This document shows, piece by piece, positions 1 to 64,000 of a stretch of DNA of 64,000 nucleotides. The notes beneath the pieces were generated by a model. It ran no database searches. It worked only from the letters and a program-made list of their open reading frames with translations, and was not told the origin of the DNA. How positions within the stretch are numbered: the stretch's first letter is position 1; every line of letters starts with the position of its first letter. Source of the DNA: Seonamhaeicola aphaedonensis (GTDB lineage: Bacteria > Bacteroidota > Bacteroidia > Flavobacteriales > Flavobacteriaceae); assembly GCF_003386195.1 (NCBI RefSeq), contig NZ_QRDX01000006.1, forward strand, positions 62,001 through 126,000. The letters run 5' to 3'. The translations under genes and the position numbers were made by a program.

Positions 1-30
1 ATTCCTCGCTAGTTTTAAAACAAACAATGT

Positions 31-54
31 CACTAATCACTAATCACTAATCAC
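31..54. repeat. Short tandem repeat of a 7-base unit
   Basis: The heptamer CACTAAT is repeated three times and followed by CAC, ending five bases before the proposed TTG start of the DUF58 gene. The unit length is not a multiple of three, so a copy-number change would shift any reading frame running through it. It lies in or just before the translation initiation region. A stop codon (TAA, 41-43) is in frame with the downstream gene, so the repeat is not part of that coding region as written. Confidence 0.7.
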
Positions 55-58
55 GTTA

Positions 59-1390
59 TTGAACTTCTTTAAACCTTTTTACATACAACCAAGATTCTTT
101 TATGCAGGCATAGGTATTGTAACTTTATTTAGTTTTAGCTACTTTATACCGGTACTATTTAACATGGCGCAATTGTCTATTCTGGTTTTAGTTTTCTTGT
201 TTTTAATAGACTTCCTAATTATTTTTATTGGCAATAAAAGGATAAACGCAAAACGCATAGTACCAGAAAGGTTTTCTAATGGTGATAATAACAGTATTAC
301 TGTAGAAGTTACCAACTATCATCCTTTTACCGTATTTATTGACATTATTGATGAATTACCTGAACAGTTTCAAAACAGAAATTTTAAACTCAAAAACTTT
401 CTAAATCCTAGAAAAACTAAAACAATTACATATAACGTAAGACCAACAGAACGTGGCGAATATCACTTTGGTTATTTAAATATTTATGTATGTTCTGTCT
501 TAAAATTGGTGGCAAAACGTTACAAATTTGATAATGGCACCATGGTTCCAACCTATCCGAGTTTCAAACAACTAAAAAAATTTGAACTACTTAACATCAA
601 CAAAAACTCTACCGATTATGGTATAAAAAAAGTACGAAGATTGGGACACACCATGGAGTTTGAACAAATAAAGGAGTATGTTCAAGGCGATGATATTAGG
701 ACTATAAACTGGAAAGCCACTGCCAAGAAAAACCAATTAATGGTTAACCAATTCCAGGACGAAAAATCGCAACCGGTATATTCTGTAATAGATAGAGGCC
801 GCAACATGAAAATGCCATTTAATGGCTTAAGCTTATTAGACTACGCCATTAATTCCACCTTGGTAATTAGTAATATGGTATTAAAAAAGCATGATAAAGC
901 AGGTATGCTCTCATTCTCAAAAAAAATAAATAATGTAGTAGCTGCTGAAAGACGTAGCGCTCAAATGCAACTAATATTAGAAAGCTTGTATAATGTGAAG
1001 ACCGATTTTTTTGAAAGTGATTTTGGTAGGCTTTACAACAATTTAAAAAAGCATGTTACTCATAGAAGCTTAATTTTACTTTATACTAATTTTGAAACAT
1101 TAGATGCCTTAAACCGGCAACTGCCCTACCTAAAGGCCATTGCTAAAAATCATCTATTAGTAGTAATCTTTTTTCAGAATACTGAACTAGATAACTTAAT
1201 AAATAATAAAGCGGAGACCATTCAAGAAGTATATGATAAAGTCATTGCTGAGAAATTCGATTTTGAAAAACGTCTCATTGTAAACCAATTAAAAAAGTAC
1301 GGTATTTATTCCATTTTAACCACACCAGAGAATTTAACCATTGATACCATCAATAAGTACCTTGAAATAAAAGCTAGAGGTTTACTTTAA
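59..1390 (+). CDS. DUF58 domain membrane protein
   Basis: A 443-residue protein with two adjacent hydrophobic segments (about residues 15-33 and 37-57) followed by a soluble region. The hallmark DUF58 block, GDDIRTINWK followed by a basic stretch and QFQDE, is at about residues 215-240. The C-terminal half resembles a von Willebrand A fold but has DRGRN where a classical metal site would be DxSxS. Such proteins usually accompany a MoxR AAA+ ATPase in Bacteroidota; that partner would lie left of the window. The start is TTG at 59: no ATG or GTG lies between it and the in-frame stop at 41-43, and family members start just before the first membrane segment. Molecular function is not established for the family. 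Confidence 0.85.
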   Translation: MNFFKPFYIQPRFFYAGIGIVTLFSFSYFIPVLFNMAQLSILVLVFLFLIDFLIIFIGNKRINAKRIVPERFSNGDNNSITVEVTNYHPFTVFIDIIDELPEQFQNRNFKLKNFLNPRKTKTITYNVRPTERGEYHFGYLNIYVCSVLKLVAKRYKFDNGTMVPTYPSFKQLKKFELLNINKNSTDYGIKKVRRLGHTMEFEQIKEYVQGDDIRTINWKATAKKNQLMVNQFQDEKSQPVYSVIDRGRNMKMPFNGLSLLDYAINSTLVISNMVLKKHDKAGMLSFSKKINNVVAAERRSAQMQLILESLYNVKTDFFESDFGRLYNNLKKHVTHRSLILLYTNFETLDALNRQLPYLKAIAKNHLLVVIFFQNTELDNLINNKAETIQEVYDKVIAEKFDFEKRLIVNQLKKYGIYSILTTPENLTIDTINKYLEIKARGLL

Positions 1391-1411
1391 AACAAATTCT
1401 GTTCTTTTTAA

Positions 1412-1428
1412 AGAATATCAAATATTCT
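1412..1428 (+). terminator. Possible weak terminator hairpin after the DUF58 gene
   Basis: A perfect 7-base stem (AGAATAT / ATATTCT) with a 3-base loop lies 22 bases after the DUF58 stop and is followed by T-rich sequence. The stem is almost all A/T and therefore weak. The remainder of the 1391-1560 gap is AT-rich and presumably carries the oxyR promoter, but I could not pick out a convincing promoter box. Confidence 0.25.
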
Positions 1429-1560
1429 ATTGATTTTATCCTTTTCAGTTAAAAATCAAACCATAATATTTAACTATTTAAAAAATATATTTTAATTAGC
1501 ATTTCTTATGATGGTTTTCATTAATAGTTTACATACTTTTATGATATATAATTTACTAAA

Positions 1561-2502
1561 ATGACTATAACACAATTATATTACGTACTGGCAGTAGCCG
1601 AACATCAAAATTTCACAAAAGCAGCAGAAAAATGCTTTGTTACCCAACCTACTTTAAGTATGCAGATTCAAAAGTTGGAAGATCAGTTAGATGTTCAAAT
1701 TTTTGATAGAAGTAAAAAACCTATTGAGTTAACTGAAGTTGGTAAAAAAATAGTAACACAAGCAAGAAATATTGTTAATGAATCTTACAGAATACAGGAT
1801 ATTGTAGACCAGCAAAAAGGCTTTATTGGTGGTGAGTTTAAACTTGGAATCATTCCAACCATAATGCCTACACTATTACCTATGTTCCTTAAAACCTTCA
1901 TAAAAAGGCATCCCAAAGTAAAACTTAAAATAGAAGAATTAACTACTGAAGAAATAATTTCTAGAATAAAAGATGGCCATTTAGATGCTGCCATAGCTGC
2001 CACCCCTCTAGAGGATGATAGTATAAAAGAGCGCGTACTTTATTTTGAACCATTTGTTTGTTACATACCAAAGAATCATAAATTATATGGAAAACAAAAA
2101 ATTGATAGTGCAGATTTGGAAATAGATGATATGCTATTACTTGAAGATGGACATTGCTTTAGAGACGGAGTTATTAATTTATGTAAAGTTTTCAAAAACC
2201 ATATTGATGATAAATTTCAGTTGGAAAGTGGTAGTATTGAAACCCTTATAAAACTCTCTAATGAAGGTCTAGGCATGACACTTTTACCCTATTTACACAC
2301 CTTAGATATTAGAGAAAAGGAAAAAGATAATTTGCATTATTTTAACGAACCGCCACCTGCAAGAGAGGTGAGTATTATTTACCACAAAAGTGAATTAAAA
2401 ATGCAAATTATTGAAGCTTTACAAGATGTAATTTCTGGAATTATTAGAGGCGCCATTGCTTTTCAGGATGTGAAAATTATAAGTCCTGTACCAAAAAAAT
2501 AA
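1561..2502 (+). CDS. oxyR: Hydrogen-peroxide-responsive LysR-type regulator OxyR
   Basis: A 313-residue LysR-family regulator. The N-terminal winged helix-turn-helix spans about residues 1-60 (QLYYVLAVAEHQNFTKAAE, then QPTLSMQIQKLE). The C-terminal substrate-binding-like domain carries GHCFRDGVINLC with cysteines at 199 and 208, the same numbers as the peroxide-sensing pair of E. coli OxyR. That pair forms a disulfide on oxidation and switches on catalase and peroxidase genes. The gene stands alone with its own terminator; no catalase or Dps gene is adjacent. Start ATG at 1561 agrees with the usual family start. Confidence 0.95.
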   Translation: MTITQLYYVLAVAEHQNFTKAAEKCFVTQPTLSMQIQKLEDQLDVQIFDRSKKPIELTEVGKKIVTQARNIVNESYRIQDIVDQQKGFIGGEFKLGIIPTIMPTLLPMFLKTFIKRHPKVKLKIEELTTEEIISRIKDGHLDAAIAATPLEDDSIKERVLYFEPFVCYIPKNHKLYGKQKIDSADLEIDDMLLLEDGHCFRDGVINLCKVFKNHIDDKFQLESGSIETLIKLSNEGLGMTLLPYLHTLDIREKEKDNLHYFNEPPPAREVSIIYHKSELKMQIIEALQDVISGIIRGAIAFQDVKIISPVPKK

Positions 2503-2511
2503 AAGACACTA

Positions 2512-2537
2512 AAAAAGCGACCTTTCAGTCGCTTTTT
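2512..2537. terminator. Bidirectional rho-independent terminator
   Basis: A 10-base perfect stem, AAAAAGCGAC / GTCGCTTTTT, with the 6-base loop CTTTCA. It has a T-tract in both orientations, so it can end oxyR on the plus strand and the convergent small gene, whose stop at 2538 abuts the stem, on the minus strand. Confidence 0.9.
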
Positions 2538-2735
2538 TTATGGTTTTAAATAAATTAAACATCTATCTAATTCAGGGTTTTGCAGTACAAGAGAGTGAAT
2601 ATAAATTTTAAGCTCTTCAATCTCATAAGGTAGTAATCTGGTTACCGCTTTTTGTACTTCTCTGCAAAACAACGTAGCATCAAAACTAACTTTATTAAGT
2701 ACAGTTTTGGTGTACTCTAACATTGCTCTCGCCAT
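2538..2735 (-). CDS. Small conserved hypothetical protein
   Basis: A 65-residue protein starting MARAMLEYTKTVLNKVSF, with no signal peptide and no membrane segment. I recognise it as a small protein widespread in Bacteroidota, usually annotated only as hypothetical; no function is known to me. It has two cysteines (FCREVQ and the near-C-terminal RCLIYL) and is predicted largely helical. It is convergent with oxyR and shares its terminator. The 2736-2860 gap upstream is AT-rich and presumably holds its promoter. Confidence 0.8.
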   Translation of the reverse strand: MARAMLEYTKTVLNKVSFDATLFCREVQKAVTRLLPYEIEELKIYIHSLVLQNPELDRCLIYLKP

Positions 2736-2860
2736 AGTTATCTTAAGGTTTTGGTTTAAATTAAAAGTAGATTTGTTTTATAAACTTGTTATTAATTATT
2801 AAACACCTAAAATTAGTAAAAATTTTCATTAAAAGTATTCTTTAGTCTAAAATTTAACAT

Positions 2861-3661
2861 TTAAAATCGATTATCTCCATCTAGTAAATCACCTAGCCCT
2901 CCTAATATACTGCCCTCGCCTTTATCTTTACCTCCACCTCGAGGCGCTGATGCTAATACTCTTCCTGCCAACCTGCTAAATGGTAATGATTGAACATAAA
3001 CTGTACCTGGTCCTTGTAGTGTTGCAAAGAAAAGTCCTTCACCACCAAATATGGTATTTTTTATACCTCCAACAAACTCAATGTCATAATCAACGGTATG
3101 GTCAAAACCCACTATACAACCCGTATCAACCTTTATGGTTTCTCCAGACATCAATTCCTTTTTAGCCATGGTACCTCCAGCATGAACAAATGCCATACCA
3201 TCACCTTCTAATTTTTGCATAATAAAGCCCTCACCTCCAAATAGTCCACGACCTAATTTCTTAGAGAACTCAATGCCCACACTAACACCTTTGGCTGCAC
3301 ATAAAAAGGCATCCTTCTGGCAAATAAACTTACCACCGAATTCTGTTAAATCTATTGGGACTATCTTCCCAGGATATGGCGATGCAAAGGATACTTTTCG
3401 TTTACCAATGATTTCATTGTAAAAGGCCGTCATAAAAAGGCTCTCACCTGTTAAGATACGTTTACCAGCTCCTAAGATCTTTCCTAAGAATCCTGTATCT
3501 TTTTGAGAACCATCACCAAAAATAGTTTCCATTTTAATACCTTCATCCATCATCATAAAACTTCCTGCCTCTGCAATTACGGCTTCTTGAGGATCTAGTT
3601 CTATTTCTACATATTGCATTTCCTCTCCGTAGATAGTATAATCAATTTCGTGTGCTGTCAT
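2861..3661 (-). CDS. AIM24 / TIGR00266 family protein
   Basis: A 266-residue cytoplasmic protein of the AIM24 (formerly DUF124) family, TIGR00266 type. The beta-rich fold is indicated by repeated glycine-rich motifs: [12 protein letters not shown] near residue 32, [16 protein letters not shown] near 140 and [16 protein letters not shown] near 205. The C-terminus is glycine-rich and ends [10 protein letters not shown]. Bacterial members have no firmly established role; the yeast homologue is mitochondrial. It probably shares no operon with its right neighbour, since a 58-base gap separates them. Confidence 0.88.
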
Positions 3662-3719
3662 TTTTTTGTTTTTTGTTTGATTCGCTTATAAGTTGATTTG
3701 ATTAATGTTTTGTTACAGA

Positions 3720-4175
3720 TTAAGATTTAACTTTCACACTCCACTCAAATTTAAAGATCGACACGGCAACACCTTCTTCATTAACACCAACAGATTCAAG
3801 CCAAACAGTCTGCCCTTCACCAGTTTCCATAGCCTTATTAAGGGTTCTATCAATAAGATCTCCTTGACTACATGTAAAATTTATTCTTCCTGTTGCTTTC
3901 TTGGTGTACTTTGCCTCATTTGAAACCACTAGCATAGAGATTCTTTTGCCAGATTCTTGAATTTTACCAATCATAATAGCGGCCGTTGAAAGTTCCGCAG
4001 CCATACCCTGAACTGCCCAAAACATAGATTTAAATGGGTTCTGATTAATCCAACGGTGTTTTACTGAAACCATACATTTTAAGTTACTTAATTCTTTTAC
4101 CCTAACTCCGCACAAATAGGCAGCAGGGAGCTTAAACATACTGAAAACATTTAGTTTTCTGGGAGTTAACTTCAT
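3720..4175 (-). CDS. DUF4442 hotdog-fold protein
   Basis: A 151-residue protein of the DUF4442 family, relatives of hotdog-fold thioesterases. Residues about 35-60 contain KHRWINQNPFKSMFWAVQGM, the helix region where thioesterases place their catalytic residues, followed by AAELSTAAIMIGKI. The C-terminal half alternates strands typical of the fold. An acyl-CoA thioesterase activity is possible but not shown. No signal peptide. The 4176-4334 gap to the divergent DUF4870 gene would contain both promoters. Confidence 0.75.
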   Translation of the reverse strand: MKLTPRKLNVFSMFKLPAAYLCGVRVKELSNLKCMVSVKHRWINQNPFKSMFWAVQGMAAELSTAAIMIGKIQESGKRISMLVVSNEAKYTKKATGRINFTCSQGDLIDRTLNKAMETGEGQTVWLESVGVNEEGVAVSIFKFEWSVKVKS

Positions 4176-4334
4176 ACTTAAAGCTTTAATACTTCACTAA
4201 TTTATAAAATTTAAAGATATTTATAAATGTTAAATATATGTTAATTTTCAGTACTATGTGTAACAAAGTACCTGTTTTTAAACATATATTTGCATAAGAA
4301 ACTATTATATGTTTTTAATCAATCAAAAAAAATC

Positions 4335-4781
4335 ATGTTAAGTAATCATCAAAAAAACATTGCAACTTTTATTCACTTATCGACCTTTAGTAGGTTTATA
4401 ATACCGTTTGGAAACTTTATTGGCCCCATTATTCTATGGGTAACCAATAAAGATAAATCTGAGTTTATTGACGACCATGGTAAGCAAGCTATAAACTTTC
4501 AAATTAGTATATTGTTATATGCCATTATCATAGGAACCTTAACTATACCTTTTTTTATTTTCAAAATATTTCATGGCATTGACTTTATAGATTTTAACGG
4601 GTTCCATAATTTTCATATTAACATTAGTAAACCTTCACCCCTACTATATATTGGAGGTGTGCTAGGAGCCTTTGCCATTATTGCTTTTATATTAGAATTG
4701 ATATTTATAGTTATTGCAAGCTTAAAGGCCAGAGATGGAGAATATTACAGATATCCGTTAACCATAAATTTTTTAAAGTAA
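4335..4781 (+). CDS. DUF4870 domain membrane protein
   Basis: A small protein of about 148 residues with three hydrophobic segments, of the DUF4870 family common in Bacteroidota. It contains DKSEFIDDHGKQAINFQ, the conserved motif of the family, near residues 40-56. I chose the ATG at 4335 (MLSNHQKN) because family members start shortly before the conserved THLSTF-like segment; a longer in-frame ATG at 4290 would add 15 basic residues without homology. Function unknown. Confidence 0.75.
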   Translation: MLSNHQKNIATFIHLSTFSRFIIPFGNFIGPIILWVTNKDKSEFIDDHGKQAINFQISILLYAIIIGTLTIPFFIFKIFHGIDFIDFNGFHNFHINISKPSPLLYIGGVLGAFAIIAFILELIFIVIASLKARDGEYYRYPLTINFLK

Positions 4782-4797
4782 TGATAAACTAAATCCA

Positions 4798-4836
4798 ACT
4801 TCTCGATACATCACGCTTACGCGAGACACTCGAAGT
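4798..4836. repeat. Imperfect palindromic intergenic repeat, type 1
   Basis: The sequence begins ACTTCTCGATACATCACGCT and ends ACACTCGAAGT, so its ends are inverted (ACTTC-CGA / TCGAAGT), with an inner CGCTTACGCG. I recognise this kind of element from the intergenic regions of many flavobacterial genomes. It lies between the DUF4870 gene and the padR operon and may form a hairpin in RNA. Confidence 0.6.
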
Positions 4837-4873
4837 GATCAAAAACAATTTCATCAAAATAATCAATCATCAA

Positions 4874-4898
4874 CCTACCCTGAGCATAGTCGAAGGGG
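4874..4898. repeat. Imperfect palindromic intergenic repeat, type 2
   Basis: The core CCCTGAGCATAGTCGAAGGG, preceded by CCTA, has inverted CCCT/AGGG ends and matches from memory a short dispersed repeat frequent between genes of marine flavobacteria. It follows the type-1 repeat by 37 bases and precedes the padR start by about 50 bases. Confidence 0.6.
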
Positions 4899-4949
4899 CA
4901 AAATCAATCAAAAAATGAACAGTCTTAAAATATTAAACGAATTGAAACT

Positions 4950-5291
4950 ATGAAGATAGAGAATACAAAAGCACAAATGCGTAAAGGGGTATTGGAGTTC
5001 TGCATACTTTCTGTTTTGAAAGATGACGATGCTTACGTTGCAGAAATTTTAGACACCTTGAAAGACGCAAAGTTGCTAGTAGTTGAAGGAACCATTTACC
5101 CACTACTAACGCGACTAAAAAACGCTGGACTCTTGAATTACAGATGGGAAGAATCAACCTCTGGACCACCAAGAAAATATTACGGTTTAACAGAAACCGG
5201 TAAGTTATTTTTAAAAGAATTAAATAATACTTGGAGCGAATTACAAAACGCCGTTAACATAGTAACAAGCCAAAAAACAACAAAAAAATGA
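4950..5291 (+). CDS. PadR family transcriptional regulator
   Basis: A 113-residue PadR-family regulator, essentially one winged helix-turn-helix domain: MRKGVLEFCILSVLKDDDAYVAEI, then the recognition part EGTIYPLLTRLKNAGLL and the wing STSGPPRKYYGLTETG. Its stop overlaps the start of the PspC gene by four bases (ATGA), so the two are translationally coupled. PadR next to PspC and DUF2807 genes is a recurring Bacteroidota arrangement; by analogy it is probably a repressor of its own operon, in response to envelope or antibiotic stress. Confidence 0.92.
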   Translation: MKIENTKAQMRKGVLEFCILSVLKDDDAYVAEILDTLKDAKLLVVEGTIYPLLTRLKNAGLLNYRWEESTSGPPRKYYGLTETGKLFLKELNNTWSELQNAVNIVTSQKTTKK

Positions 5292-7117
5292 ATAAAACAG
5301 TCAACATAAATTTAGCAGGTATCTTTTTCCACATTGATGAGGATGCATACTTAAAATTACAACGCTATCTTGAGGCTATAAAACGTTCATTTACAGACTC
5401 TCAAGGACGTTCTGAAATTATCGCTGATATTGAAGCTCGAATAGCTGAACTTTTTAGCGAGCGTGTACAAAACCACAAAGAAGTTATACGTATTAAAGAG
5501 GTTGATGAGGTTATTGCCATTATGGGACAACCTGAAGATTACCTAGTAGACGACGAGATATTTGAAGATGAGCCTCAAGCTTCATATCAAAGAAGAACCA
5601 ACGCACCCTCTAAAAAACTGTTTAGAGACACAGACAACTCTTATGTGGGTGGTGTCTCCTCTGGTTTAGGTCATTACTTTGGAATTGATGCTATTTGGGT
5701 ACGCCTTGCTTGGATCATTCTATTTACTGCGGCAGGTACTGGCATATTACTCTATATTCTTTTATGGATATTAGTTCCAGAAGCTAAAACCACGGCAGAA
5801 AAAATAATGATGACAGGAGAACCTGTTAACATTAGTAACATAGAAAAAAAAATTAAAGATGGCTTAGATAGTGTTTCTGAAACCGTAACTGATGTTGCCA
5901 AAAACGTATCAGATACTGTTTCTGGAGCCGCCAAAAGTGCTAGTAATGCTGCAAAAAATGTAGATTTCAAAAAGCAAACAAATAAAGTAAAATCATCATC
6001 AAGTGCGTTTTTTGAAACAATAGGAGAAGTGTTTATGTTCTTCTTCAAAATATTTGCAAAACTTATTGGTATCTTACTCATATTTATAGGAGCCGTAACT
6101 ATTATCTCTTTAATAATCTCACTGTTATCTGTTGGAGTGATAGATATTATTCATGTACCTTGGATGGAAAATGCTGAAATATTTAGCGCTAGCGATTCTC
6201 CACTTTGGTTAGTATCATTATTTACGCTGTTTGCAGTTGGCATTCCGTTTTTCTTCCTGTTTTATCTAGGCATAAAGATTTTAATAAACAATTCAAAATC
6301 CATTGGTAACATTGCTAAATTCACGTTGCTAGGTGTTTGGCTTATATCAGTAATTGGTTTAGTTGTAATTGGAGTGAGAGAAGCTAGTGAACATGCTTAC
6401 GATGAATCATTTACTGAGAAGTACGAATTAAATATTACAGCTAATGATACGCTAAAAGTTAAAATGCTAACCAATGACGTAATGGATAGTTATAGACGCC
6501 GTCATAATTCATTCAAAGTAGCTAATAATGAAAAAGGAGAAAAAACTATTTATAATTCAGACATTTTAGTCGTAGTACGTTCTACGACTGATTCTTTAGC
6601 TTCTATACACATTAGAAAAAGTGCAGACGGCAGGACTTATGATAAGGCCATTGAACGTGCCAAAAATATAAATTACAATTATAGCTTTGACAATAATACC
6701 TTAATGCTTGACTCTTTCTTAACTACAGCAGTAGAAAATAAATCTAGTGATCAAGAGGTTGTTGTGGTTCTATATCTTCCCGAGGGGTCTATTGTTCATT
6801 TTAACAATAACACCAAGTCTTTTTTAAATTATTATAAGAACAGAAATAATATTGTTTCAAGTAAGCAAACTAATTTGTTGCTTCAAGTAATTGAAGACAA
6901 TACAGAATGTTTGGATTGCCCCGAAGAAAAAACCTTTGAAGTTGATGTAGACATTCATAACGAAACATCTGGATTAAAAATAAATAAAGAGGGTCTGGAA
7001 GTTAAAGGCGAGAATGTAAATGTAAAAGTTGATGGTATTGGTTTGAAAGCAGAAAGTGAAGCCGTAAAATACAAAATCGATTCAGATGGTGTTGAATTCA
7101 AATCTAAGGACGATTAA
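5288..7117 (+). CDS. PspC domain membrane protein
   Basis: A 609-residue inner-membrane protein. Residues 1-95 form a helical cytoplasmic region with EIIADIEARIAELFSERV. A PspC domain follows at about 110-170 (KKLFRDTDNSYVGGVSSGLG and a membrane helix). Then come a coiled, alanine-rich linker (about 195-245), three further membrane helices (about 250-365) and a beta-rich C-terminal region (about 385-609) that resembles the adhesin-like DUF2807 repeats of the downstream protein. PspC domains are associated with phage-shock-type envelope stress responses. It is the middle gene of the padR operon. Confidence 0.88.
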   Translation: MNKTVNINLAGIFFHIDEDAYLKLQRYLEAIKRSFTDSQGRSEIIADIEARIAELFSERVQNHKEVIRIKEVDEVIAIMGQPEDYLVDDEIFEDEPQASYQRRTNAPSKKLFRDTDNSYVGGVSSGLGHYFGIDAIWVRLAWIILFTAAGTGILLYILLWILVPEAKTTAEKIMMTGEPVNISNIEKKIKDGLDSVSETVTDVAKNVSDTVSGAAKSASNAAKNVDFKKQTNKVKSSSSAFFETIGEVFMFFFKIFAKLIGILLIFIGAVTIISLIISLLSVGVIDIIHVPWMENAEIFSASDSPLWLVSLFTLFAVGIPFFFLFYLGIKILINNSKSIGNIAKFTLLGVWLISVIGLVVIGVREASEHAYDESFTEKYELNITANDTLKVKMLTNDVMDSYRRRHNSFKVANNEKGEKTIYNSDILVVVRSTTDSLASIHIRKSADGRTYDKAIERAKNINYNYSFDNNTLMLDSFLTTAVENKSSDQEVVVVLYLPEGSIVHFNNNTKSFLNYYKNRNNIVSSKQTNLLLQVIEDNTECLDCPEEKTFEVDVDIHNETSGLKINKEGLEVKGENVNVKVDGIGLKAESEAVKYKIDSDGVEFKSKDD

Positions 7118-7226
7118 CGATTTATCAACGAAAATCAACAATTCAGAAACTTAAATTATAATAAAATAGTTAATTAAAAGACATTTGAAACATTAAAAAC
7201 AAATCACAATCAAAAAACAAACAATC

Positions 7227-7958
7227 ATGACAACATTATTAAAAATTATTGTAACTGCCATTTTAAGCTTATCACTTGTATCCTGCAATTTTGATATTAA
7301 TTTTAGCACAGGAGTTAAAGGCAATGGTAATGTAATTACTGAAGATAGATTTTTATCAGAATCATTCTCAACCATAAAAGCCAATGAAGGATTAAATGTA
7401 TATTTAACACAAGGCAACGAAGAAAAAATTGCTGTTGAAGCCGATGAAAATTTACACGATATTATTGTTACTGAAATAGAGGATGGAGTTTTAAAAATCC
7501 ACACAAAACAAAACATTGGTAAAGCGTCAGCCAAAAAAGTTCATGTTAGCTTCAAGGATATTACTAGTATTATTTCCACTAGTGGTAGTGATGTATATTC
7601 AACCAATACACTTTCGGCAGACGAACTAACACTTAAAACAACCAGTGGAAGTGATATGGAACTAGATGTAAACACATTTTACCTAAATTGCAAATCTACA
7701 AGTGGCAGCGATTTAAAACTCTCAGGAAAGACCAAAACGCTAGACGCAGAAGCCAATAGTGGAAGTGATATAAAGGCAGGTAATTTAAAAGCAGAGTCTA
7801 GTATAGTAAAAGCATCTAGTGGAGCAGATATTACAATTAACACCTCAAAGGAATTAATAGCTAAAGTTTCAAGTGGTGGTGATATAAAATACTACGGAGA
7901 TCCAGAAATTGTAAACAAAAGTGATAATGTATCAGGAAGTATTAAAAAACTTAATTGA
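7227..7958 (+). CDS. DUF2807 (head GIN domain) lipoprotein
   Basis: A 243-residue exported lipoprotein. The signal peptide ends in LSLVSC (cysteine about residue 20). The mature part is a single DUF2807 right-handed beta domain with repeating SGSD motifs (TSGSDVY, TTSGSDMEL, STSGSDLKL, NSGSDIK, SSGADI, SSGGDI), one per turn. It closes the padR-pspC operon with a 109-base gap, so it may also have its own promoter. The function of DUF2807 lipoproteins is unknown; they are thought to be envelope-associated. Confidence 0.9.
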   Translation: MTTLLKIIVTAILSLSLVSCNFDINFSTGVKGNGNVITEDRFLSESFSTIKANEGLNVYLTQGNEEKIAVEADENLHDIIVTEIEDGVLKIHTKQNIGKASAKKVHVSFKDITSIISTSGSDVYSTNTLSADELTLKTTSGSDMELDVNTFYLNCKSTSGSDLKLSGKTKTLDAEANSGSDIKAGNLKAESSIVKASSGADITINTSKELIAKVSSGGDIKYYGDPEIVNKSDNVSGSIKKLN

Positions 7959-8026
7959 AGTCAACCTCTAAATCCACCTTTACTTTTAATATATAAAACC
8001 TATCAGAACTGGTATTAATCAACCAA

Positions 8027-8056
8027 AAAAAGGTCTTCAAGTATGAAGACCTTTTT
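8027..8056 (+). terminator. Strong rho-independent terminator of the PadR-PspC operon
   Basis: A 13-base perfect stem (AAAAAGGTCTTCA / TGAAGACCTTTTT) with the tetraloop AGTA, 68 bases after the DUF2807 stop, ending in a T-tract. It is near-symmetric, so it could also stop transcription arriving from the large minus-strand operon. Confidence 0.9.
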
Positions 8057-8266
8057 AAATTGGAATTGTTACCTTTACTCGAACATATAATTTAAAATTT
8101 ATACGTTAAATGAAGTATGTAAAAACTGAACTATAAATTCTATTTTTAGAACTTAAATCAATCTAAACTTTAAATATTTATGCATTATGTCAATTAAATT
8201 TTTAAAATAAGTTGGTTAATCAACAAAGATAGCTTTGTGTTTAAAACTAAATACTTTAGCGACTAA

Positions 8267-8287
8267 CAAAGAATAGTGTCTTCTTTG
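8267..8287 (-). terminator. Possible hairpin downstream of the M81 operon
   Basis: CAAAGAA and TTCTTTG form a perfect 7-base stem around a 7-base loop, 24 bases beyond the stop of the M81 gene. A smaller hairpin (ACAAAG / CTTTGT) lies at 8223-8238. Neither is followed by a clean T-tract on the minus strand, so the terminator call is weak. The rest of 8057-8310 is AT-rich and I see no gene in it. Confidence 0.3.
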
Positions 8288-8310
8288 ATATTAAATTATT
8301 CTTTATGCTT

Positions 8311-9891
8311 TTACAAATTATTGTTTTTTGAACCTGATTTCTCAATCCAACGAACACTCAAATCAGGGTTACCAATTTCTTTGTCCAAAGGAAACATAGG
8401 TCGTTTAATACGCTTGTAGGGTAAACGTTCTAAATCTTGGTCTACACCTCCAGGAGTTAATGCCATCACCCAATCGCCACGCATGTTATACAACTCTGGT
8501 ACTAAATAACCTATTTTAACAACTACAACATCGGTATCTCTAGGGTTTAAATTTAAATCGGTAAAGTCTTTTTCGTAATGATAAGGCTTACGCTTTTTGG
8601 TTACAATAACCGATATATTTCCCGTTTTTACCACCACTTCAACTTCGGCATTTTTATCACCTTTTTTAATAGCTGTAACTTCTCCTTCTAATAATACCGG
8701 AGGTGCATATCTATAATCAACCTCAGCACCTACGTAGGCTTTTACTTTACCACCAACACCTACTTTTAATGCTTCTTTAATCAATTTTGGCCCAGGGATG
8801 GATGCATATATTAAGGATTTACCATCTTTATTTTTAAATTCTTCTATCGCTAAAAGTTCATTCAACGTCCAAGTTACGTCTCCAGCTCCACCTGCAGTAG
8901 GATTATCTCCCATATCACTCAACATAAATGGTTTTTTATCACTTTTCATGGCGGTTTTAATAGCTTCTTCAAATGGTAATGTGGGAGCTACAAATTCAAA
9001 TTCATTACGCACATCCCAAAAACTTTGTGCTAACATTTCGGCAGATGCTTTTACTTCATCTTTATCATCTCCGGTTACCATAACTACAGCGTGATTTCTA
9101 GGTTCGTCTGCCCAGGCATAGCCTACCCAAATAGCTGCATCAATAACACCTAATTTTTTCGTTTGTGGTGCTACTTGAGCATACAGACTTTTACCAGGTT
9201 CTATTCGAGTGCTGGTTTTTTCCCCTGGTAATAAAATAGGCACTGGAATCCAAGCTTTGTATTTTGGTTTGTTTTTTCCTGATTTTAATCTATCTAATAA
9301 GTTAACTAATGCTCGTTCTTTTGACTCGAAGGCATCTTCATGAGGCGCAAGACGGTAACATGTAATCAAATCGGTTTCTTTTGCTAATTTCTCAGATACG
9401 TTTCCGTGTAGATCCATACAAGTAGAAATAACACAATCATATCCAACTACACTTCTTATTTGCTTAATCATGTCGCCTTCAGGGTCATCTAAACCCTCTA
9501 CGCTCATAGCACCGTGAATATCAAAAAATAATCCATCGTATGGAATGTTTTCACGTAAACTATCAAGTGTTTTTTTCATCAAAGCGTCATAGGCTTCTTT
9601 GGTAACAATACCTCCAGGAATTGCATGTCCTTTAACTGCTGGAAAATAATGAGCTTGTTTTCTCAAACTGTCGTCTGGCTCATTTAAAAAAGGAAAATAT
9701 TTAAACACATCCTCTCCGTAATAGGCGTGAAACGCATCTTCTGAAGTTGTAGCTGGAGAAAAGGTACTTGACTCTATTGCTAAACCAGTAATGGCTACTC
9801 GAGGTAATTGGTTAACACTTTTCTCATTCTTTTTACAACTTACAGATAGAATGATTGAACATAAAACTAAAATTAAATTTCTTAAATCCAT
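8311..9891 (-). CDS. M81 family (MlrC-like) metallo-hydrolase lipoprotein
   Basis: A 526-residue protein of the M81/microcystinase C family. A lipoprotein signal ends in LSVSC (residue about 19). The family's metal-binding motifs are present as FFDIHGAMS (about 122-130) and CMDLHGNVS (about 158-166), with HEDAF downstream. The C-terminal domain begins around residue 325 (MLSDMGDNPTAGGAGD). MlrC cleaves linearised microcystin peptides; here the substrate is unknown. It is the last gene of the LacI-controlled operon, 18 bases after cutC. In this setting it might cleave amide bonds in glycopeptides left after GH85 action, but that is a guess. Confidence 0.85.
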   Translation of the reverse strand: MDLRNLILVLCSIILSVSCKKNEKSVNQLPRVAITGLAIESSTFSPATTSEDAFHAYYGEDVFKYFPFLNEPDDSLRKQAHYFPAVKGHAIPGGIVTKEAYDALMKKTLDSLRENIPYDGLFFDIHGAMSVEGLDDPEGDMIKQIRSVVGYDCVISTCMDLHGNVSEKLAKETDLITCYRLAPHEDAFESKERALVNLLDRLKSGKNKPKYKAWIPVPILLPGEKTSTRIEPGKSLYAQVAPQTKKLGVIDAAIWVGYAWADEPRNHAVVMVTGDDKDEVKASAEMLAQSFWDVRNEFEFVAPTLPFEEAIKTAMKSDKKPFMLSDMGDNPTAGGAGDVTWTLNELLAIEEFKNKDGKSLIYASIPGPKLIKEALKVGVGGKVKAYVGAEVDYRYAPPVLLEGEVTAIKKGDKNAEVEVVVKTGNISVIVTKKRKPYHYEKDFTDLNLNPRDTDVVVVKIGYLVPELYNMRGDWVMALTPGGVDQDLERLPYKRIKRPMFPLDKEIGNPDLSVRWIEKSGSKNNNL

Positions 9892-9909
9892 AGTAATTTT
9901 TATTTATTT

Positions 9910-10548
9910 CTACAATTTACCCACTATCAATTTACCATGATATACCTCAGCTCTCAGGGTTTTATGGGCGTTGTTAATATTTAAATCTGTTATTTTTCCA
10001 CAGGGCATAATAACAAGGTTTTCGTCAGCCTCTTTGATCATGTGTTTAATTAAATCCTGCCCTTGCTGCCAAGTCTCTCCTTTACCTGAGGTCAAAATCG
10101 TATCTATGCCTTCAATTTTAATCAATTCCTTAATTGTTTCAATAGGATTTGTGATGGCATCAATAGCTTTATGAATTGTAACTTTCATGGGATGAGCTAG
10201 TTCTACTAGTAATTGAGTTCTTTTTAAATCCATCATATTATTGGCGGTTGTAATCCCAAAAACAACACCTTCAACACCTATCGCTTTACAAGTTTCTATT
10301 GCCTGCTTCATACTCTGAAATTCTTTTTCGGAATAATTAAAATCACCTTCTCGTGGTCTTATAATGACTCTAATTGGAATATTAGACTGCCTTTTAACTT
10401 CTTTTATTGTATCAAAATCTGGTGTTAATCCATCCAAATCTAAACGTGCACAAAGTTCAATTCTATCGGCTCCTTGTTTTTCAGCATTTAGTGCTTGTTG
10501 CAACCCCTCTACACAGGCTTCTTTTATGTATTTATTATTCAAATCCAT
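9910..10548 (-). CDS. cutC: CutC family protein
   Basis: A 212-residue TIM-barrel protein of the CutC family: KEACVEGLQQALNAEKQGADRIELCARL at the N-terminus and IRVIIRPREGDFNYSEKE in the middle, both typical. The name reflects an old proposal of a role in copper homeostasis; the biochemical function is unsettled. Only four bases separate it from the GH85 gene, so it is part of the same operon. CutC-like proteins recur beside glycan-degrading genes in Bacteroidota. No signal peptide, hence cytoplasmic. Confidence 0.9.
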   Translation of the reverse strand: MDLNNKYIKEACVEGLQQALNAEKQGADRIELCARLDLDGLTPDFDTIKEVKRQSNIPIRVIIRPREGDFNYSEKEFQSMKQAIETCKAIGVEGVVFGITTANNMMDLKRTQLLVELAHPMKVTIHKAIDAITNPIETIKELIKIEGIDTILTSGKGETWQQGQDLIKHMIKEADENLVIMPCGKITDLNINNAHKTLRAEVYHGKLIVGKL

Positions 10549-10552
10549 AACA

Positions 10553-12484
10553 TCATTTTACACTCACTTTTTTCAGGGATGGTCTACTTTTAGAGTTATT
10601 TTTTGAAACGGAAACTACTTGTATTTCTATTGTTTTTTTATTTTTATTTATTTTGAAAGGTGCCACATAATAGTCTGTATTTCGTGTTTTGCCCAACCAT
10701 ATTTTTTTACCGTTTTTAACTTGATATATATTATGGAATTCAGCTCGTTTATCACCTTCAATATGTACATACAACTCCACGCTATCATCTTGTTTAAAAG
10801 GCGTAATAGTCACTTTAGGATTTTTAATGGCGGTACTGGATTTCTGTTTTATTGACAAGGCGCCAAGATATACCATGTCTCCTTTGCTTCCTGAGAATTC
10901 TATTTCAATCTTAATAACCTTTAAGCCTTTTAATTCTGATAAGTTAAAGGTATTTTCATTCCATACTTTATCTAATTTCACATGAAATGCATGTTTTGAA
11001 CCATCATTTGTATAAAGTATGTATTGTAATTTCCCAACGCCCTTACAGACTATATTTAACACCTCCTTGCCGTTTAGCCTTAATGCTGTTTTGTATAGCG
11101 GGATTTTAGATAGTTTTACATGCTTTTTAGCCTCTATTTTTACTGATGAACCTCCCGTATAGCTTTCATTAAAATCAAAACCAACGTTAACCTCAGTAGT
11201 ATCTACCTGCCATTGCCATGTGGGTAAAATATCTTGAATACTTAAATTATGCCATTCTGTATCGGACACTCTTTTTCCTTTTTCATTAAAAAATCGCCCT
11301 AAGCCATAATTGAAATGGGTTGAAAATGGAAGTCTCTGAATAACCGAACGCGCAGGAATATATTTAGAAAAACCTTTCCATTCTTTAGATTGCCACGCAG
11401 GAACTTCTTCCTTTAAAATGGTACCGTTCCAAAATTTTTGTTCTTCCTCATAAACCGATTCTGGTTGTTTATCCTTGGCTATATCAAAAGTAGAATTTGG
11501 CCAATATAAACCTATAGATGTTGTATAAGGTTTTTCATTTTTATATAAGCCTTTCCAGTTGGTTGGTGTTTTATAACTTCTAGATTGAACGTCAATACCA
11601 GAGTATAACTCCCACGGACTTCTACCCAAGGCTTTGGCACGTTTATGAGAATCTTCCAATTGGGTTTCACTCCAACCAAAATCAATAAACATAATATCTG
11701 AACGCTTTTCATCTTCATTTTGAAAATACATGCTGTTATGGTGATTCAACTCGTCTTGCCAAATGACGCGTCCGTCTTCAATCATGGCATCGTACCACAT
11801 AATTTTTAGATATCCCTTCGCTTTTTGTTGGTAATATTTTAGAAATTCTTGCATTAAGTGCGCTTCTTTTTCGGCCATACCATGGGTTTCTTGATTGATA
11901 AACCAACCTTCAAATCCGTAAAGCCTAGCCACTTCAATTAGTTTATCGGCTACTGGAAAATTACCCATTTCATCTTTCTGTAAAAACTGGTGCACCCATT
12001 CCTCCTTACCTCCATACACATTGGGTGGAAAAAATACGGTTCCCAAAATTTCAACACCATTTAAGTGAGCAGACTCTATCCAAAAAGCGGTTGGTGTAAC
12101 AATAATGCCTTCTCCAGCAGAACCTCCCCATTGCACCAAATAATCGATGTACTGCCAATACGGAAACGCATATTGTTGAACCGTTTGAAACCCCTGTGAA
12201 GGATGATTATTAGTAGTATATGGTGCAATTAAAGATACCACCGATGGGTTGGTACTTAATTCTGGATTTACCTGTGTGTTACTATCAACAAATCGTTCTT
12301 GTAATGACAGATAACTTTTATTGAATTTAACATTGTTATCTTCTCTGGGATTCCACTCTAAAAGCTCATCGATAAACCAATATGACGAAAAAGGTTGGTA
12401 TTTTCCAAAGTCTTTCTGAGCAACAGCATATTGACAAACGAAAATTAATAGGATTATTAGAAAAAATCTTTTAAGCTTTTGCAT
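10553..12484 (-). CDS. GH85 endo-beta-N-acetylglucosaminidase
   Basis: A 643-residue secreted enzyme with a cleavable signal peptide ending near VAQ (residue 23). The catalytic TIM barrel carries WQYIDYLVQWGGS (about 110-122), TAFWIESAHLNGVEILGTVF (132-151) and the GH85 signature GFEGWFINQET, with Asn197 and Glu199 matching the Asn/Glu pair of substrate-assisted catalysis. C-terminal beta domains follow from about residue 430. GH85 enzymes hydrolyse the GlcNAc-GlcNAc bond in the core of high-mannose N-glycans, freeing the glycan from the protein. This points to mannoproteins as substrate of the operon and fits the GH38 and GH76-like enzymes alongside it. Confidence 0.93.
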   Translation of the reverse strand: MQKLKRFFLIILLIFVCQYAVAQKDFGKYQPFSSYWFIDELLEWNPREDNNVKFNKSYLSLQERFVDSNTQVNPELSTNPSVVSLIAPYTTNNHPSQGFQTVQQYAFPYWQYIDYLVQWGGSAGEGIIVTPTAFWIESAHLNGVEILGTVFFPPNVYGGKEEWVHQFLQKDEMGNFPVADKLIEVARLYGFEGWFINQETHGMAEKEAHLMQEFLKYYQQKAKGYLKIMWYDAMIEDGRVIWQDELNHHNSMYFQNEDEKRSDIMFIDFGWSETQLEDSHKRAKALGRSPWELYSGIDVQSRSYKTPTNWKGLYKNEKPYTTSIGLYWPNSTFDIAKDKQPESVYEEEQKFWNGTILKEEVPAWQSKEWKGFSKYIPARSVIQRLPFSTHFNYGLGRFFNEKGKRVSDTEWHNLSIQDILPTWQWQVDTTEVNVGFDFNESYTGGSSVKIEAKKHVKLSKIPLYKTALRLNGKEVLNIVCKGVGKLQYILYTNDGSKHAFHVKLDKVWNENTFNLSELKGLKVIKIEIEFSGSKGDMVYLGALSIKQKSSTAIKNPKVTITPFKQDDSVELYVHIEGDKRAEFHNIYQVKNGKKIWLGKTRNTDYYVAPFKINKNKKTIEIQVVSVSKNNSKSRPSLKKVSVK

Positions 12485-12510
12485 ATATATTATACTTTTT
12501 TGAGTATTAA

Positions 12511-13914
12511 TTATTCTTCTTTTAAACTTCTAATGGTTGCCCCTAAAAAATCTAAACCTATAGATTGACATACACCGTTTTTGTTCTTTTCTTTCATTTT
12601 ATCCAAATTCCATTGATATACATCATCTGCCAATCCCCAAAGTTGTGTAAATTGTTCAATATATAATTTATCATTCTCAATTGCCGTAAACTCAGGTTTA
12701 AATTGATTGGTTGCAATGTCTCTTGTATTCCAAATGGCTTCAAAAGTCTTTGAAATATTATCAGTTAAATCAATATCTAAGTGTTTTTTAATCTCATCTT
12801 GCGCTAAATACCGTACCATAATGCCTCTTCCTGCGAGATAGTCTCTGCCGTGTTCAGGTCCGAAACTGGAATAACAAGGAGCTTCTCTCATAATACCATC
12901 TACATTTGCAATTAATCCATTTTGAATCCCTTTAGCTAAATTCTCTATTAAATTATTGATTTTCGATTTGAAGGTACCGCTATCAAAATTTGGATTAATA
13001 TTTGTCCTTTTTAAATAAGCATCCAAATCATCGGCTATTGCCAACATATCTGTTAAGGAAGCCACCAGCATGCCTTGGTCCCCCGACCATATCCAGCCCT
13101 CTGCCCATGGTGGATGAATTTTTTCAATATAAGTAGAACCCTCAATAAACGCCATGGGTCGCTCTTGAACCAAAACACCTTCTGCATCTAATTTCTTGAG
13201 ATATTCAAAATCCTTTAAATTAAACCACTCATCAAACCAAACCCACTGCTTGTAAGCCATATCTAAGTACTTATCTCCATTGGCAATACCTTCTTCTGAA
13301 AGACAACGATAAATACGAGACGAAAGCAAAAAGAGTAACACATTGGTTACGGTATTCTTTACGCCTTTACTTTCTCCGTTGGCATCTCCATTTCTGCATC
13401 CATGCAAAACAGGGAAGCCTTCATCGGAATTATCGTAGGCTGTTTTTTTCTTGTATTCCCAACATAAATCTGTTGATAATTTTAAATAAGCATTCGCTAA
13501 TTCTATATTACCAATTTTAAGCAAATGTTTTCTGGCATTTAAGGCCATAAGTCCCCACCATCCAAAATCATCAGCCCATAACTTGCCAGAGTCATAGCTA
13601 TGGAAAAATTCTAAATTTTCCTTTAACATATCCTCCACCTCCTTTTGAATTTCAATAATTTCGCTATCGTCTGGCCACTGATTTTGAAGCGCATCAACAA
13701 AAACCAAACAAGCATCGAAAGTATTACCACGTTTCCAGAAATCCTTAAAATTCCATACCGACTTAAACCTATTAAAGGCTGATACCGCTTGATTTTTCAA
13801 GACCTTTTCTGATGAAGAACTAGACTTACAACTGGATAATGTCATTAATAAAGGTAAGCTAAATAAAGAAGCTCCAAACAAAGTTGTGTTTTTTATAAAC
13901 ATTCTTCTTTTCAT
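12511..13914 (-). CDS. GH76-like alpha-mannanase, exported lipoprotein
   Basis: A 467-residue alpha/alpha-toroid protein. LWADDFGWWGLMAL (about 113-126) contains the adjacent Asp pair (115-116) followed by WW that GH76 endo-alpha-1,6-mannanases use for catalysis; WSGDQGML fits the second conserved YNQG-like motif. The N-terminus KRRMFIKN followed by a hydrophobic stretch and LSSC suggests a Tat-type lipoprotein signal. GH76 enzymes cut the alpha-1,6-mannan backbone of fungal mannan. The sequence is divergent and I would not exclude another toroid family; the DD-WW motif is the main evidence. The gene starts 27 bases before GH85. A 118-base gap to the upstream uxuA contains no clear hairpin. 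Confidence 0.7.
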   Translation of the reverse strand: MKRRMFIKNTTLFGASLFSLPLLMTLSSCKSSSSSEKVLKNQAVSAFNRFKSVWNFKDFWKRGNTFDACLVFVDALQNQWPDDSEIIEIQKEVEDMLKENLEFFHSYDSGKLWADDFGWWGLMALNARKHLLKIGNIELANAYLKLSTDLCWEYKKKTAYDNSDEGFPVLHGCRNGDANGESKGVKNTVTNVLLFLLSSRIYRCLSEEGIANGDKYLDMAYKQWVWFDEWFNLKDFEYLKKLDAEGVLVQERPMAFIEGSTYIEKIHPPWAEGWIWSGDQGMLVASLTDMLAIADDLDAYLKRTNINPNFDSGTFKSKINNLIENLAKGIQNGLIANVDGIMREAPCYSSFGPEHGRDYLAGRGIMVRYLAQDEIKKHLDIDLTDNISKTFEAIWNTRDIATNQFKPEFTAIENDKLYIEQFTQLWGLADDVYQWNLDKMKEKNKNGVCQSIGLDFLGATIRSLKEE

Positions 13915-14032
13915 AATATTGAAATGATATTAGTAACCTATTTGCATGTCATTCAGTTATATATTTACATCTGATTGAGTGATTGAATTTCTATTTTTTC
14001 TTACTTACCTCCTTGTGTTAGAATATTTTAAA

Positions 14033-15118
14033 TTACACTTTGGAATGTATCGATTCAATTAACTTCAAAGAAGCTTTCATAAAGCCCATAGCATATGCCA
14101 TACCGGCATACCAAGACCCATCACAACTCATTTGTGGGGTATGGTCTGGTATTAGTATCCCCTCAAAATTATTCTGCTTTAAAATTTCCAATATCTTAAA
14201 CATATCTATGTCGCCTTCGTCCACAAATACTTCATGATAATTGGGCACTTTCCCAACAACATTCCTAAAATGAACGTAGGCAATTTTGTTTTGTTGACTG
14301 TATTGTCTGGTCGCTTCATAAACATCTCCTTCAGTCATTTCCGAAATGGTTCCTAAACAGAATTCAAGGTTATTACTTTCGCTTGGTTGCATATCGATAA
14401 GACGTTGGTACATATCGGGTTGATATACCAAACGTGGTGTGTTTCTAACATGAGGCATTGGTGGATCGTCTGGGTGGGCCGCCATCTTTACACCTGCCTC
14501 CTCGGCTACTGGTATCACGTGGTCTAGAAAGTATTGTAAGCGTTCCCAAAGTATAGCATGCGACACTCTTTCTACAGTCCCTGCTGGTGCATTGTCGTCA
14601 TAGACCATATTCCACACCATACCGTTTGGAATAGGTGTTTCATCTACCGAACCTTCCATTCCTACAGAAACTGCACCACCACGGGCAAATGGTTTTTCTA
14701 CCCTACTGGAAACCCCTGCCAAAGAGAAATTATAGCCAAAGACTGGAATGCCTGCTTTACCTACAATTCTTATTTGCTCTTTAACCAACTCTATTTGCTG
14801 TTCCTTTTTAGGGCCATCTAAAAGTATATCGTGCCATATAGAGGGGTCAAAATTCTCAATGGCATACCACTCTAGTCCATGACTATTAATCTCTGCTTTA
14901 ATTTTTAGAAGTTCATCTAAAGTCCATAACTCTCCATTCCCTGCTTTTCCCCATCCTCTATCGCCTCCAATAGGCTGATTGGCATTCGACTTATCATTGT
15001 CTGCATTCCCAAAATAATCTACCATATGTACCACCAAATGTGTGGCACCACATTGCTTTGCAAACTTATAATGCTGTTCGTTCAGCATGTGACGGTATAA
15101 TCCGAATCCTAATTTCAT
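14033..15118 (-). CDS. uxuA: D-mannonate dehydratase
   Basis: A 361-residue cytoplasmic TIM-barrel enzyme of the UxuA family. Motifs include the catalytic-region HPDDPP (about 222-227), YVHFRNVVGKVPNYHEVFVDEGDID near 290 and the closing GILIPDHTPQM. UxuA dehydrates D-mannonate to 2-keto-3-deoxygluconate. In this operon the likely mannonate source is mannose oxidation by the upstream dehydrogenase and lactonase genes. It would also be needed for glucuronate made by MIOX in the second regulon, where no uxuA exists. The MKLGFGLYRHML start is typical. Confidence 0.9.
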   Translation of the reverse strand: MKLGFGLYRHMLNEQHYKFAKQCGATHLVVHMVDYFGNADNDKSNANQPIGGDRGWGKAGNGELWTLDELLKIKAEINSHGLEWYAIENFDPSIWHDILLDGPKKEQQIELVKEQIRIVGKAGIPVFGYNFSLAGVSSRVEKPFARGGAVSVGMEGSVDETPIPNGMVWNMVYDDNAPAGTVERVSHAILWERLQYFLDHVIPVAEEAGVKMAAHPDDPPMPHVRNTPRLVYQPDMYQRLIDMQPSESNNLEFCLGTISEMTEGDVYEATRQYSQQNKIAYVHFRNVVGKVPNYHEVFVDEGDIDMFKILEILKQNNFEGILIPDHTPQMSCDGSWYAGMAYAMGFMKASLKLIESIHSKV

Positions 15119-15130
15119 TTCACTAATTTT

Positions 15131-16318
15131 TTATGTTTTGTTTAAGAATGATTGGACCTCCTTATCGGAATATCCACAGTATTGTTTTAATATCTCTTCG
15201 GCATGTTGGTTGAGTAAGGGTGCCGGTTTTTCAATTTTTTGTGGTGTGTCGCTAAACTTTACGGGAAAGCCCGTGGTTTTTATAGTGCCCACTTTTGGGT
15301 GTTCGTACTCCAAAATCATGTCATTATGTTTTATCTGTGGGTCTTCCACCATTTCTTTAAAACTATTAACTTGCGAACACCAAATATCTTCTGCCAATAA
15401 TAATTTTAACCATTCGCTGGTGGTTTTGGTTTTAAAAACAGCATTAAATTCGTTTCGAATATTATCACGATTATCAATAATATTATTCGACTTATACGCC
15501 TCCGAATCGTACTTGTCCAAACCAATAACTTGCGCTAGTCTTTGTACAGAATTCATCCCAATGGCAATGTAACCATCAGAAGTGTTGTATAAACCATAGG
15601 GTGCACCTAACCAAGGATTTGGAATACCGCTTGCACTGCGCTCTGGATTTTCCCCTTTTAACAAAAAAGCTGTTATCTCTTGAATATGAAATCCTAATGC
15701 AGAACTCAATAAATTAGCTTCAATTTTTTGTCCCTTACCAGTAACACTTCTTGAATATATCCCAGCTAAAACCGATTGCACAATAAACAAACTGGTTAGC
15801 AAATCGGCTTGGCCTACGGCCGTAACCACGGGCAACCCACCTTTCTGTCCGTTTAAATAGGGAGCCCCACTTATCGACTGCGCCAGTAAATCCTGCCCTG
15901 GTCTTTTTAAATATGGTCCTGAAGCCCCGTATCCAGAGCTAGAACAATATACTAATCCCGGATTTAGCGTTTTCATATCTTCATAACCCAAACCTAAGCG
16001 CTCCATTACACCAGGACGAAAATTTTCCAAAAGAATATCCGCCTTAGCAATTATATCTTTTGCTATTTTTTTGCCTTCGTCAGATTTTAAGTCGAGTGCT
16101 ATACTTTTTTTATTCCTGTTGAAGCTTATAAAGGAAATGCTCTCTCCTTCGGGATATAAATTCCCATAAGAATAATGACGCATCCAATCGCCTTTTACAG
16201 GTTCTATTTTAATGATGTCTGCGCCCATATCGCCCAACATTTGGGTAGCCCATGGCCCTTGTGCCAATTGCGAAAAATCGGCTACTACCAATCCTTTTAA
16301 TGGTCCGTGTTGCTCCAT
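15131..16318 (-). CDS. CaiB/BaiF (class III) CoA transferase
   Basis: A 395-residue class III CoA transferase: LKGLVVADFSQLAQGPWATQ at the N-terminus, IKIEPVKGD, VYCSSSGYGASGP and a probable catalytic Asp172 in GQADLL. These enzymes move CoA from one acyl group to another, activating a carboxylic acid. It sits two bases from the enoyl-CoA hydratase gene, and the two presumably act on the same acid. What acid is processed in a mannan operon is unclear; candidates are a branched acid linked to the RraA homologue in the same operon, or an acyl decoration of the glycan. Confidence 0.92.
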   Translation of the reverse strand: MEQHGPLKGLVVADFSQLAQGPWATQMLGDMGADIIKIEPVKGDWMRHYSYGNLYPEGESISFISFNRNKKSIALDLKSDEGKKIAKDIIAKADILLENFRPGVMERLGLGYEDMKTLNPGLVYCSSSGYGASGPYLKRPGQDLLAQSISGAPYLNGQKGGLPVVTAVGQADLLTSLFIVQSVLAGIYSRSVTGKGQKIEANLLSSALGFHIQEITAFLLKGENPERSASGIPNPWLGAPYGLYNTSDGYIAIGMNSVQRLAQVIGLDKYDSEAYKSNNIIDNRDNIRNEFNAVFKTKTTSEWLKLLLAEDIWCSQVNSFKEMVEDPQIKHNDMILEYEHPKVGTIKTTGFPVKFSDTPQKIEKPAPLLNQHAEEILKQYCGYSDKEVQSFLNKT

Positions 16319-16320
16319 GA

Positions 16321-17091
16321 CTATTGCTCAGACTTTTTTATAAATTTTTTAATGGCTAATTGCGCTTCTTCATCAAGGTATAATTGCTTAACTACAATGG
16401 CTTCTTCATTGATGCGTTCCTCAAAAGGTATTGTTGTTAAACTCATATTTGCCAAACGCTTTAATTGTGCTACAGATTTATGAGGTCTTCTTGAAAGTTT
16501 CCCTGCAAAATCCATCACTTCTGTTAAAAAATTCTCGTTGGAAACCACCTGATTAACCAAACCCCAATCTTTTAAGGTATTGGCTTCATATTGCCCCCCT
16601 AGAAACAACATTTCCTTAACTCTGTTTACACCTATTTTTTGTATTAATCGTTGAGTACCACCACCACCAGGAACTAAACTTAAAAACACTTCTGGTAGTC
16701 CCATTTTTGCGCTTTCAGATGCTAAAATCATATCGCAGGCTAAGGCTATCTCGCAACCACCACCAAGGGCAAAACCATTAACACCAGCAATCCAAGGTTT
16801 ATCTGCATTTTCAATAGCATCATATAGTTCTTTACCTTTTTCTTGAAAGGCGTCAAATTCTTCAGGTGTTTGGCTTCCGTATTCCTTAATATCGGCTCCT
16901 GCCATAAATGCTCTACCCGTTCCAGTTATTACCGCAACATGATATTCAGATTGAGCGTTAATCCAATGAATACCTTCAATTATTTCATCCATCATCTCAC
17001 GATTCATGGCGTTTAATTGAGCTGGCCTATTAAATTTTAATACAGCAATAGCGTTGGTGGTTTCAATGGTTATCGTTTTAAATGCTTTCAT
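16321..17091 (-). CDS. Enoyl-CoA hydratase/isomerase family protein
   Basis: A 256-residue crotonase-fold enzyme. AFMAGADIKEYG and the oxyanion-hole motif ALGGGCEIALACD are clear, and LPEVFLSLVPGGGGTQRL plus VKEML keep glutamates in both places where hydratases need them. It may therefore be a true hydratase, although lyases and isomerases of the fold cannot be excluded. Its start overlaps the stop of the upstream solute-binding-like gene by four bases, indicating translational coupling, and it is followed by the CoA transferase. Confidence 0.92.
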   Translation of the reverse strand: MKAFKTITIETTNAIAVLKFNRPAQLNAMNREMMDEIIEGIHWINAQSEYHVAVITGTGRAFMAGADIKEYGSQTPEEFDAFQEKGKELYDAIENADKPWIAGVNGFALGGGCEIALACDMILASESAKMGLPEVFLSLVPGGGGTQRLIQKIGVNRVKEMLFLGGQYEANTLKDWGLVNQVVSNENFLTEVMDFAGKLSRRPHKSVAQLKRLANMSLTTIPFEERINEEAIVVKQLYLDEEAQLAIKKFIKKSEQ

Positions 17092-18233
17092 AACTTAACA
17101 GATTTGTAACAGTCGTTTAACCTATTCATTATTACCTCTGAATTTGTGTCTTTTAATATGCCTTCGTGAACAATATCGGCACCCTGCTCTTGAAATGCAT
17201 TCCAACCTGGATGTTGCGGACGTATATAAGCATTTTCAATAGTCCATTTGGTATCCTTAAAAAAGTTATGACATAAGGTGTTGTTATCCTTACTTTCCCA
17301 AGCATTTTTACTTGCTGGTTGTCCGCCATTTTTGGTAAAAACCCCTTCTTGAACCTCTGCACTAGCAACATAGCTCACATAATTTGAAGCCATTTCAGGA
17401 TGTTTTGTTAGAGCAGACACCGCTAAACCTACACCGCCCATAATGGTTGCTATGTTTTTTTGTTGCCCTGTTGGACTGTTAATAAAATACACTAAGATTT
17501 TGGTGTAATTTTGGCGCGAATAGTTTGTGTATCCAAATAAATAGGGCGAATATATAATACCATCCTCATTTCCCATCTTATCCAATATTTGGATGGGATT
17601 CCAGTTTAAAGATTGTGGATGACTTTGTTCAACATGAAACTTTATATCATCTAATACCGAAATACCTACTTTTGAATTTATTTCCTTATTTTGGATGAAT
17701 GCCGGACCATAATTTTGAACACAAAGCGTTAAAAACGTACACCAAATATCTGTTGGGCAAAGTGCCCAAGCCACGGAAAACCCAGAAGGTAACTTTTTAT
17801 AAAATGCTTTTAATTCCTCTTGATTTTTAGGTAAGCTCAGTTCCAAACTATCTATAATATCTTTTCTATATGAAGCCACCAAAGCAGCCGCATCAATTGG
17901 AGTGGCGTAAAGGTGGTTCTCATAATTATAGATATCGAAACATTTGCCTAAAGCCTGTTGTTTCAAGGCGTTTAATTCCTCGGTTTTTATATAATCTTCT
18001 AACTTAAGCAATAAACCATTTTTATGGGCTTGTCCCATATAGGGATGGTCTATGGTTATTAAATCAAAATTTTCAATTAAATCTTCAATAGGCGTGTCTC
18101 CAAATTCCTTTAGAGAACGAACTTTCCAAGTAATATTGACATTTGGATTGTTTTTTTGAAACGCCTTTGATGTCGCTATTAGGGGTTCATAACCCCTTGG
18201 ATGGTCCCACGCTATGCCTTTTAATTCAATCAT
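17088..18233 (-). CDS. Solute-binding-protein-like protein without signal peptide
   Basis: A 381-residue protein resembling the sugar-binding proteins of ABC importers (SBP family 1): ATSKAFQKNNPNVNITWKVRS near the N-terminus, FDLITIDHPYMGQAHKNGLLLKLEDY around residue 55-80, and a C-terminal GGQPASKNAWES. It begins MIELKGIAWDHPRGYEPLI, with no signal peptide or lipobox, and no ABC permease or ATPase gene is nearby. It therefore looks cytoplasmic, with a role other than import. It is coupled to an enoyl-CoA hydratase and CoA transferase. Possible roles are a ligand sensor or an adaptor for those enzymes; I cannot decide. Confidence 0.75.
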   Translation of the reverse strand: MIELKGIAWDHPRGYEPLIATSKAFQKNNPNVNITWKVRSLKEFGDTPIEDLIENFDLITIDHPYMGQAHKNGLLLKLEDYIKTEELNALKQQALGKCFDIYNYENHLYATPIDAAALVASYRKDIIDSLELSLPKNQEELKAFYKKLPSGFSVAWALCPTDIWCTFLTLCVQNYGPAFIQNKEINSKVGISVLDDIKFHVEQSHPQSLNWNPIQILDKMGNEDGIIYSPYLFGYTNYSRQNYTKILVYFINSPTGQQKNIATIMGGVGLAVSALTKHPEMASNYVSYVASAEVQEGVFTKNGGQPASKNAWESKDNNTLCHNFFKDTKWTIENAYIRPQHPGWNAFQEQGADIVHEGILKDTNSEVIMNRLNDCYKSVKL

Positions 18234-18248
18234 TATAACTTAATTAAA

Positions 18249-19301
18249 TTATAACCAGCAAATATTTACTGGTGTATTTACTTTAAAAGTTGATTTTTTT
18301 TGAAGTGTGCCATCGTTAGTGTTTATCTCAAACACTACTAAGCTATTACTATCCTGATTGGCGGCTATAAGCCATTTGCCTTCGGGATGGATATTAAAAT
18401 CTCGTGGGTTTTTACCATAGGTAGTTTGATGCCCTACAAGGGATAATTGTTTTGATTGGGCATCAATTTTAAAAATAGTAATGGTTTCAGAACCGCGATT
18501 GGATGCATATAAAAAATTACCGTTCGGGTGTATTCTCAGGGCCGCACCACCTATGGCTCCATTATAATTATCAGGAATAAAACTTATCTTTTGAACTATA
18601 GCATGTTCACCCACGGTTAAATCTGCAACAAAAAGCTCCCCAGTTAATTCTCCGAGTATATAGGCAAATTCTTGGTTGCTATCCATAACCATGTGTCGCG
18701 CACCACTACCCGCTTCAATTTTAACATCCAAAGCTGGCGTGCCCTCCCATTTTTGTTCTTTTTCTTTCCATTGGTAGGCCTTTGCGGTATCTAAAGTTAA
18801 ATCTACCGCGTACATATGATTATGTGCAAAAGGATATATCATGTGGGCATGCGCCGCTTCCTGCCTTTCTTTGTTAGGTCCAATACCTTCGTGTTTAATA
18901 TCTTGTGAATAGGGTTTGATACTACCGTCTTGATTTATAGGATAAGACAATATGTTTCCTGACACATAACTGGCTACTACCAAGTTGTTTTCTATAATTG
19001 CCAAATGACAGGCATAATCGCCATGTATAGGCTGTGAATTTATCATACTTAATGCACCATCTTCCTCAATCTTATAGGCATAAAGTCTTGGTTGTAGGTT
19101 TTGGTACATTTCCTCTAGTGCATACAAGAATTTTTTATCATTTGAAATTGCTAGGTAACTAGGGCTTCGCTGTTTAGTATAGCTTTTTTCAATTATCTCA
19201 CCTGTTTCTAAATTAATTTCAAAACAACCTACACCTTCGCCTTGTGGACTTTCAGCTGGAGCACCCTGCTCTGTATAACTTCCTGTATAAAAAAAACCCA
19301 T
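18249..19301 (-). CDS. Beta-propeller sugar lactonase (6-phosphogluconolactonase type)
   Basis: A seven-bladed beta-propeller of the lactonase family (PF10282 type), about 350 residues. Recurrent blade motifs include SPSYLAISNDKKFLYAL, GSGARHMVMDSNQEFAYIL, RIHPNGNFLYASNRGSETI and DFNIHPEGKWLIAANQDS. I start it at ATG 19301 (MGFFYTGSYTEQG) because the family starts just before the YxGSYT motif; the longer frame begins with TTG at 19337 and would add a short hydrophobic leader, so an exported form cannot be ruled out. It is sandwiched between an aldose-dehydrogenase-like SDR and genes leading to mannonate dehydratase, which suggests hydrolysis of mannonolactone. Confidence 0.85.
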   Translation of the reverse strand: MGFFYTGSYTEQGAPAESPQGEGVGCFEINLETGEIIEKSYTKQRSPSYLAISNDKKFLYALEEMYQNLQPRLYAYKIEEDGALSMINSQPIHGDYACHLAIIENNLVVASYVSGNILSYPINQDGSIKPYSQDIKHEGIGPNKERQEAAHAHMIYPFAHNHMYAVDLTLDTAKAYQWKEKEQKWEGTPALDVKIEAGSGARHMVMDSNQEFAYILGELTGELFVADLTVGEHAIVQKISFIPDNYNGAIGGAALRIHPNGNFLYASNRGSETITIFKIDAQSKQLSLVGHQTTYGKNPRDFNIHPEGKWLIAANQDSNSLVVFEINTNDGTLQKKSTFKVNTPVNICWL

Positions 19302-19344
19302 ACTTTGTAATATTATAGTTATTAAAATAGCTTTCAATGATTTG

Positions 19345-20142
19345 TTATTTTTCGCGTAAGGGACGTGGATCGTATTGAATGGTGTGATTCATGTAAGCCC
19401 CGTCTATATACAAATCGGCCCCATTAATGTAATCTGCCATATCACTTGCTAAAAAGGCTACCGTATTACCAACTTCCTCTACATTACCAATTCTTCCAGA
19501 TGGTATCCAATTATGAAACTTCTCTCTACCAAATTTATTAATTTCCTCTCGATTCATATTCGTTTCTATGGCCCCTGGTGCTACAGATACGACTCTTATA
19601 TTATCCTCTGCCAATTCCAAAGACAGACATTTTGAAAACATTTTTAAGCCCGCTTTTGCAGAACAATAGTGAATCAATCCTTTTCTAGGCACTGCATCAT
19701 GAATTGAGGAAATATTTATAACAACACCACCTCCATTGTTCTCCATACGTTTGCCTGCCTCTTTAGCACATAAAAATGGACCTTTTAAATTGATACCCAT
19801 TACCCTATCCCATTCGTCTTCTTCTAAATCTAAAACATGCTCTATACTTTCACTACCAGCATTATTGACAAGAATATCAATAGTGCCAATTTCAGCATCC
19901 ATCTTACTGAACATATCCTGAACTTCCTGAGCTTTTGCTACATTAGCCTTTCCCATACAGACATTAACGTTGTATTTAGATTTGATCTCATCTACTACCT
20001 CTTGTGCCTTTTCTTTATTACTGTAATAATTGATAAACACATCTGCTCCACAAGCCGCCAACGCCTTACAAATTCCTGCGCCAATACCTTGGCTTCCTCC
20101 TGTTACTAGGGCTTTTTTGCCTTTTAAGTTAATTTGTGTCAT
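19345..20142 (-). CDS. SDR oxidoreductase, probable aldose 1-dehydrogenase
   Basis: A 265-residue classical short-chain dehydrogenase: cofactor motif TGGSQGIG (about 14-21), NNAG near 92, catalytic SSIHD...YCSAK (Ser about 146, Tyr about 160, Lys about 164). INISSIHDAVPRKGLIHY closely resembles the active-site segment of Bacillus glucose 1-dehydrogenase. Together with the next gene (lactonase) and the mannonate dehydratase, I infer oxidation of D-mannose to its lactone. The alternative is a fructuronate reductase or another sugar dehydrogenase; sequence alone cannot fix the substrate. Confidence 0.85.
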   Translation of the reverse strand: MTQINLKGKKALVTGGSQGIGAGICKALAACGADVFINYYSNKEKAQEVVDEIKSKYNVNVCMGKANVAKAQEVQDMFSKMDAEIGTIDILVNNAGSESIEHVLDLEEDEWDRVMGINLKGPFLCAKEAGKRMENNGGGVVINISSIHDAVPRKGLIHYCSAKAGLKMFSKCLSLELAEDNIRVVSVAPGAIETNMNREEINKFGREKFHNWIPSGRIGNVEEVGNTVAFLASDMADYINGADLYIDGAYMNHTIQYDPRPLREK

Positions 20143-20148
20143 TGGATT

Positions 20149-20583
20149 TTAATTTTTTTTTTTGTTATCGAAACAAGCTGATACCATCTGTTTTAGTTCA
20201 GCTATTTGTTCACCATTTAATTGAAAAAATTCAAAGTCTGAGATGTGTGTATTTGATTTTTCAACAATAATTATTTCGCTTCCCTCCCTCATGGCTATAT
20301 TATGCCAAGCATTAGCAGGAATATTATAGGTAATGTTCGGTTTTAAAAGTTCGGTTTCGAATGTCACATTATTATTTTCAATTTTTGCACCTATTAAAAC
20401 GGCTTCTCCTTTTAAAAGGATAAATACCTCATCGGTTAAAAAATGAACATCCAATTTCTTTATGTTATCTATGTGTTGTTCTGGCATGTAATTTAGTTGT
20501 GCCACTTGCCAACCTTCACGAATTAAAAACGGATGGTAACCATTACCCTCTACTTTGTATTGTTCTATAACGTTTTTACTCAT
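20149..20583 (-). CDS. Cupin-like small protein
   Basis: A 144-residue protein that looks like a single-domain cupin: beta strands with FLTDEVFILLKGEAVLIGAK (about 49-68), then NITYNIPANAWHNIAMREG (about 85-103), which would be the two cupin motifs. Metal ligands are only partly canonical: the glutamate in DEVF and the histidine in AWHNI are present. It may bind or isomerise a sugar or sugar acid. It sits seven bases before the MFS gene's end and six bases from the SDR gene. Start ATG at 20583. Confidence 0.7.
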   Translation of the reverse strand: MSKNVIEQYKVEGNGYHPFLIREGWQVAQLNYMPEQHIDNIKKLDVHFLTDEVFILLKGEAVLIGAKIENNNVTFETELLKPNITYNIPANAWHNIAMREGSEIIIVEKSNTHISDFEFFQLNGEQIAELKQMVSACFDNKKKN

Positions 20584-20589
20584 ACCGTT

Positions 20590-22041
20590 TTAATCTTTTG
20601 TATTGCCTTTTTTCCAAGACATTTCTATTTCTTCTAATGTTTTGCCTTTTGTTTCTGGAACAAACTTCCATATAAACCAAATAGCTGGTAGTGTTAATGC
20701 GCCGTATAAAAAGAAAGTCCCCGACGGTTTTATAGTTTCTATAAAAACTGGATTAGTTAATGTGATAAAAAAACCTGTAACCATTAAAGATAAACTACCA
20801 ATACTTACTGCCAGACCTCTAATTTTAGTAGGGAATATTTCGCTAATAATAACCCAAACAATAGGACCATAAGAGAAAGCAAAGCAGGCTACATACATTA
20901 ATAGAGGAATGATTACTAGACTAGACCCAACAGCAAATAATGTTCCAACACCAAATAAAGATATGGCCGCACCTATGACACCAATTAAAAGCAATTTTCT
21001 TCGTCCGTATCGTTCAATATTCATGATGGCTACAAAGGTGAAAATTGAATTAACCAATCCTACCAAAACAGCACCCAAAAAAGAACTCTCTACACTTTTA
21101 ATGGACTCATTTAAAATATTGGGAGCAAAATACATGATAGCTGCAATACCACTTAGGTGAGAAAACATAGGTAGCAAAATACCTATTAAAAAAGGCCGTC
21201 TTAAATAAGGCTTTAGTAAATCTTTAAAACCTTGAGATTCTGATTTTGCAACAGCTTTAATTTCTGCTATTTGAGACTGTGCCATAGATTCTCCCATGGT
21301 CTTTACCATGATATCATGTGCTTTGTCTACTTTACCATTGACAGCTAACCATCTAGGACTTTTAGGAACAAAAAACAAGAGTACCAAGAATAACAATGCA
21401 ATTGGGATTTCTGTACCAAACATGCCGCGCCAAATTTCTTGAACAAATAGCCAATTCCAAAAACCACCACTTTCTTGGGTTATAACACCAGCTGATTCCC
21501 CTGCGTTATTTAACACCATCCAATCTACTAAAAAAGCCAACAAAATTCCAAGTGTTATTGAAAGCTGATACAGTGATACCATTTTCCCTCGTTTTTCAGG
21601 TAAGGTTAATTCTGAAATATAAATAGGCGCTACAACAGACGTAATACCCACACCTATACCGCCTATGATTCTCACTACAACTAAAAATATGAAAGAATCG
21701 TTAGATGATGATGACAACCAATAGGTATTGTTTAAATCGCCTAAAAACTGGGGTGGCAGCATAGAACCAAACGCAGAAATCAATAAGCATATAGCTGCAA
21801 CTATCAGAGCATTTTTTCTACCAAATTTATCAGTTATACTTCCTGATATGATACATCCTAAAATGGTACCCAATAAAGCCGATGACACCACCCAACCAAG
21901 CATGCTGGGAGAAAGGTTGTATTGTGCTTCTAAAAATGTATTACATCCAGAGATAATGGCAGTATCATAACCAAAAAGGAACCCTCCAATAGTAGACACA
22001 AAACTGATTCCGTAAACGTAAAATGATGTGTTGGTTTTCAT
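20590..22041 (-). CDS. Sugar porter family MFS transporter
   Basis: A 483-residue, 12-helix transporter of the sugar porter family (xylose/glucose:proton symporter type). The diagnostic motifs are FLFGYDTAIISG in helix 1, DKFGRKNALI, the PKSPRWL motif after helix 6, GRRKLLLIG and the C-terminal PETKGKTLEEIE. It would bring a monosaccharide, plausibly mannose released by periplasmic mannosidases, into the cytoplasm for the dehydrogenase encoded two genes downstream. Extended loops are present between helices 3-4 and 5-6. Confidence 0.92.
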   Translation of the reverse strand: MKTNTSFYVYGISFVSTIGGFLFGYDTAIISGCNTFLEAQYNLSPSMLGWVVSSALLGTILGCIISGSITDKFGRKNALIVAAICLLISAFGSMLPPQFLGDLNNTYWLSSSSNDSFIFLVVVRIIGGIGVGITSVVAPIYISELTLPEKRGKMVSLYQLSITLGILLAFLVDWMVLNNAGESAGVITQESGGFWNWLFVQEIWRGMFGTEIPIALLFLVLLFFVPKSPRWLAVNGKVDKAHDIMVKTMGESMAQSQIAEIKAVAKSESQGFKDLLKPYLRRPFLIGILLPMFSHLSGIAAIMYFAPNILNESIKSVESSFLGAVLVGLVNSIFTFVAIMNIERYGRRKLLLIGVIGAAISLFGVGTLFAVGSSLVIIPLLMYVACFAFSYGPIVWVIISEIFPTKIRGLAVSIGSLSLMVTGFFITLTNPVFIETIKPSGTFFLYGALTLPAIWFIWKFVPETKGKTLEEIEMSWKKGNTKD

Positions 22042-22067
22042 AATTTATATTTAGTGTTGTTGTTTGC

Positions 22068-22772
22068 TTACATAATTCCAAATTTGTTATAGGCATCCAC
22101 GGTACTCATCCCTTCTTCTAAAGCCTTTTTTACGAGTTGCTCTCCTCTAGCCTTTTCGATGGCTCCTGTAAACGCTTTTGCCTCAACTTCTTTTGGTACT
22201 ACAACTACACCATCCCTGTCTCCGTAAATAATGTCGCCTGGATTAATACGTGTACCCTCAATTTCTATAGGAACTCTATAGTCTATAACCTTACCCCTTG
22301 GTCCTTGGTCTTGTGCATAACCTCCATAAGAAAAGGTTGGAAAATTAAGGTTTAGAACTTCGTTAGTATCTCGTGAGTAGCCATGAAGTACCGCTCCTGC
22401 GGCCTTGAGTTTCATAGCACGTGTACTCATTAATCCACCCCAAAGCGCATATCTTGGCGAAGAGCCAGAGCAAATGTAAACTTCATCTTCTTTTAAATCG
22501 TCCAAAGCTTCAAACATAATTCCAAATGGTTTCTTCATCATAGGGTTTTTAGTGTCTTTGACAGACTCTTCAAAAACATCGGCCTCTAGAACTGGCATCG
22601 CTCTACCTATAACCACAAAATCTGTGCTTAATGGCTTTATATTAGGTGGTAAGAATTGATGTTGGTAACCCAACGTATCCAAAATATCGCCTACCAAGGC
22701 AACAAATAATTCTGATTTGGCTATTGCGAATAGCTCTTTATCATCTTTCCAAATTTTATTAGTACTGCTCAT
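22068..22772 (-). CDS. RraA family protein
   Basis: A 234-residue protein of the RraA fold, which includes 4-hydroxy-4-methyl-2-oxoglutarate aldolases and oxaloacetate decarboxylases. It contains the family pattern LWGGLMSTRAMKLKAAGAVLHG (about 110-131), with STRA where aldolases have the Arg-containing active site, and GDIIYGDRDGVVVVPKE near 190. Homologues accompany sugar-acid operons in Bacteroidota with unproved roles. It is the second gene of the LacI-controlled operon, 28 bases after GH38. Confidence 0.85.
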   Translation of the reverse strand: MSSTNKIWKDDKELFAIAKSELFVALVGDILDTLGYQHQFLPPNIKPLSTDFVVIGRAMPVLEADVFEESVKDTKNPMMKKPFGIMFEALDDLKEDEVYICSGSSPRYALWGGLMSTRAMKLKAAGAVLHGYSRDTNEVLNLNFPTFSYGGYAQDQGPRGKVIDYRVPIEIEGTRINPGDIIYGDRDGVVVVPKEVEAKAFTGAIEKARGEQLVKKALEEGMSTVDAYNKFGIM

Positions 22773-22800
22773 ATATTTTGATTACAAAATGTTAATTCTG

Positions 22801-25653
22801 TTATTCTAAGATTATTTTATAGGTTTCAATGGCATTATTCCCTATATCAATTGTTATGTTGTCACCACTTAAGTTGAATACTTCGATTTCTTCTTCAATT
22901 AAATTAGTTTTTATCACTTTTGATGCTGATTTTGGTAGAAATATTGTTGGTTTACTGACTTTACCATCAATTTCTACAAGCCTTAATACAAGTGCGTCTT
23001 CGTCTTCAGCTTTTTTAACTGTACTCACACGCACCATTGGGTTTGAGATATCAAAAAAGCTTTTGCTTTCTGGTAAGCTACCTGAGTTATTTTTTGATTT
23101 TTGCTCACTAACCTGAAGTGGATGGTTTGTTCCGTTTCCAAATTGATAAGATACACCATCATTAGCTTCATGTGACGTTATTGAAAACTCAAAATGATGA
23201 TCTCCGGTTTGGTGGTACCAGTTACCTTCGCCATGACAACTTTTATGTGTTGCCATTAAAATTCCCTGCAGCACAGTATACTCAACAGATTCTCTTGTTG
23301 CATCTATCCAATCTGCTAAAGCGACATCGGTAGCTAGAGTTACTTGGAAACCATCTTTTTCAGAAGATATAAAATTCATTACCTCTCTTGGATGAATCTC
23401 AACAGGTTTTTGGTCGTAAGTACCACCCCATGCCCATCCACGAGGTGCTTGCTTCATTTCAGATTTTCCAACTTCTGCAATAGCAAGAGGTACTTCATAC
23501 TTGATGGTAGAGTTCTCCATATCCAATGGAAGTGCAAGTCTAAACTCTCGGTTATGGGTTCCATCCCAATTTAAAATATCTACTGAAATATCTATTTTTT
23601 TAATTTGATGATATACTTTTATGTATTGTACAATATTGGCATGCTTAAACTTAACCTCGTTTTTAAACTTGGTAAAAACAGAACCGTCATCAACAATTTT
23701 CCAGTTAGCTGTATGCAAACTTGTTTTGTTGAATCCATACATTTTAGGTTCAGTCATTTGAGTAAACTCTCCTGCACCATTACCATCGTATTTCATGGTA
23801 ATAATATCGCCTCCTGCAAACCTTGTAGTTTTAATAACTTCTTTACCTAACTTATTATCAAACAAATATGTTAGTCCACCATCTCCTAATCTTATTGTAT
23901 AAAATTCGTTACGTAAGGCATTGGGAGTTATAGATTTATTGACATTAAAAGACTTTTTGCCCTTCTTTAAATAAAACGTCGAATAACCTAGCGACGGAAT
24001 ATTGGATGCCACAAATTCTAATTCTTTTATCCCTTTATGGCTGCTTATTTGAGAAGGTACTATCTTACCTTTATGATCCACTACGTAATAGTTAGAATTA
24101 TCACTTATATTAACTTTTGCTGTTGCTGTTCTATTCCACGACAAATCGTTATATACTGCTACCGCATTGTTTCTCTTGGTTTTTATATTACTTGTAATTG
24201 AGGTAAGTGATTTTTCAATTAGGCGATCTGCTTCAGACGCGGCAAATTCTAATTTATCACGGAAAATACTATCGGTAATATGTCCATTCTTACCTCCCCA
24301 ACCATGGTCAGGATATATAGATTCCTCAAAAGCTTCAGAAAGTGCTTCTACAGGATAGTCTTCAAAAGAGCCTTTTAAAGTGGCATCAATGGATGCAAAA
24401 ATTTCGGCACTAGGCAATAGACGTCCTGCTTTTCTTGAGGCTGTTATAGCCTTAGCATGACCAGGACCATGAATGTAAGACCAAATATTGGGTCTTTCAC
24501 CTGAAATTGTTTCAAAAACAGCACCAGGTTTTTTAATTTCATTCATTAATGTAGTAACTGTTGAATGTCTTAGCTTTGGCATTTTTACCCCGGTTTTTTC
24601 AATAATGTCATTCCACTCTGAAACAATGGTACCATAGTTAGCTGGCCCTGAAGCATCATTACTTATTACGATGGCAAAATGCGGTGGTAAGTTGTGAGCT
24701 TTATAATAATCACCCCACATTTTTACTCTAGATTGCAATTTATGCATAGCTTCAATAGCATCTTGTTCAAAAAGCTTGTAGAACATAACAGCCCAACCAT
24801 AATTACCTGGACTGTAGGTTGGGATTGACGAACCATCTGGTGAATACCAGTTATAGAACCCCTCTTTCAATCTAGATACAAACAAATTTTCTACTCCAGA
24901 TTTTGCCAATATTTGAGGGAACTGCAAGGTTCTACCAGGTACATCTGTATTAAATGCCGTTATAACATCATTACCTTGAAAATTCTTTTTTAGCCAACGT
25001 CTTCCAAAATACATCTCACGAATTAACTGTTCATCTGTTTGCATGCCTTCATACGGTTGGTTGTATGTTGCACCCCAAGTAAACCTCCCCTCATCCGAGC
25101 GCAACATCACTTCTTGTTTGCGCTCTGGAAATTCTTCAATAAACTCTTTTAGATTTAGTGTTTGTTCCATTCCAAAATGAAAGGCATTATCTGTATCCAT
25201 CATATCCAAAGCAGGCGCAATTATGTCGTGAATACGCTCATGTCTGCAATATTGAGGGGTATCCATCCAAGCGATATCTTGGTGTGAAGAAGATATTATA
25301 TGAAAAGTTCCTTCCTTAAAATATCCCCAGTCTGTAGTCACTAAAGGCGTAAACAATTGTTGTGTTGAACTTTTTCTTGATTTACCTACAAATGTTATCC
25401 TTTCAGGTGTTCCAAAAACAGGCAACCATACCCAGACCTTAGTGTTTTCCTGATTAATTTCTATGGTCTTACCATTTTCAAATGCTATATGTTTGTATTG
25501 ATTTGTATGCTCAATATCTAAACTAGCTTTAGCCAAAAGATTTCCTGTAACCTCTTTATATTCATAAGGTTCAACGTAGGTAATATTGATGGTATTTTGC
25601 CCAAACGCAAAACCAAACACCACCATTAATACTAAAAATATAGACTTTTTCAT
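22801..25653 (-). CDS. GH38 alpha-mannosidase (first copy)
   Basis: A 950-residue enzyme with a cleavable signal peptide (ending FGFAFGQ, residue 19). The catalytic barrel carries HIISSSHQDIAWMD with zinc ligands His124 and Asp126 and the likely nucleophile Asp237 in AFNTDVPG. The C-terminal beta-sandwich part contains GDHHFEFSITSH. GH38 enzymes remove alpha-linked mannose with retention; substrates range over N-glycans and mannan side chains. It is the first gene of the long operon and its leader contains a LacI-type operator, so it should be the most directly regulated gene. Confidence 0.92.
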   Translation of the reverse strand: MKKSIFLVLMVVFGFAFGQNTINITYVEPYEYKEVTGNLLAKASLDIEHTNQYKHIAFENGKTIEINQENTKVWVWLPVFGTPERITFVGKSRKSSTQQLFTPLVTTDWGYFKEGTFHIISSSHQDIAWMDTPQYCRHERIHDIIAPALDMMDTDNAFHFGMEQTLNLKEFIEEFPERKQEVMLRSDEGRFTWGATYNQPYEGMQTDEQLIREMYFGRRWLKKNFQGNDVITAFNTDVPGRTLQFPQILAKSGVENLFVSRLKEGFYNWYSPDGSSIPTYSPGNYGWAVMFYKLFEQDAIEAMHKLQSRVKMWGDYYKAHNLPPHFAIVISNDASGPANYGTIVSEWNDIIEKTGVKMPKLRHSTVTTLMNEIKKPGAVFETISGERPNIWSYIHGPGHAKAITASRKAGRLLPSAEIFASIDATLKGSFEDYPVEALSEAFEESIYPDHGWGGKNGHITDSIFRDKLEFAASEADRLIEKSLTSITSNIKTKRNNAVAVYNDLSWNRTATAKVNISDNSNYYVVDHKGKIVPSQISSHKGIKELEFVASNIPSLGYSTFYLKKGKKSFNVNKSITPNALRNEFYTIRLGDGGLTYLFDNKLGKEVIKTTRFAGGDIITMKYDGNGAGEFTQMTEPKMYGFNKTSLHTANWKIVDDGSVFTKFKNEVKFKHANIVQYIKVYHQIKKIDISVDILNWDGTHNREFRLALPLDMENSTIKYEVPLAIAEVGKSEMKQAPRGWAWGGTYDQKPVEIHPREVMNFISSEKDGFQVTLATDVALADWIDATRESVEYTVLQGILMATHKSCHGEGNWYHQTGDHHFEFSITSHEANDGVSYQFGNGTNHPLQVSEQKSKNNSGSLPESKSFFDISNPMVRVSTVKKAEDEDALVLRLVEIDGKVSKPTIFLPKSASKVIKTNLIEEEIEVFNLSGDNITIDIGNNAIETYKIILE

Positions 25654-25683
25654 ATCCCTTAAATTTTAATTATGTTTTAACTT

Positions 25684-25700
25684 ACTAAATCGGTTTAGTT
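25684..25700. promoter_or_regulatory. Candidate LacI-family operator before the GH38 operon
   Basis: The palindrome ACTAAATCGGTTTAGT, centred on CG, lies about 30 bases before the GH38 start, between lacI and GH38. Its 16-base core recurs exactly upstream of lacI (26755-26772). LacI-family proteins bind such odd-even palindromes with a central CG. At this position bound repressor would block readthrough from lacI or a nearby promoter into the operon. Confidence 0.85.
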
Positions 25701-25715
25701 TATTTTGAAAAAAAC

Positions 25716-26747
25716 TCACGTAGACAAAAAACTTCCACATGAGCTCCTTATTTCAAGTTTTGTTTTCAGTACTCTGGTTTGAAACTCTGTCTTAACTGTA
25801 CTACCAATTTTATTTAGCAGTATTTCTATAACCGAGTAGCCAATTTCATTTACTGGTTGAACGACTGATGTAACTGGTGGTTCAACAATATCAAACGCAC
25901 TCAATTCATCAAAACTAACAATAGCAACATCATCTGGTACTTTTAAATTTAATTTTTTAAGCACCCTTAATCCTTGTGAAGCCAGATAATGTGTCGAAAA
26001 TACTATAGCATCAACAGCCTGCTCTCTTGCAGTCAAATCTATTATAGCCTTTTCTACTTCACTGAAATACTCTTCACGCCCAATTTCTTTTACATAAGTT
26101 TCTTTTGAAGTAAGATTATGAGCTTTAAGAGCTTCTTTGTACCCCATAAGACGTTGTGCTATTGGTTCTAATCCAGGTTTTAATGTTATAAATCCAACCT
26201 TCTTTCTCCCAAGATTAAGAAGATGCTCGGTTACCTTCTTGGTGCCATAGAAATTATCAACAATAACATAATCTGTCTCATTTTCGGGATAATACCTATC
26301 GAACAACACAAAGGGAAACTTTTCTTTTTTCAAGAATTCTATTTCTTTTTTATTTTGTTGGGTTGACGCTATTATTAATCCATCTACTTGCCTATTAAGC
26401 ATGGATAGAATGAGCTCTCCCTCTGTCTTTGGGTCTTCATAAGAACTACTAAATAATACCGTATAACCTTTTTCTTTTGCCTTTCTTTCAATAACACCAG
26501 CTACTTTAGAGTAAAATGTATCTGAAATATTTGGTATAATTAATCCAATCGTTTCACTTTTACCCCTACTCAAACCACGTGCCAATTGGTTTGGAATATA
26601 ATTATGTTTTTTTGCGAAATTTATAATTTTCTGCTGAGTATCATAACTGATCTTATTCTCATCCCCTTTACCATTCAACACAAGAGAAACCGCCGTTTTA
26701 GAAACATTTAACTCTCTAGCAACATCTTTCAAATACAATTTCTTCAT
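25716..26747 (-). CDS. LacI family transcriptional regulator
   Basis: A 343-residue LacI/GalR regulator. The helix-turn-helix is at residues 3-25 (LKDVARELNVSKTAVSLVLNG), the hinge helix is NQLARGLSRGKSETIGLIIP (about 57-76), and the periplasmic-binding-like sugar-sensing domain fills the rest. It precedes the 15-gene mannoside operon in the same orientation and has matching palindromes in its own leader and in the GH38 leader, so autoregulation plus operon control is likely. The inducer is probably mannose, mannonate or KDG; the sequence does not say which. Confidence 0.93.
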   Translation of the reverse strand: MKKLYLKDVARELNVSKTAVSLVLNGKGDENKISYDTQQKIINFAKKHNYIPNQLARGLSRGKSETIGLIIPNISDTFYSKVAGVIERKAKEKGYTVLFSSSYEDPKTEGELILSMLNRQVDGLIIASTQQNKKEIEFLKKEKFPFVLFDRYYPENETDYVIVDNFYGTKKVTEHLLNLGRKKVGFITLKPGLEPIAQRLMGYKEALKAHNLTSKETYVKEIGREEYFSEVEKAIIDLTAREQAVDAIVFSTHYLASQGLRVLKKLNLKVPDDVAIVSFDELSAFDIVEPPVTSVVQPVNEIGYSVIEILLNKIGSTVKTEFQTRVLKTKLEIRSSCGSFLST

Positions 26748-26754
26748 ACAAACG

Positions 26755-26772
26755 AACTAAATCGGTTTAGTT
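26755..26772. promoter_or_regulatory. Candidate LacI-family operator before lacI
   Basis: AACTAAATCGGTTTAGTT, an 18-base near-perfect palindrome (7-base arms AACTAAA/TTTAGTT), ends 8 bases upstream of the lacI start. A possible Bacteroidota -7 box (TACTTTTC on the minus strand, 26786-26793) lies just upstream, which would place the operator in the transcribed leader, a position suited to repression. The rest of the gap to 26968 is AT-rich with no gene seen. Confidence 0.88.
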
Positions 26773-26968
26773 AGGTGATTACAAAGAAAAGTAAATAGAT
26801 TTTAAATTCCAAATTTGTATACAAAATTTCATTTGTAACCTTATTTGTTCATTTTTTAAAACTTACCAATATATTTTATTAAATAATAATCTATGTTACG
26901 ATATAAGTTGACACCTTTCTCTATTTTATTGGATTTATTTTTAGTTCTAATTCACTATATATGAAGCT

Positions 26969-29900
26969 TTAATACTTCCAGCACAATTTAAAAAACTTAC
27001 TCTCTAATGCCTGTATTTGTAATTTTGAAGTTGCTTTTATGATTTCGCCAACAACATTCACTTCATAAAAATCCATGGGTTTATCCAAAAAGTTTTTTGG
27101 CTCAAAAATACTTTCTTTGCCTTCTACTTCTCGTAAATGAAGAAGTATGGCATTCTCTTCTTCAAGAGGTGTTGCATTTACAATAAGTACATTATCTGGG
27201 ATATGTGAAAGTATTGATAACTCATTAGTACCTTTTTTTTCTATAGGACTGGCAGGTATCACTCTTGATAAAAACGGTACTCTAGTGCCCCAACCAAATT
27301 TGGTCGCTTCTTTAACGCTACTTTCATTCATACTTGTTAGGTTATAAGTCCAAGTATACATACCACGCTGATCTGCATTAAAGTTTGTAGTCCAGTAATT
27401 ATTCATTGGCCAACTAAACAGGTTATTACTTTCGGGAACAGCACCATATTCAAAACGCCCAGTATTAATAGCACCAAACTGCATGATTGGCGCCTCTGAT
27501 GAAACCAAAACTATTTGTTCTTTATCATTCCTAATTTGCACAAAATTCTGTACTGTATTCCAATCGTTAGCTGATCCAGGAATTTGTTCTACACCTGCCT
27601 CCATTGGTCCTCCTGATATTTCAAAGTGTATTTTTCCTTTATCTAATTTAAATGGAAATGAGATATAAAAACTTTCAGGATCTGTAATAGGTTTTTTCTT
27701 TAATTCAAAAGCAAAATCTATTCTTTTTGAAGTATTAAAAAGCCTAATTTCAAATAAAAATGCATCAGTAGTATCGTAGGCTGTTTCCGTTTTACCCCTG
27801 AATTTAATAGAATTCCAAATTTCACCTTCCCGTATTTCTGATAACCAAACGCTATCCAGTGATTGTCTGGTATAGTCTGTTAACGGACCGTTGCTCTCTC
27901 CATTTATTGTTCTATTTATAAACAATTGTTCTCTCCCTTTTAACTTTTCTAAAATAAATTCTCCTGTACTATATTCTGATTGGTCATCAACTAAGTTTTT
28001 TGATAAATCTTTATCGTATATCTGAGCTATAGCTCCTTTCTTTTTATCTACTTTTATGGAGTACCAAGGGTTATCTAATTGGATGTAATTCTCTTTTTCT
28101 TTGAAATCAAAATTTTTATTATGACTGTGTGCTTCTCCGTTAGTATGTGAGTGTGAGTGATGGTCATCAATAACTTCTATATCAAACTTTTTATACCCAA
28201 AAGCAGGAATGCTTTTTACCCAGGCAGTCCAATAAGTTCCCCCATGCCAGGGCTTTAAAATTTGAGCTGGATAAACTGTACCTGCATTATCAACCAAACG
28301 AATTTTTTTTCCATAGGGTACCTGTTGATGATCAATAAATATTTTAATCAAACCTTCTCGTTCCCAATTAAATGTATTGAAAACAGCAATGGATGGTTTT
28401 TTACTTTTCCCAATATATTCGCTTAACAAGCCTTTAGCTTCTTCAGCTAACATGAACGATCTTCTAGAAGCTTCCCAAGCATAAGACTCTTTAATTTCTC
28501 GCTGCTCCATCGTTGCTTTACTATATGGTTGAGAAACACTTTCTGAGGCTCCAAAAGTGTGTTCTCCATAAAACAGTAATGCTTTATTGGTTTCCATAAT
28601 TCTTGAATCTACACCCTTTGGCATTTTAGCCCCTAACAATTTAGCCATTGCTAAACCACCTTGTCCGGCAATTAAATTTACGTGAGCATTTCTTGTTGCA
28701 GCAACTTCTCTGGCTCCAGATGCAAATCCATCAGTCCACCAATCTGGCCAATGTGCTTTAACCTCAATCAATTCTTCTCCGTGCTCTTTTTCAAACTCTT
28801 CGAAAAAATCCTTAGCTATTGCTGTTTTAATTTTTGGCCATTCGTACTTTTCGTTCCATTGTTTTATTAAATGACTTGCTTTTGTTGAAGGAGGCGAATT
28901 ATCCGTCATAAAACCAGAATGTTGAATTGCAGTTTTATCATAAGGATAACCTCTCTCTTCTAACTTAACAAGATATTCCAACAGGTTCTTTTCAAAGTTT
29001 TCAAAATCATCGGTATGGACTCCAAAGGCATTACCTGCCATATAATGTTCTGCCCTAAAGGTCAACATTTTTTTTCCTGAAGGAGATACCCACCAAAATA
29101 CTAAAGGTGTATCAAAAGATATGAGAGCTTTATGGCCGTGAGTACCCATAGTCAGGTATTTGACATTTAAAGTATTGAAATAATCATTCATACACCAAGC
29201 AATACCATTTACATCATTTTGCATAGCCGAAACAACTTCTATACCTCTATCTGTAATATTTTTAATCGGAGCTAATGATGCAGCTAAGGATTGTTCATCT
29301 GGTAGTTCATTAAAGTTAAAATACATTCCCGTTACTTCAATCCTACCTTCTTTAATCCTCTTTTTTAATCGATCTATTTGAGTTTGCGATCTACTATTTA
29401 AAAATTCATCTACCGCCCATGATGCCTCGCAAGTCCATTTAAATTTTGATGCTTCTGGGTAGTCATCAGTGGCATCACAATAATCTAATGCATAATCAAT
29501 ATACCTTGGATGTTCTGCTAAAATTTCGGTTTGCGATCTTGTATAACCTATATCAGTATGGGAATGTTGTACGAAATTAACTTTCCAATGTTTTATAGGT
29601 TTCAAGCTAATTTCTTTTGTTATAAGGTAGTTACCTAAATCTAAATTTAAAGTTATTGTTTTGTTCTTTTTTACTTGGGGTAGTGTAATTTCGATAGTTT
29701 GTATACCGGGTTTTAAATCAATCTCTCTTTCAAATTTTCCATCGATGCTTAAAACGCCTTTTACAGGCTTTCTTATAAAAACTATTTCTGCAAATAACGT
29801 TTGGAATGTTTCAACATCTGTTTTAATTAGCGCAGGTAAAGCCGTAACGTTTATGCTCTCTGTGAGATTTTTTTTAAATATCTTAAAATAGGTTTGCGAT

Positions 29901-30436
29901 TTTTGGTTTTCGGCGTCAACACTTAAAACAAGTTGAGTTCCATTTTCAATACTTTTTGCCGGAACAGTATAATATAGAAAACCAAAACAACCTTTATTAT
30001 CATCTAAATAATGCTTAGAGAAACTCAATGTTCCTTTGTTCTTGAGCTCTATACTCCAACTATCCTTGTTATTATCAGGTATAACTATTTCTCCCTGTTT
30101 ATTTCCTTCAACATAAAAATAAAATTTAGTTCCTGGACGTTTTGTATCATAACCTGCGTAATGTACAAATGTTACATAATCATCTTTTTTAGTCTTCAAA
30201 ACTGGAGCTGTTTTCCATTCTATTTTTTGATTACCGTCATTAGCTCTGGAAACTATTGTTCTATTTAATCCGACTACTTCTTTTGCTCTATGCTCAATTT
30301 CATTACCCGATATTTTTTCCATATATCCAGCCACAAAAATTTCATCTGGTTTTTGATCTCTTTGCGCTATCATATTTAAACTACTTAAAAAAAATACTAT
30401 TAATATATTTTTTTTAATAATTTGATTAAATTTCAT
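26969..30436 (-). CDS. GH38 alpha-mannosidase (second, long copy)
   Basis: A 1155-residue exported enzyme. I use the ATG at 30436 (MKFNQIIKK, signal peptide ending MIAQ) rather than a frame opening at 30586, which would run back into the transporter gene. Some 280 N-terminal residues of predicted beta structure precede the catalytic barrel. Zinc ligands are in HSHTDIGYTR (His293, Asp295) and the nucleophile is probably Asp408 in MQNDVNGIAW. A histidine-rich stretch occupies about 759-772. It is unlike the first GH38 in length and motif spelling, suggesting a different linkage. It follows a FucP-type transporter by 55 bases in one operon. Confidence 0.9.
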   Translation of the reverse strand: MKFNQIIKKNILIVFFLSSLNMIAQRDQKPDEIFVAGYMEKISGNEIEHRAKEVVGLNRTIVSRANDGNQKIEWKTAPVLKTKKDDYVTFVHYAGYDTKRPGTKFYFYVEGNKQGEIVIPDNNKDSWSIELKNKGTLSFSKHYLDDNKGCFGFLYYTVPAKSIENGTQLVLSVDAENQKSQTYFKIFKKNLTESINVTALPALIKTDVETFQTLFAEIVFIRKPVKGVLSIDGKFEREIDLKPGIQTIEITLPQVKKNKTITLNLDLGNYLITKEISLKPIKHWKVNFVQHSHTDIGYTRSQTEILAEHPRYIDYALDYCDATDDYPEASKFKWTCEASWAVDEFLNSRSQTQIDRLKKRIKEGRIEVTGMYFNFNELPDEQSLAASLAPIKNITDRGIEVVSAMQNDVNGIAWCMNDYFNTLNVKYLTMGTHGHKALISFDTPLVFWWVSPSGKKMLTFRAEHYMAGNAFGVHTDDFENFEKNLLEYLVKLEERGYPYDKTAIQHSGFMTDNSPPSTKASHLIKQWNEKYEWPKIKTAIAKDFFEEFEKEHGEELIEVKAHWPDWWTDGFASGAREVAATRNAHVNLIAGQGGLAMAKLLGAKMPKGVDSRIMETNKALLFYGEHTFGASESVSQPYSKATMEQREIKESYAWEASRRSFMLAEEAKGLLSEYIGKSKKPSIAVFNTFNWEREGLIKIFIDHQQVPYGKKIRLVDNAGTVYPAQILKPWHGGTYWTAWVKSIPAFGYKKFDIEVIDDHHSHSHTNGEAHSHNKNFDFKEKENYIQLDNPWYSIKVDKKKGAIAQIYDKDLSKNLVDDQSEYSTGEFILEKLKGREQLFINRTINGESNGPLTDYTRQSLDSVWLSEIREGEIWNSIKFRGKTETAYDTTDAFLFEIRLFNTSKRIDFAFELKKKPITDPESFYISFPFKLDKGKIHFEISGGPMEAGVEQIPGSANDWNTVQNFVQIRNDKEQIVLVSSEAPIMQFGAINTGRFEYGAVPESNNLFSWPMNNYWTTNFNADQRGMYTWTYNLTSMNESSVKEATKFGWGTRVPFLSRVIPASPIEKKGTNELSILSHIPDNVLIVNATPLEEENAILLHLREVEGKESIFEPKNFLDKPMDFYEVNVVGEIIKATSKLQIQALESKFFKLCWKY

Positions 30437-30491
30437 ATTGTTTTTGTATTTATTAATTTCAAAATAATTATGAGTTTTTTGTTCAAAAAAA

Positions 30492-31796
30492 CTATTTTTC
30501 TTGATTATTTGCTTTAAGTCCGTACCAAGCGATATAGATAAAACATAATAAAGGCAATACGAAAGAAAAGTTAACCTCTGAAACACCTAAAACTAGTGTA
30601 TCAGTCACACCATTCCCTCCTATATCTATAATCACCCCTTGTAGCTTAGGCATTAAAGCGCCTCCTACTATAGCCATAACTAATCCAGCCGATCCAACTT
30701 TTGATTGTTCTTCGGTTAAATCTTTGAGAGCAATTCCATATATGGTCGGGAACATTAAAGACATACAAAAAGATACACCCACTAAAGAATATAATCCTAG
30801 GATTCCATTAATAAAAATAGTTCCTAAAACAAATCCTACAGCAAAAAAGGCAAAAAGTGTAAGTAATTTTCCTGAACTTATAAATCTCAATAAAAAGGTA
30901 CCTATTGCCCTTCCTACCGTAAATAAAATAAACGCCACCATTTGATAATATCCAGCGGTTACACTATCCATTCCTATGCCTTCTGCATATTGATAAATAT
31001 AGGTCCAACACATAATTTGTGCCCCCACATATAGTATCTGAGCCAATACCCCCAAAGTATATTTCTTGTTCTTAAATAATACTGAAAATGTATTCCCTAT
31101 ACTTGGCATGTCTCCATCTTCTTTTGCTTGTGGCATTTTACTAACCATAAATAAAACAAAAACTCCAATAAGCACAAGACCAAGGATAACGTAAGGATTC
31201 CTAATAAGCAGTAAATCGGAAGTTTTGACTAAAATTTTTGAAGCTTCATCTAAAGCACTAAAATTTTCTATGTCATCAGATTTTAGATTTTTAAGCACAA
31301 ATTGTTGTGCCACAAATAATCCCAATATGAGTCCTACTGGATTAAATGCTTGTGCCAAATTTAAACGTTGAGTAGCAGTTTCTTTTGGTCCCATTGCCAA
31401 AGCATAAGGATTTGCTGCTGTTTCTAGAAATGCCAAACCAAAAGTTAAAATATATAGACCTAAGCAAAAAAACCAAAATAGTTCTGTAGTTGCAGCCGGA
31501 TAGAATAACAAAGCCCCAGATGCATATAGGCCTAGCCCAATTAAAACACCTGTTTTATAGGAATATTTTCGCATAAACATGGCTGCAGGTAGCGCCATAC
31601 AGAAATAACCTCCATAAAAAGCCATCTGTACCCATGCTGCCTGAGAATTTGAAAGCTCTAAAACTTTTTTAAAAGCTTGCACCATAGGGTCAGTTACCGC
31701 ATTAGCAAACCCCCATAACGCAAATAGAGAGGTTACTAATATAAATGGTACTATCATTTGTTTAGGAACTACAGGATGTTTTAATCGCTTAGTCAT
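30492..31796 (-). CDS. FucP-type sugar MFS transporter
   Basis: A 434-residue, 12-helix transporter of the FucP family (fucose/glucose/galactose/N-acetylglucosamine proton symporters). LNLAQAFNPVGLILG (about 143-157) is diagnostic, and LFALWGFANAVTDPMVQAF at the N-terminus matches the family. No signal peptide. It sits in front of the long GH38 gene, so it likely imports mannose or a small product of that enzyme. A candidate HTCS site lies 63-90 bases upstream of its start. Confidence 0.92.
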   Translation of the reverse strand: MTKRLKHPVVPKQMIVPFILVTSLFALWGFANAVTDPMVQAFKKVLELSNSQAAWVQMAFYGGYFCMALPAAMFMRKYSYKTGVLIGLGLYASGALLFYPAATTELFWFFCLGLYILTFGLAFLETAANPYALAMGPKETATQRLNLAQAFNPVGLILGLFVAQQFVLKNLKSDDIENFSALDEASKILVKTSDLLLIRNPYVILGLVLIGVFVLFMVSKMPQAKEDGDMPSIGNTFSVLFKNKKYTLGVLAQILYVGAQIMCWTYIYQYAEGIGMDSVTAGYYQMVAFILFTVGRAIGTFLLRFISSGKLLTLFAFFAVGFVLGTIFINGILGLYSLVGVSFCMSLMFPTIYGIALKDLTEEQSKVGSAGLVMAIVGGALMPKLQGVIIDIGGNGVTDTLVLGVSEVNFSFVLPLLCFIYIAWYGLKANNQEK

Positions 31797-31858
31797 ATTA
31801 TAAGTTTAGTTATTAATAGTTTCAAAAATGAAACAAATCTGTTATTTGAGTAACGACA

Positions 31859-31886
31859 ATTCAATCAAATTCATGGATTTATTCAA
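31859..31886 (-). promoter_or_regulatory. Candidate HTCS operator before the FucP/GH38 operon
   Basis: On the minus strand the sequence reads TTGAATAAAT followed by CCATGAATTTGATTGAAT. The CCATG(A/T)ATT(T/A)G core recurs upstream of susC (54193-54220) and of the GH92-uxaCBA operon (63885-63914), in the same orientation relative to the gene and about 76-130 bases before each start. The site is in the 141-base gap after the HTCS stop. I infer it is bound by the HTCS AraC-type domain. Confidence 0.65.
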
Positions 31887-31937
31887 ATAGTCTTTGAAAG
31901 GCTTGAATAAGGTTTTTAAATAAACAAAAGTTCCTGT

Positions 31938-34900
31938 TTACTTGAAAACTTTACTAGGGGAATAGCCAAATTGTTTCTTAAACACTCTACTGAAGTACAA
32001 TGGGTCATTGAAACCTACTAAATCTGACACTTCAGAAACATTATAATTTTTGGTTTTTAATAATTGTGCAGATTTCTTTAACCGAATAGTTCTTATAAAT
32101 TCATTTGGCGATAAGTCTGTTAGCTGCTTTATTCTTCTGTATAACTTAGAAGAACTCATGGCCATTTCTTTAGAAATAAAAGCGGGTGACAAATTAGGGG
32201 AACTCAGGTTGTTTTCAATAATCTCCTTAATTTGGGATATAAGGTCAATATCAATTTGTGAATGTGCTAGTGTCATGACATCACTTTCGGCATCTCCAGA
32301 AAACCTTTGTTTTAAATCAAAATGGATTTTAATTACATTTTCAATTCTTGTTTTGAGTAACGCTGGGTCAAAAGGTTTTACCAAATAACCATCTACGCCT
32401 ATTTTATAAGCCTTTATTCTATTTTCATTTTCGGCAAGTGCTGTGAGCATGATAATAGCCGTATGACTCATATTATCATCATTTTTAACAGCTTCAACAA
32501 AATCAAATCCATCCATAACAGGCATCATAGCATCAACAACACATAAAACAGGTTTTACCCTTTTGCAGATTTCAAATCCTTCTTGACCATTCTCTGCTTC
32601 ATATACTTTATAAGACTCGGATAAATTTTCAACAATGTAGTTTCTTAATTCAGGATTATCTTCAACTACCAGAATTTCATGCTTTAAATCTGTGTTTAAA
32701 CTCTTTTTAACATCTTTTGTATTTGGAATTAAAACGGATTCCATACTTATAAGTTCAGCATGATTTTTCTGCAAATCATCAGGTTTTTGTTCTAGGATTT
32801 CATCCGGTGTATAAGCCTCCTTATTTGCTGGTAATTCCACAGTAAATACACTGCCTGTATCAGTTTCACTATCTACAGCTATCGTTCCTTTATGTATTTC
32901 CACCAAGGCCTTTACCAGTGACAATCCAATGCCTGTTCCCGTTGTATTTTCCTTACTGTTTTTGGCTTGATAGAATCTTGTAAAAATCATTTCTTTACTT
33001 TCCTGCGGAATGCCAATACCATCGTCACTCACTTCTATCACTAGTTTTTTATCTTTAACTCCCTTTATACCTACAAATAGATCAACGTTGCCATAATTGT
33101 TGGTAAACTTCATAGCATTGGATAACAAATTGAATAGAATTTTATTGAGCTTATCAAAATCTACCCAACAAACCATACTTTCATCCTCTGTATTAAAATT
33201 GAAATTGATATGCTTAGTATTGGCTAACTCTATAAATGAATTAAAAATGAGTTTAGTACTTTGCAACACATCTACTTCAGTGACTTTTAGTTTTAATTCA
33301 CCTGTCTCTGCCCTTCTAAAATCAAGTATTTGGTTTACCAGTCGCAAAAGTCTGTTTGCATTATGGTATATCAATTCCAGCTTATTTTTGTCTGTCTCAA
33401 TTTTATTTTCTTTATGGAGTAATTGCTTTGCAGGTCCCAAAATGAGGGTTAAAGGTGTACGCAACTCGTGCGAAATATTGGTAAAAAACCTTAGTTTTTC
33501 GTTATTCAGTTTTTCATCTCTTTCACGCTTTACTTTCTCAAGCAACAATTCTTGTTTTAGTTGGAGTCTATATTTAATTTGCTTTCTTAAAAAATAAATA
33601 ATGGCCATAACAACTAACATTACCGCAATAAAGAAGGGGTAGGTTAACCAAAAAGGTGATTGAATAGTAATTTTTAGGTTGGTTACCTCACTCCAATACC
33701 CATTATTGTTCTCGGCCTTAATTTTAAGCACGTAATCATCTGGGTATAAATTAGTATACTGAATAGTACGAGAATTAGTGTTTGTAGAATTCCATTTTTC
33801 ATCAAAACCCTCTAGTTTGTATTGATAAGAATTTAATCTTTCATTAGCATAAGATGGCATTGAAAACTCAATAGAGAAATTTCTATTCCTGTAACCTAGT
33901 GCGATGTTTTCTGTATAATTCAGGTCTTTTTCCATGACAATTTGACCATCAACTTCGACCTGAGGCAACACCTCTTCATTATTAATCTTAAAAGTTGTTA
34001 TTATTGGTTTTGGTGAGTATTTATTCTCTTCTATTCCTAATGGAGAAAAATGTATGATATCTTTGTCTCCTCCAATGAAAATTGTATTGTTATCATATTG
34101 AAGAAAACCCCGTTTATTAATTATATTTGACCTTACTCCATTATTGACATGAAAAGCCCTAAATTCACTTTTATCAGGCAAATATTTTCCAATTTTATTT
34201 GAATTCATATTTAGCCAAAGGCAACCATTTACATCAATTGCAATATCTGTAATCCAACTATTTTTTAACTCTTGAGGATTTTCTTGGGGTAAGAAAATAT
34301 CTTTAATAGGGTCATAAAAATTAAGTCCATTTCTAGTTCCTACCCAAATTTTTCCATTAGCATCAATAACGATATCTTTTACTTTGTTATTAGATAAACT
34401 AACTCTATCCTGCAAAGACTTGTAGTGTCTTGTTTCTTTTGTCAAAAAGTTATATTTAAAAATTCCTTCTTCTGTAGCTAACCAGACTTTATCAGTTTGA
34501 TAAGGAATAATCTTATTCACATCTAAAAGTGCATCCAATTCTTCATTAATTCTAGTACTTTTTTCATTTACTAAATCAAACTCTACGAGCCCCTCCCCAA
34601 CAGAACCTATTAAAAGTGTTCTATTGTTTATTTGATAAAAAGACATGACTGGTGAATTGGAAAAACCTACGTCCAAACTACGGGTGGCACCAGAAACCAT
34701 ATCATATTTTAAAACTTTTCCATTCCATAACCCTATATAAAATAACTTATTATTTGTTGTATAGATACTACTTATTCTTTTGTAAGCTTCTAGAACTCTA
34801 CGAAACCTGTCGGATTCCATTAAATATAACCCATCTGAATGTGTTCCTAAAAGTATTTTGTTCGTATAGGTTTTGGAGAGACTACTAATTATTGGGGTTT

Positions 34901-35969
34901 TTCCGTTTGATGTAAAATTTGCCTTAATGGTTTTAAATTGGTTTTCAAAAGGGTCTAATTTATCCAACCCATTCTCGGTACCCACCCAAAGTATTCCAGA
35001 AGCATCAAAGAAAAGTGATAATATATAATTGTTAACCAAAGAATTTGTATTAGTTAAATCTGAAATATGACGTTTGTATTTTCCATTCTTTAATGCCTCT
35101 ATGCTTCTACAAGTAATTATACCATTTGAAGTTCCAAACCAAAGTTCTCCATCATCAGAGACAGTATAGCATCTAAAATAATCTCCTTGACCTTCAAAAT
35201 TTATTAAACTAAAATTATTTTCTAAATTTTTGTATTCATATAAACCATCTTTGGTTCCTACATACAAATTAAAGTGTCTATCCTCAAAGAGAAAGTAGGC
35301 GTCTGATTGCATATTGGCACTACTTTTTGAAGGGCTTAAGTCAAAATTATTGGATTTTAATATTCGACCTGCGTTGTCAAACTCCAAACTATAAACTCCA
35401 TTATTAAAGGTTGTAAACCATAATTTGTTGTCATGGGTTTGATAAATACCTCTAATATTTTCAACACTTTGAATATCTACTCTATGAAATTTTTCCTCTT
35501 CTTCGTCAAAATAACAAATACCACTGCTCATGGTACCCACCCATAATCGATCTGTATTGTCAATAAAAACAGATCTTACCTTATTATCGGGCAGAGAATA
35601 CTTATTATTTTCATTAGAATGGTACGTTTTAAATGTATGGGTTGGAATATGGTATTTAGTCAATCCGAAATCAGTAGCAATCCATAGGTTATTTTTCTTA
35701 TCTTTTACTATTTGCAATATATCATTACTATGCAAATAATCCTCCCTATTTATGTTACTTTGAAACGGCCGAAAATTATAACCATCAAATCTATTAACTC
35801 CACCAAAAGTTCCTAGCCACAAAAAGCCTTCATCATCTTGAATGATGGATCTTATAGAGTTTTGAGAGAGTCCACTAATTTCATTATAATGCTCAAAAAC
35901 AAGCTCTTGTCCTTGTACATAATAACAAGAAAACCATAAAGCCATTAATAGAAGTTTGAACTCTTTCAA
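31938..35969 (-). CDS. Hybrid two-component system regulator (HTCS)
   Basis: A 1343-residue one-protein signalling system. A signal peptide is followed by a periplasmic sensor of repeated propeller motifs (DDEGFLWLGTFGGVNRFDGY, then DNTDRLWVGTMSSGI and others) and a Y_Y_Y domain (about 690-765). One membrane helix lies at 773-794. A histidine kinase follows with phospho-His 834 in ISHELRTPLT, N-box about 947 and DDGIGIP about 982. Then a receiver domain (about 1097-1215, phospho-Asp 1146) and a C-terminal AraC helix-turn-helix (about 1245-1343). HTCS proteins bind a glycan fragment in the periplasm and activate the neighbouring locus. Start TTG at 35969 gives a proper signal peptide; the ATG at 35945 would shorten it. 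Confidence 0.95.
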   Translation of the reverse strand: MKEFKLLLMALWFSCYYVQGQELVFEHYNEISGLSQNSIRSIIQDDEGFLWLGTFGGVNRFDGYNFRPFQSNINREDYLHSNDILQIVKDKKNNLWIATDFGLTKYHIPTHTFKTYHSNENNKYSLPDNKVRSVFIDNTDRLWVGTMSSGICYFDEEEEKFHRVDIQSVENIRGIYQTHDNKLWFTTFNNGVYSLEFDNAGRILKSNNFDLSPSKSSANMQSDAYFLFEDRHFNLYVGTKDGLYEYKNLENNFSLINFEGQGDYFRCYTVSDDGELWFGTSNGIITCRSIEALKNGKYKRHISDLTNTNSLVNNYILSLFFDASGILWVGTENGLDKLDPFENQFKTIKANFTSNGKTPIISSLSKTYTNKILLGTHSDGLYLMESDRFRRVLEAYKRISSIYTTNNKLFYIGLWNGKVLKYDMVSGATRSLDVGFSNSPVMSFYQINNRTLLIGSVGEGLVEFDLVNEKSTRINEELDALLDVNKIIPYQTDKVWLATEEGIFKYNFLTKETRHYKSLQDRVSLSNNKVKDIVIDANGKIWVGTRNGLNFYDPIKDIFLPQENPQELKNSWITDIAIDVNGCLWLNMNSNKIGKYLPDKSEFRAFHVNNGVRSNIINKRGFLQYDNNTIFIGGDKDIIHFSPLGIEENKYSPKPIITTFKINNEEVLPQVEVDGQIVMEKDLNYTENIALGYRNRNFSIEFSMPSYANERLNSYQYKLEGFDEKWNSTNTNSRTIQYTNLYPDDYVLKIKAENNNGYWSEVTNLKITIQSPFWLTYPFFIAVMLVVMAIIYFLRKQIKYRLQLKQELLLEKVKRERDEKLNNEKLRFFTNISHELRTPLTLILGPAKQLLHKENKIETDKNKLELIYHNANRLLRLVNQILDFRRAETGELKLKVTEVDVLQSTKLIFNSFIELANTKHINFNFNTEDESMVCWVDFDKLNKILFNLLSNAMKFTNNYGNVDLFVGIKGVKDKKLVIEVSDDGIGIPQESKEMIFTRFYQAKNSKENTTGTGIGLSLVKALVEIHKGTIAVDSETDTGSVFTVELPANKEAYTPDEILEQKPDDLQKNHAELISMESVLIPNTKDVKKSLNTDLKHEILVVEDNPELRNYIVENLSESYKVYEAENGQEGFEICKRVKPVLCVVDAMMPVMDGFDFVEAVKNDDNMSHTAIIMLTALAENENRIKAYKIGVDGYLVKPFDPALLKTRIENVIKIHFDLKQRFSGDAESDVMTLAHSQIDIDLISQIKEIIENNLSSPNLSPAFISKEMAMSSSKLYRRIKQLTDLSPNEFIRTIRLKKSAQLLKTKNYNVSEVSDLVGFNDPLYFSRVFKKQFGYSPSKVFK

Positions 35970-35980
35970 AGTAATATTGT

Positions 35981-37765
35981 CTATTTAGAAATCAGTTGAT
36001 TGGTGTTTAAATTTATTATAAAATTATCAGATGGTGCTCCGTTTAAAAACTTTTTAAAAATTAAACAGAATTGTAAGAAGTCGTTTTCGATTTCTGATGG
36101 TGCACTAATCGATTTAAAATGAATTAAGTAGGCTTCAATAATTTTCTTATAGATTTCTACCCTTTTTTCTCCTATATCTTGAAATGCCAATGTATCTGCA
36201 GAGCGCAAACGATACAAATCGAATAACATCTCAAAACCTGTCCAGTCCTCAAATCCTTCCATAGTGTTTTCGTTAATTGAAACAAATTCTGCTACACTAT
36301 TCTTGGTTAAACTCAGTAAAAACGTGGTAAACGGAATGTCCCAATCCTTTTCCAAAAACCTATTATTAATTAGACCTTTCAAATGACTTTGCGTTAAATC
36401 TTTGTAGGTTTTCGCATTTAAAATTGTTGAATCCCATAACACATTCTCCATTTTACTTTTCATAAAGGCATACTCTTGTTTGTATAGCGGAAAGAATTCT
36501 TTAAATCTGTGCACATTGTCTATAACGACGGTCTCAATCTCAACCTCATCTGCGGAGACCGTTGCAATTTTATAGGCAGGAATATACGCCGCCAATGATG
36601 GTATTTGCACATTTACTAAACTACCTGATTCAAAAGTTGTAACACCTGTATCATTAATATGCATGTGTCCACCAAAATGTACTTTCACTCCCGCTTCAAT
36701 AAATGCTTTGGCTACGGCATCTTCTGGTACACGATGCAATTGCATTTTATCATCTCCCAGTAACATCCTTATGTTTTCAGAAGCACCATCGTTAAATTCT
36801 ACGGTTGGAAAATGGCTAAACACTATTAATTTTTTATTCAGCTTTTTTGCACGCTGTGTCACACTTTTTATCCATGCCATTAGATGTGCCTTATGTGATA
36901 ATATATTATTATAGCCAACACTTGCACTGCTGTAACTATTGGCGTCTTTGGGCACATACACATTAGCATCAATGGCTAAAAACCATAGCCCTTCTGTTGG
37001 TTCCACTAAATAACTTACATCAGGAATTTGGCTTCCAAAAGGTGGGATTTTATAATTTCTATTAGATAATTCAGCTTGTTTAAGAGCTTTATCAAATTGA
37101 TAATTCTCGTAATTATAATCTATAAACGGTGTCTCCCAATACACATCATTTTGCTTTGGATAGAAACCGAAATCTTTTAATTCATTTAAGATGTCTTCGT
37201 AGCCTAATTTTGCAATATCTTTTGTGAAAACAGGTTCTAATGCGTTGGAATCTTTTGCTCTGTATATCTCTTTCGAACTAAATATAGGTTGTTGTTTTCC
37301 GCCCTCGCCTATAAAATCATACTTCCCCGCTTCTTGGTAAAATGGGCGCACGGGGTCGTGATTACCAGTAGTTAAAATAAACTTGATATTATGTTTTTCT
37401 GAATACTTTTTTAGTATATGTTTTAAGCCTTTAATATTAAACATTTGCCCATCATCACTAAAATCTCCCGGCAATACCACGTATTTAATATTTTTGGATA
37501 CTATATCGTCTAAAGCCGACAAAAAAGCGAAGTAGTTTTCATTAAACAACCGTGTAGATTGTAACTGAGACTGCATCGTTCGGGCTAGTGTATAGGTATT
37601 CGTTTCAGGGTTTAAAACACCCTTGTAATCACTATCAGAAAAACTACCATAGATATCTTGAAAATGCACATCGGCCATAAAGGCTATTTTATAGCTTGTA
37701 TCATCCCTTTCTTTTTTACAAGAAAGACATACCAATAGTATTAATATGACGATACTTCTGTACAA
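35981..37765 (-). CDS. Calcineurin-like metallophosphoesterase lipoprotein
   Basis: A 594-residue exported lipoprotein (signal ending LVCLSC, cysteine 16). The five metal motifs of the calcineurin-like fold are present: MADVHF (Asp32, His34), PGDFSDDG (Asp101), TGNHD (Asn135-His136), FSHFP and GGHMHIN. It could remove phosphate monoesters or split phosphodiesters in the periplasm. Its neighbours are GH115 and the PI-PLC gene, so a plausible job is to strip phosphate from inositol phosphate or phosphomannose. TTG start at 37765; I saw no ATG consistent with the signal peptide. Confidence 0.85.
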   Translation of the reverse strand: MYRSIVILILLVCLSCKKERDDTSYKIAFMADVHFQDIYGSFSDSDYKGVLNPETNTYTLARTMQSQLQSTRLFNENYFAFLSALDDIVSKNIKYVVLPGDFSDDGQMFNIKGLKHILKKYSEKHNIKFILTTGNHDPVRPFYQEAGKYDFIGEGGKQQPIFSSKEIYRAKDSNALEPVFTKDIAKLGYEDILNELKDFGFYPKQNDVYWETPFIDYNYENYQFDKALKQAELSNRNYKIPPFGSQIPDVSYLVEPTEGLWFLAIDANVYVPKDANSYSSASVGYNNILSHKAHLMAWIKSVTQRAKKLNKKLIVFSHFPTVEFNDGASENIRMLLGDDKMQLHRVPEDAVAKAFIEAGVKVHFGGHMHINDTGVTTFESGSLVNVQIPSLAAYIPAYKIATVSADEVEIETVVIDNVHRFKEFFPLYKQEYAFMKSKMENVLWDSTILNAKTYKDLTQSHLKGLINNRFLEKDWDIPFTTFLLSLTKNSVAEFVSINENTMEGFEDWTGFEMLFDLYRLRSADTLAFQDIGEKRVEIYKKIIEAYLIHFKSISAPSEIENDFLQFCLIFKKFLNGAPSDNFIINLNTNQLISK

Positions 37766-37772
37766 TATTTTG

Positions 37773-40724
37773 CTATTTTAGTTTAGTTTCTGATGGAAAG
37801 GCATACGATGTTTTCCAACCGCCTAAATTAATTAAAATTTGGTCCAACATCACTCCAGGGTCTACCATCCAAATCTTCAGTTTATGCTTTCCAGCTTTGT
37901 TTACAATTTGCTTAACGGATTGTACCGATGCATTTTTTAATACATTTTCCTTCCAAGTTTCACTTCGTCCAAAGGTTTGAAAATCAACTATTACAGGTTC
38001 TGCATCATCTATAGCTACTGCACAACGTACACCCGTGTTATTATTAAAAGCATGTGTTGGTACAGCCTGTAAAAACAAATCTACCTCCCCAAAATTAAAG
38101 GTATAAAAATCATATTCTAAAATAGGACTATTTTGCTTTAGGCCTTCAATAGTGGTTTCAGAAGTTGCGCTTCGCGGAAGTGCCACACTTACATTTCCTG
38201 TATAGCCTAAACCTGTAAAGGTTGTCCATTTGGCTTCCTTTCCGTCTGTTTTTCTAGTATAATTTTCAGCATTTATTGAGACAAAACCTTTGTCTTCAAC
38301 AAAACCTTTATAATTTTCTAAATCTTTAAACTTTGGATTGAAGACCGAAACACCTAGCGTTGTAGTTTTGTTTTTGGTTGCTACATCTATAGCCGAATTC
38401 ACTTTGTAACTTGGCGGTATTAGCTGGTAATCGTGTCCTAACGGAGCTTCCTTTTTATTTTCCCCCTGCGGTACTTTATCCCAATCTATGGTAACCCAAA
38501 TACGCTCTTCTAATTGGTCTTTATCTAATTTTCCCGAGGTTTTAGAAAGTATAATCCAATCGGCTTTTGGTTGTAATTCCCACTCCAATTCGCCCTGTCC
38601 TTTTAAGAACACATCCATGTAATATGTATTCTCAGTGTAAGCATTAAACACAGGAAAAACATCGGCATAAGAATTTATAATCTCATCATTTACCTCCATT
38701 TGATAGCTCTCGATGGCTATCCCCAAGGTATTTGATTTTTCGGTTAAGGGGATGGACGCTGTTGGTTCTGAAAACACGGGCAAATGCCTAGGCGACATGC
38801 TCATGATATGTTTCCATTTTCCATTTTGAAGGGTGTTATTAAAATAATCGGTGTCTTTTTGAATGGTTTTGTATGCCTCTAAAGATTTCGTTGCAAAATC
38901 CTTAGCGCTCTCTCGCCCTTGTGATGCCACAAAAGCATTTTTATAAGTGTACAACCATTTAAAATTTAGGTTTGAGGCACCCGAAATTGGATAATAAACG
39001 AGTTGATAAAAGGCATCTGCCCTATGGCTGGGGATATTTTTTTGAATAGCCTTCACACGAGTAATTAAATCTTGATGCGCTTTGATTCGCTTACTAACCT
39101 CATCGCCATAATGATATTGCGTCAACTCGGTGTTAGCCGCTTTGGTTACAGGCTCCACACTACTCCAGGCCATAAATTCTGGTCGTCTTTGAAACGCCAA
39201 TAGATTGTATTGGTACATCAAATTGGTAATGGCAGTTGCATTATTTTTTCCAAATTCTCTGGTACTCCAGTATATATGATGTGCTCTTACGTCATCATCA
39301 TTTTTAAAGCCATCAATATCCCAAGCCATGTCCAAAAACAGCTCGATATTATATTCGTGCGGTTTGATGTCTCCACAATTTAAAATCCAAATATTTTGCG
39401 ACCCAAACTCGTATGCTTTAGTCATTTCTTCCCACATTAAAACTGGGTTTGTAGAATTCAACCATAAATAATCGTGTGGCCTACCCCAGTAGGAGGTGTG
39501 ATAATAGACACCCGCTCCACCGCTTCTTTTTTGCTCTTCAGCATTACTTAATTGGCGAATATATCCGTAGTTGTCGTCGGTCCAAACCAAACTTACATCT
39601 TCAGGTAAATCCAATCCACTTTGGTAGTAATGCAAGACCTCTTTATAGGGCACAAAAGCCTGTGGTTTTGTAACACCTTTTTTAGAATTAGCTTTTAAAA
39701 TCTCGCGTTGGTCGGTTATAACCCGTTCTAAAAGTTTTACTTGCGAATCGGTATCATCTTCTCCAACAATCATGGGAGAATCATGTTCTCCACGCATACC
39801 AACTGTGTAAATACCTTCAAAATTTGCAGTTTCTTTAGCTCTTTTTTTGAATAAAGATTTTATCGATTCTGAATTGGTATCGTATCGATAATCACCCATA
39901 GTATCATGATTCCATTCTGCATTAATGTTACACAACATAGGTTCTGCATGCGATGTCCCTATAACAATAGCGTAATTATCGGCTACTATTTTATTTTGTG
40001 GATAGTGGTAAAATGCCTTGGTACATTTGTGCATTGCCGGCCAAATAGTATTAGCTCGTAGGCGCAACAATAGTTCAAATACTTTGGCATAGGTTTTTGG
40101 CCCAATATCTCCCGTTTCTGGTTCGTAATTGAGTGCCGACCACCGTTGCAAGCCCCAATCTTCGTCATTTAAAAATAGACCTCGATATTTTACTGATGGC
40201 GTTCCATAGGTTTTATTTTCAATATGAAGCACAATACTTTCTTGCTTTTCTGGAGTAACATCTGCCCACCATTCCCATGGGGAAACGCCAATCCTTCTGG
40301 AAATTTCTAAAAGTCCGTAAGCCGTTCCTCGTCGGTCTGAACCAATAATGACTAATGCTTTTTTTATGCCTTTTGAAGGATTTTCAATAACCTGAATCGT
40401 GTAGGTTTCCCATTTCCCTTCAATTTGAGAGCCATCAATAGCGTGTTTTCTAATGAGCTGATTAATAACTTTACTGTTCCCTAATGTTCCAGCTATAATT
40501 TGATAAGGGGCTTGCTTTTGATGTTTCACAACCGTTTTCCCCGAAACTTTTTTGATATCGCTCGCCAAAATATTTGAAGCAATACTCACGACTTTGTCAT
40601 CCCTTTTATCTATGATGATAGAGGCTACTTCTCCATTTTGAACTATTGGAAATTGAATACCATTTTGCCCCCAAATTGAAAAACAAATAGTTAAGAATAT
40701 GAATTTTATAAAGCGTTTATTCAT
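37773..40724 (-). CDS. GH115 alpha-glucuronidase
   Basis: An enzyme of about 983 residues with a cleavable signal peptide (MNKRFIKFIFLTICFSIWGQ). The N-terminal domain ends around GTAYGLLEISRRIGVSPWEWWADV (about 145-168), the catalytic barrel has KYRGLFLNDEDWGLQRW and LRANTIWPAMHKCTKAF (about 180-240), WTDDNYGYIRQLS and WILNCGDIKPHEY, all typical of GH115. GH115 removes alpha-1,2-linked (4-O-methyl)glucuronic acid, known mostly from xylan. I use ATG 40724; it overlaps the PI-PLC stop by eight bases. No xylanase is in the window, so the glucuronate must come from another glycan. Confidence 0.9.
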   Translation of the reverse strand: MNKRFIKFIFLTICFSIWGQNGIQFPIVQNGEVASIIIDKRDDKVVSIASNILASDIKKVSGKTVVKHQKQAPYQIIAGTLGNSKVINQLIRKHAIDGSQIEGKWETYTIQVIENPSKGIKKALVIIGSDRRGTAYGLLEISRRIGVSPWEWWADVTPEKQESIVLHIENKTYGTPSVKYRGLFLNDEDWGLQRWSALNYEPETGDIGPKTYAKVFELLLRLRANTIWPAMHKCTKAFYHYPQNKIVADNYAIVIGTSHAEPMLCNINAEWNHDTMGDYRYDTNSESIKSLFKKRAKETANFEGIYTVGMRGEHDSPMIVGEDDTDSQVKLLERVITDQREILKANSKKGVTKPQAFVPYKEVLHYYQSGLDLPEDVSLVWTDDNYGYIRQLSNAEEQKRSGGAGVYYHTSYWGRPHDYLWLNSTNPVLMWEEMTKAYEFGSQNIWILNCGDIKPHEYNIELFLDMAWDIDGFKNDDDVRAHHIYWSTREFGKNNATAITNLMYQYNLLAFQRRPEFMAWSSVEPVTKAANTELTQYHYGDEVSKRIKAHQDLITRVKAIQKNIPSHRADAFYQLVYYPISGASNLNFKWLYTYKNAFVASQGRESAKDFATKSLEAYKTIQKDTDYFNNTLQNGKWKHIMSMSPRHLPVFSEPTASIPLTEKSNTLGIAIESYQMEVNDEIINSYADVFPVFNAYTENTYYMDVFLKGQGELEWELQPKADWIILSKTSGKLDKDQLEERIWVTIDWDKVPQGENKKEAPLGHDYQLIPPSYKVNSAIDVATKNKTTTLGVSVFNPKFKDLENYKGFVEDKGFVSINAENYTRKTDGKEAKWTTFTGLGYTGNVSVALPRSATSETTIEGLKQNSPILEYDFYTFNFGEVDLFLQAVPTHAFNNNTGVRCAVAIDDAEPVIVDFQTFGRSETWKENVLKNASVQSVKQIVNKAGKHKLKIWMVDPGVMLDQILINLGGWKTSYAFPSETKLK

Positions 40725-41781
40725 TTTTGATGTTTTTAATACGTTCGTAAGTACCGTCTTCAAATTTTACTTCAAAAGTAGATTTGAATAACCTTGAAGG
40801 CTGATAATAATCTGTTGAAATCACTTGCGCCCCCGAAGCCTTTGCTTTTTCAAATTTGGTATAATCGTTCGTTCGGGCTTCTTTTGTTCCAGCATCGGCG
40901 CGAGTGCGTACCATATAACCTTGTGCTACCAAGTGCTTGATATATTCAAAATCAGTAATGGGGTTGTTCACTATTCTAAATGCGGATTCTGGGTTTCCTT
41001 CTTTACTATTCACAAAAAACACGCGGTTTTTCAGCGTATTATCGCCATTCATATACAGGCTGTTTTTATGAGCTTTTTCATCTAAAACAAACAGGAATTT
41101 CCCTTTACAATCTTCTAATTTTGGCCAACCTTGTTTTAAAACGGCTTCTTCTAAAGTGCCATGGTTTCCCCTTACATCATCGGGTCGTATTAAATCCTCT
41201 TTTGCAAATACTGAAAATATTTCAGCATCTAATTCTTGATACGCTTTCTCTGAAAAGGGAATTGGCTTGGTTAAGTCTGGTATTACCTTGTCTTTCGTAT
41301 TCATTAAAATTATGATGGGCAGGTGTGCAGGATTGTTATCCGACCATTTTTTCATCGCTTTTAATGCCTCTTTAAATAATAAATGATGACTTCTAAAATC
41401 GATATCTTGGATATGAAATAGTTTAAACCCTGGTTGTTTTAATTGCTCTGCTTCGTCATAAGGCATTGGTGTTTCTCCCGATTGTTTGACAATATCTAAG
41501 CCTTTTGGATTTGAAAAATGACCGCCTTTGGGGTCGTAAAACACATCTAGCTCTAAATTTCGCAAGCCAAGATTTAACTGTGCTACTATAGAAATATGTT
41601 CATATTCCAATGACTTCGCTTTACTGGAATCTTTTAAAGCGATGTAGTTTAAAAGTGGTTGTTCAATTGCAATTTTATAGGAATTGTGACTCCCAATTAC
41701 CTGAATATCATTTAGCTTTATGGGTTGCTCTTTTGAACATCCAAGACTTAGAAGCACAACAAGTAGAACAAGTTGCTTCAT
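40717..41781 (-). CDS. PI-PLC-C1-like phosphatidylinositol phospholipase C, lipoprotein
   Basis: A 354-residue lipoprotein (LLSLGC, cysteine 15) matching the calcium-dependent PI-PLC-C1 family (Streptomyces PI-PLC1 type). Catalytic histidines are in VIGSHNSY (His32) and LFHIQDIDF (His123), calcium ligands are probably Glu77/Asp79 in LELDVFY, and VRTRADAGT plus GAQVISTDYY close the barrel. The family cleaves phosphatidylinositol between glycerol and phosphate. Between an exo-mannosidase and an alpha-glucuronidase, the likely target is an inositol phospholipid anchor on a glycan (GPI or inositol phosphoceramide). It is translationally overlapped with GH115. Confidence 0.9.
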   Translation of the reverse strand: MKQLVLLVVLLSLGCSKEQPIKLNDIQVIGSHNSYKIAIEQPLLNYIALKDSSKAKSLEYEHISIVAQLNLGLRNLELDVFYDPKGGHFSNPKGLDIVKQSGETPMPYDEAEQLKQPGFKLFHIQDIDFRSHHLLFKEALKAMKKWSDNNPAHLPIIILMNTKDKVIPDLTKPIPFSEKAYQELDAEIFSVFAKEDLIRPDDVRGNHGTLEEAVLKQGWPKLEDCKGKFLFVLDEKAHKNSLYMNGDNTLKNRVFFVNSKEGNPESAFRIVNNPITDFEYIKHLVAQGYMVRTRADAGTKEARTNDYTKFEKAKASGAQVISTDYYQPSRLFKSTFEVKFEDGTYERIKNIKNE

Positions 41782-41783
41782 AT

Positions 41784-43223
41784 TTAAATGGATTTTAAAA
41801 GTTCTGGCTTTTCATTGTATAATTTTAAAATTAACTCGCCAAAAAGGGTGTTTACCCATGCAAACCACGAACGCGAAAATTTGGATGCATCATCTTTATG
41901 AAAGGTTTCATGCATAAACCCCTTCCCATCATGTGTGTTCATGAGTTGTTTTACACACCACACAATTTCAGAATCGCTATCGCTAGTCATGGCCCGTAAA
42001 ATAATCCCCATAGGCCAAATGGTGTCTAAACCAGCGTGCGGACCTCCTTGTCCTTCACCTGCTTTTCCTTTAAAATAATAAGGGTTGTCGTCACTTAACA
42101 GATAAGTTCTTGTATTTTTATACGCCTCTAAATCGTAATACTGCTCGCTCATTAAATACTTCATGGCGATTAAAGATGGAATGTTTGGATCGTCTATAAA
42201 TGCCTGGTTACCAAAACCATCTACCTCATAGGCATAGACCTTACCATAATTTAGGTGTTCGGAAATGGCATATTTGTTTACAGCGCTTAACACTTCATCT
42301 GAAAAGGATTGACAGGCTTCTGAAAATGCTTTGTCTCCAAAAACATCATTATAAATCTCGCTCAACTGGGCTAAAGACTCCACCGCAAATAAATTGGAGG
42401 GAATTAAAAACGGGTACATCGTGCCATCATCTGAAGGTCTAAACGCAGAACAAATAAGTCCGACAGGTTTTATCGGCCTGCCCTTTCCGCTAAAAGGCGT
42501 AATGATATTTTTATTTCGTCGTACACGCTCAAAATAATAGGGTGTTTCTCCATTTTTGCGTTGCTCAGTTCTTAGCGTCTTTACCGCGAGTCGCATGGCT
42601 TTATCCCAATCGGCATCTAAAACAGAGGCGTCTCCAGTTTCCTTATAGTATCCATAAGATAAACGAATGGCGTAGCATAACGAATCTATTTCCCATTTAC
42701 GCTCATGCACTCCCGGTATTGGGGTTGGGCGGTCGTCCTTCCATTTGGTTTCTCTGGTCAGGTCTTTATAAAACGCATTGGCATAAGGGTCTAACAAAAT
42801 GCATTTGGTTTGCCTGTTGATTAAACCTTTAAAAAGGTTTTTTAGTGCTTCATCATGATTTACCAAAGGTAAATACGGCCATACTTGAGCAGTAGAATCC
42901 CTGAGCCACATGGCATCAATATCACCAGTAATAACAAAAGTATCTGGTTTGTTATTTATGACTTCAAAATCTACCGTGGTATCTAAAGTGTTTGGAAAAC
43001 AGTTTTCAAAAAGCCACGACAATTCTGGGTTTTTTATGACCCTTTTTACCGTTTTAATGGTATTTTCAACGGCTTGACTTATAAAGGTTCTATCTGTTAA
43101 TGGTGGTCTGTTAGATGTATAGGATGGTGTACTTGAGGCCATCGTAAATGCAGAACAACTTAGGGTCGCAACTCCCGTTGTACCTATAATCGTTTGCTTT
43201 ATAAATTTTCGTCGTGTGGTCAT
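41784..43223 (-). CDS. GH125 exo-alpha-1,6-mannosidase
   Basis: A 479-residue alpha/alpha-toroid of family GH125. Conserved blocks are DIDAMWLRDSTAQVWPYL (about 99-116, with the likely catalytic acid Asp), VHERKWEIDSLCYAIRLSYGY (about 170-190), and MHETFHKDDASKFSRSWFAW near 445, which supplies the likely base. The N-terminus TTRRKFIKQTIIG followed by LSC looks like a Tat lipoprotein signal. GH125 enzymes remove terminal alpha-1,6-mannose and usually work with GH92, which flank it here. It ends two bases from the PI-PLC start. Confidence 0.95.
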   Translation of the reverse strand: MTTRRKFIKQTIIGTTGVATLSCSAFTMASSTPSYTSNRPPLTDRTFISQAVENTIKTVKRVIKNPELSWLFENCFPNTLDTTVDFEVINNKPDTFVITGDIDAMWLRDSTAQVWPYLPLVNHDEALKNLFKGLINRQTKCILLDPYANAFYKDLTRETKWKDDRPTPIPGVHERKWEIDSLCYAIRLSYGYYKETGDASVLDADWDKAMRLAVKTLRTEQRKNGETPYYFERVRRNKNIITPFSGKGRPIKPVGLICSAFRPSDDGTMYPFLIPSNLFAVESLAQLSEIYNDVFGDKAFSEACQSFSDEVLSAVNKYAISEHLNYGKVYAYEVDGFGNQAFIDDPNIPSLIAMKYLMSEQYYDLEAYKNTRTYLLSDDNPYYFKGKAGEGQGGPHAGLDTIWPMGIILRAMTSDSDSEIVWCVKQLMNTHDGKGFMHETFHKDDASKFSRSWFAWVNTLFGELILKLYNEKPELLKSI

Positions 43224-43266
43224 AACAATGATATTTACCTAAACCTTTCTCAATCTGCATGACAGA

Positions 43267-45564
43267 CTACCTTGTTCCAGTCATTTCAAGTTTTAGCACC
43301 CCGCCGTTGGTTAAGGATTTATGAGACACATTAAATTTAGGCAAATCCTCGTTATTAAAAAAGGCCTCTTTTATGAAAACATTAGTACTGCTGTTGTTTG
43401 CTGATTGAATCTCCAAAGTCTTTCCTGAATAATACTCTGGGTGTAGTTGAATAGTTACTTTATCAAAAATTGGACTTCCTATTTGATACTCCGGATTTTC
43501 CTCTGTACCTCCATTGACTTGAAACAACCCTATTTTCATTAATACGGCTAAACTTCCCATGAGGCCTTGGTCTTCATCGCCATTATATCCTGTAGATGGC
43601 GCTAGACCACCAAAAACCTTGGAAGCCACTCGTCTTGACCAATAGTGGGCTAAATCTGGTCTACCTAGTTTATTGAAAATAAAGGCAGTTTGGATAGAGG
43701 GTTGATTACCATAATTTATGGGGATTTTACGATACTCTGGGTGTAATTCTGAAGCATGCGATGTGCCAGAAGTAAAGTTTAATTGTTCTGATTGTTCAAA
43801 TTGCGTATTCAATTTTTCAACAGCTTTTTCTTTACCTCCCATGAGTTCAGCAAGTCCATCGTAATCATGAGGTACAAACCAAGTAGATTGTGCGCCATTG
43901 GATTCTATAAAACCTTCTTCATAAGTATACGGGCTATAATTGGCTTGCCATTTCCCATCAACATTTTTGGCTTGCATCCATCCTTCTTCATTTAAAAGCG
44001 TTGCATAATTTTTTGAACGTTCTATGAAGTAATCATAATCTTCCATCTTATTCAGCTTCAATGCCAATTGAGCTAGTACCCAGTCTTGATAGGCATACTC
44101 TAAGGTTAAACCAGCACCATCTTGATGCCCGCCAAACTTCCCTTTAGGATTAGGATGTGGCACAAAGCCTTTTTCCATATAGAAATCCAGTCCGCCACCA
44201 ATATTGGTTTTATGCTCATAACCCGCTTTTTCCATGATACCACCTTCTACATGGTTTTTCTTCAAAGCATCATAAATGTCGTCTAGATTTTCCTTTAAAA
44301 TACCTTTTTGAATCGCGCTTACAAAAAACGGTGTGGCTGGGGCGCCTGTCATCACATAGGTGTAATTTCCACCTGATGGCCCTCTGGGAACCAAGCCTCC
44401 ATCTTTATAATATTGAAGAAAAGACATGGCAAATTCTTCATAAATATCTGGATATGCTAAGCCCCAGAGTGTATTTAATGTCCATTGGGCTCCCCAAAGC
44501 GCATCAGAATTGTAATGATTAAATTTTGGTTTTCCTGAAGCATCCAACGGTAATTGCCCAATCTTAAATTCATCTCTAGTGTTATCAGGATAGGCTCCAT
44601 TGACATCACTAATAATACGTCTGCCTTGAAGCGCATGCCATAAATCTGTATAAAAACGTTTTTGTTGTTTTTCCGTATTACCTTCAACCTTTATTCTACT
44701 TAATAATGAATTCCAATGGTCTTTGGAATCTTGAACTACTGCTTCAAAATCCCAATGAGGTAACTCTGTTTTAAGATTCAAGTTAGCATTTTCATTTGAA
44801 GTATATGAGATAGCCACCTTCATAAGTAAGGGCTTTTCCAAATCAGAAAAATTCATCAGATAATTGCCTGTTGCTTCATCTTTTTGTAATTCAGTTACTG
44901 GAGTATCGAGACTTACCCTAAAGAATACCTTAAATTCTTGAGGCCTTCTGTGGGTTGGTGTTGCCACTACTGAACCCGAAAATTCCGTATCACTAATTTG
45001 GCGTAATTCGCCTTGGGCATTATCTGATGGTCCAAGTATGGTATTCAAATTAAACAAAACCGCATTTTTGGTGTTTTCTGGAAAGGTATATTTGTGAAAA
45101 CCCACTCTTGTGGTACTGGTAAGCTCTGTTTTAATGCCATAACGTTTTAGTGCTAAGCTATGATGTCCGGGTGTTACTGTTTCATCATTATGACTAAATT
45201 TTGAATAAAAATCTTTGAAAACTGTTTTAGTATTCTCTTCAGAAAGCGTTACCGGCATAACCGACACGCCTGATATTTGCCAACCATGTATATGACTAAA
45301 ACCCTTGATAGTATCGATTTTATAACGATAACCACTGCCCCAAGCACCGTCAATTTCATTATCTGGACTTAGATTTACCATCCCAAAAGGGCGACATGCT
45401 GATGAAAAGAAAAACCATCTGGAATTCTCCGTATCCAATTGCGGATAAACCAAACTTGCGTAATCTATTGCTTTATTGGTTGTATCAAAATTTGTTTTAT
45501 CTTCATTTTTACATGAAAGCAGAATGCTCAGTACGATTATTGCTATGGTAAAATAATGTTTCAT
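43267..45564 (-). CDS. GH92 alpha-mannosidase (copy A)
   Basis: A 765-residue lipoprotein (SILLSC, cysteine 18). The GH92 pattern of an N-terminal beta-sandwich (YPQLDTENSRWFFFSSACRP) and an alpha/alpha-barrel is present. The catalytic-acid motif reads YNGDEDQGLMGS, keeping the Glu used by characterised enzymes. The sequence diverges from the more usual GH92 opening (FIGT..GH..PGA..PFGM), here ACRPFGMVNLSPD, and may favour another linkage. GH92 enzymes are calcium-dependent inverting exo-mannosidases for alpha-1,2, 1,3, 1,4 or 1,6 bonds, or mannose phosphodiesters. Confidence 0.85.
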   Translation of the reverse strand: MKHYFTIAIIVLSILLSCKNEDKTNFDTTNKAIDYASLVYPQLDTENSRWFFFSSACRPFGMVNLSPDNEIDGAWGSGYRYKIDTIKGFSHIHGWQISGVSVMPVTLSEENTKTVFKDFYSKFSHNDETVTPGHHSLALKRYGIKTELTSTTRVGFHKYTFPENTKNAVLFNLNTILGPSDNAQGELRQISDTEFSGSVVATPTHRRPQEFKVFFRVSLDTPVTELQKDEATGNYLMNFSDLEKPLLMKVAISYTSNENANLNLKTELPHWDFEAVVQDSKDHWNSLLSRIKVEGNTEKQQKRFYTDLWHALQGRRIISDVNGAYPDNTRDEFKIGQLPLDASGKPKFNHYNSDALWGAQWTLNTLWGLAYPDIYEEFAMSFLQYYKDGGLVPRGPSGGNYTYVMTGAPATPFFVSAIQKGILKENLDDIYDALKKNHVEGGIMEKAGYEHKTNIGGGLDFYMEKGFVPHPNPKGKFGGHQDGAGLTLEYAYQDWVLAQLALKLNKMEDYDYFIERSKNYATLLNEEGWMQAKNVDGKWQANYSPYTYEEGFIESNGAQSTWFVPHDYDGLAELMGGKEKAVEKLNTQFEQSEQLNFTSGTSHASELHPEYRKIPINYGNQPSIQTAFIFNKLGRPDLAHYWSRRVASKVFGGLAPSTGYNGDEDQGLMGSLAVLMKIGLFQVNGGTEENPEYQIGSPIFDKVTIQLHPEYYSGKTLEIQSANNSSTNVFIKEAFFNNEDLPKFNVSHKSLTNGGVLKLEMTGTR

Positions 45565-45568
45565 GTAT

Positions 45569-47197
45569 TTATTGAATAACTAGAATATCTTTTTTAATAG
45601 TATCGCTATGTGTAAAATTCTCATTTCCCTTAAATACGAATTGCTTATGAGTTGTTTCTGGAACTGTGACGTTTTCTAAATGTACATTATCAACATCATA
45701 GAACACAAAAGCTGGTCTAAAATCGTGATGTTCTAGCTTTAAATTTACGTTTTTATAGGTAATGTTGTTTGCATATTTTACATAAAAGCCCCAAGCTGGC
45801 AACTCGCCAAACATTGAAAATTCTGGATAATCTGTTATTTTCTCGGGCACTTGTTCTAATCTGTTTAATGGCACATAAGCCATCCCTTTTGATGCTCTTC
45901 CTGGATATGTAATTTCTACATTTTCGATGGTTACGTTTTTAATATTATATCCGGGTATACCAACCACGGAAGATGGAAAAGGGTTATGAAAGAAGTCTAC
46001 TTCAGGCCCTCGTAAATCGTAGTCTATGTCGGGTCTGCCAAAAGGCACCTCTACTTTGATATCTTTAATATGAATATTTTTTACTACTCCCGGAGCATCT
46101 CCGCCTCTATGGCCTAATCTTATAAAAATGGCGTTGCCTGTATTTTTTGCTTTGATATTGGAAACGTTGATGTTTTCAATAACACCGCCATCTACACTTT
46201 CTATAGCTATGGCTGAACGGAATGTATCGTATATTTCTATACTATCAATGGTTACATTTTTAAATCCGCCGTAAGAAGCTGTTCCAAATTTTAAGGCACT
46301 GGCGCTACTCCTTATTTTACAATTTGCTATGTAAATGCTATCGTTGTAATACGCTGGGAAATATGATTTAAGGCAGATACCGTCATCTGCTGAATTTACA
46401 TCACAATTTGTGATTTGTACATTTTTACAATCGGTAATGTCCATACCGTCGTTATTCCAATAAGCTCTATTGATAATTTTTAAATTATCCAGTTTTAATT
46501 TTTCACATAATTCGAAAGACAATCCCCAGCATGCTCCATTTTGAAGATTTAGGTCTAAAACATCTACATTTTTACACATTGAAAATCTGAACAACTTAGG
46601 TCTTGCCGTCTCGTTAGGGCGCATGCGCCTGTAGTTATATTTTGGGTCTTTGCGCTCTCCTGAATGGTGTAAGCTGTCAATATTTAAAGCCAATGCTCTT
46701 CCTTGACCGTCTATTTTTCCTTGACCATATATCTTAAAATTTTTTGCCTTATAAGCTACCAAAAATGCCATATTGGAATAGTCATCACGCTTGGGAGATT
46801 CCGGACGTTCAGGCATTGGCACATCTGAATAATGATAGGGATTTGTACTTCCCAACAATACAGCATCTTCTTTTAAATAAAGACTTACGTTAGATTTTAT
46901 TACCAAGCCTCCTGAAAGATACTGCCCTTTAGGAAATACTAAGGTACCCCCATTTTCTTCATGCACCTTATCTATTAATTGTTGTAATGCTTTAGTATTT
47001 AATGTTGTGCTATTACCAACTACACCGTAATCTGTAACTAGATATTCTGTATCATTGGTCTTTTTTATATAGCCCTTATTTATTTCAATTTGAGAGACAT
47101 TTATATCTGTTTTTGGTGTTTTGTTGCATGACGCAAAAATTAAGGTCAGCATCAACGCGTATAAAACAGAACTGTTATATGTTGTCTTGTATGTCAT
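45569..47197 (-). CDS. GH28 family glycosidase, atypical active site
   Basis: A right-handed beta-helix lipoprotein of about 542 residues (signal ending IFASC). GH28 signatures NNDGMD (about 248-253) and SADDGICLKS (about 269-278) are present. The next motif, normally GHG with a catalytic-site His, reads SASALKFGT, and the RIK motif is replaced by IRLGHR. So it is GH28-like but may not be a classical polygalacturonase; related helices act on uronic acids, rhamnogalacturonan or other polymers. I use ATG 47197, two bases after the upstream stop; the frame can also open with TTG at 47203. It is the only pectinase-like gene in the window. Confidence 0.8.
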   Translation of the reverse strand: MTYKTTYNSSVLYALMLTLIFASCNKTPKTDINVSQIEINKGYIKKTNDTEYLVTDYGVVGNSTTLNTKALQQLIDKVHEENGGTLVFPKGQYLSGGLVIKSNVSLYLKEDAVLLGSTNPYHYSDVPMPERPESPKRDDYSNMAFLVAYKAKNFKIYGQGKIDGQGRALALNIDSLHHSGERKDPKYNYRRMRPNETARPKLFRFSMCKNVDVLDLNLQNGACWGLSFELCEKLKLDNLKIINRAYWNNDGMDITDCKNVQITNCDVNSADDGICLKSYFPAYYNDSIYIANCKIRSSASALKFGTASYGGFKNVTIDSIEIYDTFRSAIAIESVDGGVIENINVSNIKAKNTGNAIFIRLGHRGGDAPGVVKNIHIKDIKVEVPFGRPDIDYDLRGPEVDFFHNPFPSSVVGIPGYNIKNVTIENVEITYPGRASKGMAYVPLNRLEQVPEKITDYPEFSMFGELPAWGFYVKYANNITYKNVNLKLEHHDFRPAFVFYDVDNVHLENVTVPETTHKQFVFKGNENFTHSDTIKKDILVIQ

Positions 47198-47199
47198 TT

Positions 47200-49278
47200 T
47201 CAATTTTGTTTTCCCAAAAAAGTGTTGGGCATGTCTGTTAATTCAAATTGTAAAACGCCTCCTTTAGAAATCAAATTAAAGTCTATAATACTCGAATTAA
47301 TCTCCTCTCCATTCCACGTTACTCTTTGAATGTAAATATTGTTTGCTGTTCTACCGTTGGTAATAATTTCTAACGGTTTGTTTATTGTTTTTATGGTTAT
47401 TTTATCAAATTGTGGCGTTGTTAAAGCTAACTGTGTGCTTCCTGGAAAAATTGGATACAAGCCCATTGTAGACCAAACATACCATGAAGACATAGTACCA
47501 GCATCATCATCCATTTCCTTGATATAACCATTTGGCGATGCCGTGAATATTTTTTTTACAATTGGTGTTTCAAACTTCTCATGCGTGCCGTACCAGTTGT
47601 TAGTTACTTTGTTGAGTAATTTATCTACTAATTGTTGTGTTTTCCAGGGTGAATTGGTGTAATTATACAAATAAGGCACCTGAATATCTGGTTGATTACC
47701 AATGTTAAACAGCTCATTACTGAAGAAATAATCTAATTGGTTTTCAAATTCTTGTTTTCCTCCCATCATGGTTTGAATACCTTGTATATCAAACGGCACA
47801 AACCATCGGTATTGCCACAGGGTACCTTCGTACAGCCCATCACCGTGCATAATATCAGATTTGTCATCCATCACTAAAAATTTATCTTTCCAGAGGGTTT
47901 TGTATTCAAAAGCGCGTGCTCTGTAAAATTCTGCATCTACTTCTTTTCCTAATATTTCAGAAATTTCAGAGAGCGCCCATAAATCGTAACTAGATTCCAA
48001 AATATTGTCCGGCGATTTAAAAGGCAGGTGTTTTGCTTCTTCCTTTAATTCGTTATAAACTTCATTTAAATCAAATGGTAGCATACCTTTTCTGTAGGCA
48101 TCAAGTAACATCACCATACTATGCTCTGTTCTAATGGTTAAAAACGGTTCTGTTTCTGTTGCCCAATCTGGTTTATCTTGTTTGTATAGGCTTTTTAAAG
48201 ACAATAGCATGTCTTGATATTTTTCCGGATACAACAAAGACAATAAAGGTAATTTTGTTCTAAAGGTGTCCCAAATAGACCAACCATGAAAATATGGTGT
48301 ACTTGATTTATAAAGTTTACCATCACTACCTCTATACTCACCATTATCATCATTTATTATAAAAGGAGACTGGGTGGCATGGTAAAGATGAGTGTAAAAC
48401 ATGGTTTTAAGTGAATCGTTGTTGGTTTCAACATCTACAACACTTAGTAAATCGTTCCATGCTTTTGAAGCTTGAGATTTTACTTCTGAAAAACTTAAGT
48501 TTTCTGATGCTTTTAAGTTTTGAATAGCACTGCTTTTATCAACAACCGATAGTGCACACCTTAATAATACATCTTGTTTTTCAATGGTAGAAAAATTGAT
48601 AATCAACTTTGATGCCTCGTTTTTTATTTCCATTGGCTGTTGATTAAAAGAGATGGCATAGTAAAATGTGTACTTCCCTTTATTACAAACATTTACACTA
48701 GTAATTTTTCCACTTATAATTCCATTTTCTATCTGATGTTCATCAGAAATATGCTTAACATAAGCGCTGGCTAAATCGATAGTAAACCCAGCGTTTTCAG
48801 ATTTCGGGAATGTATACTGATGAAAACCTACTTGACGCGTTGCTGTAAGTTGCGTTTGTACTTCATTATTTAGTTGAACAGAATAATATCCTGCTTGAGC
48901 CTTTTCACTTTCTTTTGAAAAACTAACACTATTTGGAATTGAATCGCCTTCTGAAATAAAAAAAGGTAAAATTCTTAGATTACCTCCTACACCTCTACAG
49001 CCTACTCCCGAAAATCTGGTATTTGAAAAACCAATAATTTCTTTAGCTGTATAATCGTACCCAGAATGTGCTATAGGATTGGTATCTGGGCCAGGTTTTA
49101 CCATACCAAATGGTACCGAAGCCGATACATCTGTTTGTCCGTGGTCATCTGCGGTACAGATGAAAGGGTTGATGTAGTCTACGTTTTGTTTTGATTCTAC
49201 AGTAGAAACATCAGCATGCTTTTGGCATCCTAAAACAACACAAAAAATTATGATAATATGACTGGTATACCTCAACAT
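47200..49278 (-). CDS. GH92 alpha-mannosidase (copy B)
   Basis: A lipoprotein of about 692 residues; I take ATG 49278 (MLRYTSHIIII, lipobox VVLGC) since the longer opening at 49305 would start inside a terminator-like hairpin and lack a signal. YINPFICTADDHGQTDVSASVPFGMVKPGPD and GYDYTAKEIIGFSNTRFSGVGCRG are clear GH92 N-terminal motifs. The late motif is EMDDDAGTMSSWYVWSTMGLYP: aspartate sits where the general acid glutamate is expected in enzymes such as BT3990. The gene is third in the susC operon. Confidence 0.9.
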   Translation of the reverse strand: MLRYTSHIIIIFCVVLGCQKHADVSTVESKQNVDYINPFICTADDHGQTDVSASVPFGMVKPGPDTNPIAHSGYDYTAKEIIGFSNTRFSGVGCRGVGGNLRILPFFISEGDSIPNSVSFSKESEKAQAGYYSVQLNNEVQTQLTATRQVGFHQYTFPKSENAGFTIDLASAYVKHISDEHQIENGIISGKITSVNVCNKGKYTFYYAISFNQQPMEIKNEASKLIINFSTIEKQDVLLRCALSVVDKSSAIQNLKASENLSFSEVKSQASKAWNDLLSVVDVETNNDSLKTMFYTHLYHATQSPFIINDDNGEYRGSDGKLYKSSTPYFHGWSIWDTFRTKLPLLSLLYPEKYQDMLLSLKSLYKQDKPDWATETEPFLTIRTEHSMVMLLDAYRKGMLPFDLNEVYNELKEEAKHLPFKSPDNILESSYDLWALSEISEILGKEVDAEFYRARAFEYKTLWKDKFLVMDDKSDIMHGDGLYEGTLWQYRWFVPFDIQGIQTMMGGKQEFENQLDYFFSNELFNIGNQPDIQVPYLYNYTNSPWKTQQLVDKLLNKVTNNWYGTHEKFETPIVKKIFTASPNGYIKEMDDDAGTMSSWYVWSTMGLYPIFPGSTQLALTTPQFDKITIKTINKPLEIITNGRTANNIYIQRVTWNGEEINSSIIDFNLISKGGVLQFELTDMPNTFLGKQN

Positions 49279-49293
49279 AAAGCAGTGAAAAAT

Positions 49294-49321
49294 AAAGGCA
49301 GACATGGAAATATCTGCCTTT
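49294..49321 (-). terminator. Intercistronic hairpin after susD (attenuating terminator)
   Basis: On the minus strand, AAAGGCAGA and TCTGCCTTT form a perfect 9-base stem with a 10-base loop, followed by ATTTTTC. It lies 71 bases after the susD stop and immediately before the next gene, inside an otherwise continuous operon. Such a leaky terminator would make susC/susD transcripts more abundant than the distal enzyme genes, as is usual in these loci. Confidence 0.75.
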
Positions 49322-49391
49322 AAAAAACTAAACTAACTCAAATAGAAAAAAATACTTTCCTACTTTTCTTTCTATCCTCTTACTATACGCT

Positions 49392-51050
49392 TTAGTAATT
49401 AGGATTTTGAATTAAAGAACCTTCAGACAAAGCCACTTCGGAATCAGGTATAGGTCTTACCAAATGTGTCCCTGAGCTAAAAGCGCCATGATCAACATTA
49501 TGTGGGTTGTACATATTTAAACGTTCCTCTAATTTTCCTGTTCGTTTTAGCACAGCCCATCTATCTTCTTCTCCAGCAAGTTCTATAGCTCTTTCATCTA
49601 AAATAGTATCAATATTTACCGAGGTATAATGATTCACTACACCCGTTGCACGTTCTCTTACTCTGTTTAAATGACTTAGAGCCGAACTTGTATTCCCAGC
49701 TCCCAAATGAGCTTCTGCAGCGATAAGATGTGTTTCTGCTACTCTAAACACAAACGTATCTCTAGAGCCTCCATTTTCGGCATCAATTCCAACATCATCG
49801 AACTTTTTAAATATTGGGAAATTTGTTCTAAGTACATTAGAGGAATATTGATATATAACTCCTGGAACATTATCTGGTAACCCAAATAAATACTGATCTG
49901 GTTGATACACCCAATACCTATTCAATTTATCTGCTAACTCCGCTGCATCTATAGGTTCTTTAGGATAGTACGCAATGGTATCACCTACAACAACATTATC
50001 AGAACCTTCTGGAGATGTGAATGTAGCTTCCTCATCAGCAAATAACACTCTATGCAAAGTTACTTCATCCCTAGAATCGTTATTAGCTAATAGCTCATAA
50101 AAACGAGGTGTTGGCATTAAACCGGTGTTGTTCGCCCCATAAGGATTGGATCTTCCAATTCCAACATAATCATTTACTGGATTCATGAAAATTCCATGCT
50201 TTGAATTATTTCTATCATCAAAATTACCACCAGGACCATATTGTACAGCAAAAAGAACCTCAGGATTTACTTGATTTCCGTAATCGAATACTTGGCTGTA
50301 TGTTTGACTTCTAATATCGTAAGTACCTATTGCTTGTTCAGCTAAACTAGCTGCTGTTGCAAAATCTGAAGCACTACCAAATGATTTATAAGCTCTAGTT
50401 AAATAAACATCTGCCAATAAGTGTTGTGCAGCACGTTTAGATATTCTTCCTGTTTGTGGATTGTCTCCTAGATTAGGTATAGCAGCTTCTAAATCAGCTA
50501 TAATTTGAGTAAACGCCTCTTCTTCAGATGATCTCACATAATCTGTTCGAATAGAATTTGTTTCATTTAATTCTAAAACAATACCTCCAAAATGTCTTAC
50601 TAAATTGTAAAATCCAAGCGCCCTCAGTGCTTTGGCTTGAGCAATGCCATTATCTCTGATAGGTAAATTAGCATCACTCCAGCTAATTTGGTTCTCGTAA
50701 CGATTAATAACCGTATTAGCATCTGAAGTTAAACCATAATTTGCACCCCAAAAATTTCCTGAATTACCATCACTGGCCGTTAGACCAAAATAATCGTTTA
50801 TAGGTGTATTACTCCTAACATCATCCTGTGAAGTAAACATATCTGTACCAGAGAACATAATGCCGTAATTCTTGTATACAGCACGTAAATTAATATACAT
50901 TCCTGCTACTAACTGGTCTGCATTATCTTCATCTATGAAGTTCTCGGCTACTAAACCTCCGTAAAACTCCTCTTCTATATAGCCATCACAGGCAGAAAAT
51001 AATAAGCCTAGCAATAAAACTATGTTTTGTATTTTAAAAATTGATTTCAT
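49392..51050 (-). CDS. SusD/RagB family outer-membrane glycan-binding lipoprotein
   Basis: A 552-residue SusD-like lipoprotein (signal ending LLFSAC, cysteine 20, followed by DGYIEEEFYG). Helical tetratricopeptide-like segments include NGIAQAKALRALGFYNLVRHFGG (about 128-150) and RISKRAAQHLLADVYLTRAYK near 200; the C-terminal HLNRVRERATG and LDERAIELAGEEDRW motifs are characteristic. It forms the extracellular lid on the SusC channel and recognises the glycan. It is 18 bases downstream of susC. Confidence 0.97.
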   Translation of the reverse strand: MKSIFKIQNIVLLLGLLFSACDGYIEEEFYGGLVAENFIDEDNADQLVAGMYINLRAVYKNYGIMFSGTDMFTSQDDVRSNTPINDYFGLTASDGNSGNFWGANYGLTSDANTVINRYENQISWSDANLPIRDNGIAQAKALRALGFYNLVRHFGGIVLELNETNSIRTDYVRSSEEEAFTQIIADLEAAIPNLGDNPQTGRISKRAAQHLLADVYLTRAYKSFGSASDFATAASLAEQAIGTYDIRSQTYSQVFDYGNQVNPEVLFAVQYGPGGNFDDRNNSKHGIFMNPVNDYVGIGRSNPYGANNTGLMPTPRFYELLANNDSRDEVTLHRVLFADEEATFTSPEGSDNVVVGDTIAYYPKEPIDAAELADKLNRYWVYQPDQYLFGLPDNVPGVIYQYSSNVLRTNFPIFKKFDDVGIDAENGGSRDTFVFRVAETHLIAAEAHLGAGNTSSALSHLNRVRERATGVVNHYTSVNIDTILDERAIELAGEEDRWAVLKRTGKLEERLNMYNPHNVDHGAFSSGTHLVRPIPDSEVALSEGSLIQNPNY

Positions 51051-51068
51051 TTTCTTAACAATTAATAA

Positions 51069-54000
51069 TTATAATGATACGTTTAATCCAAATAACACTG
51101 TCTTAGTCAAATATGCAGAGCTATATGAGTTTTGCAGTCCAGTTTCTGGATCTGGCCCTTCGTAATCTGTGAAAATAAATGGATTTTGAATATCTAAAGA
51201 TAATCTCATGCCACTTAACTTTAACTTATCTAACGCATCAGATGGTAATGTATAAGTAAACCCAATATTCCCAACCTTAACAAAATCAAATTCCTCATAA
51301 TAATATTCTCCAGGATGTGCATAAGATAATGCTGGTCTTGAAGCATTTGGATTATTAGGCGTCCAATAGTCTAAATTGATTTTATTAAACTTTGCTTGGT
51401 CATTTTGATAAGGCGCAAAGTTTTGATAAAACTCTGAGTGTCCTAAAGACCCTTGACGGGTGTTAATTTGAACTCTGGCTTCAAAGTTCTTGTAAGTAAA
51501 AGTATTTGTCATACCTCCAAACCAATCTGGTGTTGGGCTTCCAATAACCACTTTATCTTCATTATTAATAACACCATCACCATTTTGATCAACAAACTTA
51601 TATTGTCCAGGCCTTGCTCCAAATGAAGCGGCTTCTGCGTATTCATCTAACTGCCAAATACCCTCATTTTCAAATGAAAAAATAGCAGCTGGATCTTCTC
51701 CCACTTTTGTTACACCATGACGTCCAAAAGGTACTTCTTCAACATCACCCTCAATCTTTAAGATTTCAGCTTCATTTTTCGAAAAGTTAAAACTTGTACG
51801 CCATCTAAAGTTTTCGGTTTGAATGTTGGTTGTGTTCAGTACGATTTCAACACCTCTATTTCTAACCTCTCCAAAATTTCCAATTGCGGAACCAAAACCA
51901 GAGATAGCTAATAAACTTCTTGGAAACAAGCTACCATCTGTATCTTTATTATAGTAGTCAAAAGTTAAGTTCACCCTATTATTGAACAGTCCTAAATCAA
52001 TACCTATATTTGTTTCTGTAGATACGGCCCATGTTAATTCACTGTTTGGCAAACCTCCAATAACCTGTGCTGTAACCAAATCGTCTCCAAATAAATAAGT
52101 TCCTCCACTTAAAGATGAAAAAGATTGGTATGGCCCTACAGTATCAATATTTCCTGTTTGCCCATAACTTAATCTTAACTTCATGTTATTAAGCCAAGAC
52201 ACATTTTGCATAAATTCTTCTTGAGATAGTTTCCATGCAAATGCTGCAGATGGGAAAAAATCCCACTTATTACCTTCTGCTAAACGAGAAGCTCCGTCGT
52301 AACGTCCTGTAAGAGTTAAAAGGTATTTATCCTTATGAGAATAGTTTAACCTACCTGCAAAAGACGCTATATTCTCTTTTATAAAACCACTATGGAATCT
52401 ACGAACATCCGTTCCTTGACCAGTATTAAAGAATAAAAACTCATCTGCTAGATTACGGGTTTGTATATCTCCTCTTTCGAACTCTTTATGGAATAACGAG
52501 GATATTATAGTTGCTTTTAAATTGTTGTTTTCATCTATATCGAAATTCATGTTGGCAATATTATCCCAAGTGTATGTTACTATAGATGCAGACTCATAAA
52601 TTGCTCTGGTTCTACGTGGATCATTTCTAGCTGCTTTAGTCAATAAAGCCCTATGTTCTCCAAATCTATTATATACCAAACTTGGAGAGAATTGCGTTTT
52701 AAGACTTAACCAATCTAATGGCTTATATTCCAAAAATGCATTCGCTATAATATCAAACCTTTTGGTATTAACCCTCCAAGCACCATTCTTTTCATAAATA
52801 GGATTAATGAAACGTTGATCTTGTTCGTCAGGTATAAAATCAATAGTACCATCATCTTCATAAGGATTAACTGTAGGCGCCAATCTAAATGAACTCCTAA
52901 ACAACTCACGGCTACCTTCTTCTCTTTCAGAAAAAGCGATATAAGACTTAACTCCAAATGTTAATTGATCATTTACTTTTTTAGATATCGACCCCGCAAG
53001 GTTATATCTTTCAAAATCCTCTATACCAACTACACCTTCATCTTTTAAATAACCCAAAGATGCATTGTAGACCAAACCATCGTTTCCACCAGAGGCGGAT
53101 AATGTATGACTAGTTTGGATTCCTGTTTCTTGAAACATTCCAATCCAGTCCGTATAATTGCCATTTAATGCATTTGCTTGCTCTTCTGCTCCAATGAATT
53201 CTACTGTGGTATCTGGAACAATGCTATTGTAATCTGAAGCAGTTGCTGGGCCAGCATTAAGCAAATTACCAAACTCCCTAGCTCTAACCACATCATTAAC
53301 AAAGGCTACATATTCATCGCCATTATAAAAGTTCGGCGAATTTACTACACTACGCACACCAAAAGTCGCATCATAATTGAAGCGTGTTCTTCCTTCAACA
53401 CCACTCTTAGTAGTTATGATTACTACACCATTAGCACCTCTTGCTCCATATATAGCAGTAGAAGATGCATCTTTTAGGATATCTATTTGCTGAATGTCTG
53501 CAGGATTTAATGCATTGATATTATCAACAAAAATTCCATCAACAACATACAAAGGCGACCCTAGATCACTTCCCGGGCTATCACTAACACCGTCGTTACC
53601 TTGATTTGTATTTCTAATAGATCCATTACCTCTAATATTAATAGACAATGGTGCACCTGGCTTATTATTAAGCGTACGTACATCAACACCTGCTAAACGT
53701 CCTTGTAAAGCCTGAGCTACATCTGTTTTTCTTTGCTCAACAACATCGTCGCTTCCTATAGACGCCACAGAACCTGTTAAGTCTTTTCGTTTAACAGCTC
53801 CATAACCAATAACAACTACCTCATCTAACTGCGCGGTATCTTCTTCCATTTGAGCATTTAATGGCGACTGCCCCGTATACGTGATTTCTAATGTTTTGAA
53901 ACCTAAATAAGAAAATACGATAACGTCTCCGTTAGTAGCTTGTATTTTATAGTTACCATCAAAATCAGTTGCTACACCTGTTGTCGTTCCCTTAACTAGA

Positions 54001-54122
54001 ACATTTACACCTGGTATAGGCACATTCAACCCATCTGTAACCACACCAGAAACAGTATCCTGAGCAAATGCTACAGACGAGACCCCTATAAAGAGGATTA
54101 ATAATAGTTTAAGTCTTTTCAT
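51069..54122 (-). CDS. SusC/RagA family TonB-linked outer-membrane transporter
   Basis: A 1017-residue TonB-dependent transporter. After the signal peptide (GVSSVAFAQ) comes a carboxypeptidase-regulatory-like domain (about 22-95, VSGVVTDGLNVPIPGVNVLVKG), the SusC TonB-box region (ETAQLDEVVVIGYGAVKRKD-like, about 95-115), the plug (VAQALQGRLAGVDVR; PLYVVDGIFVDNINALNPADIQ; ATAIYGARGANGVVIITTK) and a 22-strand barrel. It imports oligosaccharides released at the cell surface. It is the first gene of the ten-gene operon ending with HTCS. Confidence 0.97.
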   Translation of the reverse strand: MKRLKLLLILFIGVSSVAFAQDTVSGVVTDGLNVPIPGVNVLVKGTTTGVATDFDGNYKIQATNGDVIVFSYLGFKTLEITYTGQSPLNAQMEEDTAQLDEVVVIGYGAVKRKDLTGSVASIGSDDVVEQRKTDVAQALQGRLAGVDVRTLNNKPGAPLSINIRGNGSIRNTNQGNDGVSDSPGSDLGSPLYVVDGIFVDNINALNPADIQQIDILKDASSTAIYGARGANGVVIITTKSGVEGRTRFNYDATFGVRSVVNSPNFYNGDEYVAFVNDVVRAREFGNLLNAGPATASDYNSIVPDTTVEFIGAEEQANALNGNYTDWIGMFQETGIQTSHTLSASGGNDGLVYNASLGYLKDEGVVGIEDFERYNLAGSISKKVNDQLTFGVKSYIAFSEREEGSRELFRSSFRLAPTVNPYEDDGTIDFIPDEQDQRFINPIYEKNGAWRVNTKRFDIIANAFLEYKPLDWLSLKTQFSPSLVYNRFGEHRALLTKAARNDPRRTRAIYESASIVTYTWDNIANMNFDIDENNNLKATIISSLFHKEFERGDIQTRNLADEFLFFNTGQGTDVRRFHSGFIKENIASFAGRLNYSHKDKYLLTLTGRYDGASRLAEGNKWDFFPSAAFAWKLSQEEFMQNVSWLNNMKLRLSYGQTGNIDTVGPYQSFSSLSGGTYLFGDDLVTAQVIGGLPNSELTWAVSTETNIGIDLGLFNNRVNLTFDYYNKDTDGSLFPRSLLAISGFGSAIGNFGEVRNRGVEIVLNTTNIQTENFRWRTSFNFSKNEAEILKIEGDVEEVPFGRHGVTKVGEDPAAIFSFENEGIWQLDEYAEAASFGARPGQYKFVDQNGDGVINNEDKVVIGSPTPDWFGGMTNTFTYKNFEARVQINTRQGSLGHSEFYQNFAPYQNDQAKFNKINLDYWTPNNPNASRPALSYAHPGEYYYEEFDFVKVGNIGFTYTLPSDALDKLKLSGMRLSLDIQNPFIFTDYEGPDPETGLQNSYSSAYLTKTVLFGLNVSL

Positions 54123-54192
54123 TGTAATTCATTTAGTTAATTCGTTAAATTTTCTGTGAAATTAGATTAATACCCTAAATTCGATATGTAAA

Positions 54193-54220
54193 ATTGACCC
54201 AAATACATGGATTTATTGCT
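54193..54220 (-). promoter_or_regulatory. Candidate HTCS operator before susC
   Basis: On the minus strand AGCAATAAAT followed by CCATGTATTTGGGTCAAT, 71-98 bases before the susC start. It shares ATAAATCCATG-ATTTG with the site before the FucP/GH38 operon. The surrounding 54123-54465 gap separates the divergent susC and MIOX genes and must contain both promoters. No other gene was seen in it. Confidence 0.7.
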
Positions 54221-54318
54221 TAATTAAAACTTCTTCATTGCAAAATATTAACGTTTTTTTGTTAATCTGAAAGCTACAAAAATTACTACATCTACACTTG
54301 ATACATTGTATAATTTTC

Positions 54319-54335
54319 CATGTTTTTGAATTATT
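54319..54335 (+). promoter_or_regulatory. Weak HTCS-like site facing the MIOX gene
   Basis: CCATGTTTTTGAATTAT on the plus strand matches about 11 of 17 positions of the motif found in front of the three minus-strand operons (CCATG, then TTTGA, T and A spaced alike). It lies about 130-147 bases before the MIOX ATG in the right orientation. If real, it would bring MIOX and the symporter under the same regulator; the match is imperfect. Confidence 0.35.
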
Positions 54336-54465
54336 TGTCCTTTCCAAAAATTGTTTAAAACTATACTTTTGAGTTAGGTTATTCCTACCGACTAGGCGAA
54401 ATAAGCATAGACGATTTGCTTAACAGAAAACTGTATTCCGTTTAATTACTTTGAAATTAGAATTT

Positions 54466-55323
54466 ATGGAAAAATCCCCCTTAAAAAATATAGAACATTG
54501 GGAAGACGATTTGTTAAAGCGTTACCCGGACCCTGAACTCCCAAAAAAGGAGAAGGAGGAGTTTAGAAATTATGAAGATTCTGAACGGGCTGAAACCGTT
54601 AGAGAGTTTTACAGACTTAATCATACCTTTCAAACCTATGATTTTGTGTGCAAAAAAGAGGCTGATTTTTTACAATTTAACCGAAAAGAAATGTCACTAT
54701 GGGAAGCTGTTGACTTCCTTAACACGTTAGTGGATGATAGTGACCCAGATATAGATTTAGACCAATTACAACATTTACTGCAAACATCTGAAGCTATAAG
54801 AGCTGATGGTCACCCAGATTGGTTTGTTTTAACAGGTTTTTTACATGATGTTGGTAAAGTTTTATGTTTGTTTGATGAACCGCAATGGGCTGTGGTAGGT
54901 GATACATTTCCTGTAGGATGTAAATTCTCTGATAAAATTGTACATCCTGAGTTTTTTTCAGAAAACCCAGATTCTACAAACCCAAACTATAATACTAAAT
55001 ATGGAATCTACAAACCCAATTGTGGTTTAGATAACGTTAAAATGAGTTGGGGGCATGACGAATATTTATATCAAATCATGAAGGATTATTTACCAGAACC
55101 AGCATTGTATATTATAAGATATCACTCATTTTACGCGCAACACCGTGAAAACGAATACAGTCATTTGATGAACGATAAAGACCATGAAATGTTTGAATGG
55201 GTGAAGAAATTCAATCCTTACGATTTATACACAAAAGCTCCTGTAAAACCTGATGCTGAAGCCTTAAAACCTTATTACCAAGAACTTGTTAAAAAATACT
55301 TACCAGAAACACTAAAGTTTTAA
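54466..55323 (+). CDS. myo-Inositol oxygenase (MIOX)
   Basis: A 285-residue cytoplasmic enzyme of the MIOX family, which converts myo-inositol to D-glucuronate with oxygen and a di-iron centre. All six iron ligands known from the mouse enzyme have counterparts: His103 ([10 protein letters not shown]), His127-Asp128 (GFLHDVGK), His197 (WGHDEY), His220 (RYHSFYAQH) and Asp253 (NPYDLYTK). I start at ATG 54466; a TTG at 54451 would add five residues. The enzyme is widespread in eukaryotes and uncommon in bacteria. It lies opposite susC and is followed 28 bases later by a sodium symporter, so inositol taken up from the medium is the likely substrate. Confidence 0.94.
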
Positions 55324-55351
55324 AAACTAAAACTAAACCAACTAAATAATA

Positions 55352-56926
55352 ATGTTTTATACCTATTTAGGATTTTTTGGATTTACCTTATTTGTAATAA
55401 TTTATACAACATATAAACTAAGAAAAGATAAATTCACAACCTCCAAGGGTTATTTTTTAGCTGGAAAAAGTTTAACTGGCCCTATCATAGCAGGTTCTAT
55501 GATACTTACCAACATTTCAACCGAACATCTAATAGGAATGAATGGGAGCTCGTATAGAAATGGTATTATCATCATAGCTTGGGAAGTCACCTCGGCCATT
55601 GCTCTGGTAATTGCGGCTATTTATTTTATCCCTAAGTTTATTAAACTTGGAATTACTACCATTCCTGAATTTTTAGAAAAACGTTTTGATGGATCCATAC
55701 GCTCTATTGTTGCTTTTCTATTAATGTCTTCATTCGTGATAACCTTATTACCTATTGTATTGTATTCAGGTGCTATAAACATTGAAAGCGTATTTGATTT
55801 TTCTGCCATATTTAACGTATCAAAGAGAGAATCGCTTATTTACACCATACTAACTATTGGTGTTGTGGGTTCTATGTATGCCATTTTTGGAGGTTTAAAA
55901 GCTGTAGCCTATTCAGATTCATTAAACGGTATTGGACTAATGTTGGGAGGGCTTCTTATACCTATTATTGCTTTGTATCAAATTGGAAACGGCAATATGT
56001 TTGAGGGTTTAAGCAGCGTTTATGACTTTGCTCCTGATAAATTTGATATTATTGGAAAGCCCGATTCTGTGCTGCCTTTTTCGGTCTTGTTTACTGGATT
56101 AATGATTAATCAATTATATTTCTGGGGGATGAATCAAGCCATTATTCAACGTGCCTTTGGGGCAAAGAATTTAGTAGAAGCTCAAAAAGGACTCATTTAC
56201 ACAGGTGCTTTAAAACTTTTTGTTCCTGCCATTATAGTCTTACCTGGGTTAATCGCATACTACTATTTTCAAGATACGTATTATGAAAATCCAGATTTGA
56301 TATACCCCATGCTCGTAAAAAAGGTATTACCATCTTACCTTTTTGGCTTTTTTGCCGCTGTAATTTTAGGAGCTGTATTAAGTACTTTTAATAGTGTACT
56401 TAACTCTGCCAGTACTATTTTTTGCTTGGACATTTACCAAAAAATCATAGACAAAAATGCTTCTGATAAAAAACTAGTGAAGTATGGCAAGATATCATCT
56501 GTTGTTCTCGCTTTAATTGCAATTGCGGTGGCTCCAATGGTTTCTTATGCCCCTGATGGTTTATACCAACTATTACAAGAACTTAATGGTATATTCTTTA
56601 TACCAATTTCTTCTATCATCATTGCTGGTATTTTCTTTAAGCAAATAAACACTACTGGTGCCAAAGCTGGACTGTTCTTCGGATTTACATTTTATATTCT
56701 AACGACTTTTATACTGAATCTAGATATTCACTTTGTACATTTATGGGGTATTGAATTTGTACTCAACTTTATAATCATGTTTTTGGTTTCTAGATTGTAT
56801 CCGTCTCAAAAAACACCTGAATATTATCAAGAAACTGAACTTGATGAACCTTCATGGTCTAAAGTAAAAACGTATGGAACCGTATTAGTATTTTTGACGG
56901 TATTGATTTACGTTTTACTGTCTTAA
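55352..56926 (+). CDS. Sodium:solute symporter (SSS/SGLT family), probable inositol importer
   Basis: A 524-residue integral membrane protein with about 13-14 helices. SLC5-type motifs include YFLAGKSLTGPIIAGSMILTNIS (about 35-57), EFLEKRFDG and YAIFGGLKAVAYSD (about 175-188), MNQAIIQRAFGAKN (about 262-275). SSS proteins couple sugar, inositol or uronate uptake to sodium. Its place immediately after MIOX makes myo-inositol the best guess, glucuronate the second. Its stop is six bases from the convergent uxaA stop. Confidence 0.9.
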   Translation: MFYTYLGFFGFTLFVIIYTTYKLRKDKFTTSKGYFLAGKSLTGPIIAGSMILTNISTEHLIGMNGSSYRNGIIIIAWEVTSAIALVIAAIYFIPKFIKLGITTIPEFLEKRFDGSIRSIVAFLLMSSFVITLLPIVLYSGAINIESVFDFSAIFNVSKRESLIYTILTIGVVGSMYAIFGGLKAVAYSDSLNGIGLMLGGLLIPIIALYQIGNGNMFEGLSSVYDFAPDKFDIIGKPDSVLPFSVLFTGLMINQLYFWGMNQAIIQRAFGAKNLVEAQKGLIYTGALKLFVPAIIVLPGLIAYYYFQDTYYENPDLIYPMLVKKVLPSYLFGFFAAVILGAVLSTFNSVLNSASTIFCLDIYQKIIDKNASDKKLVKYGKISSVVLALIAIAVAPMVSYAPDGLYQLLQELNGIFFIPISSIIIAGIFFKQINTTGAKAGLFFGFTFYILTTFILNLDIHFVHLWGIEFVLNFIIMFLVSRLYPSQKTPEYYQETELDEPSWSKVKTYGTVLVFLTVLIYVLLS

Positions 56927-56932
56927 ACAACT

Positions 56933-58558
56933 TTAAACAGACCCACCTTTACGCCAAGGAATAAAGTCGTTTTGCCCTAATAGATGTGCTTTTGCCTTTA
57001 TATTCCCACTAGCCACTTCAATAATATATTCAAGTAACTCAACTCCCATATCTTCAATTGTTTTTTCACCACGAATTACTGCTCCCGTTTCAAAATCAAT
57101 TATATCGGGCATTTTTTGTTTTAACTCAGTATTTGAAGCCACTTTTATAACCGGAGCTATTGGGTTTCCCGTTGGCGTACCCAATCCGGTTGTAAACAAA
57201 ACTATATTTGCGCCAGACCCCACAAGGCCCGTTGTACTTTCTACATCATTACCTGGTGTACACAATAAATGAAGCCCATGTTTAGATATATATTCACCAT
57301 AATCTAAAACACCTTCTATTGGGCTATTACCTCCTTTTTTACAGGCTCCTGCAGATTTCATGGCATCTGTTAATAACCCATCTTTAATATTGCCAGGAGA
57401 GGGATTCATATCAAAACCAGAACCTACATTGATGAGGCTTTGTTCAAATGCCTTCATTAAATTCAAGAATTTAACAGCATCGTCATTATTTTTGCATCTG
57501 TTTACCAATTCTTGTTCAACTCCACAGAGTTCCGGAAATTCAGCAAGAATGGCTTTTCCCTTTAAGGTCACTAAAATATCTGAAACTATACCTAATGTAG
57601 GATTAGCAGAAATACCAGAAAACCCATCTGAACCACCACACTCCAATCCTAGAGTTAACTTGGAAAGCGGTGCTGGTTTACGTGTAATATTATTAGCCTT
57701 TTTAATTTCAGCAAAGGAATCTTTTATGATAATAGACAACATATCATTCACAGTCCCCATTTGTTGTTGCTCATAAACAAGCACCGGCTTTTTTAAATTG
57801 GGAGCAATGGTATTTAAAGCATCTTTAAATATTTTGATTTGTAGGTTCTGACAACCTAAACTTAGCACGGTTGCTCCGGCTACATTTGGATTATTTACGT
57901 ATCCCGCCAATAATTTTGCTAAACCCTCTGAATCCTGTCGAATACCACCACAACCACCAGAATGGGTTATAAATCTAACATCGACATTGTCAAATACATT
58001 CGACTGAGTATCATCCAATACTGTAGATGGTTCTTGACCATTAATCAAACCCCTTAACAACATTTGATGCGAACTGACTTGCTTTGGCCGAAGCTCGCTT
58101 TCAAAAATATCCTTTAAAAGCTCTATATTTCTATTTTCACAAAATACCAGAGGAAAAAACAACCATATATTTTCAGTTCCTACTTGGCCGTCTTCCCTAT
58201 GATACCCCAAGAATGTTCTACTTTTCCATTTGTCAATATTCGGAGGCTCCCAGTCGATTGACCCCGTTTTTTTCACGACCTTTTCAGCCTTATGGGTAAT
58301 ATTGATTACCGTTAACATTTCTCCTTTTTTAATCGATAATTTAGCTGTTCCTACCAGAACACCGTACATTATAATCCTATCACCTTTTTCAAAATTTTCT
58401 AAGGCAATTTTATGTTTTCGCGGCGTATCTTTTAAAACGGTAATCGATTCACCATGAAGCGTTAAGACCTCTTTAGCCATTAAATCCACCAAAGCCACTG
58501 CCACATTATCCGAAGCATTAATTTTTAAAAGTTTTTTATGGTGTTGACTGCTACTCAT
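56933..58558 (-). CDS. uxaA: Altronate dehydratase
   Basis: A 541-residue UxaA-type dehydratase. The N-terminal SAF-like domain (INASDNVAVALVDLMAKE; GDRIMYGVLVGTAKLSIKKGE-like) spans about 1-95, and the C-terminal catalytic domain carries GYHREDGQVGTENIW, THSGGCGGIRQDSE, LGLECGGSDGFSGISANPTLG and the cysteines expected for an iron cofactor. It turns D-altronate into KDG, the last step before KDG in galacturonate breakdown. It ends the GH92-uxaC-uxaB-uxaA operon, six bases after uxaB. Confidence 0.95.
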   Translation of the reverse strand: MSSSQHHKKLLKINASDNVAVALVDLMAKEVLTLHGESITVLKDTPRKHKIALENFEKGDRIIMYGVLVGTAKLSIKKGEMLTVINITHKAEKVVKKTGSIDWEPPNIDKWKSRTFLGYHREDGQVGTENIWLFFPLVFCENRNIELLKDIFESELRPKQVSSHQMLLRGLINGQEPSTVLDDTQSNVFDNVDVRFITHSGGCGGIRQDSEGLAKLLAGYVNNPNVAGATVLSLGCQNLQIKIFKDALNTIAPNLKKPVLVYEQQQMGTVNDMLSIIIKDSFAEIKKANNITRKPAPLSKLTLGLECGGSDGFSGISANPTLGIVSDILVTLKGKAILAEFPELCGVEQELVNRCKNNDDAVKFLNLMKAFEQSLINVGSGFDMNPSPGNIKDGLLTDAMKSAGACKKGGNSPIEGVLDYGEYISKHGLHLLCTPGNDVESTTGLVGSGANIVLFTTGLGTPTGNPIAPVIKVASNTELKQKMPDIIDFETGAVIRGEKTIEDMGVELLEYIIEVASGNIKAKAHLLGQNDFIPWRKGGSV

Positions 58559-58564
58559 TTTATA

Positions 58565-60016
58565 TCAATAGGATTTATTAAACGACTCAAACCCTTTTTC
58601 AATACCATAACCATCTATGGTTTCTAAAGCAAGCGCAATAGCATCTTTCAATCCTTCTATTTTTGTTAAATCTTGTCCCCAAAACAACTCACTTTCCAGC
58701 ACCTCTTGAGCCACTTTTCCATTGTTATTTGATTGCCAAATTTGTGATAGTTTTTGGGTTACATGCTCATCATCATTAACAGGCATTGATAAACCGAAAT
58801 ATTCTCCTTTGTAAAACCTTATTAAACAAGCAAAAGCAAATGTTAAACGGGTTGGAATATTTCCGTATTTATCAAAATAAGACAATAGACTTGGCAACAC
58901 CCGAACTTTAAACTTTGATATCATATTCAAGGCTATACTGGATAAATTATGAACTATATATGGATTTTGAAACCTCTCGAAAGTAGCATTTGCAAATGAT
59001 ACCAGTTCATTTTTATCCATTTCCAAGGTATTGATAATTTCATCAAAAACTGTTTGTTTTACAAAGTTTGACGTGAAATCTACATCCATGGTTTCTTTCA
59101 CTGTAGTATTTCCATAAAGTATCGATAAAGGAACCATTACTGTATGTGCCCCGTTAAGAATTCTTACCTTTCTTGTTCTAAATGGTTGCATATCTGGCAC
59201 AACCTTAACCTCCAAACCTGTTTTAGAGAAGCCTAACCTTTCTTTTAATCTTTCATCACCTTCTATGACCCACAGAAAGAAGGTCTCAGCAGTAACAATT
59301 AATTTATCCGAATAGTTTAATTGCTTGTTATAATATTCTATTTCATGCTTTGGATATCCCGGAACAATCCTATCCACTAATGTATTATGAAAAGTGCATG
59401 CCTTGTCTATCCAATTTTTAAAATTCCCCTCTAAATTCCATAGGTCAACATACTTTAAAATGACAGCTTTTAAGGTGTCTGCATTATAATTAATCAACTC
59501 ACATGGAATAACGGTTAGCCCTTTGGAAACATCTCCCTTATACCAGTTGTACCGTTCTAATAAAAACAAGGTCAATTTAGCAGGAAAAGAACTTGGAGGC
59601 CTCATGTCTTGAGTGTCTGATGAAATAAAACTAATACCTGCCTCCGTTGTGTTCGAAATAACAAACTCTAAAGTTTCGGTTCTTCCTAATTCTAAAAAGT
59701 CATTAAAATCTGAGTAAGGGTTTATGCCTTTTACAATGGTATCTATCAATTCTACTTCATTAACTGCTTTACCGTTTTTAAGTCCTCTCATAAACAGCGT
59801 GTACAGGCCATCTTGTTCATTCAATACTGGAATCAACCCTTTATCTATAGGTTGTACAACTGCTATACCCGCATTGAAATTAGTAAACTTATTTAGCTCA
59901 CTGATAGCATATCCCACAAAAGCACGAAGAAAGTTCCCTTCACCAAACTGGACAATTTTTATAGGTTTAGGTTCATTACAACTAACATTTTTTCTGTTTA
60001 GTGATGGTTTATTCAT
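58565..60016 (-). CDS. uxaB: Tagaturonate reductase
   Basis: A 483-residue mannitol-dehydrogenase-family enzyme: IVQFGEGNFLRAFVGYAI binds NAD(H) (about 22-39), FVISNTTEAGISF near 118, and RKVRILNGAHTVMVPLSILYG near 290 with the catalytic Lys/Asn/His set. Length and motif spelling fit E. coli UxaB better than UxuB, so tagaturonate to altronate is the primary call. Because no uxuB is visible, fructuronate reduction to mannonate by this enzyme should be considered. Same length class as UxaB. Confidence 0.9.
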   Translation of the reverse strand: MNKPSLNRKNVSCNEPKPIKIVQFGEGNFLRAFVGYAISELNKFTNFNAGIAVVQPIDKGLIPVLNEQDGLYTLFMRGLKNGKAVNEVELIDTIVKGINPYSDFNDFLELGRTETLEFVISNTTEAGISFISSDTQDMRPPSSFPAKLTLFLLERYNWYKGDVSKGLTVIPCELINYNADTLKAVILKYVDLWNLEGNFKNWIDKACTFHNTLVDRIVPGYPKHEIEYYNKQLNYSDKLIVTAETFFLWVIEGDERLKERLGFSKTGLEVKVVPDMQPFRTRKVRILNGAHTVMVPLSILYGNTTVKETMDVDFTSNFVKQTVFDEIINTLEMDKNELVSFANATFERFQNPYIVHNLSSIALNMISKFKVRVLPSLLSYFDKYGNIPTRLTFAFACLIRFYKGEYFGLSMPVNDDEHVTQKLSQIWQSNNNGKVAQEVLESELFWGQDLTKIEGLKDAIALALETIDGYGIEKGFESFNKSY

Positions 60017-60021
60017 ACCTA

Positions 60022-61416
60022 TTAAAAATTAAAGTAATCCTTAGCATTATTATAACAAATGTCCGACACCATGCCCCCAACTAAACTCATATCGTTGGGC
60101 AATTCTCCGCTCTCCATTTCCTTACCCAAAATATTACAAAGTATACGCCTAAAATATTCGTGCCTAGGAAAGGACAAAAAACTCCTGGAATCCGTCAGCA
60201 TACCAACAAAACAGCTCAAGAGTCCCATATTAGAAAGCGCATTTAACTGTTTGGTCATGCCATCTTTTTGGTCTAAAAACCACCAACCAGAGCCTAATTG
60301 CACCTTCCCTTTTATACTACCGTCATTAAAATTCCCAATCATTGAAGCGAACACTTCATTATCGGCTGGGTTAAGGTTATATAAAATGGTTTTAGTTAGT
60401 TTATCATTATTATCCAGTGTGTTCAAAAATTTTGAAAGGCTTTGTGCTTGTGTATAATCCCCGATAGAATCCCAACCTGTATCAGGCCCTAACATGCTAT
60501 GCATCCGCGCATTATTATTTCTTAGCGCTCCTAAATGAAATTGTTGTACCCACCCAAATGTATGATAGGTTTCTCCTAAAAATAATAAAATAGCACTTTG
60601 GAACTTAATTGCTTCCTTTTCACTGATAGCTTTGTTATCTCGCCTCTTTTTAAAAATAGTGTCAACCTCTTTTTCAGTAAAGTTTTCAAAGCTAATTTGG
60701 TTCAATCCATGGTCACTTAATTTACATCCGTTTGCATCAAAAAAGGCAATTCTATCGTGCAAAGCGCCACATAAATCTTTAAATGAATTTATTTCTTTAT
60801 GAACACATTGGGATAAAATATTAATATAATCATTGTATCCTTCATTTTGAATTAGAATGCTCTTATCTGGTCTAAAAGATGTACTAACTTTCACCTCAAA
60901 ATTCAAATGTTGTAATTGTTTATGATACTTTAAGTCATCTATTGGGTCTTCTGTGGTGCAGACTATTTCGGTATTAGCCATTTTAAGTAAATTTTGACAG
61001 CTAAATGACTTTGAACTAAGTTTTTCAAGCGTATCGTGATAAATACTTTCGGCTGTATTCGCATTCAATAAGTCATAAATATCGAAATATCTTGCGAGTT
61101 CCAAGTGCGTCCAATGATACAACGGATTTCTTAAAGTAAATGGTACAGTTTTGGCCCATTTAAGAAATTTATCTTTGTCTGAGGCATTGCCTGTAATATA
61201 TCGTTCGTCAATCCCTAAAGTCCTCATGGCACGCCATTTATAATGGTCGCCGTGTATCCAAACCTGAGTTAAATTCCCAAAAATGGTATCCTCGGCAATA
61301 TCCTTTGGCGATAAGTGATTATGATAATCTATTATGGGTTGATTTTTGGCATAATTGTGATAGAGTTCTTCTGCAAACCTATTTTGTAACAAGAAATTTT
61401 CGTGTATAAATTTCAT
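60022..61416 (-). CDS. uxaC: Glucuronate/galacturonate isomerase
   Basis: A 464-residue amidohydrolase-fold uronate isomerase. The metal motif YHNHLSPKDIAED (His32, His34) is near the N-terminus, and SGWWFLDQKDGMTKQLNALS, LTDSRSFLSFPRHEYFRRILC are the well-conserved UxaC C-terminal segments. It interconverts glucuronate with fructuronate and galacturonate with tagaturonate, so it can take glucuronate from GH115 or MIOX and galacturonate from the GH28-like enzyme. Five bases separate it from uxaB. Confidence 0.96.
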   Translation of the reverse strand: MKFIHENFLLQNRFAEELYHNYAKNQPIIDYHNHLSPKDIAEDTIFGNLTQVWIHGDHYKWRAMRTLGIDERYITGNASDKDKFLKWAKTVPFTLRNPLYHWTHLELARYFDIYDLLNANTAESIYHDTLEKLSSKSFSCQNLLKMANTEIVCTTEDPIDDLKYHKQLQHLNFEVKVSTSFRPDKSILIQNEGYNDYINILSQCVHKEINSFKDLCGALHDRIAFFDANGCKLSDHGLNQISFENFTEKEVDTIFKKRRDNKAISEKEAIKFQSAILLFLGETYHTFGWVQQFHLGALRNNNARMHSMLGPDTGWDSIGDYTQAQSLSKFLNTLDNNDKLTKTILYNLNPADNEVFASMIGNFNDGSIKGKVQLGSGWWFLDQKDGMTKQLNALSNMGLLSCFVGMLTDSRSFLSFPRHEYFRRILCNILGKEMESGELPNDMSLVGGMVSDICYNNAKDYFNF

Positions 61417-61466
61417 AAGAAATAGCTTAAGTTATCTGTAATGCTTGCTTTTGAAACTGATATAGA

Positions 61467-63767
61467 TTATTCTGCAACCATCTCAAAAACCAATTCCCCA
61501 CCATTCAAAATCTCATCATGGGTAATATATTTTCTGTCTAAAACTTCACCATTTAAGGTAACGGAATGCACCATATAATTGGTATCACTCAAATTTTTGG
61601 CGGTCATGGTAAAGGTTTTTCCATTAGGAAGATTAATAGTAGCTTCCTCTATTTGTGGTGCACCCAAAATATACTCGCCACCTGTTGGATTTACGGGATA
61701 AAACCCTAACACTCCGAACATATACCAAGCAGACATTTGTCCACAATCATCATTCCCCATTAAACCATCTGGTTTAGTATCATAGTACTCATCAATTAAG
61801 GTCTTTATTATTTTATCTGTTTTATGGGGTCTGTCACTAAATTTATAGAGATACGGCACATGATGACAAGGTTCGTTTCCATGCCAATACTGTCCGTAAG
61901 TCCCATGAATATTCCAAACTAAAGTACGCACCTCTGGTTTTTCTTTGGAATAAAACATCGCATCTAGCTTATCGCCAAATGCTGCTTTACCTCCCATTAT
62001 ATCTACCAAACCTAGAATATCATGTAACACATGAAACTGATAATGAAATGCATTACCCTCTGTAAAATCTGAACCTTCCAACCATTCGCCTACAACTTCG
62101 GTTAGATCAACATCGGTTTTAAATTCACCCTTGGCATTTTTACCTCGCATAAAACCACTCTCTTTATCATACACATTTTTATAAAAAGTTGCCCTATTTT
62201 TTAAAAATTTGGCTTCTTTAGTTTTACCAAGCTTTTCTGCTAACAAAGCCCCAGCATAATCATCATAGGTATTCTCCAATAAACGCGATACGGTTTCCCT
62301 GCCATCATCTACACGCGATAGTTTTACATCGTAGGGAATATAACCAAAGGAATCGATAAGCTTTACATGGTTTCGGTAGTGTTCTTTGGTTAAAGATGTC
62401 CAAACGGCATCAAAAATTTCGTCATCGGTATAGCCTTTAGGCTTAATACCTTTCAAGTAAGCATCTACAACCACAGGTACCGCATGATTGCCCACCATAG
62501 TATGGGTTTCTTGCCCCCACAATTGCCATCGTGGTAAGTATTTATTCGCTTCTTTTGGATTCAAGGAATCGGCTTTCATATACTTGTAGCTGTCCAACAT
62601 TGAGGTATTGATGTCGCTAACCAAATCTGGACTTAAAATAGTGTACATGGGATTGGCCGCTCGGTATGTATCCCACAACGACAAGGTTGAATAATATTTA
62701 CCCGCAGTGGCCTGCTGAACTCCAGAATCTGAACTCCTAAATTTACCATCTACATCGGCAATGTTATTGGGCTGAATATATAAATGGTACAAACTGGTAT
62801 AGAATGCCTCTTTTTTATCCTCATTGCCTTTAAGAGTAAACGTGCCCAAAATATCATTCCACTTTTTGTTGGTGCTTGTTCTTACGTTATCAAAACTATT
62901 CCATGTGGGTATTTGTGCTTCCAAATTCTTTTTAGCCTCTTCAATACCAACGGTTGAAACACCTATTTTCACCTCTAGCATATTACTGTCTTCCATTTCA
63001 AAATCCAAAATATATCGAGGTGCTTTTTCTTCTTTAGCCTCAGGCGATGGCAATTCGTTTTTACTAATAATCTTTTTATTGAATTTTATAACATAATACA
63101 AATCGCGATGCGCCCAAACACGTGCTTTTCGGTATCCGCTTAGTGTGTAATCGTCTTCAAATTGTTGATACGCTTCTAAAATATTAAGTGGTATCTCGTT
63201 TATATTCCAAGAAACACCGTACTGCAAATCTATAAGTAGTTTCGCATCATTTAGTTTGTTATAAGTATATCTATGATAAGCGACATGCTCTGAAGCCGTA
63301 AGCTCTACTTGTACCTTAAAATCATCTAAATACACTTTATAGTACCCGGGCGTGGCAAATTCACTTTCTTTCTTATAAGTTGATTTGTAATTGAACCTAG
63401 AATTAGAATTGATGGTATCTGTATTTAAGGGTTGTAACAAAATATCGGACATTGACGGACACCCCACGCCATTTAAATGGGTTTGGGTAAAACCGATAAG
63501 CCAAGGGTCGTTGTACTGATAGCCAGCAATATGGTCCATTTCGTAACCTTCGTAGTGGGTGTTGTAGGATTCTGGACTTGGTTGTACCATACCCAAAGGT
63601 GTAGTAGCCCCTGGAAAGGTGTGCCCTTCGTTTTGAGTGCCAATAAATGGGTTTACGTAAACAGTATAATCTTTCGGTACTTCTTTAGTTTCACATGAAA
63701 GGATAAACGTAAAAAAAATGTAAACTACACTTTTTACTACCGTATTTAGATGTATTATTTTATTCAT
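61467..63767 (-). CDS. GH92 alpha-mannosidase (copy C)
   Basis: A 766-residue lipoprotein (signal ending FILSC, cysteine about 25). It has the classical GH92 opening VNPFIGTQNEGHTFPGATTPLGMVQPSP in two parts and GFTQTHLNGVGCPSMSDIL. The late motif is LMGNDDCGQMSAWYMFGVLGFYPV: again Asp where characterised exo-mannosidases often have Glu. It is the first gene of the operon that continues with uxaC, uxaB and uxaA, so mannose removal is co-regulated with uronate breakdown. The start ATG at 63767 gives a normal lipoprotein signal. Confidence 0.93.
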   Translation of the reverse strand: MNKIIHLNTVVKSVVYIFFTFILSCETKEVPKDYTVYVNPFIGTQNEGHTFPGATTPLGMVQPSPESYNTHYEGYEMDHIAGYQYNDPWLIGFTQTHLNGVGCPSMSDILLQPLNTDTINSNSRFNYKSTYKKESEFATPGYYKVYLDDFKVQVELTASEHVAYHRYTYNKLNDAKLLIDLQYGVSWNINEIPLNILEAYQQFEDDYTLSGYRKARVWAHRDLYYVIKFNKKIISKNELPSPEAKEEKAPRYILDFEMEDSNMLEVKIGVSTVGIEEAKKNLEAQIPTWNSFDNVRTSTNKKWNDILGTFTLKGNEDKKEAFYTSLYHLYIQPNNIADVDGKFRSSDSGVQQATAGKYYSTLSLWDTYRAANPMYTILSPDLVSDINTSMLDSYKYMKADSLNPKEANKYLPRWQLWGQETHTMVGNHAVPVVVDAYLKGIKPKGYTDDEIFDAVWTSLTKEHYRNHVKLIDSFGYIPYDVKLSRVDDGRETVSRLLENTYDDYAGALLAEKLGKTKEAKFLKNRATFYKNVYDKESGFMRGKNAKGEFKTDVDLTEVVGEWLEGSDFTEGNAFHYQFHVLHDILGLVDIMGGKAAFGDKLDAMFYSKEKPEVRTLVWNIHGTYGQYWHGNEPCHHVPYLYKFSDRPHKTDKIIKTLIDEYYDTKPDGLMGNDDCGQMSAWYMFGVLGFYPVNPTGGEYILGAPQIEEATINLPNGKTFTMTAKNLSDTNYMVHSVTLNGEVLDRKYITHDEILNGGELVFEMVAE

Positions 63768-63884
63768 TGATATCTTTTTATTTTGAAAGTATTCTCAATT
63801 TTTTTTACCTAATCAGAAACCTAGCGAAACAGATATATTTTGTCTAGTAAAACTATAATTTGTATTACAGTTGATGGTGCATAG

Positions 63885-63914
63885 ATTCACCTAATTCATG
63901 GACATTCTATTCAA
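63885..63914 (-). promoter_or_regulatory. Candidate HTCS operator before the GH92-uxaCBA operon
   Basis: On the minus strand the core reads CCATGAATTAGGTGAAT, preceded by TTGAATAGAATGT. It matches the sites before susC and before the FucP/GH38 operon, with one base fewer in the right half and three more in the left spacer. It lies 118-147 bases upstream of the GH92 start. The rest of 63768-64000 is AT-rich; an ORF open on the plus strand from ATG 63898 to the window edge overlaps the site and cannot be judged. Confidence 0.6.
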
Positions 63915-64000
63915 GACTAAACTCACAAGCCACTTGCTTAGATTAGAAACTCAAATTACACCAAAACCAATCAAACTTAATAAGGAGTATATACTCAGTC

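Follow-up and report, generated by a model that had tools for sequence, protein, structure and literature searches.

A conserved flavobacterial SusC/SusD locus joining PI-PLC, GH115 and inositol oxygenase genes: a candidate system for plant-type sphingolipid headgroups

Results

PI-PLC, metallophosphoesterase, symporter and MIOX genes are clustered with SusC/SusD

The window analysed in this study, a 64,000 nt stretch of the Seonamhaeicola aphaedonensis genome, carries a PUL made up of adjoining susC and susD genes, an HTCS gene and six glycoside hydrolase genes at 37.8–63.8 kb, which were assigned by Pfam to GH115, GH125, GH92 (three genes) and GH28 (Table 1). The Pfam scan covered 40 of the 47 listed frames, the other seven being short frames that overlap longer ones, and further window glycosidases were found as GH85, a weak GH76 and two GH38s. 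The genes for PI-PLC, metallophosphoesterase (MPE), sodium:solute symporter (SSF), MIOX and UxaC, which the original prediction had described as encoded together, were all found by Pfam and NCBIfam to be intact and clustered with SusC/SusD, MIOX being divergent from susC. That inventory held for the genes it named, but GH115 and GH28 had been overlooked. The GH115 gene sits between those of PI-PLC and MPE; its ORF opens with a TTG at 40763, and the first ATG, at 40724, overlaps the PI-PLC end.

Table 1. Genes of the locus and their positions in the window (+, forward strand)
Feature	Position	Strand	Evidence
FucP-type MFS sugar:H+ symporter	30492..31796	-	TIGR00885, 507.7 bits
HTCS hybrid two-component regulator	31938..35969	-	Pfam: Reg_prop, Y_Y_Y, HisKA, HATPase, RR, AraC HTH
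MPE, calcineurin-like metallophosphoesterase, predicted lipoprotein	35981..37765	-	PF00149; lipobox LVCLSC
GH115 alpha-glucuronidase	37773..40763	-	Pfam; PDB relatives 5by3, 4zmh, 4c90; tree
PI-PLC-C1 lipoprotein	40717..41781	-	PF16670, 418 bits; lipobox LSLGC
GH125 alpha-mannosidase	41784..43223	-	Pfam
GH92a, core alpha-mannosidase	43267..45564	-	Pfam
GH28 lipoprotein, rhamnogalacturonidase/polygalacturonase-like	45569..47203	-	Pfam; NCBIfam scores below cut-offs
GH92b alpha-mannosidase	47200..49305	-	Pfam
SusD-like surface glycan-binding lipoprotein	49392..51050	-	Pfam
SusC-like TonB-dependent transporter	51069..54122	-	Pfam
MIOX (A-type)	54466 (ATG) or 54451 (TTG)..55323	+	PF05153, 372.7 bits
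SSF sodium:solute symporter	55352..56926	+	Pfam; NF007790, 674 bits
UxaA-like altronate dehydratase	56933..58558	-	Pfam
Mannitol-dehydrogenase-family protein typed tagaturonate reductase (UxaB)	58565..60016	-	Pfam; NF002969, 630.6 bits
UxaC uronate isomerase	60022..61416	-	Pfam; NF002794, 612.8 bits
GH92c alpha-mannosidase	61467..63767	-	Pfam

Conserved motifs and family assignments of the key proteins

The PI-PLC score on PF16670 compares with a cut-off of 29.9, and its profile search reached the solved PI-PLCs 5fyo and 3h4w. The motifs SHNSY and ExD, which we take to be catalytic, and the FH of FHIQDID were invariant across 11 aligned homologues. The enzyme is proposed to cleave inositol phosphate off ceramide or diacylglycerol. 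For MIOX the PF05153 cut-off is 25, and the iron-ligand motifs align with those of mouse MIOX (2huo), the aligned residues presumably being the di-iron ligands. On these alignments, the motif residues for both activities appear to be present, as had been predicted, and MIOX would convert inositol to glucuronate. A scan of viral contigs for PI-PLC found no relative. MIOX proteins were split by score into A-type and B-type; SSF adjoins MIOX both in the window and in five B-type MIOX loci fetched as controls, and is proposed to import inositol.

The metal motifs of MPE were invariant in 20 homologues. Its predicted structure (pLDDT 78.5) gave Lmo2642 as the best fold in Foldseek, followed by SMPDL3A, purple acid phosphatases and Mre11, with TM-scores of 0.48 or less by query length, and Lmo2642 was the sole match in a profile search of the PDB. 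We propose that MPE is an inositol-phosphate phosphatase or, alternatively, a sphingomyelinase-like phosphodiesterase. Its earlier description as a periplasmic metallophosphoesterase is kept for the family, while the location is widened to periplasm or surface because the protein is a predicted lipoprotein.

The GH115 protein scored over the cut-offs of PF15979 and PF17829 and matched 5by3 with 604 bits. Known GH115s target GlcA on xylan or arabinogalactan; this one may cut GlcA from inositol. In a GH115 tree, built without fragments or sequences shorter than the length limits, the 25 locus rows together with G100 and G117 grouped in a single 100/100 clade that excluded 20 other GH115s, eight of which are further copies in four locus-holding genomes (G061, G115, G164 and G228). 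Under the locus label alone this tree requires two changes, since the G100 and G117 sequences fall within the locus clade. For a distant GH115-like protein of 690 aa, the first nine structural matches were GH115 structures, followed by GH20, GH138, GH84 and GH67; these matches are taken only as a lead, because the predicted structure is poor (pLDDT 63).

The glucuronate arm is finished elsewhere in the genome

The original prediction saw a complete route from inositol to KDG inside the locus. The dehydrogenase at 58565–60016, however, scored over the cut-off as tagaturonate reductase (cut-off 359) and reached only 102.2 bits as fructuronate reductase (cut-off 603), its neighbour is UxaA-like, and the divergent UxuA-like protein encoded at 14033–15118 stays under both of the NCBIfam cut-offs. 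A D-mannonate oxidoreductase, a true UxuA and a second UxaC are encoded on contig C8 of the same genome, and a KDG-kinase-like gene and a KDPG aldolase on contig C5. The in-locus route is therefore not complete, since contig C8 encodes both the fructuronate reductase and the true UxuA, and the glucuronate-to-KDG arm is finished elsewhere in the genome.

PI-PLC and A-type MIOX co-occur across related genomes

Among 249 genomes of the same family, a full PI-PLC was found in 12 of the 17 with A-type MIOX and in 7 of the 232 others (Fisher 3.0e-12, on counts drawn from related and thus not independent genomes), leaving 5 of the 17 without PI-PLC. The two genes lie at most 25 kb apart in 9 of the 12 genomes, against 0.15 expected at random, and this clustering is not chance; in G127, G135 and G153, PI-PLC is on another contig than MIOX. 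Named genomes with a MIOX locus, taken from the best 80 of at least 582 loci, were searched for PI-PLC in two batches of 49 and 29, the first chosen for locus-like maps or mostly cultured strains. Within this best-80 set, PI-PLC was present in 40/49 and 9/29 and absent from 9/49 and 20/29; linkage distances, which cover the first batch, placed it at most 25 kb from MIOX in 22 of the 49. The named and sampled sets share at least five genomes (L117=G152, L118=G115, L123=G153, L125=G228 and L130=G207). Carriers belong to Algibacter, Hyunsoonleella, Seonamhaeicola, Maribacter, Wenyingzhuangia, Cellulophaga, Mariniflexile, Muricauda and Flavobacterium. The anticipated co-occurrence in related loci was thus found, yet many genomes have A-type MIOX without PI-PLC. 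A linked set of PI-PLC, phosphoesterase, symporter and MIOX, putatively for inositol release and oxidation, recurs in related loci.

A shared core is combined with variable outer glycosidases

Relatives' loci were mapped using frames of at least 110 aa, each labelled by its best BLASTP match to window or companion proteins. All nine linked loci encode SusC, SusD, GH92a (64–75% identity in the other eight), PI-PLC, MPE, HTCS, MIOX and SSF; GH115 is found in six and the distant GH115-like protein in four, one locus having both, and a FucP-type symporter appears in six of the nine maps. The outer glycosidases differ between loci. GH125 occurs in 3/9 linked loci (it was found in loci of G044, G152, G153, Algibacter pectinivorans and Seonamhaeicola) and GH85 in 1/9 linked genomes, and GH76 (PF03663) scored over cut-off near the locus in 2/9, namely G000 (29.7 bits) and G152 (26.6 bits, some 24 kb away from PI-PLC), being on other contigs, below cut-off or absent in the other seven. 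A fungal mannan PUL core was rejected after these searches of the nine linked genomes, as GH76 and GH85 are not in the conserved core. G152 also has a GH38-like match (34% identity, BLASTP in the maps).

GH89 occurs in two of the nine linked genomes; it was not found anywhere in the window genome (G000), and an HGSNAT-like protein is likewise absent from the window. Some relatives add both GH89 and an HGSNAT-like acetyltransferase: F. glycines and F. sufflavum share the gene order GH89-HGSNAT-PIPLC-GH115-GH29-MPE-HTCS, except that an unassigned ORF precedes PIPLC in F. glycines, and G100 has the order GH92a-GH89-HGSNAT-GH115, which G117 shares except for GH28 and GH2 between GH92a and GH89. 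Loci without PI-PLC that keep GH115, GH92a and MIOX were found in G153 (contig C6), G115 and G164, and many Flavobacterium loci (e.g. L150) carry MPE-HTCS-MIOX-HGSNAT-like but lack both PI-PLC and GH115 over the 10 kb that was read. Five ORFs of G127:C20 considered as substitutes for PI-PLC/GH115 gave one DUF4861 and otherwise below-cut-off or no matches, so that no substitute was seen.

Conversely, G014, G143, G127 (contig C27), G172, G236 and Root186 have SusC-PIPLC-MPE loci in which no glycosidase was matched. In a PI-PLC tree, in which the G006 and Xanthocytophaga rows are unlabelled and G153:C4 and G135:C6 are labelled glycosidase-free despite having no adjoining MPE, the PI-PLCs of glycosidase-linked loci grouped in a 99/99 clade separate from the majority of glycosidase-free ones, although those of G172 and G236 nest inside it.

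Discussion

Plant-type membrane sphingolipids rank with Earth's most abundant lipids, and the enzyme families described here suggest a fit, bond by bond, to the sugar-inositol-phosphate head of the glycosyl inositol phosphoceramides (GIPCs), Man- or GlcN(Ac)-GlcA(alpha1-2)Ins-1-P-ceramide: one locus holds a putative family for each bond of the GIPC head, namely GH92, GH115, PI-PLC, MPE and MIOX. We judge GIPC-type lipids, or glycans from them, to be the likeliest substrate, and put the probability at roughly 0.6 that the locus encodes a SusCD-based system for dismantling the GIPC headgroup, or released inositol-phosphate glycans, and for using the headgroup carbon. From the observed gene content, families, conserved active-site motifs and linkage across genera, we infer the substrate, every activity, the transported solute and the following order of steps. 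The outer GH92 alpha-mannosidases would trim sugar sitting on GlcA, a task that would fall to GH89 with the HGSNAT-like protein in those relatives where GlcNAc/GlcN would be part of the substrate; GH115 would then take the alpha-1,2-GlcA off inositol, PI-PLC-C1 would release Ins-1-P from ceramide, and MPE would strip the phosphate or itself act as a sphingomyelinase-like phosphodiesterase. Inositol would be imported by SSF and oxidized by MIOX, and the resulting glucuronate and the GlcA freed by GH115 would feed a single uronate pool that enters at UxaC and is finished by the UxuB/UxuA/KdgK/KdgA-type genes elsewhere in the genome, with HTCS sensing a breakdown product.

The plant GIPC core is GlcNAc(a1-4)GlcA(a1-2)Ins-1-P-Cer (PMC6151786), the major Arabidopsis form is Man-GlcA-IPC, HexN/HexNAc is abundant in rice, and GlcA-IPC is described as plant-specific (PMC9113257). 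The last point counts against the GIPC reading, as many locus carriers have marine names; no account of GlcA-IPC-type lipids in algae was seen in the open-licence literature. So do the A-type-MIOX genomes that lack PI-PLC, the Flavobacterium loci with neither PI-PLC nor GH115 in the stretch read, and the scarcity of GH89 among the linked genomes. The simplest GIPC head would not require the GH28, the GH125 or the additional GH92s found in the window. The Pfam matches of the 40 window frames scanned included no ceramidase-type family, and the lipid itself may therefore not be used.

Alternatively, GPI anchors or fungal or algal mannoproteins may be degraded: PI-PLC would free GPI-anchored mannoproteins or cut the GPI lipid, GH92, GH125, GH76, GH38 and GH85 would digest N-glycan and GPI mannose, and MIOX would use the GPI inositol. 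PI-PLC classically cuts GPI, and the relatives' GH89 and HGSNAT-like proteins could take alpha-GlcN off GPI inositol. Bacteroidetes PULs for yeast or high-mannose mannan carry GH92/GH76/GH125/GH38, which the window resembles in its three GH92s, GH125, weak GH76, two GH38s, GH85, SusCD and HTCS, and the G152 locus also lies near GH76-type and GH38-like genes. To our knowledge, however, mannan PULs do not carry PI-PLC, GH115 or MIOX, and GPI core structure offers GH115 no target; inositol is a tiny share of a mannoprotein, and the low counts of GH85, GH76 and GH125 place all three outside the shared core. A GlcA-inositol (GIPC-type) lipid is favoured over GPI anchors or mannan because of the window GH115 and the relatives' GH89 and HGSNAT-like proteins, so that GPI or mannoprotein breakdown, and with it the mannan context of the original prediction, is considered unlikely. 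An acidic glucuronomannan-type polysaccharide, on which GH115, GH28 and GH92 would act while PI-PLC and MPE attack a phosphodiester substituent and the role of MIOX is just to let inositol be used as well, would agree with the galacturonate-type UxaA/UxaB/UxaC set, which fits GH28, and with the PI-PLC-less variants that retain GH115, GH92a and MIOX; it leaves the joint travelling of a PI-PLC family and an inositol oxygenase unexplained, and we think it quite unlikely.

The PI-PLC and MPE genes could also scavenge phosphate from inositol phospholipids, the sugar genes being incidental neighbours, as in PUSI, the phosphate utilisation system of Flavobacterium johnsoniae, which is phosphate-starvation-induced, joins a SusCD-like pair to an adjoining PI-PLC-C1 (pf16670) and metallophosphoesterase (pf00149), and is contrasted with CAZyme-bearing PULs (PMC8115612). 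In the table of that paper, Fjoh_4172 and Fjoh_4173 seem to have exchanged their product names and Pfam numbers. The glycosidase-free SusC-PIPLC-MPE loci speak for such a role. The window PI-PLC, however, is directly flanked by GH115 and GH125; PUSI lists an ECF sigma factor, whereas the window locus has HTCS, GH92/GH115/GH28/GH125, MIOX and SSF, the last two of which suggest carbon use, and all nine loci keep GH92a and a GH115-type protein. The 99/99 clade also separates the linked PI-PLCs from most glycosidase-free ones, G172 and G236 excepted, in a tree without Fjoh sequences. Phosphate scavenging is thus judged decidedly improbable. PUSI also rules out the earlier claim of novelty insofar as it concerned PI-PLC with SusC/SusD; within the open-licence literature the part concerning MIOX stands, as neither MIOX in a SusC/SusD locus with PI-PLC nor the MIOX/GH115 combination was found there.

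The chances are about even that this is the first bacterial nutrient system dedicated to GIPCs, with a near-constant core and interchangeable outer glycosidases. Its core (GH92, GH115-type, PI-PLC, MPE, MIOX, SSF and HTCS) would handle the invariant GlcA-Ins-P part, further GH92s, GH89 with the HGSNAT-like protein, GH2, GH29, GH51 and GH3 would track the variable sugars, both GlcA-inositol halves would reach one uronate pool, and in some loci glucosamine would be acetylated and then cleaved off, much as in lysosomes. A cluster common to many flavobacteria suggests, without proof yet, that bacteria feed on plant-type sphingolipid heads; the conserved HTCS-linked locus would supply genes to test for turnover of these lipids, account for a PUL-borne MIOX, carry the PUL concept beyond polysaccharides to the headgroups of lipids, and yield a GH115 that accepts a new aglycone and perhaps also new tools for cleaving GIPCs.

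Parts of the proposed scheme have counterparts elsewhere. HGSNAT and NAGLU carry out a lysosomal heparan-sulphate step, which the HGSNAT-like acetyltransferase beside GH89 in several relatives resembles, although these genes are bacterial and lie in SusCD loci beside GH115/PI-PLC. The secreted GIPC phospholipase C of Botrytis cinerea, BCIN07g04350, was assayed and belongs to a putative sphingomyelinase family; it cuts plant GIPC to ceramide and inositol-phosphate glycan, as proposed here, but it is a single fungal enzyme with no linked headgroup pathway described there (PMC11496612), and its possible relation to MPE would rest on the weak SMPDL3A fold match. The bacterial iol pathway shares inositol catabolism, and in the accessible part of a survey Iol clusters occur in 2% of Flavobacteriaceae species and inositol oxygenase is mentioned once, for a yeast (PMC9430895), whereas the window route would instead run through MIOX to glucuronate.

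A PI-PLC and a myo-inositol oxygenase are linked in a conserved glycosidase locus

The window is part of contig C6 in a genome of 3.5 Mb, and Pfam scanning of 40 of its 47 listed frames gave the gene order shown in the table. Among the matches listed, the closest named relatives of its myo-inositol oxygenase (MIOX) are from Algibacter and Hyunsoonleella. By-eye reading of the N-termini found lipoprotein-type signal sequences on the PI-PLC, the metallophosphoesterase (MPE), GH28, all three GH92 proteins (a, b and c) and SusD. Since the first ATG of GH115 (40724) falls inside the 3′ end of the PI-PLC gene, these two genes are probably read together. The iron-binding motifs are retained in an alignment of the window MIOX with mouse MIOX (2huo), the SHNSY and ExD motifs of PI-PLC-C1 are kept in 11 homologues, and the metallophosphoesterase motifs of MPE in 20. 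A PI-PLC-C1 profile search found the solved PI-PLCs 5fyo and 3h4w, and solved GH115 alpha-glucuronidases aligned with the window GH115 (best BtGH115A, 604 bits). The residues kept in these motifs are presumably the catalytic ones.

A single evenly drawn sample of 249 genomes from the same family was searched for PI-PLC-C1, MIOX and GH115, which gave full-length PI-PLC-C1 in 19 genomes, full-length MIOX in 40 and GH115 matches in 43. MIOX fell into two score classes, A-type (17 genomes, 362-379 bits, including the window's) and B-type (24 genomes, 313-327 bits), with one genome, G211, carrying both. Co-occurrence of PI-PLC and MIOX in related loci, as originally predicted, was confirmed: a full PI-PLC was present in 12/17 A-type genomes versus 7/232 others (Fisher 3.0e-12, a value that overstates independence because the genomes have common ancestry), and the two genes lay 7-21 kb apart in nine of the 12, against 0.15 expected under random placement. 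This linkage holds although PI-PLC identity to the window spans 62-83% and SusC identity falls to 43%. The gene-level finding is real and conserved. None of the three genes was matched in G213, the only same-genus genome listed, so the locus looks accessory. The arrangement in the B-type genome G006 is perhaps a decayed linkage.

In the nine linked loci (PI-PLC within 25 kb of A-type MIOX, window included), SusC, SusD, GH92a, PI-PLC, MPE, the hybrid regulator HTCS, MIOX and the sodium:solute symporter SSF were each found in 9/9. Six had GH115 and four a 690-aa protein distantly resembling it, so that all nine had at least one of the two; FucP occurred in six, GH28 in four and GH125 in three. 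GH85 was found in only one of these genomes, GH76 above cut-off near the locus in two, and GH89 in two (within the G228 locus, and ~16 kb from PI-PLC in G061). The common theme is therefore the GH92-GH115-PI-PLC-MPE-MIOX set, and not mannan enzymes or GH89. Other companions identified by Pfam were an HGSNAT-like acetyltransferase, GH2, GH29, GH51, GH3 and an acetylesterase-like SASA protein.

Locus variants among named genomes

The best 80 of at least 582 loci found with A-type MIOX showed the arrangement in Algibacter, Hyunsoonleella, Seonamhaeicola, Maribacter, Wenyingzhuangia, Cellulophaga, Mariniflexile, Muricauda and Flavobacterium. PI-PLC was found in 40/49 genomes of a first batch, within 25 kb of MIOX in 22/49, and in 9/29 of a second batch made up largely of small MAGs and Cytophagales; A-type MIOX thus also occurs without PI-PLC, which argues against a universal link. 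Flavobacterium such as Root186 carry a variant with no PI-PLC or GH115 within 10 kb, their PI-PLC lying at a distance next to another SusC and MPE. The F. glycines (presumably, from its name, a soybean isolate) and F. sufflavum loci run GH89, HGSNAT, PI-PLC, GH115, MPE, HTCS, with a GH29-like gene preceding MPE; F. glycines has in addition one unassigned ORF ahead of PI-PLC. The HGSNAT-like/GH89 pair of relatives resembles the pair that acts on heparan sulphate in lysosomes. In Xanthocytophaga, a member of the Cytophagales, such a pair comes immediately after MIOX.

Gene order and positions of the features discussed (L, fetched loci; G, sampled genomes, G000 being the window's own; C, contigs)
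Feature	Location	Strand	Content
Upper end of locus	window, from 63.8 kb downward		GH92c, UxaC, UxaB-type dehydrogenase, UxaA
SSF and MIOX	window, next after UxaA	opposite	SSF, MIOX
Central genes	window, after MIOX		SusC, SusD, GH92b, GH28, GH92a, GH125, PI-PLC-C1, GH115, MPE, HTCS
Flank	window, past HTCS		FucP-type symporter, GH38, LacI, GH38
Lower window	window, lower still		sugar-oxidation module, UxuA-like gene, weak GH76, GH85
Module	window 14033-22772	-	divergent UxuA-like, CoA-transferase III, enoyl-CoA hydratase, SBP-like protein without obvious signal sequence, lactonase, SDR, unassigned cupin-like 144-aa protein, XylE-like, RraA-like
Region just past window end	L238 (G000:C6:125-145 kb)		homologues of the module's CoA-transferase, SDR and XylE; four more BLASTP matches to window GH92s (29-35% identity)
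PI-PLC and MIOX of G006	L056-L057 (G006:C3:79-87 kb)		7 kb apart; MIOX frame with two in-frame stops
~690-aa family	L086:7206-9263	+	69 bits only to GH115
~690-aa family, other members	G002, G207, G211, G229, L128, L129, L132, L141, L211		
GH115 copies outside clade	L216, L218 (G061); L219, 566-kb copy (G228); L220 (G115); three in G164		
Flavobacterium variant	L133, L139, L140, L142, L145, L150-L154, L160, L171, L183, L190, L191		MPE-HTCS-MIOX-GH2-HGSNAT-like-SSF-GH28
HGSNAT-like acetyltransferase	L090:13375-16751	-	adjoins GH89 alpha-N-acetylglucosaminidase
Same pair	L194-L195, L206, L232, L234, L126, L205		
SDR and UxuA-like genes beside MIOX	L127-L129, L146-L148, L159, L173, L178, L181		in several, DUF1080 (3-keto-disaccharide hydrolase) family protein and UxaC nearby
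B-type control loci (5)	L107-L111		MIOX paired with SSF, 57-59% identical to window SSF

GH115 points to an inositol phosphoceramide headgroup as probable substrate

No gene of the locus is more telling about the probable substrate than GH115, which the original prediction overlooked. In the GH115 tree, a single 100/100 clade held 25 locus copies together with those of G100 and G117, which sit in GH92a-GH89-HGSNAT-GH115-HTCS loci (G117 adding GH28 and GH2), and 20 other GH115s fell outside, eight of them further copies in four locus-holding genomes. The ~690-aa proteins occur in MIOX/PI-PLC loci alongside GH115 or in its place; a low-confidence model has GH115 alpha-glucuronidases as nearest structures, and they possibly form a new family.

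The plant glycosyl inositol phosphoceramide (GIPC) core is GlcNAc(a1-4)GlcA(a1-2)Ins-1-P-Cer, according to the text available for PMC6151786. As far as the available portions of PMC9113257 and PMC12201980 describe, GlcA carries mostly mannose as its first sugar in Arabidopsis, HexN/HexNAc heads are abundant in rice, and the outer part bears additional hexoses and pentoses. GIPC is proposed as substrate because the locus has an enzyme family for each headgroup bond: GH92 would remove mannose, GH89 and the HGSNAT-like protein of some relatives GlcNAc/GlcN, and GH115, an alpha-1,2-glucuronidase family, GlcA; PI-PLC would cleave the phosphodiester, MPE take the phosphate and MIOX act on inositol. 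The least variable genes parallel the invariant GlcA-Ins-P part and the variable genes the variable sugars. Mannan, a competing substrate suggested by the weak GH76 and the GH85 of the window, is disfavoured by the rarity of both families in the linked genomes, whereas the rarity of GH89 counts only against a glucosamine variant in the window, not against GIPC generally. We put a GIPC-type substrate at about 0.6, a value left unchanged by the GH76, GH85 and GH89 searches. A secreted fungal GIPC phospholipase C belongs to a putative sphingomyelinase family (PMC11496612, in the part available), and the second-best fold group of MPE, a weak match, is the sphingomyelinase-like SMPDL3A, so that MPE could share or take over the PI-PLC step.

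Among described systems, PUSI of Flavobacterium johnsoniae comes closest; in the accessible text, its PusCD, a pf16670 protein and a pf00149 protein are induced by phosphate starvation, and the authors contrast PUSI with CAZyme-bearing PULs (PMC8115612). PUSI thus already pairs PusCD with a pf16670 protein, and the novelty claimed for a PI-PLC with SusC/SusD does not stand. The glycosidase-free SusC-PI-PLC-MPE loci of our sample resemble PUSI in gene content. A 99/99 PI-PLC clade comprised the 28 glycosidase-linked copies; most glycosidase-free PI-PLCs lay outside, with those of G172 and G236 inside. A term search of the main text of a paper on inositol lipids in gut Bacteroidetes found neither phospholipase C nor inositol oxygenase (PMC9246714), and the available part of an inositol survey, in which 2% of Flavobacteriaceae species had Iol clusters, refers to inositol oxygenase a single time, in connection with a yeast (PMC9430895).

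Proposed carbon flow from inositol to uronates

UxaC acts on glucuronate or galacturonate. The UxaA and UxaB-type genes of the window suit the galacturonate arm and GH28. The predicted route from inositol lipid to KDG was right in outline but incomplete in the locus: the glucuronate arm is on contig C8 (D-mannonate oxidoreductase, 425 bits; UxuA, 612 bits; UxaC, 577 bits), and a KDG-kinase-like gene and KDPG aldolase are on C5. The SDR and UxuA-like genes adjoining A-type MIOX in relatives support MIOX as a putative feeder of glucuronate catabolism, and the pairing of B-type MIOX with SSF in the control loci supports SSF as a putative inositol importer.
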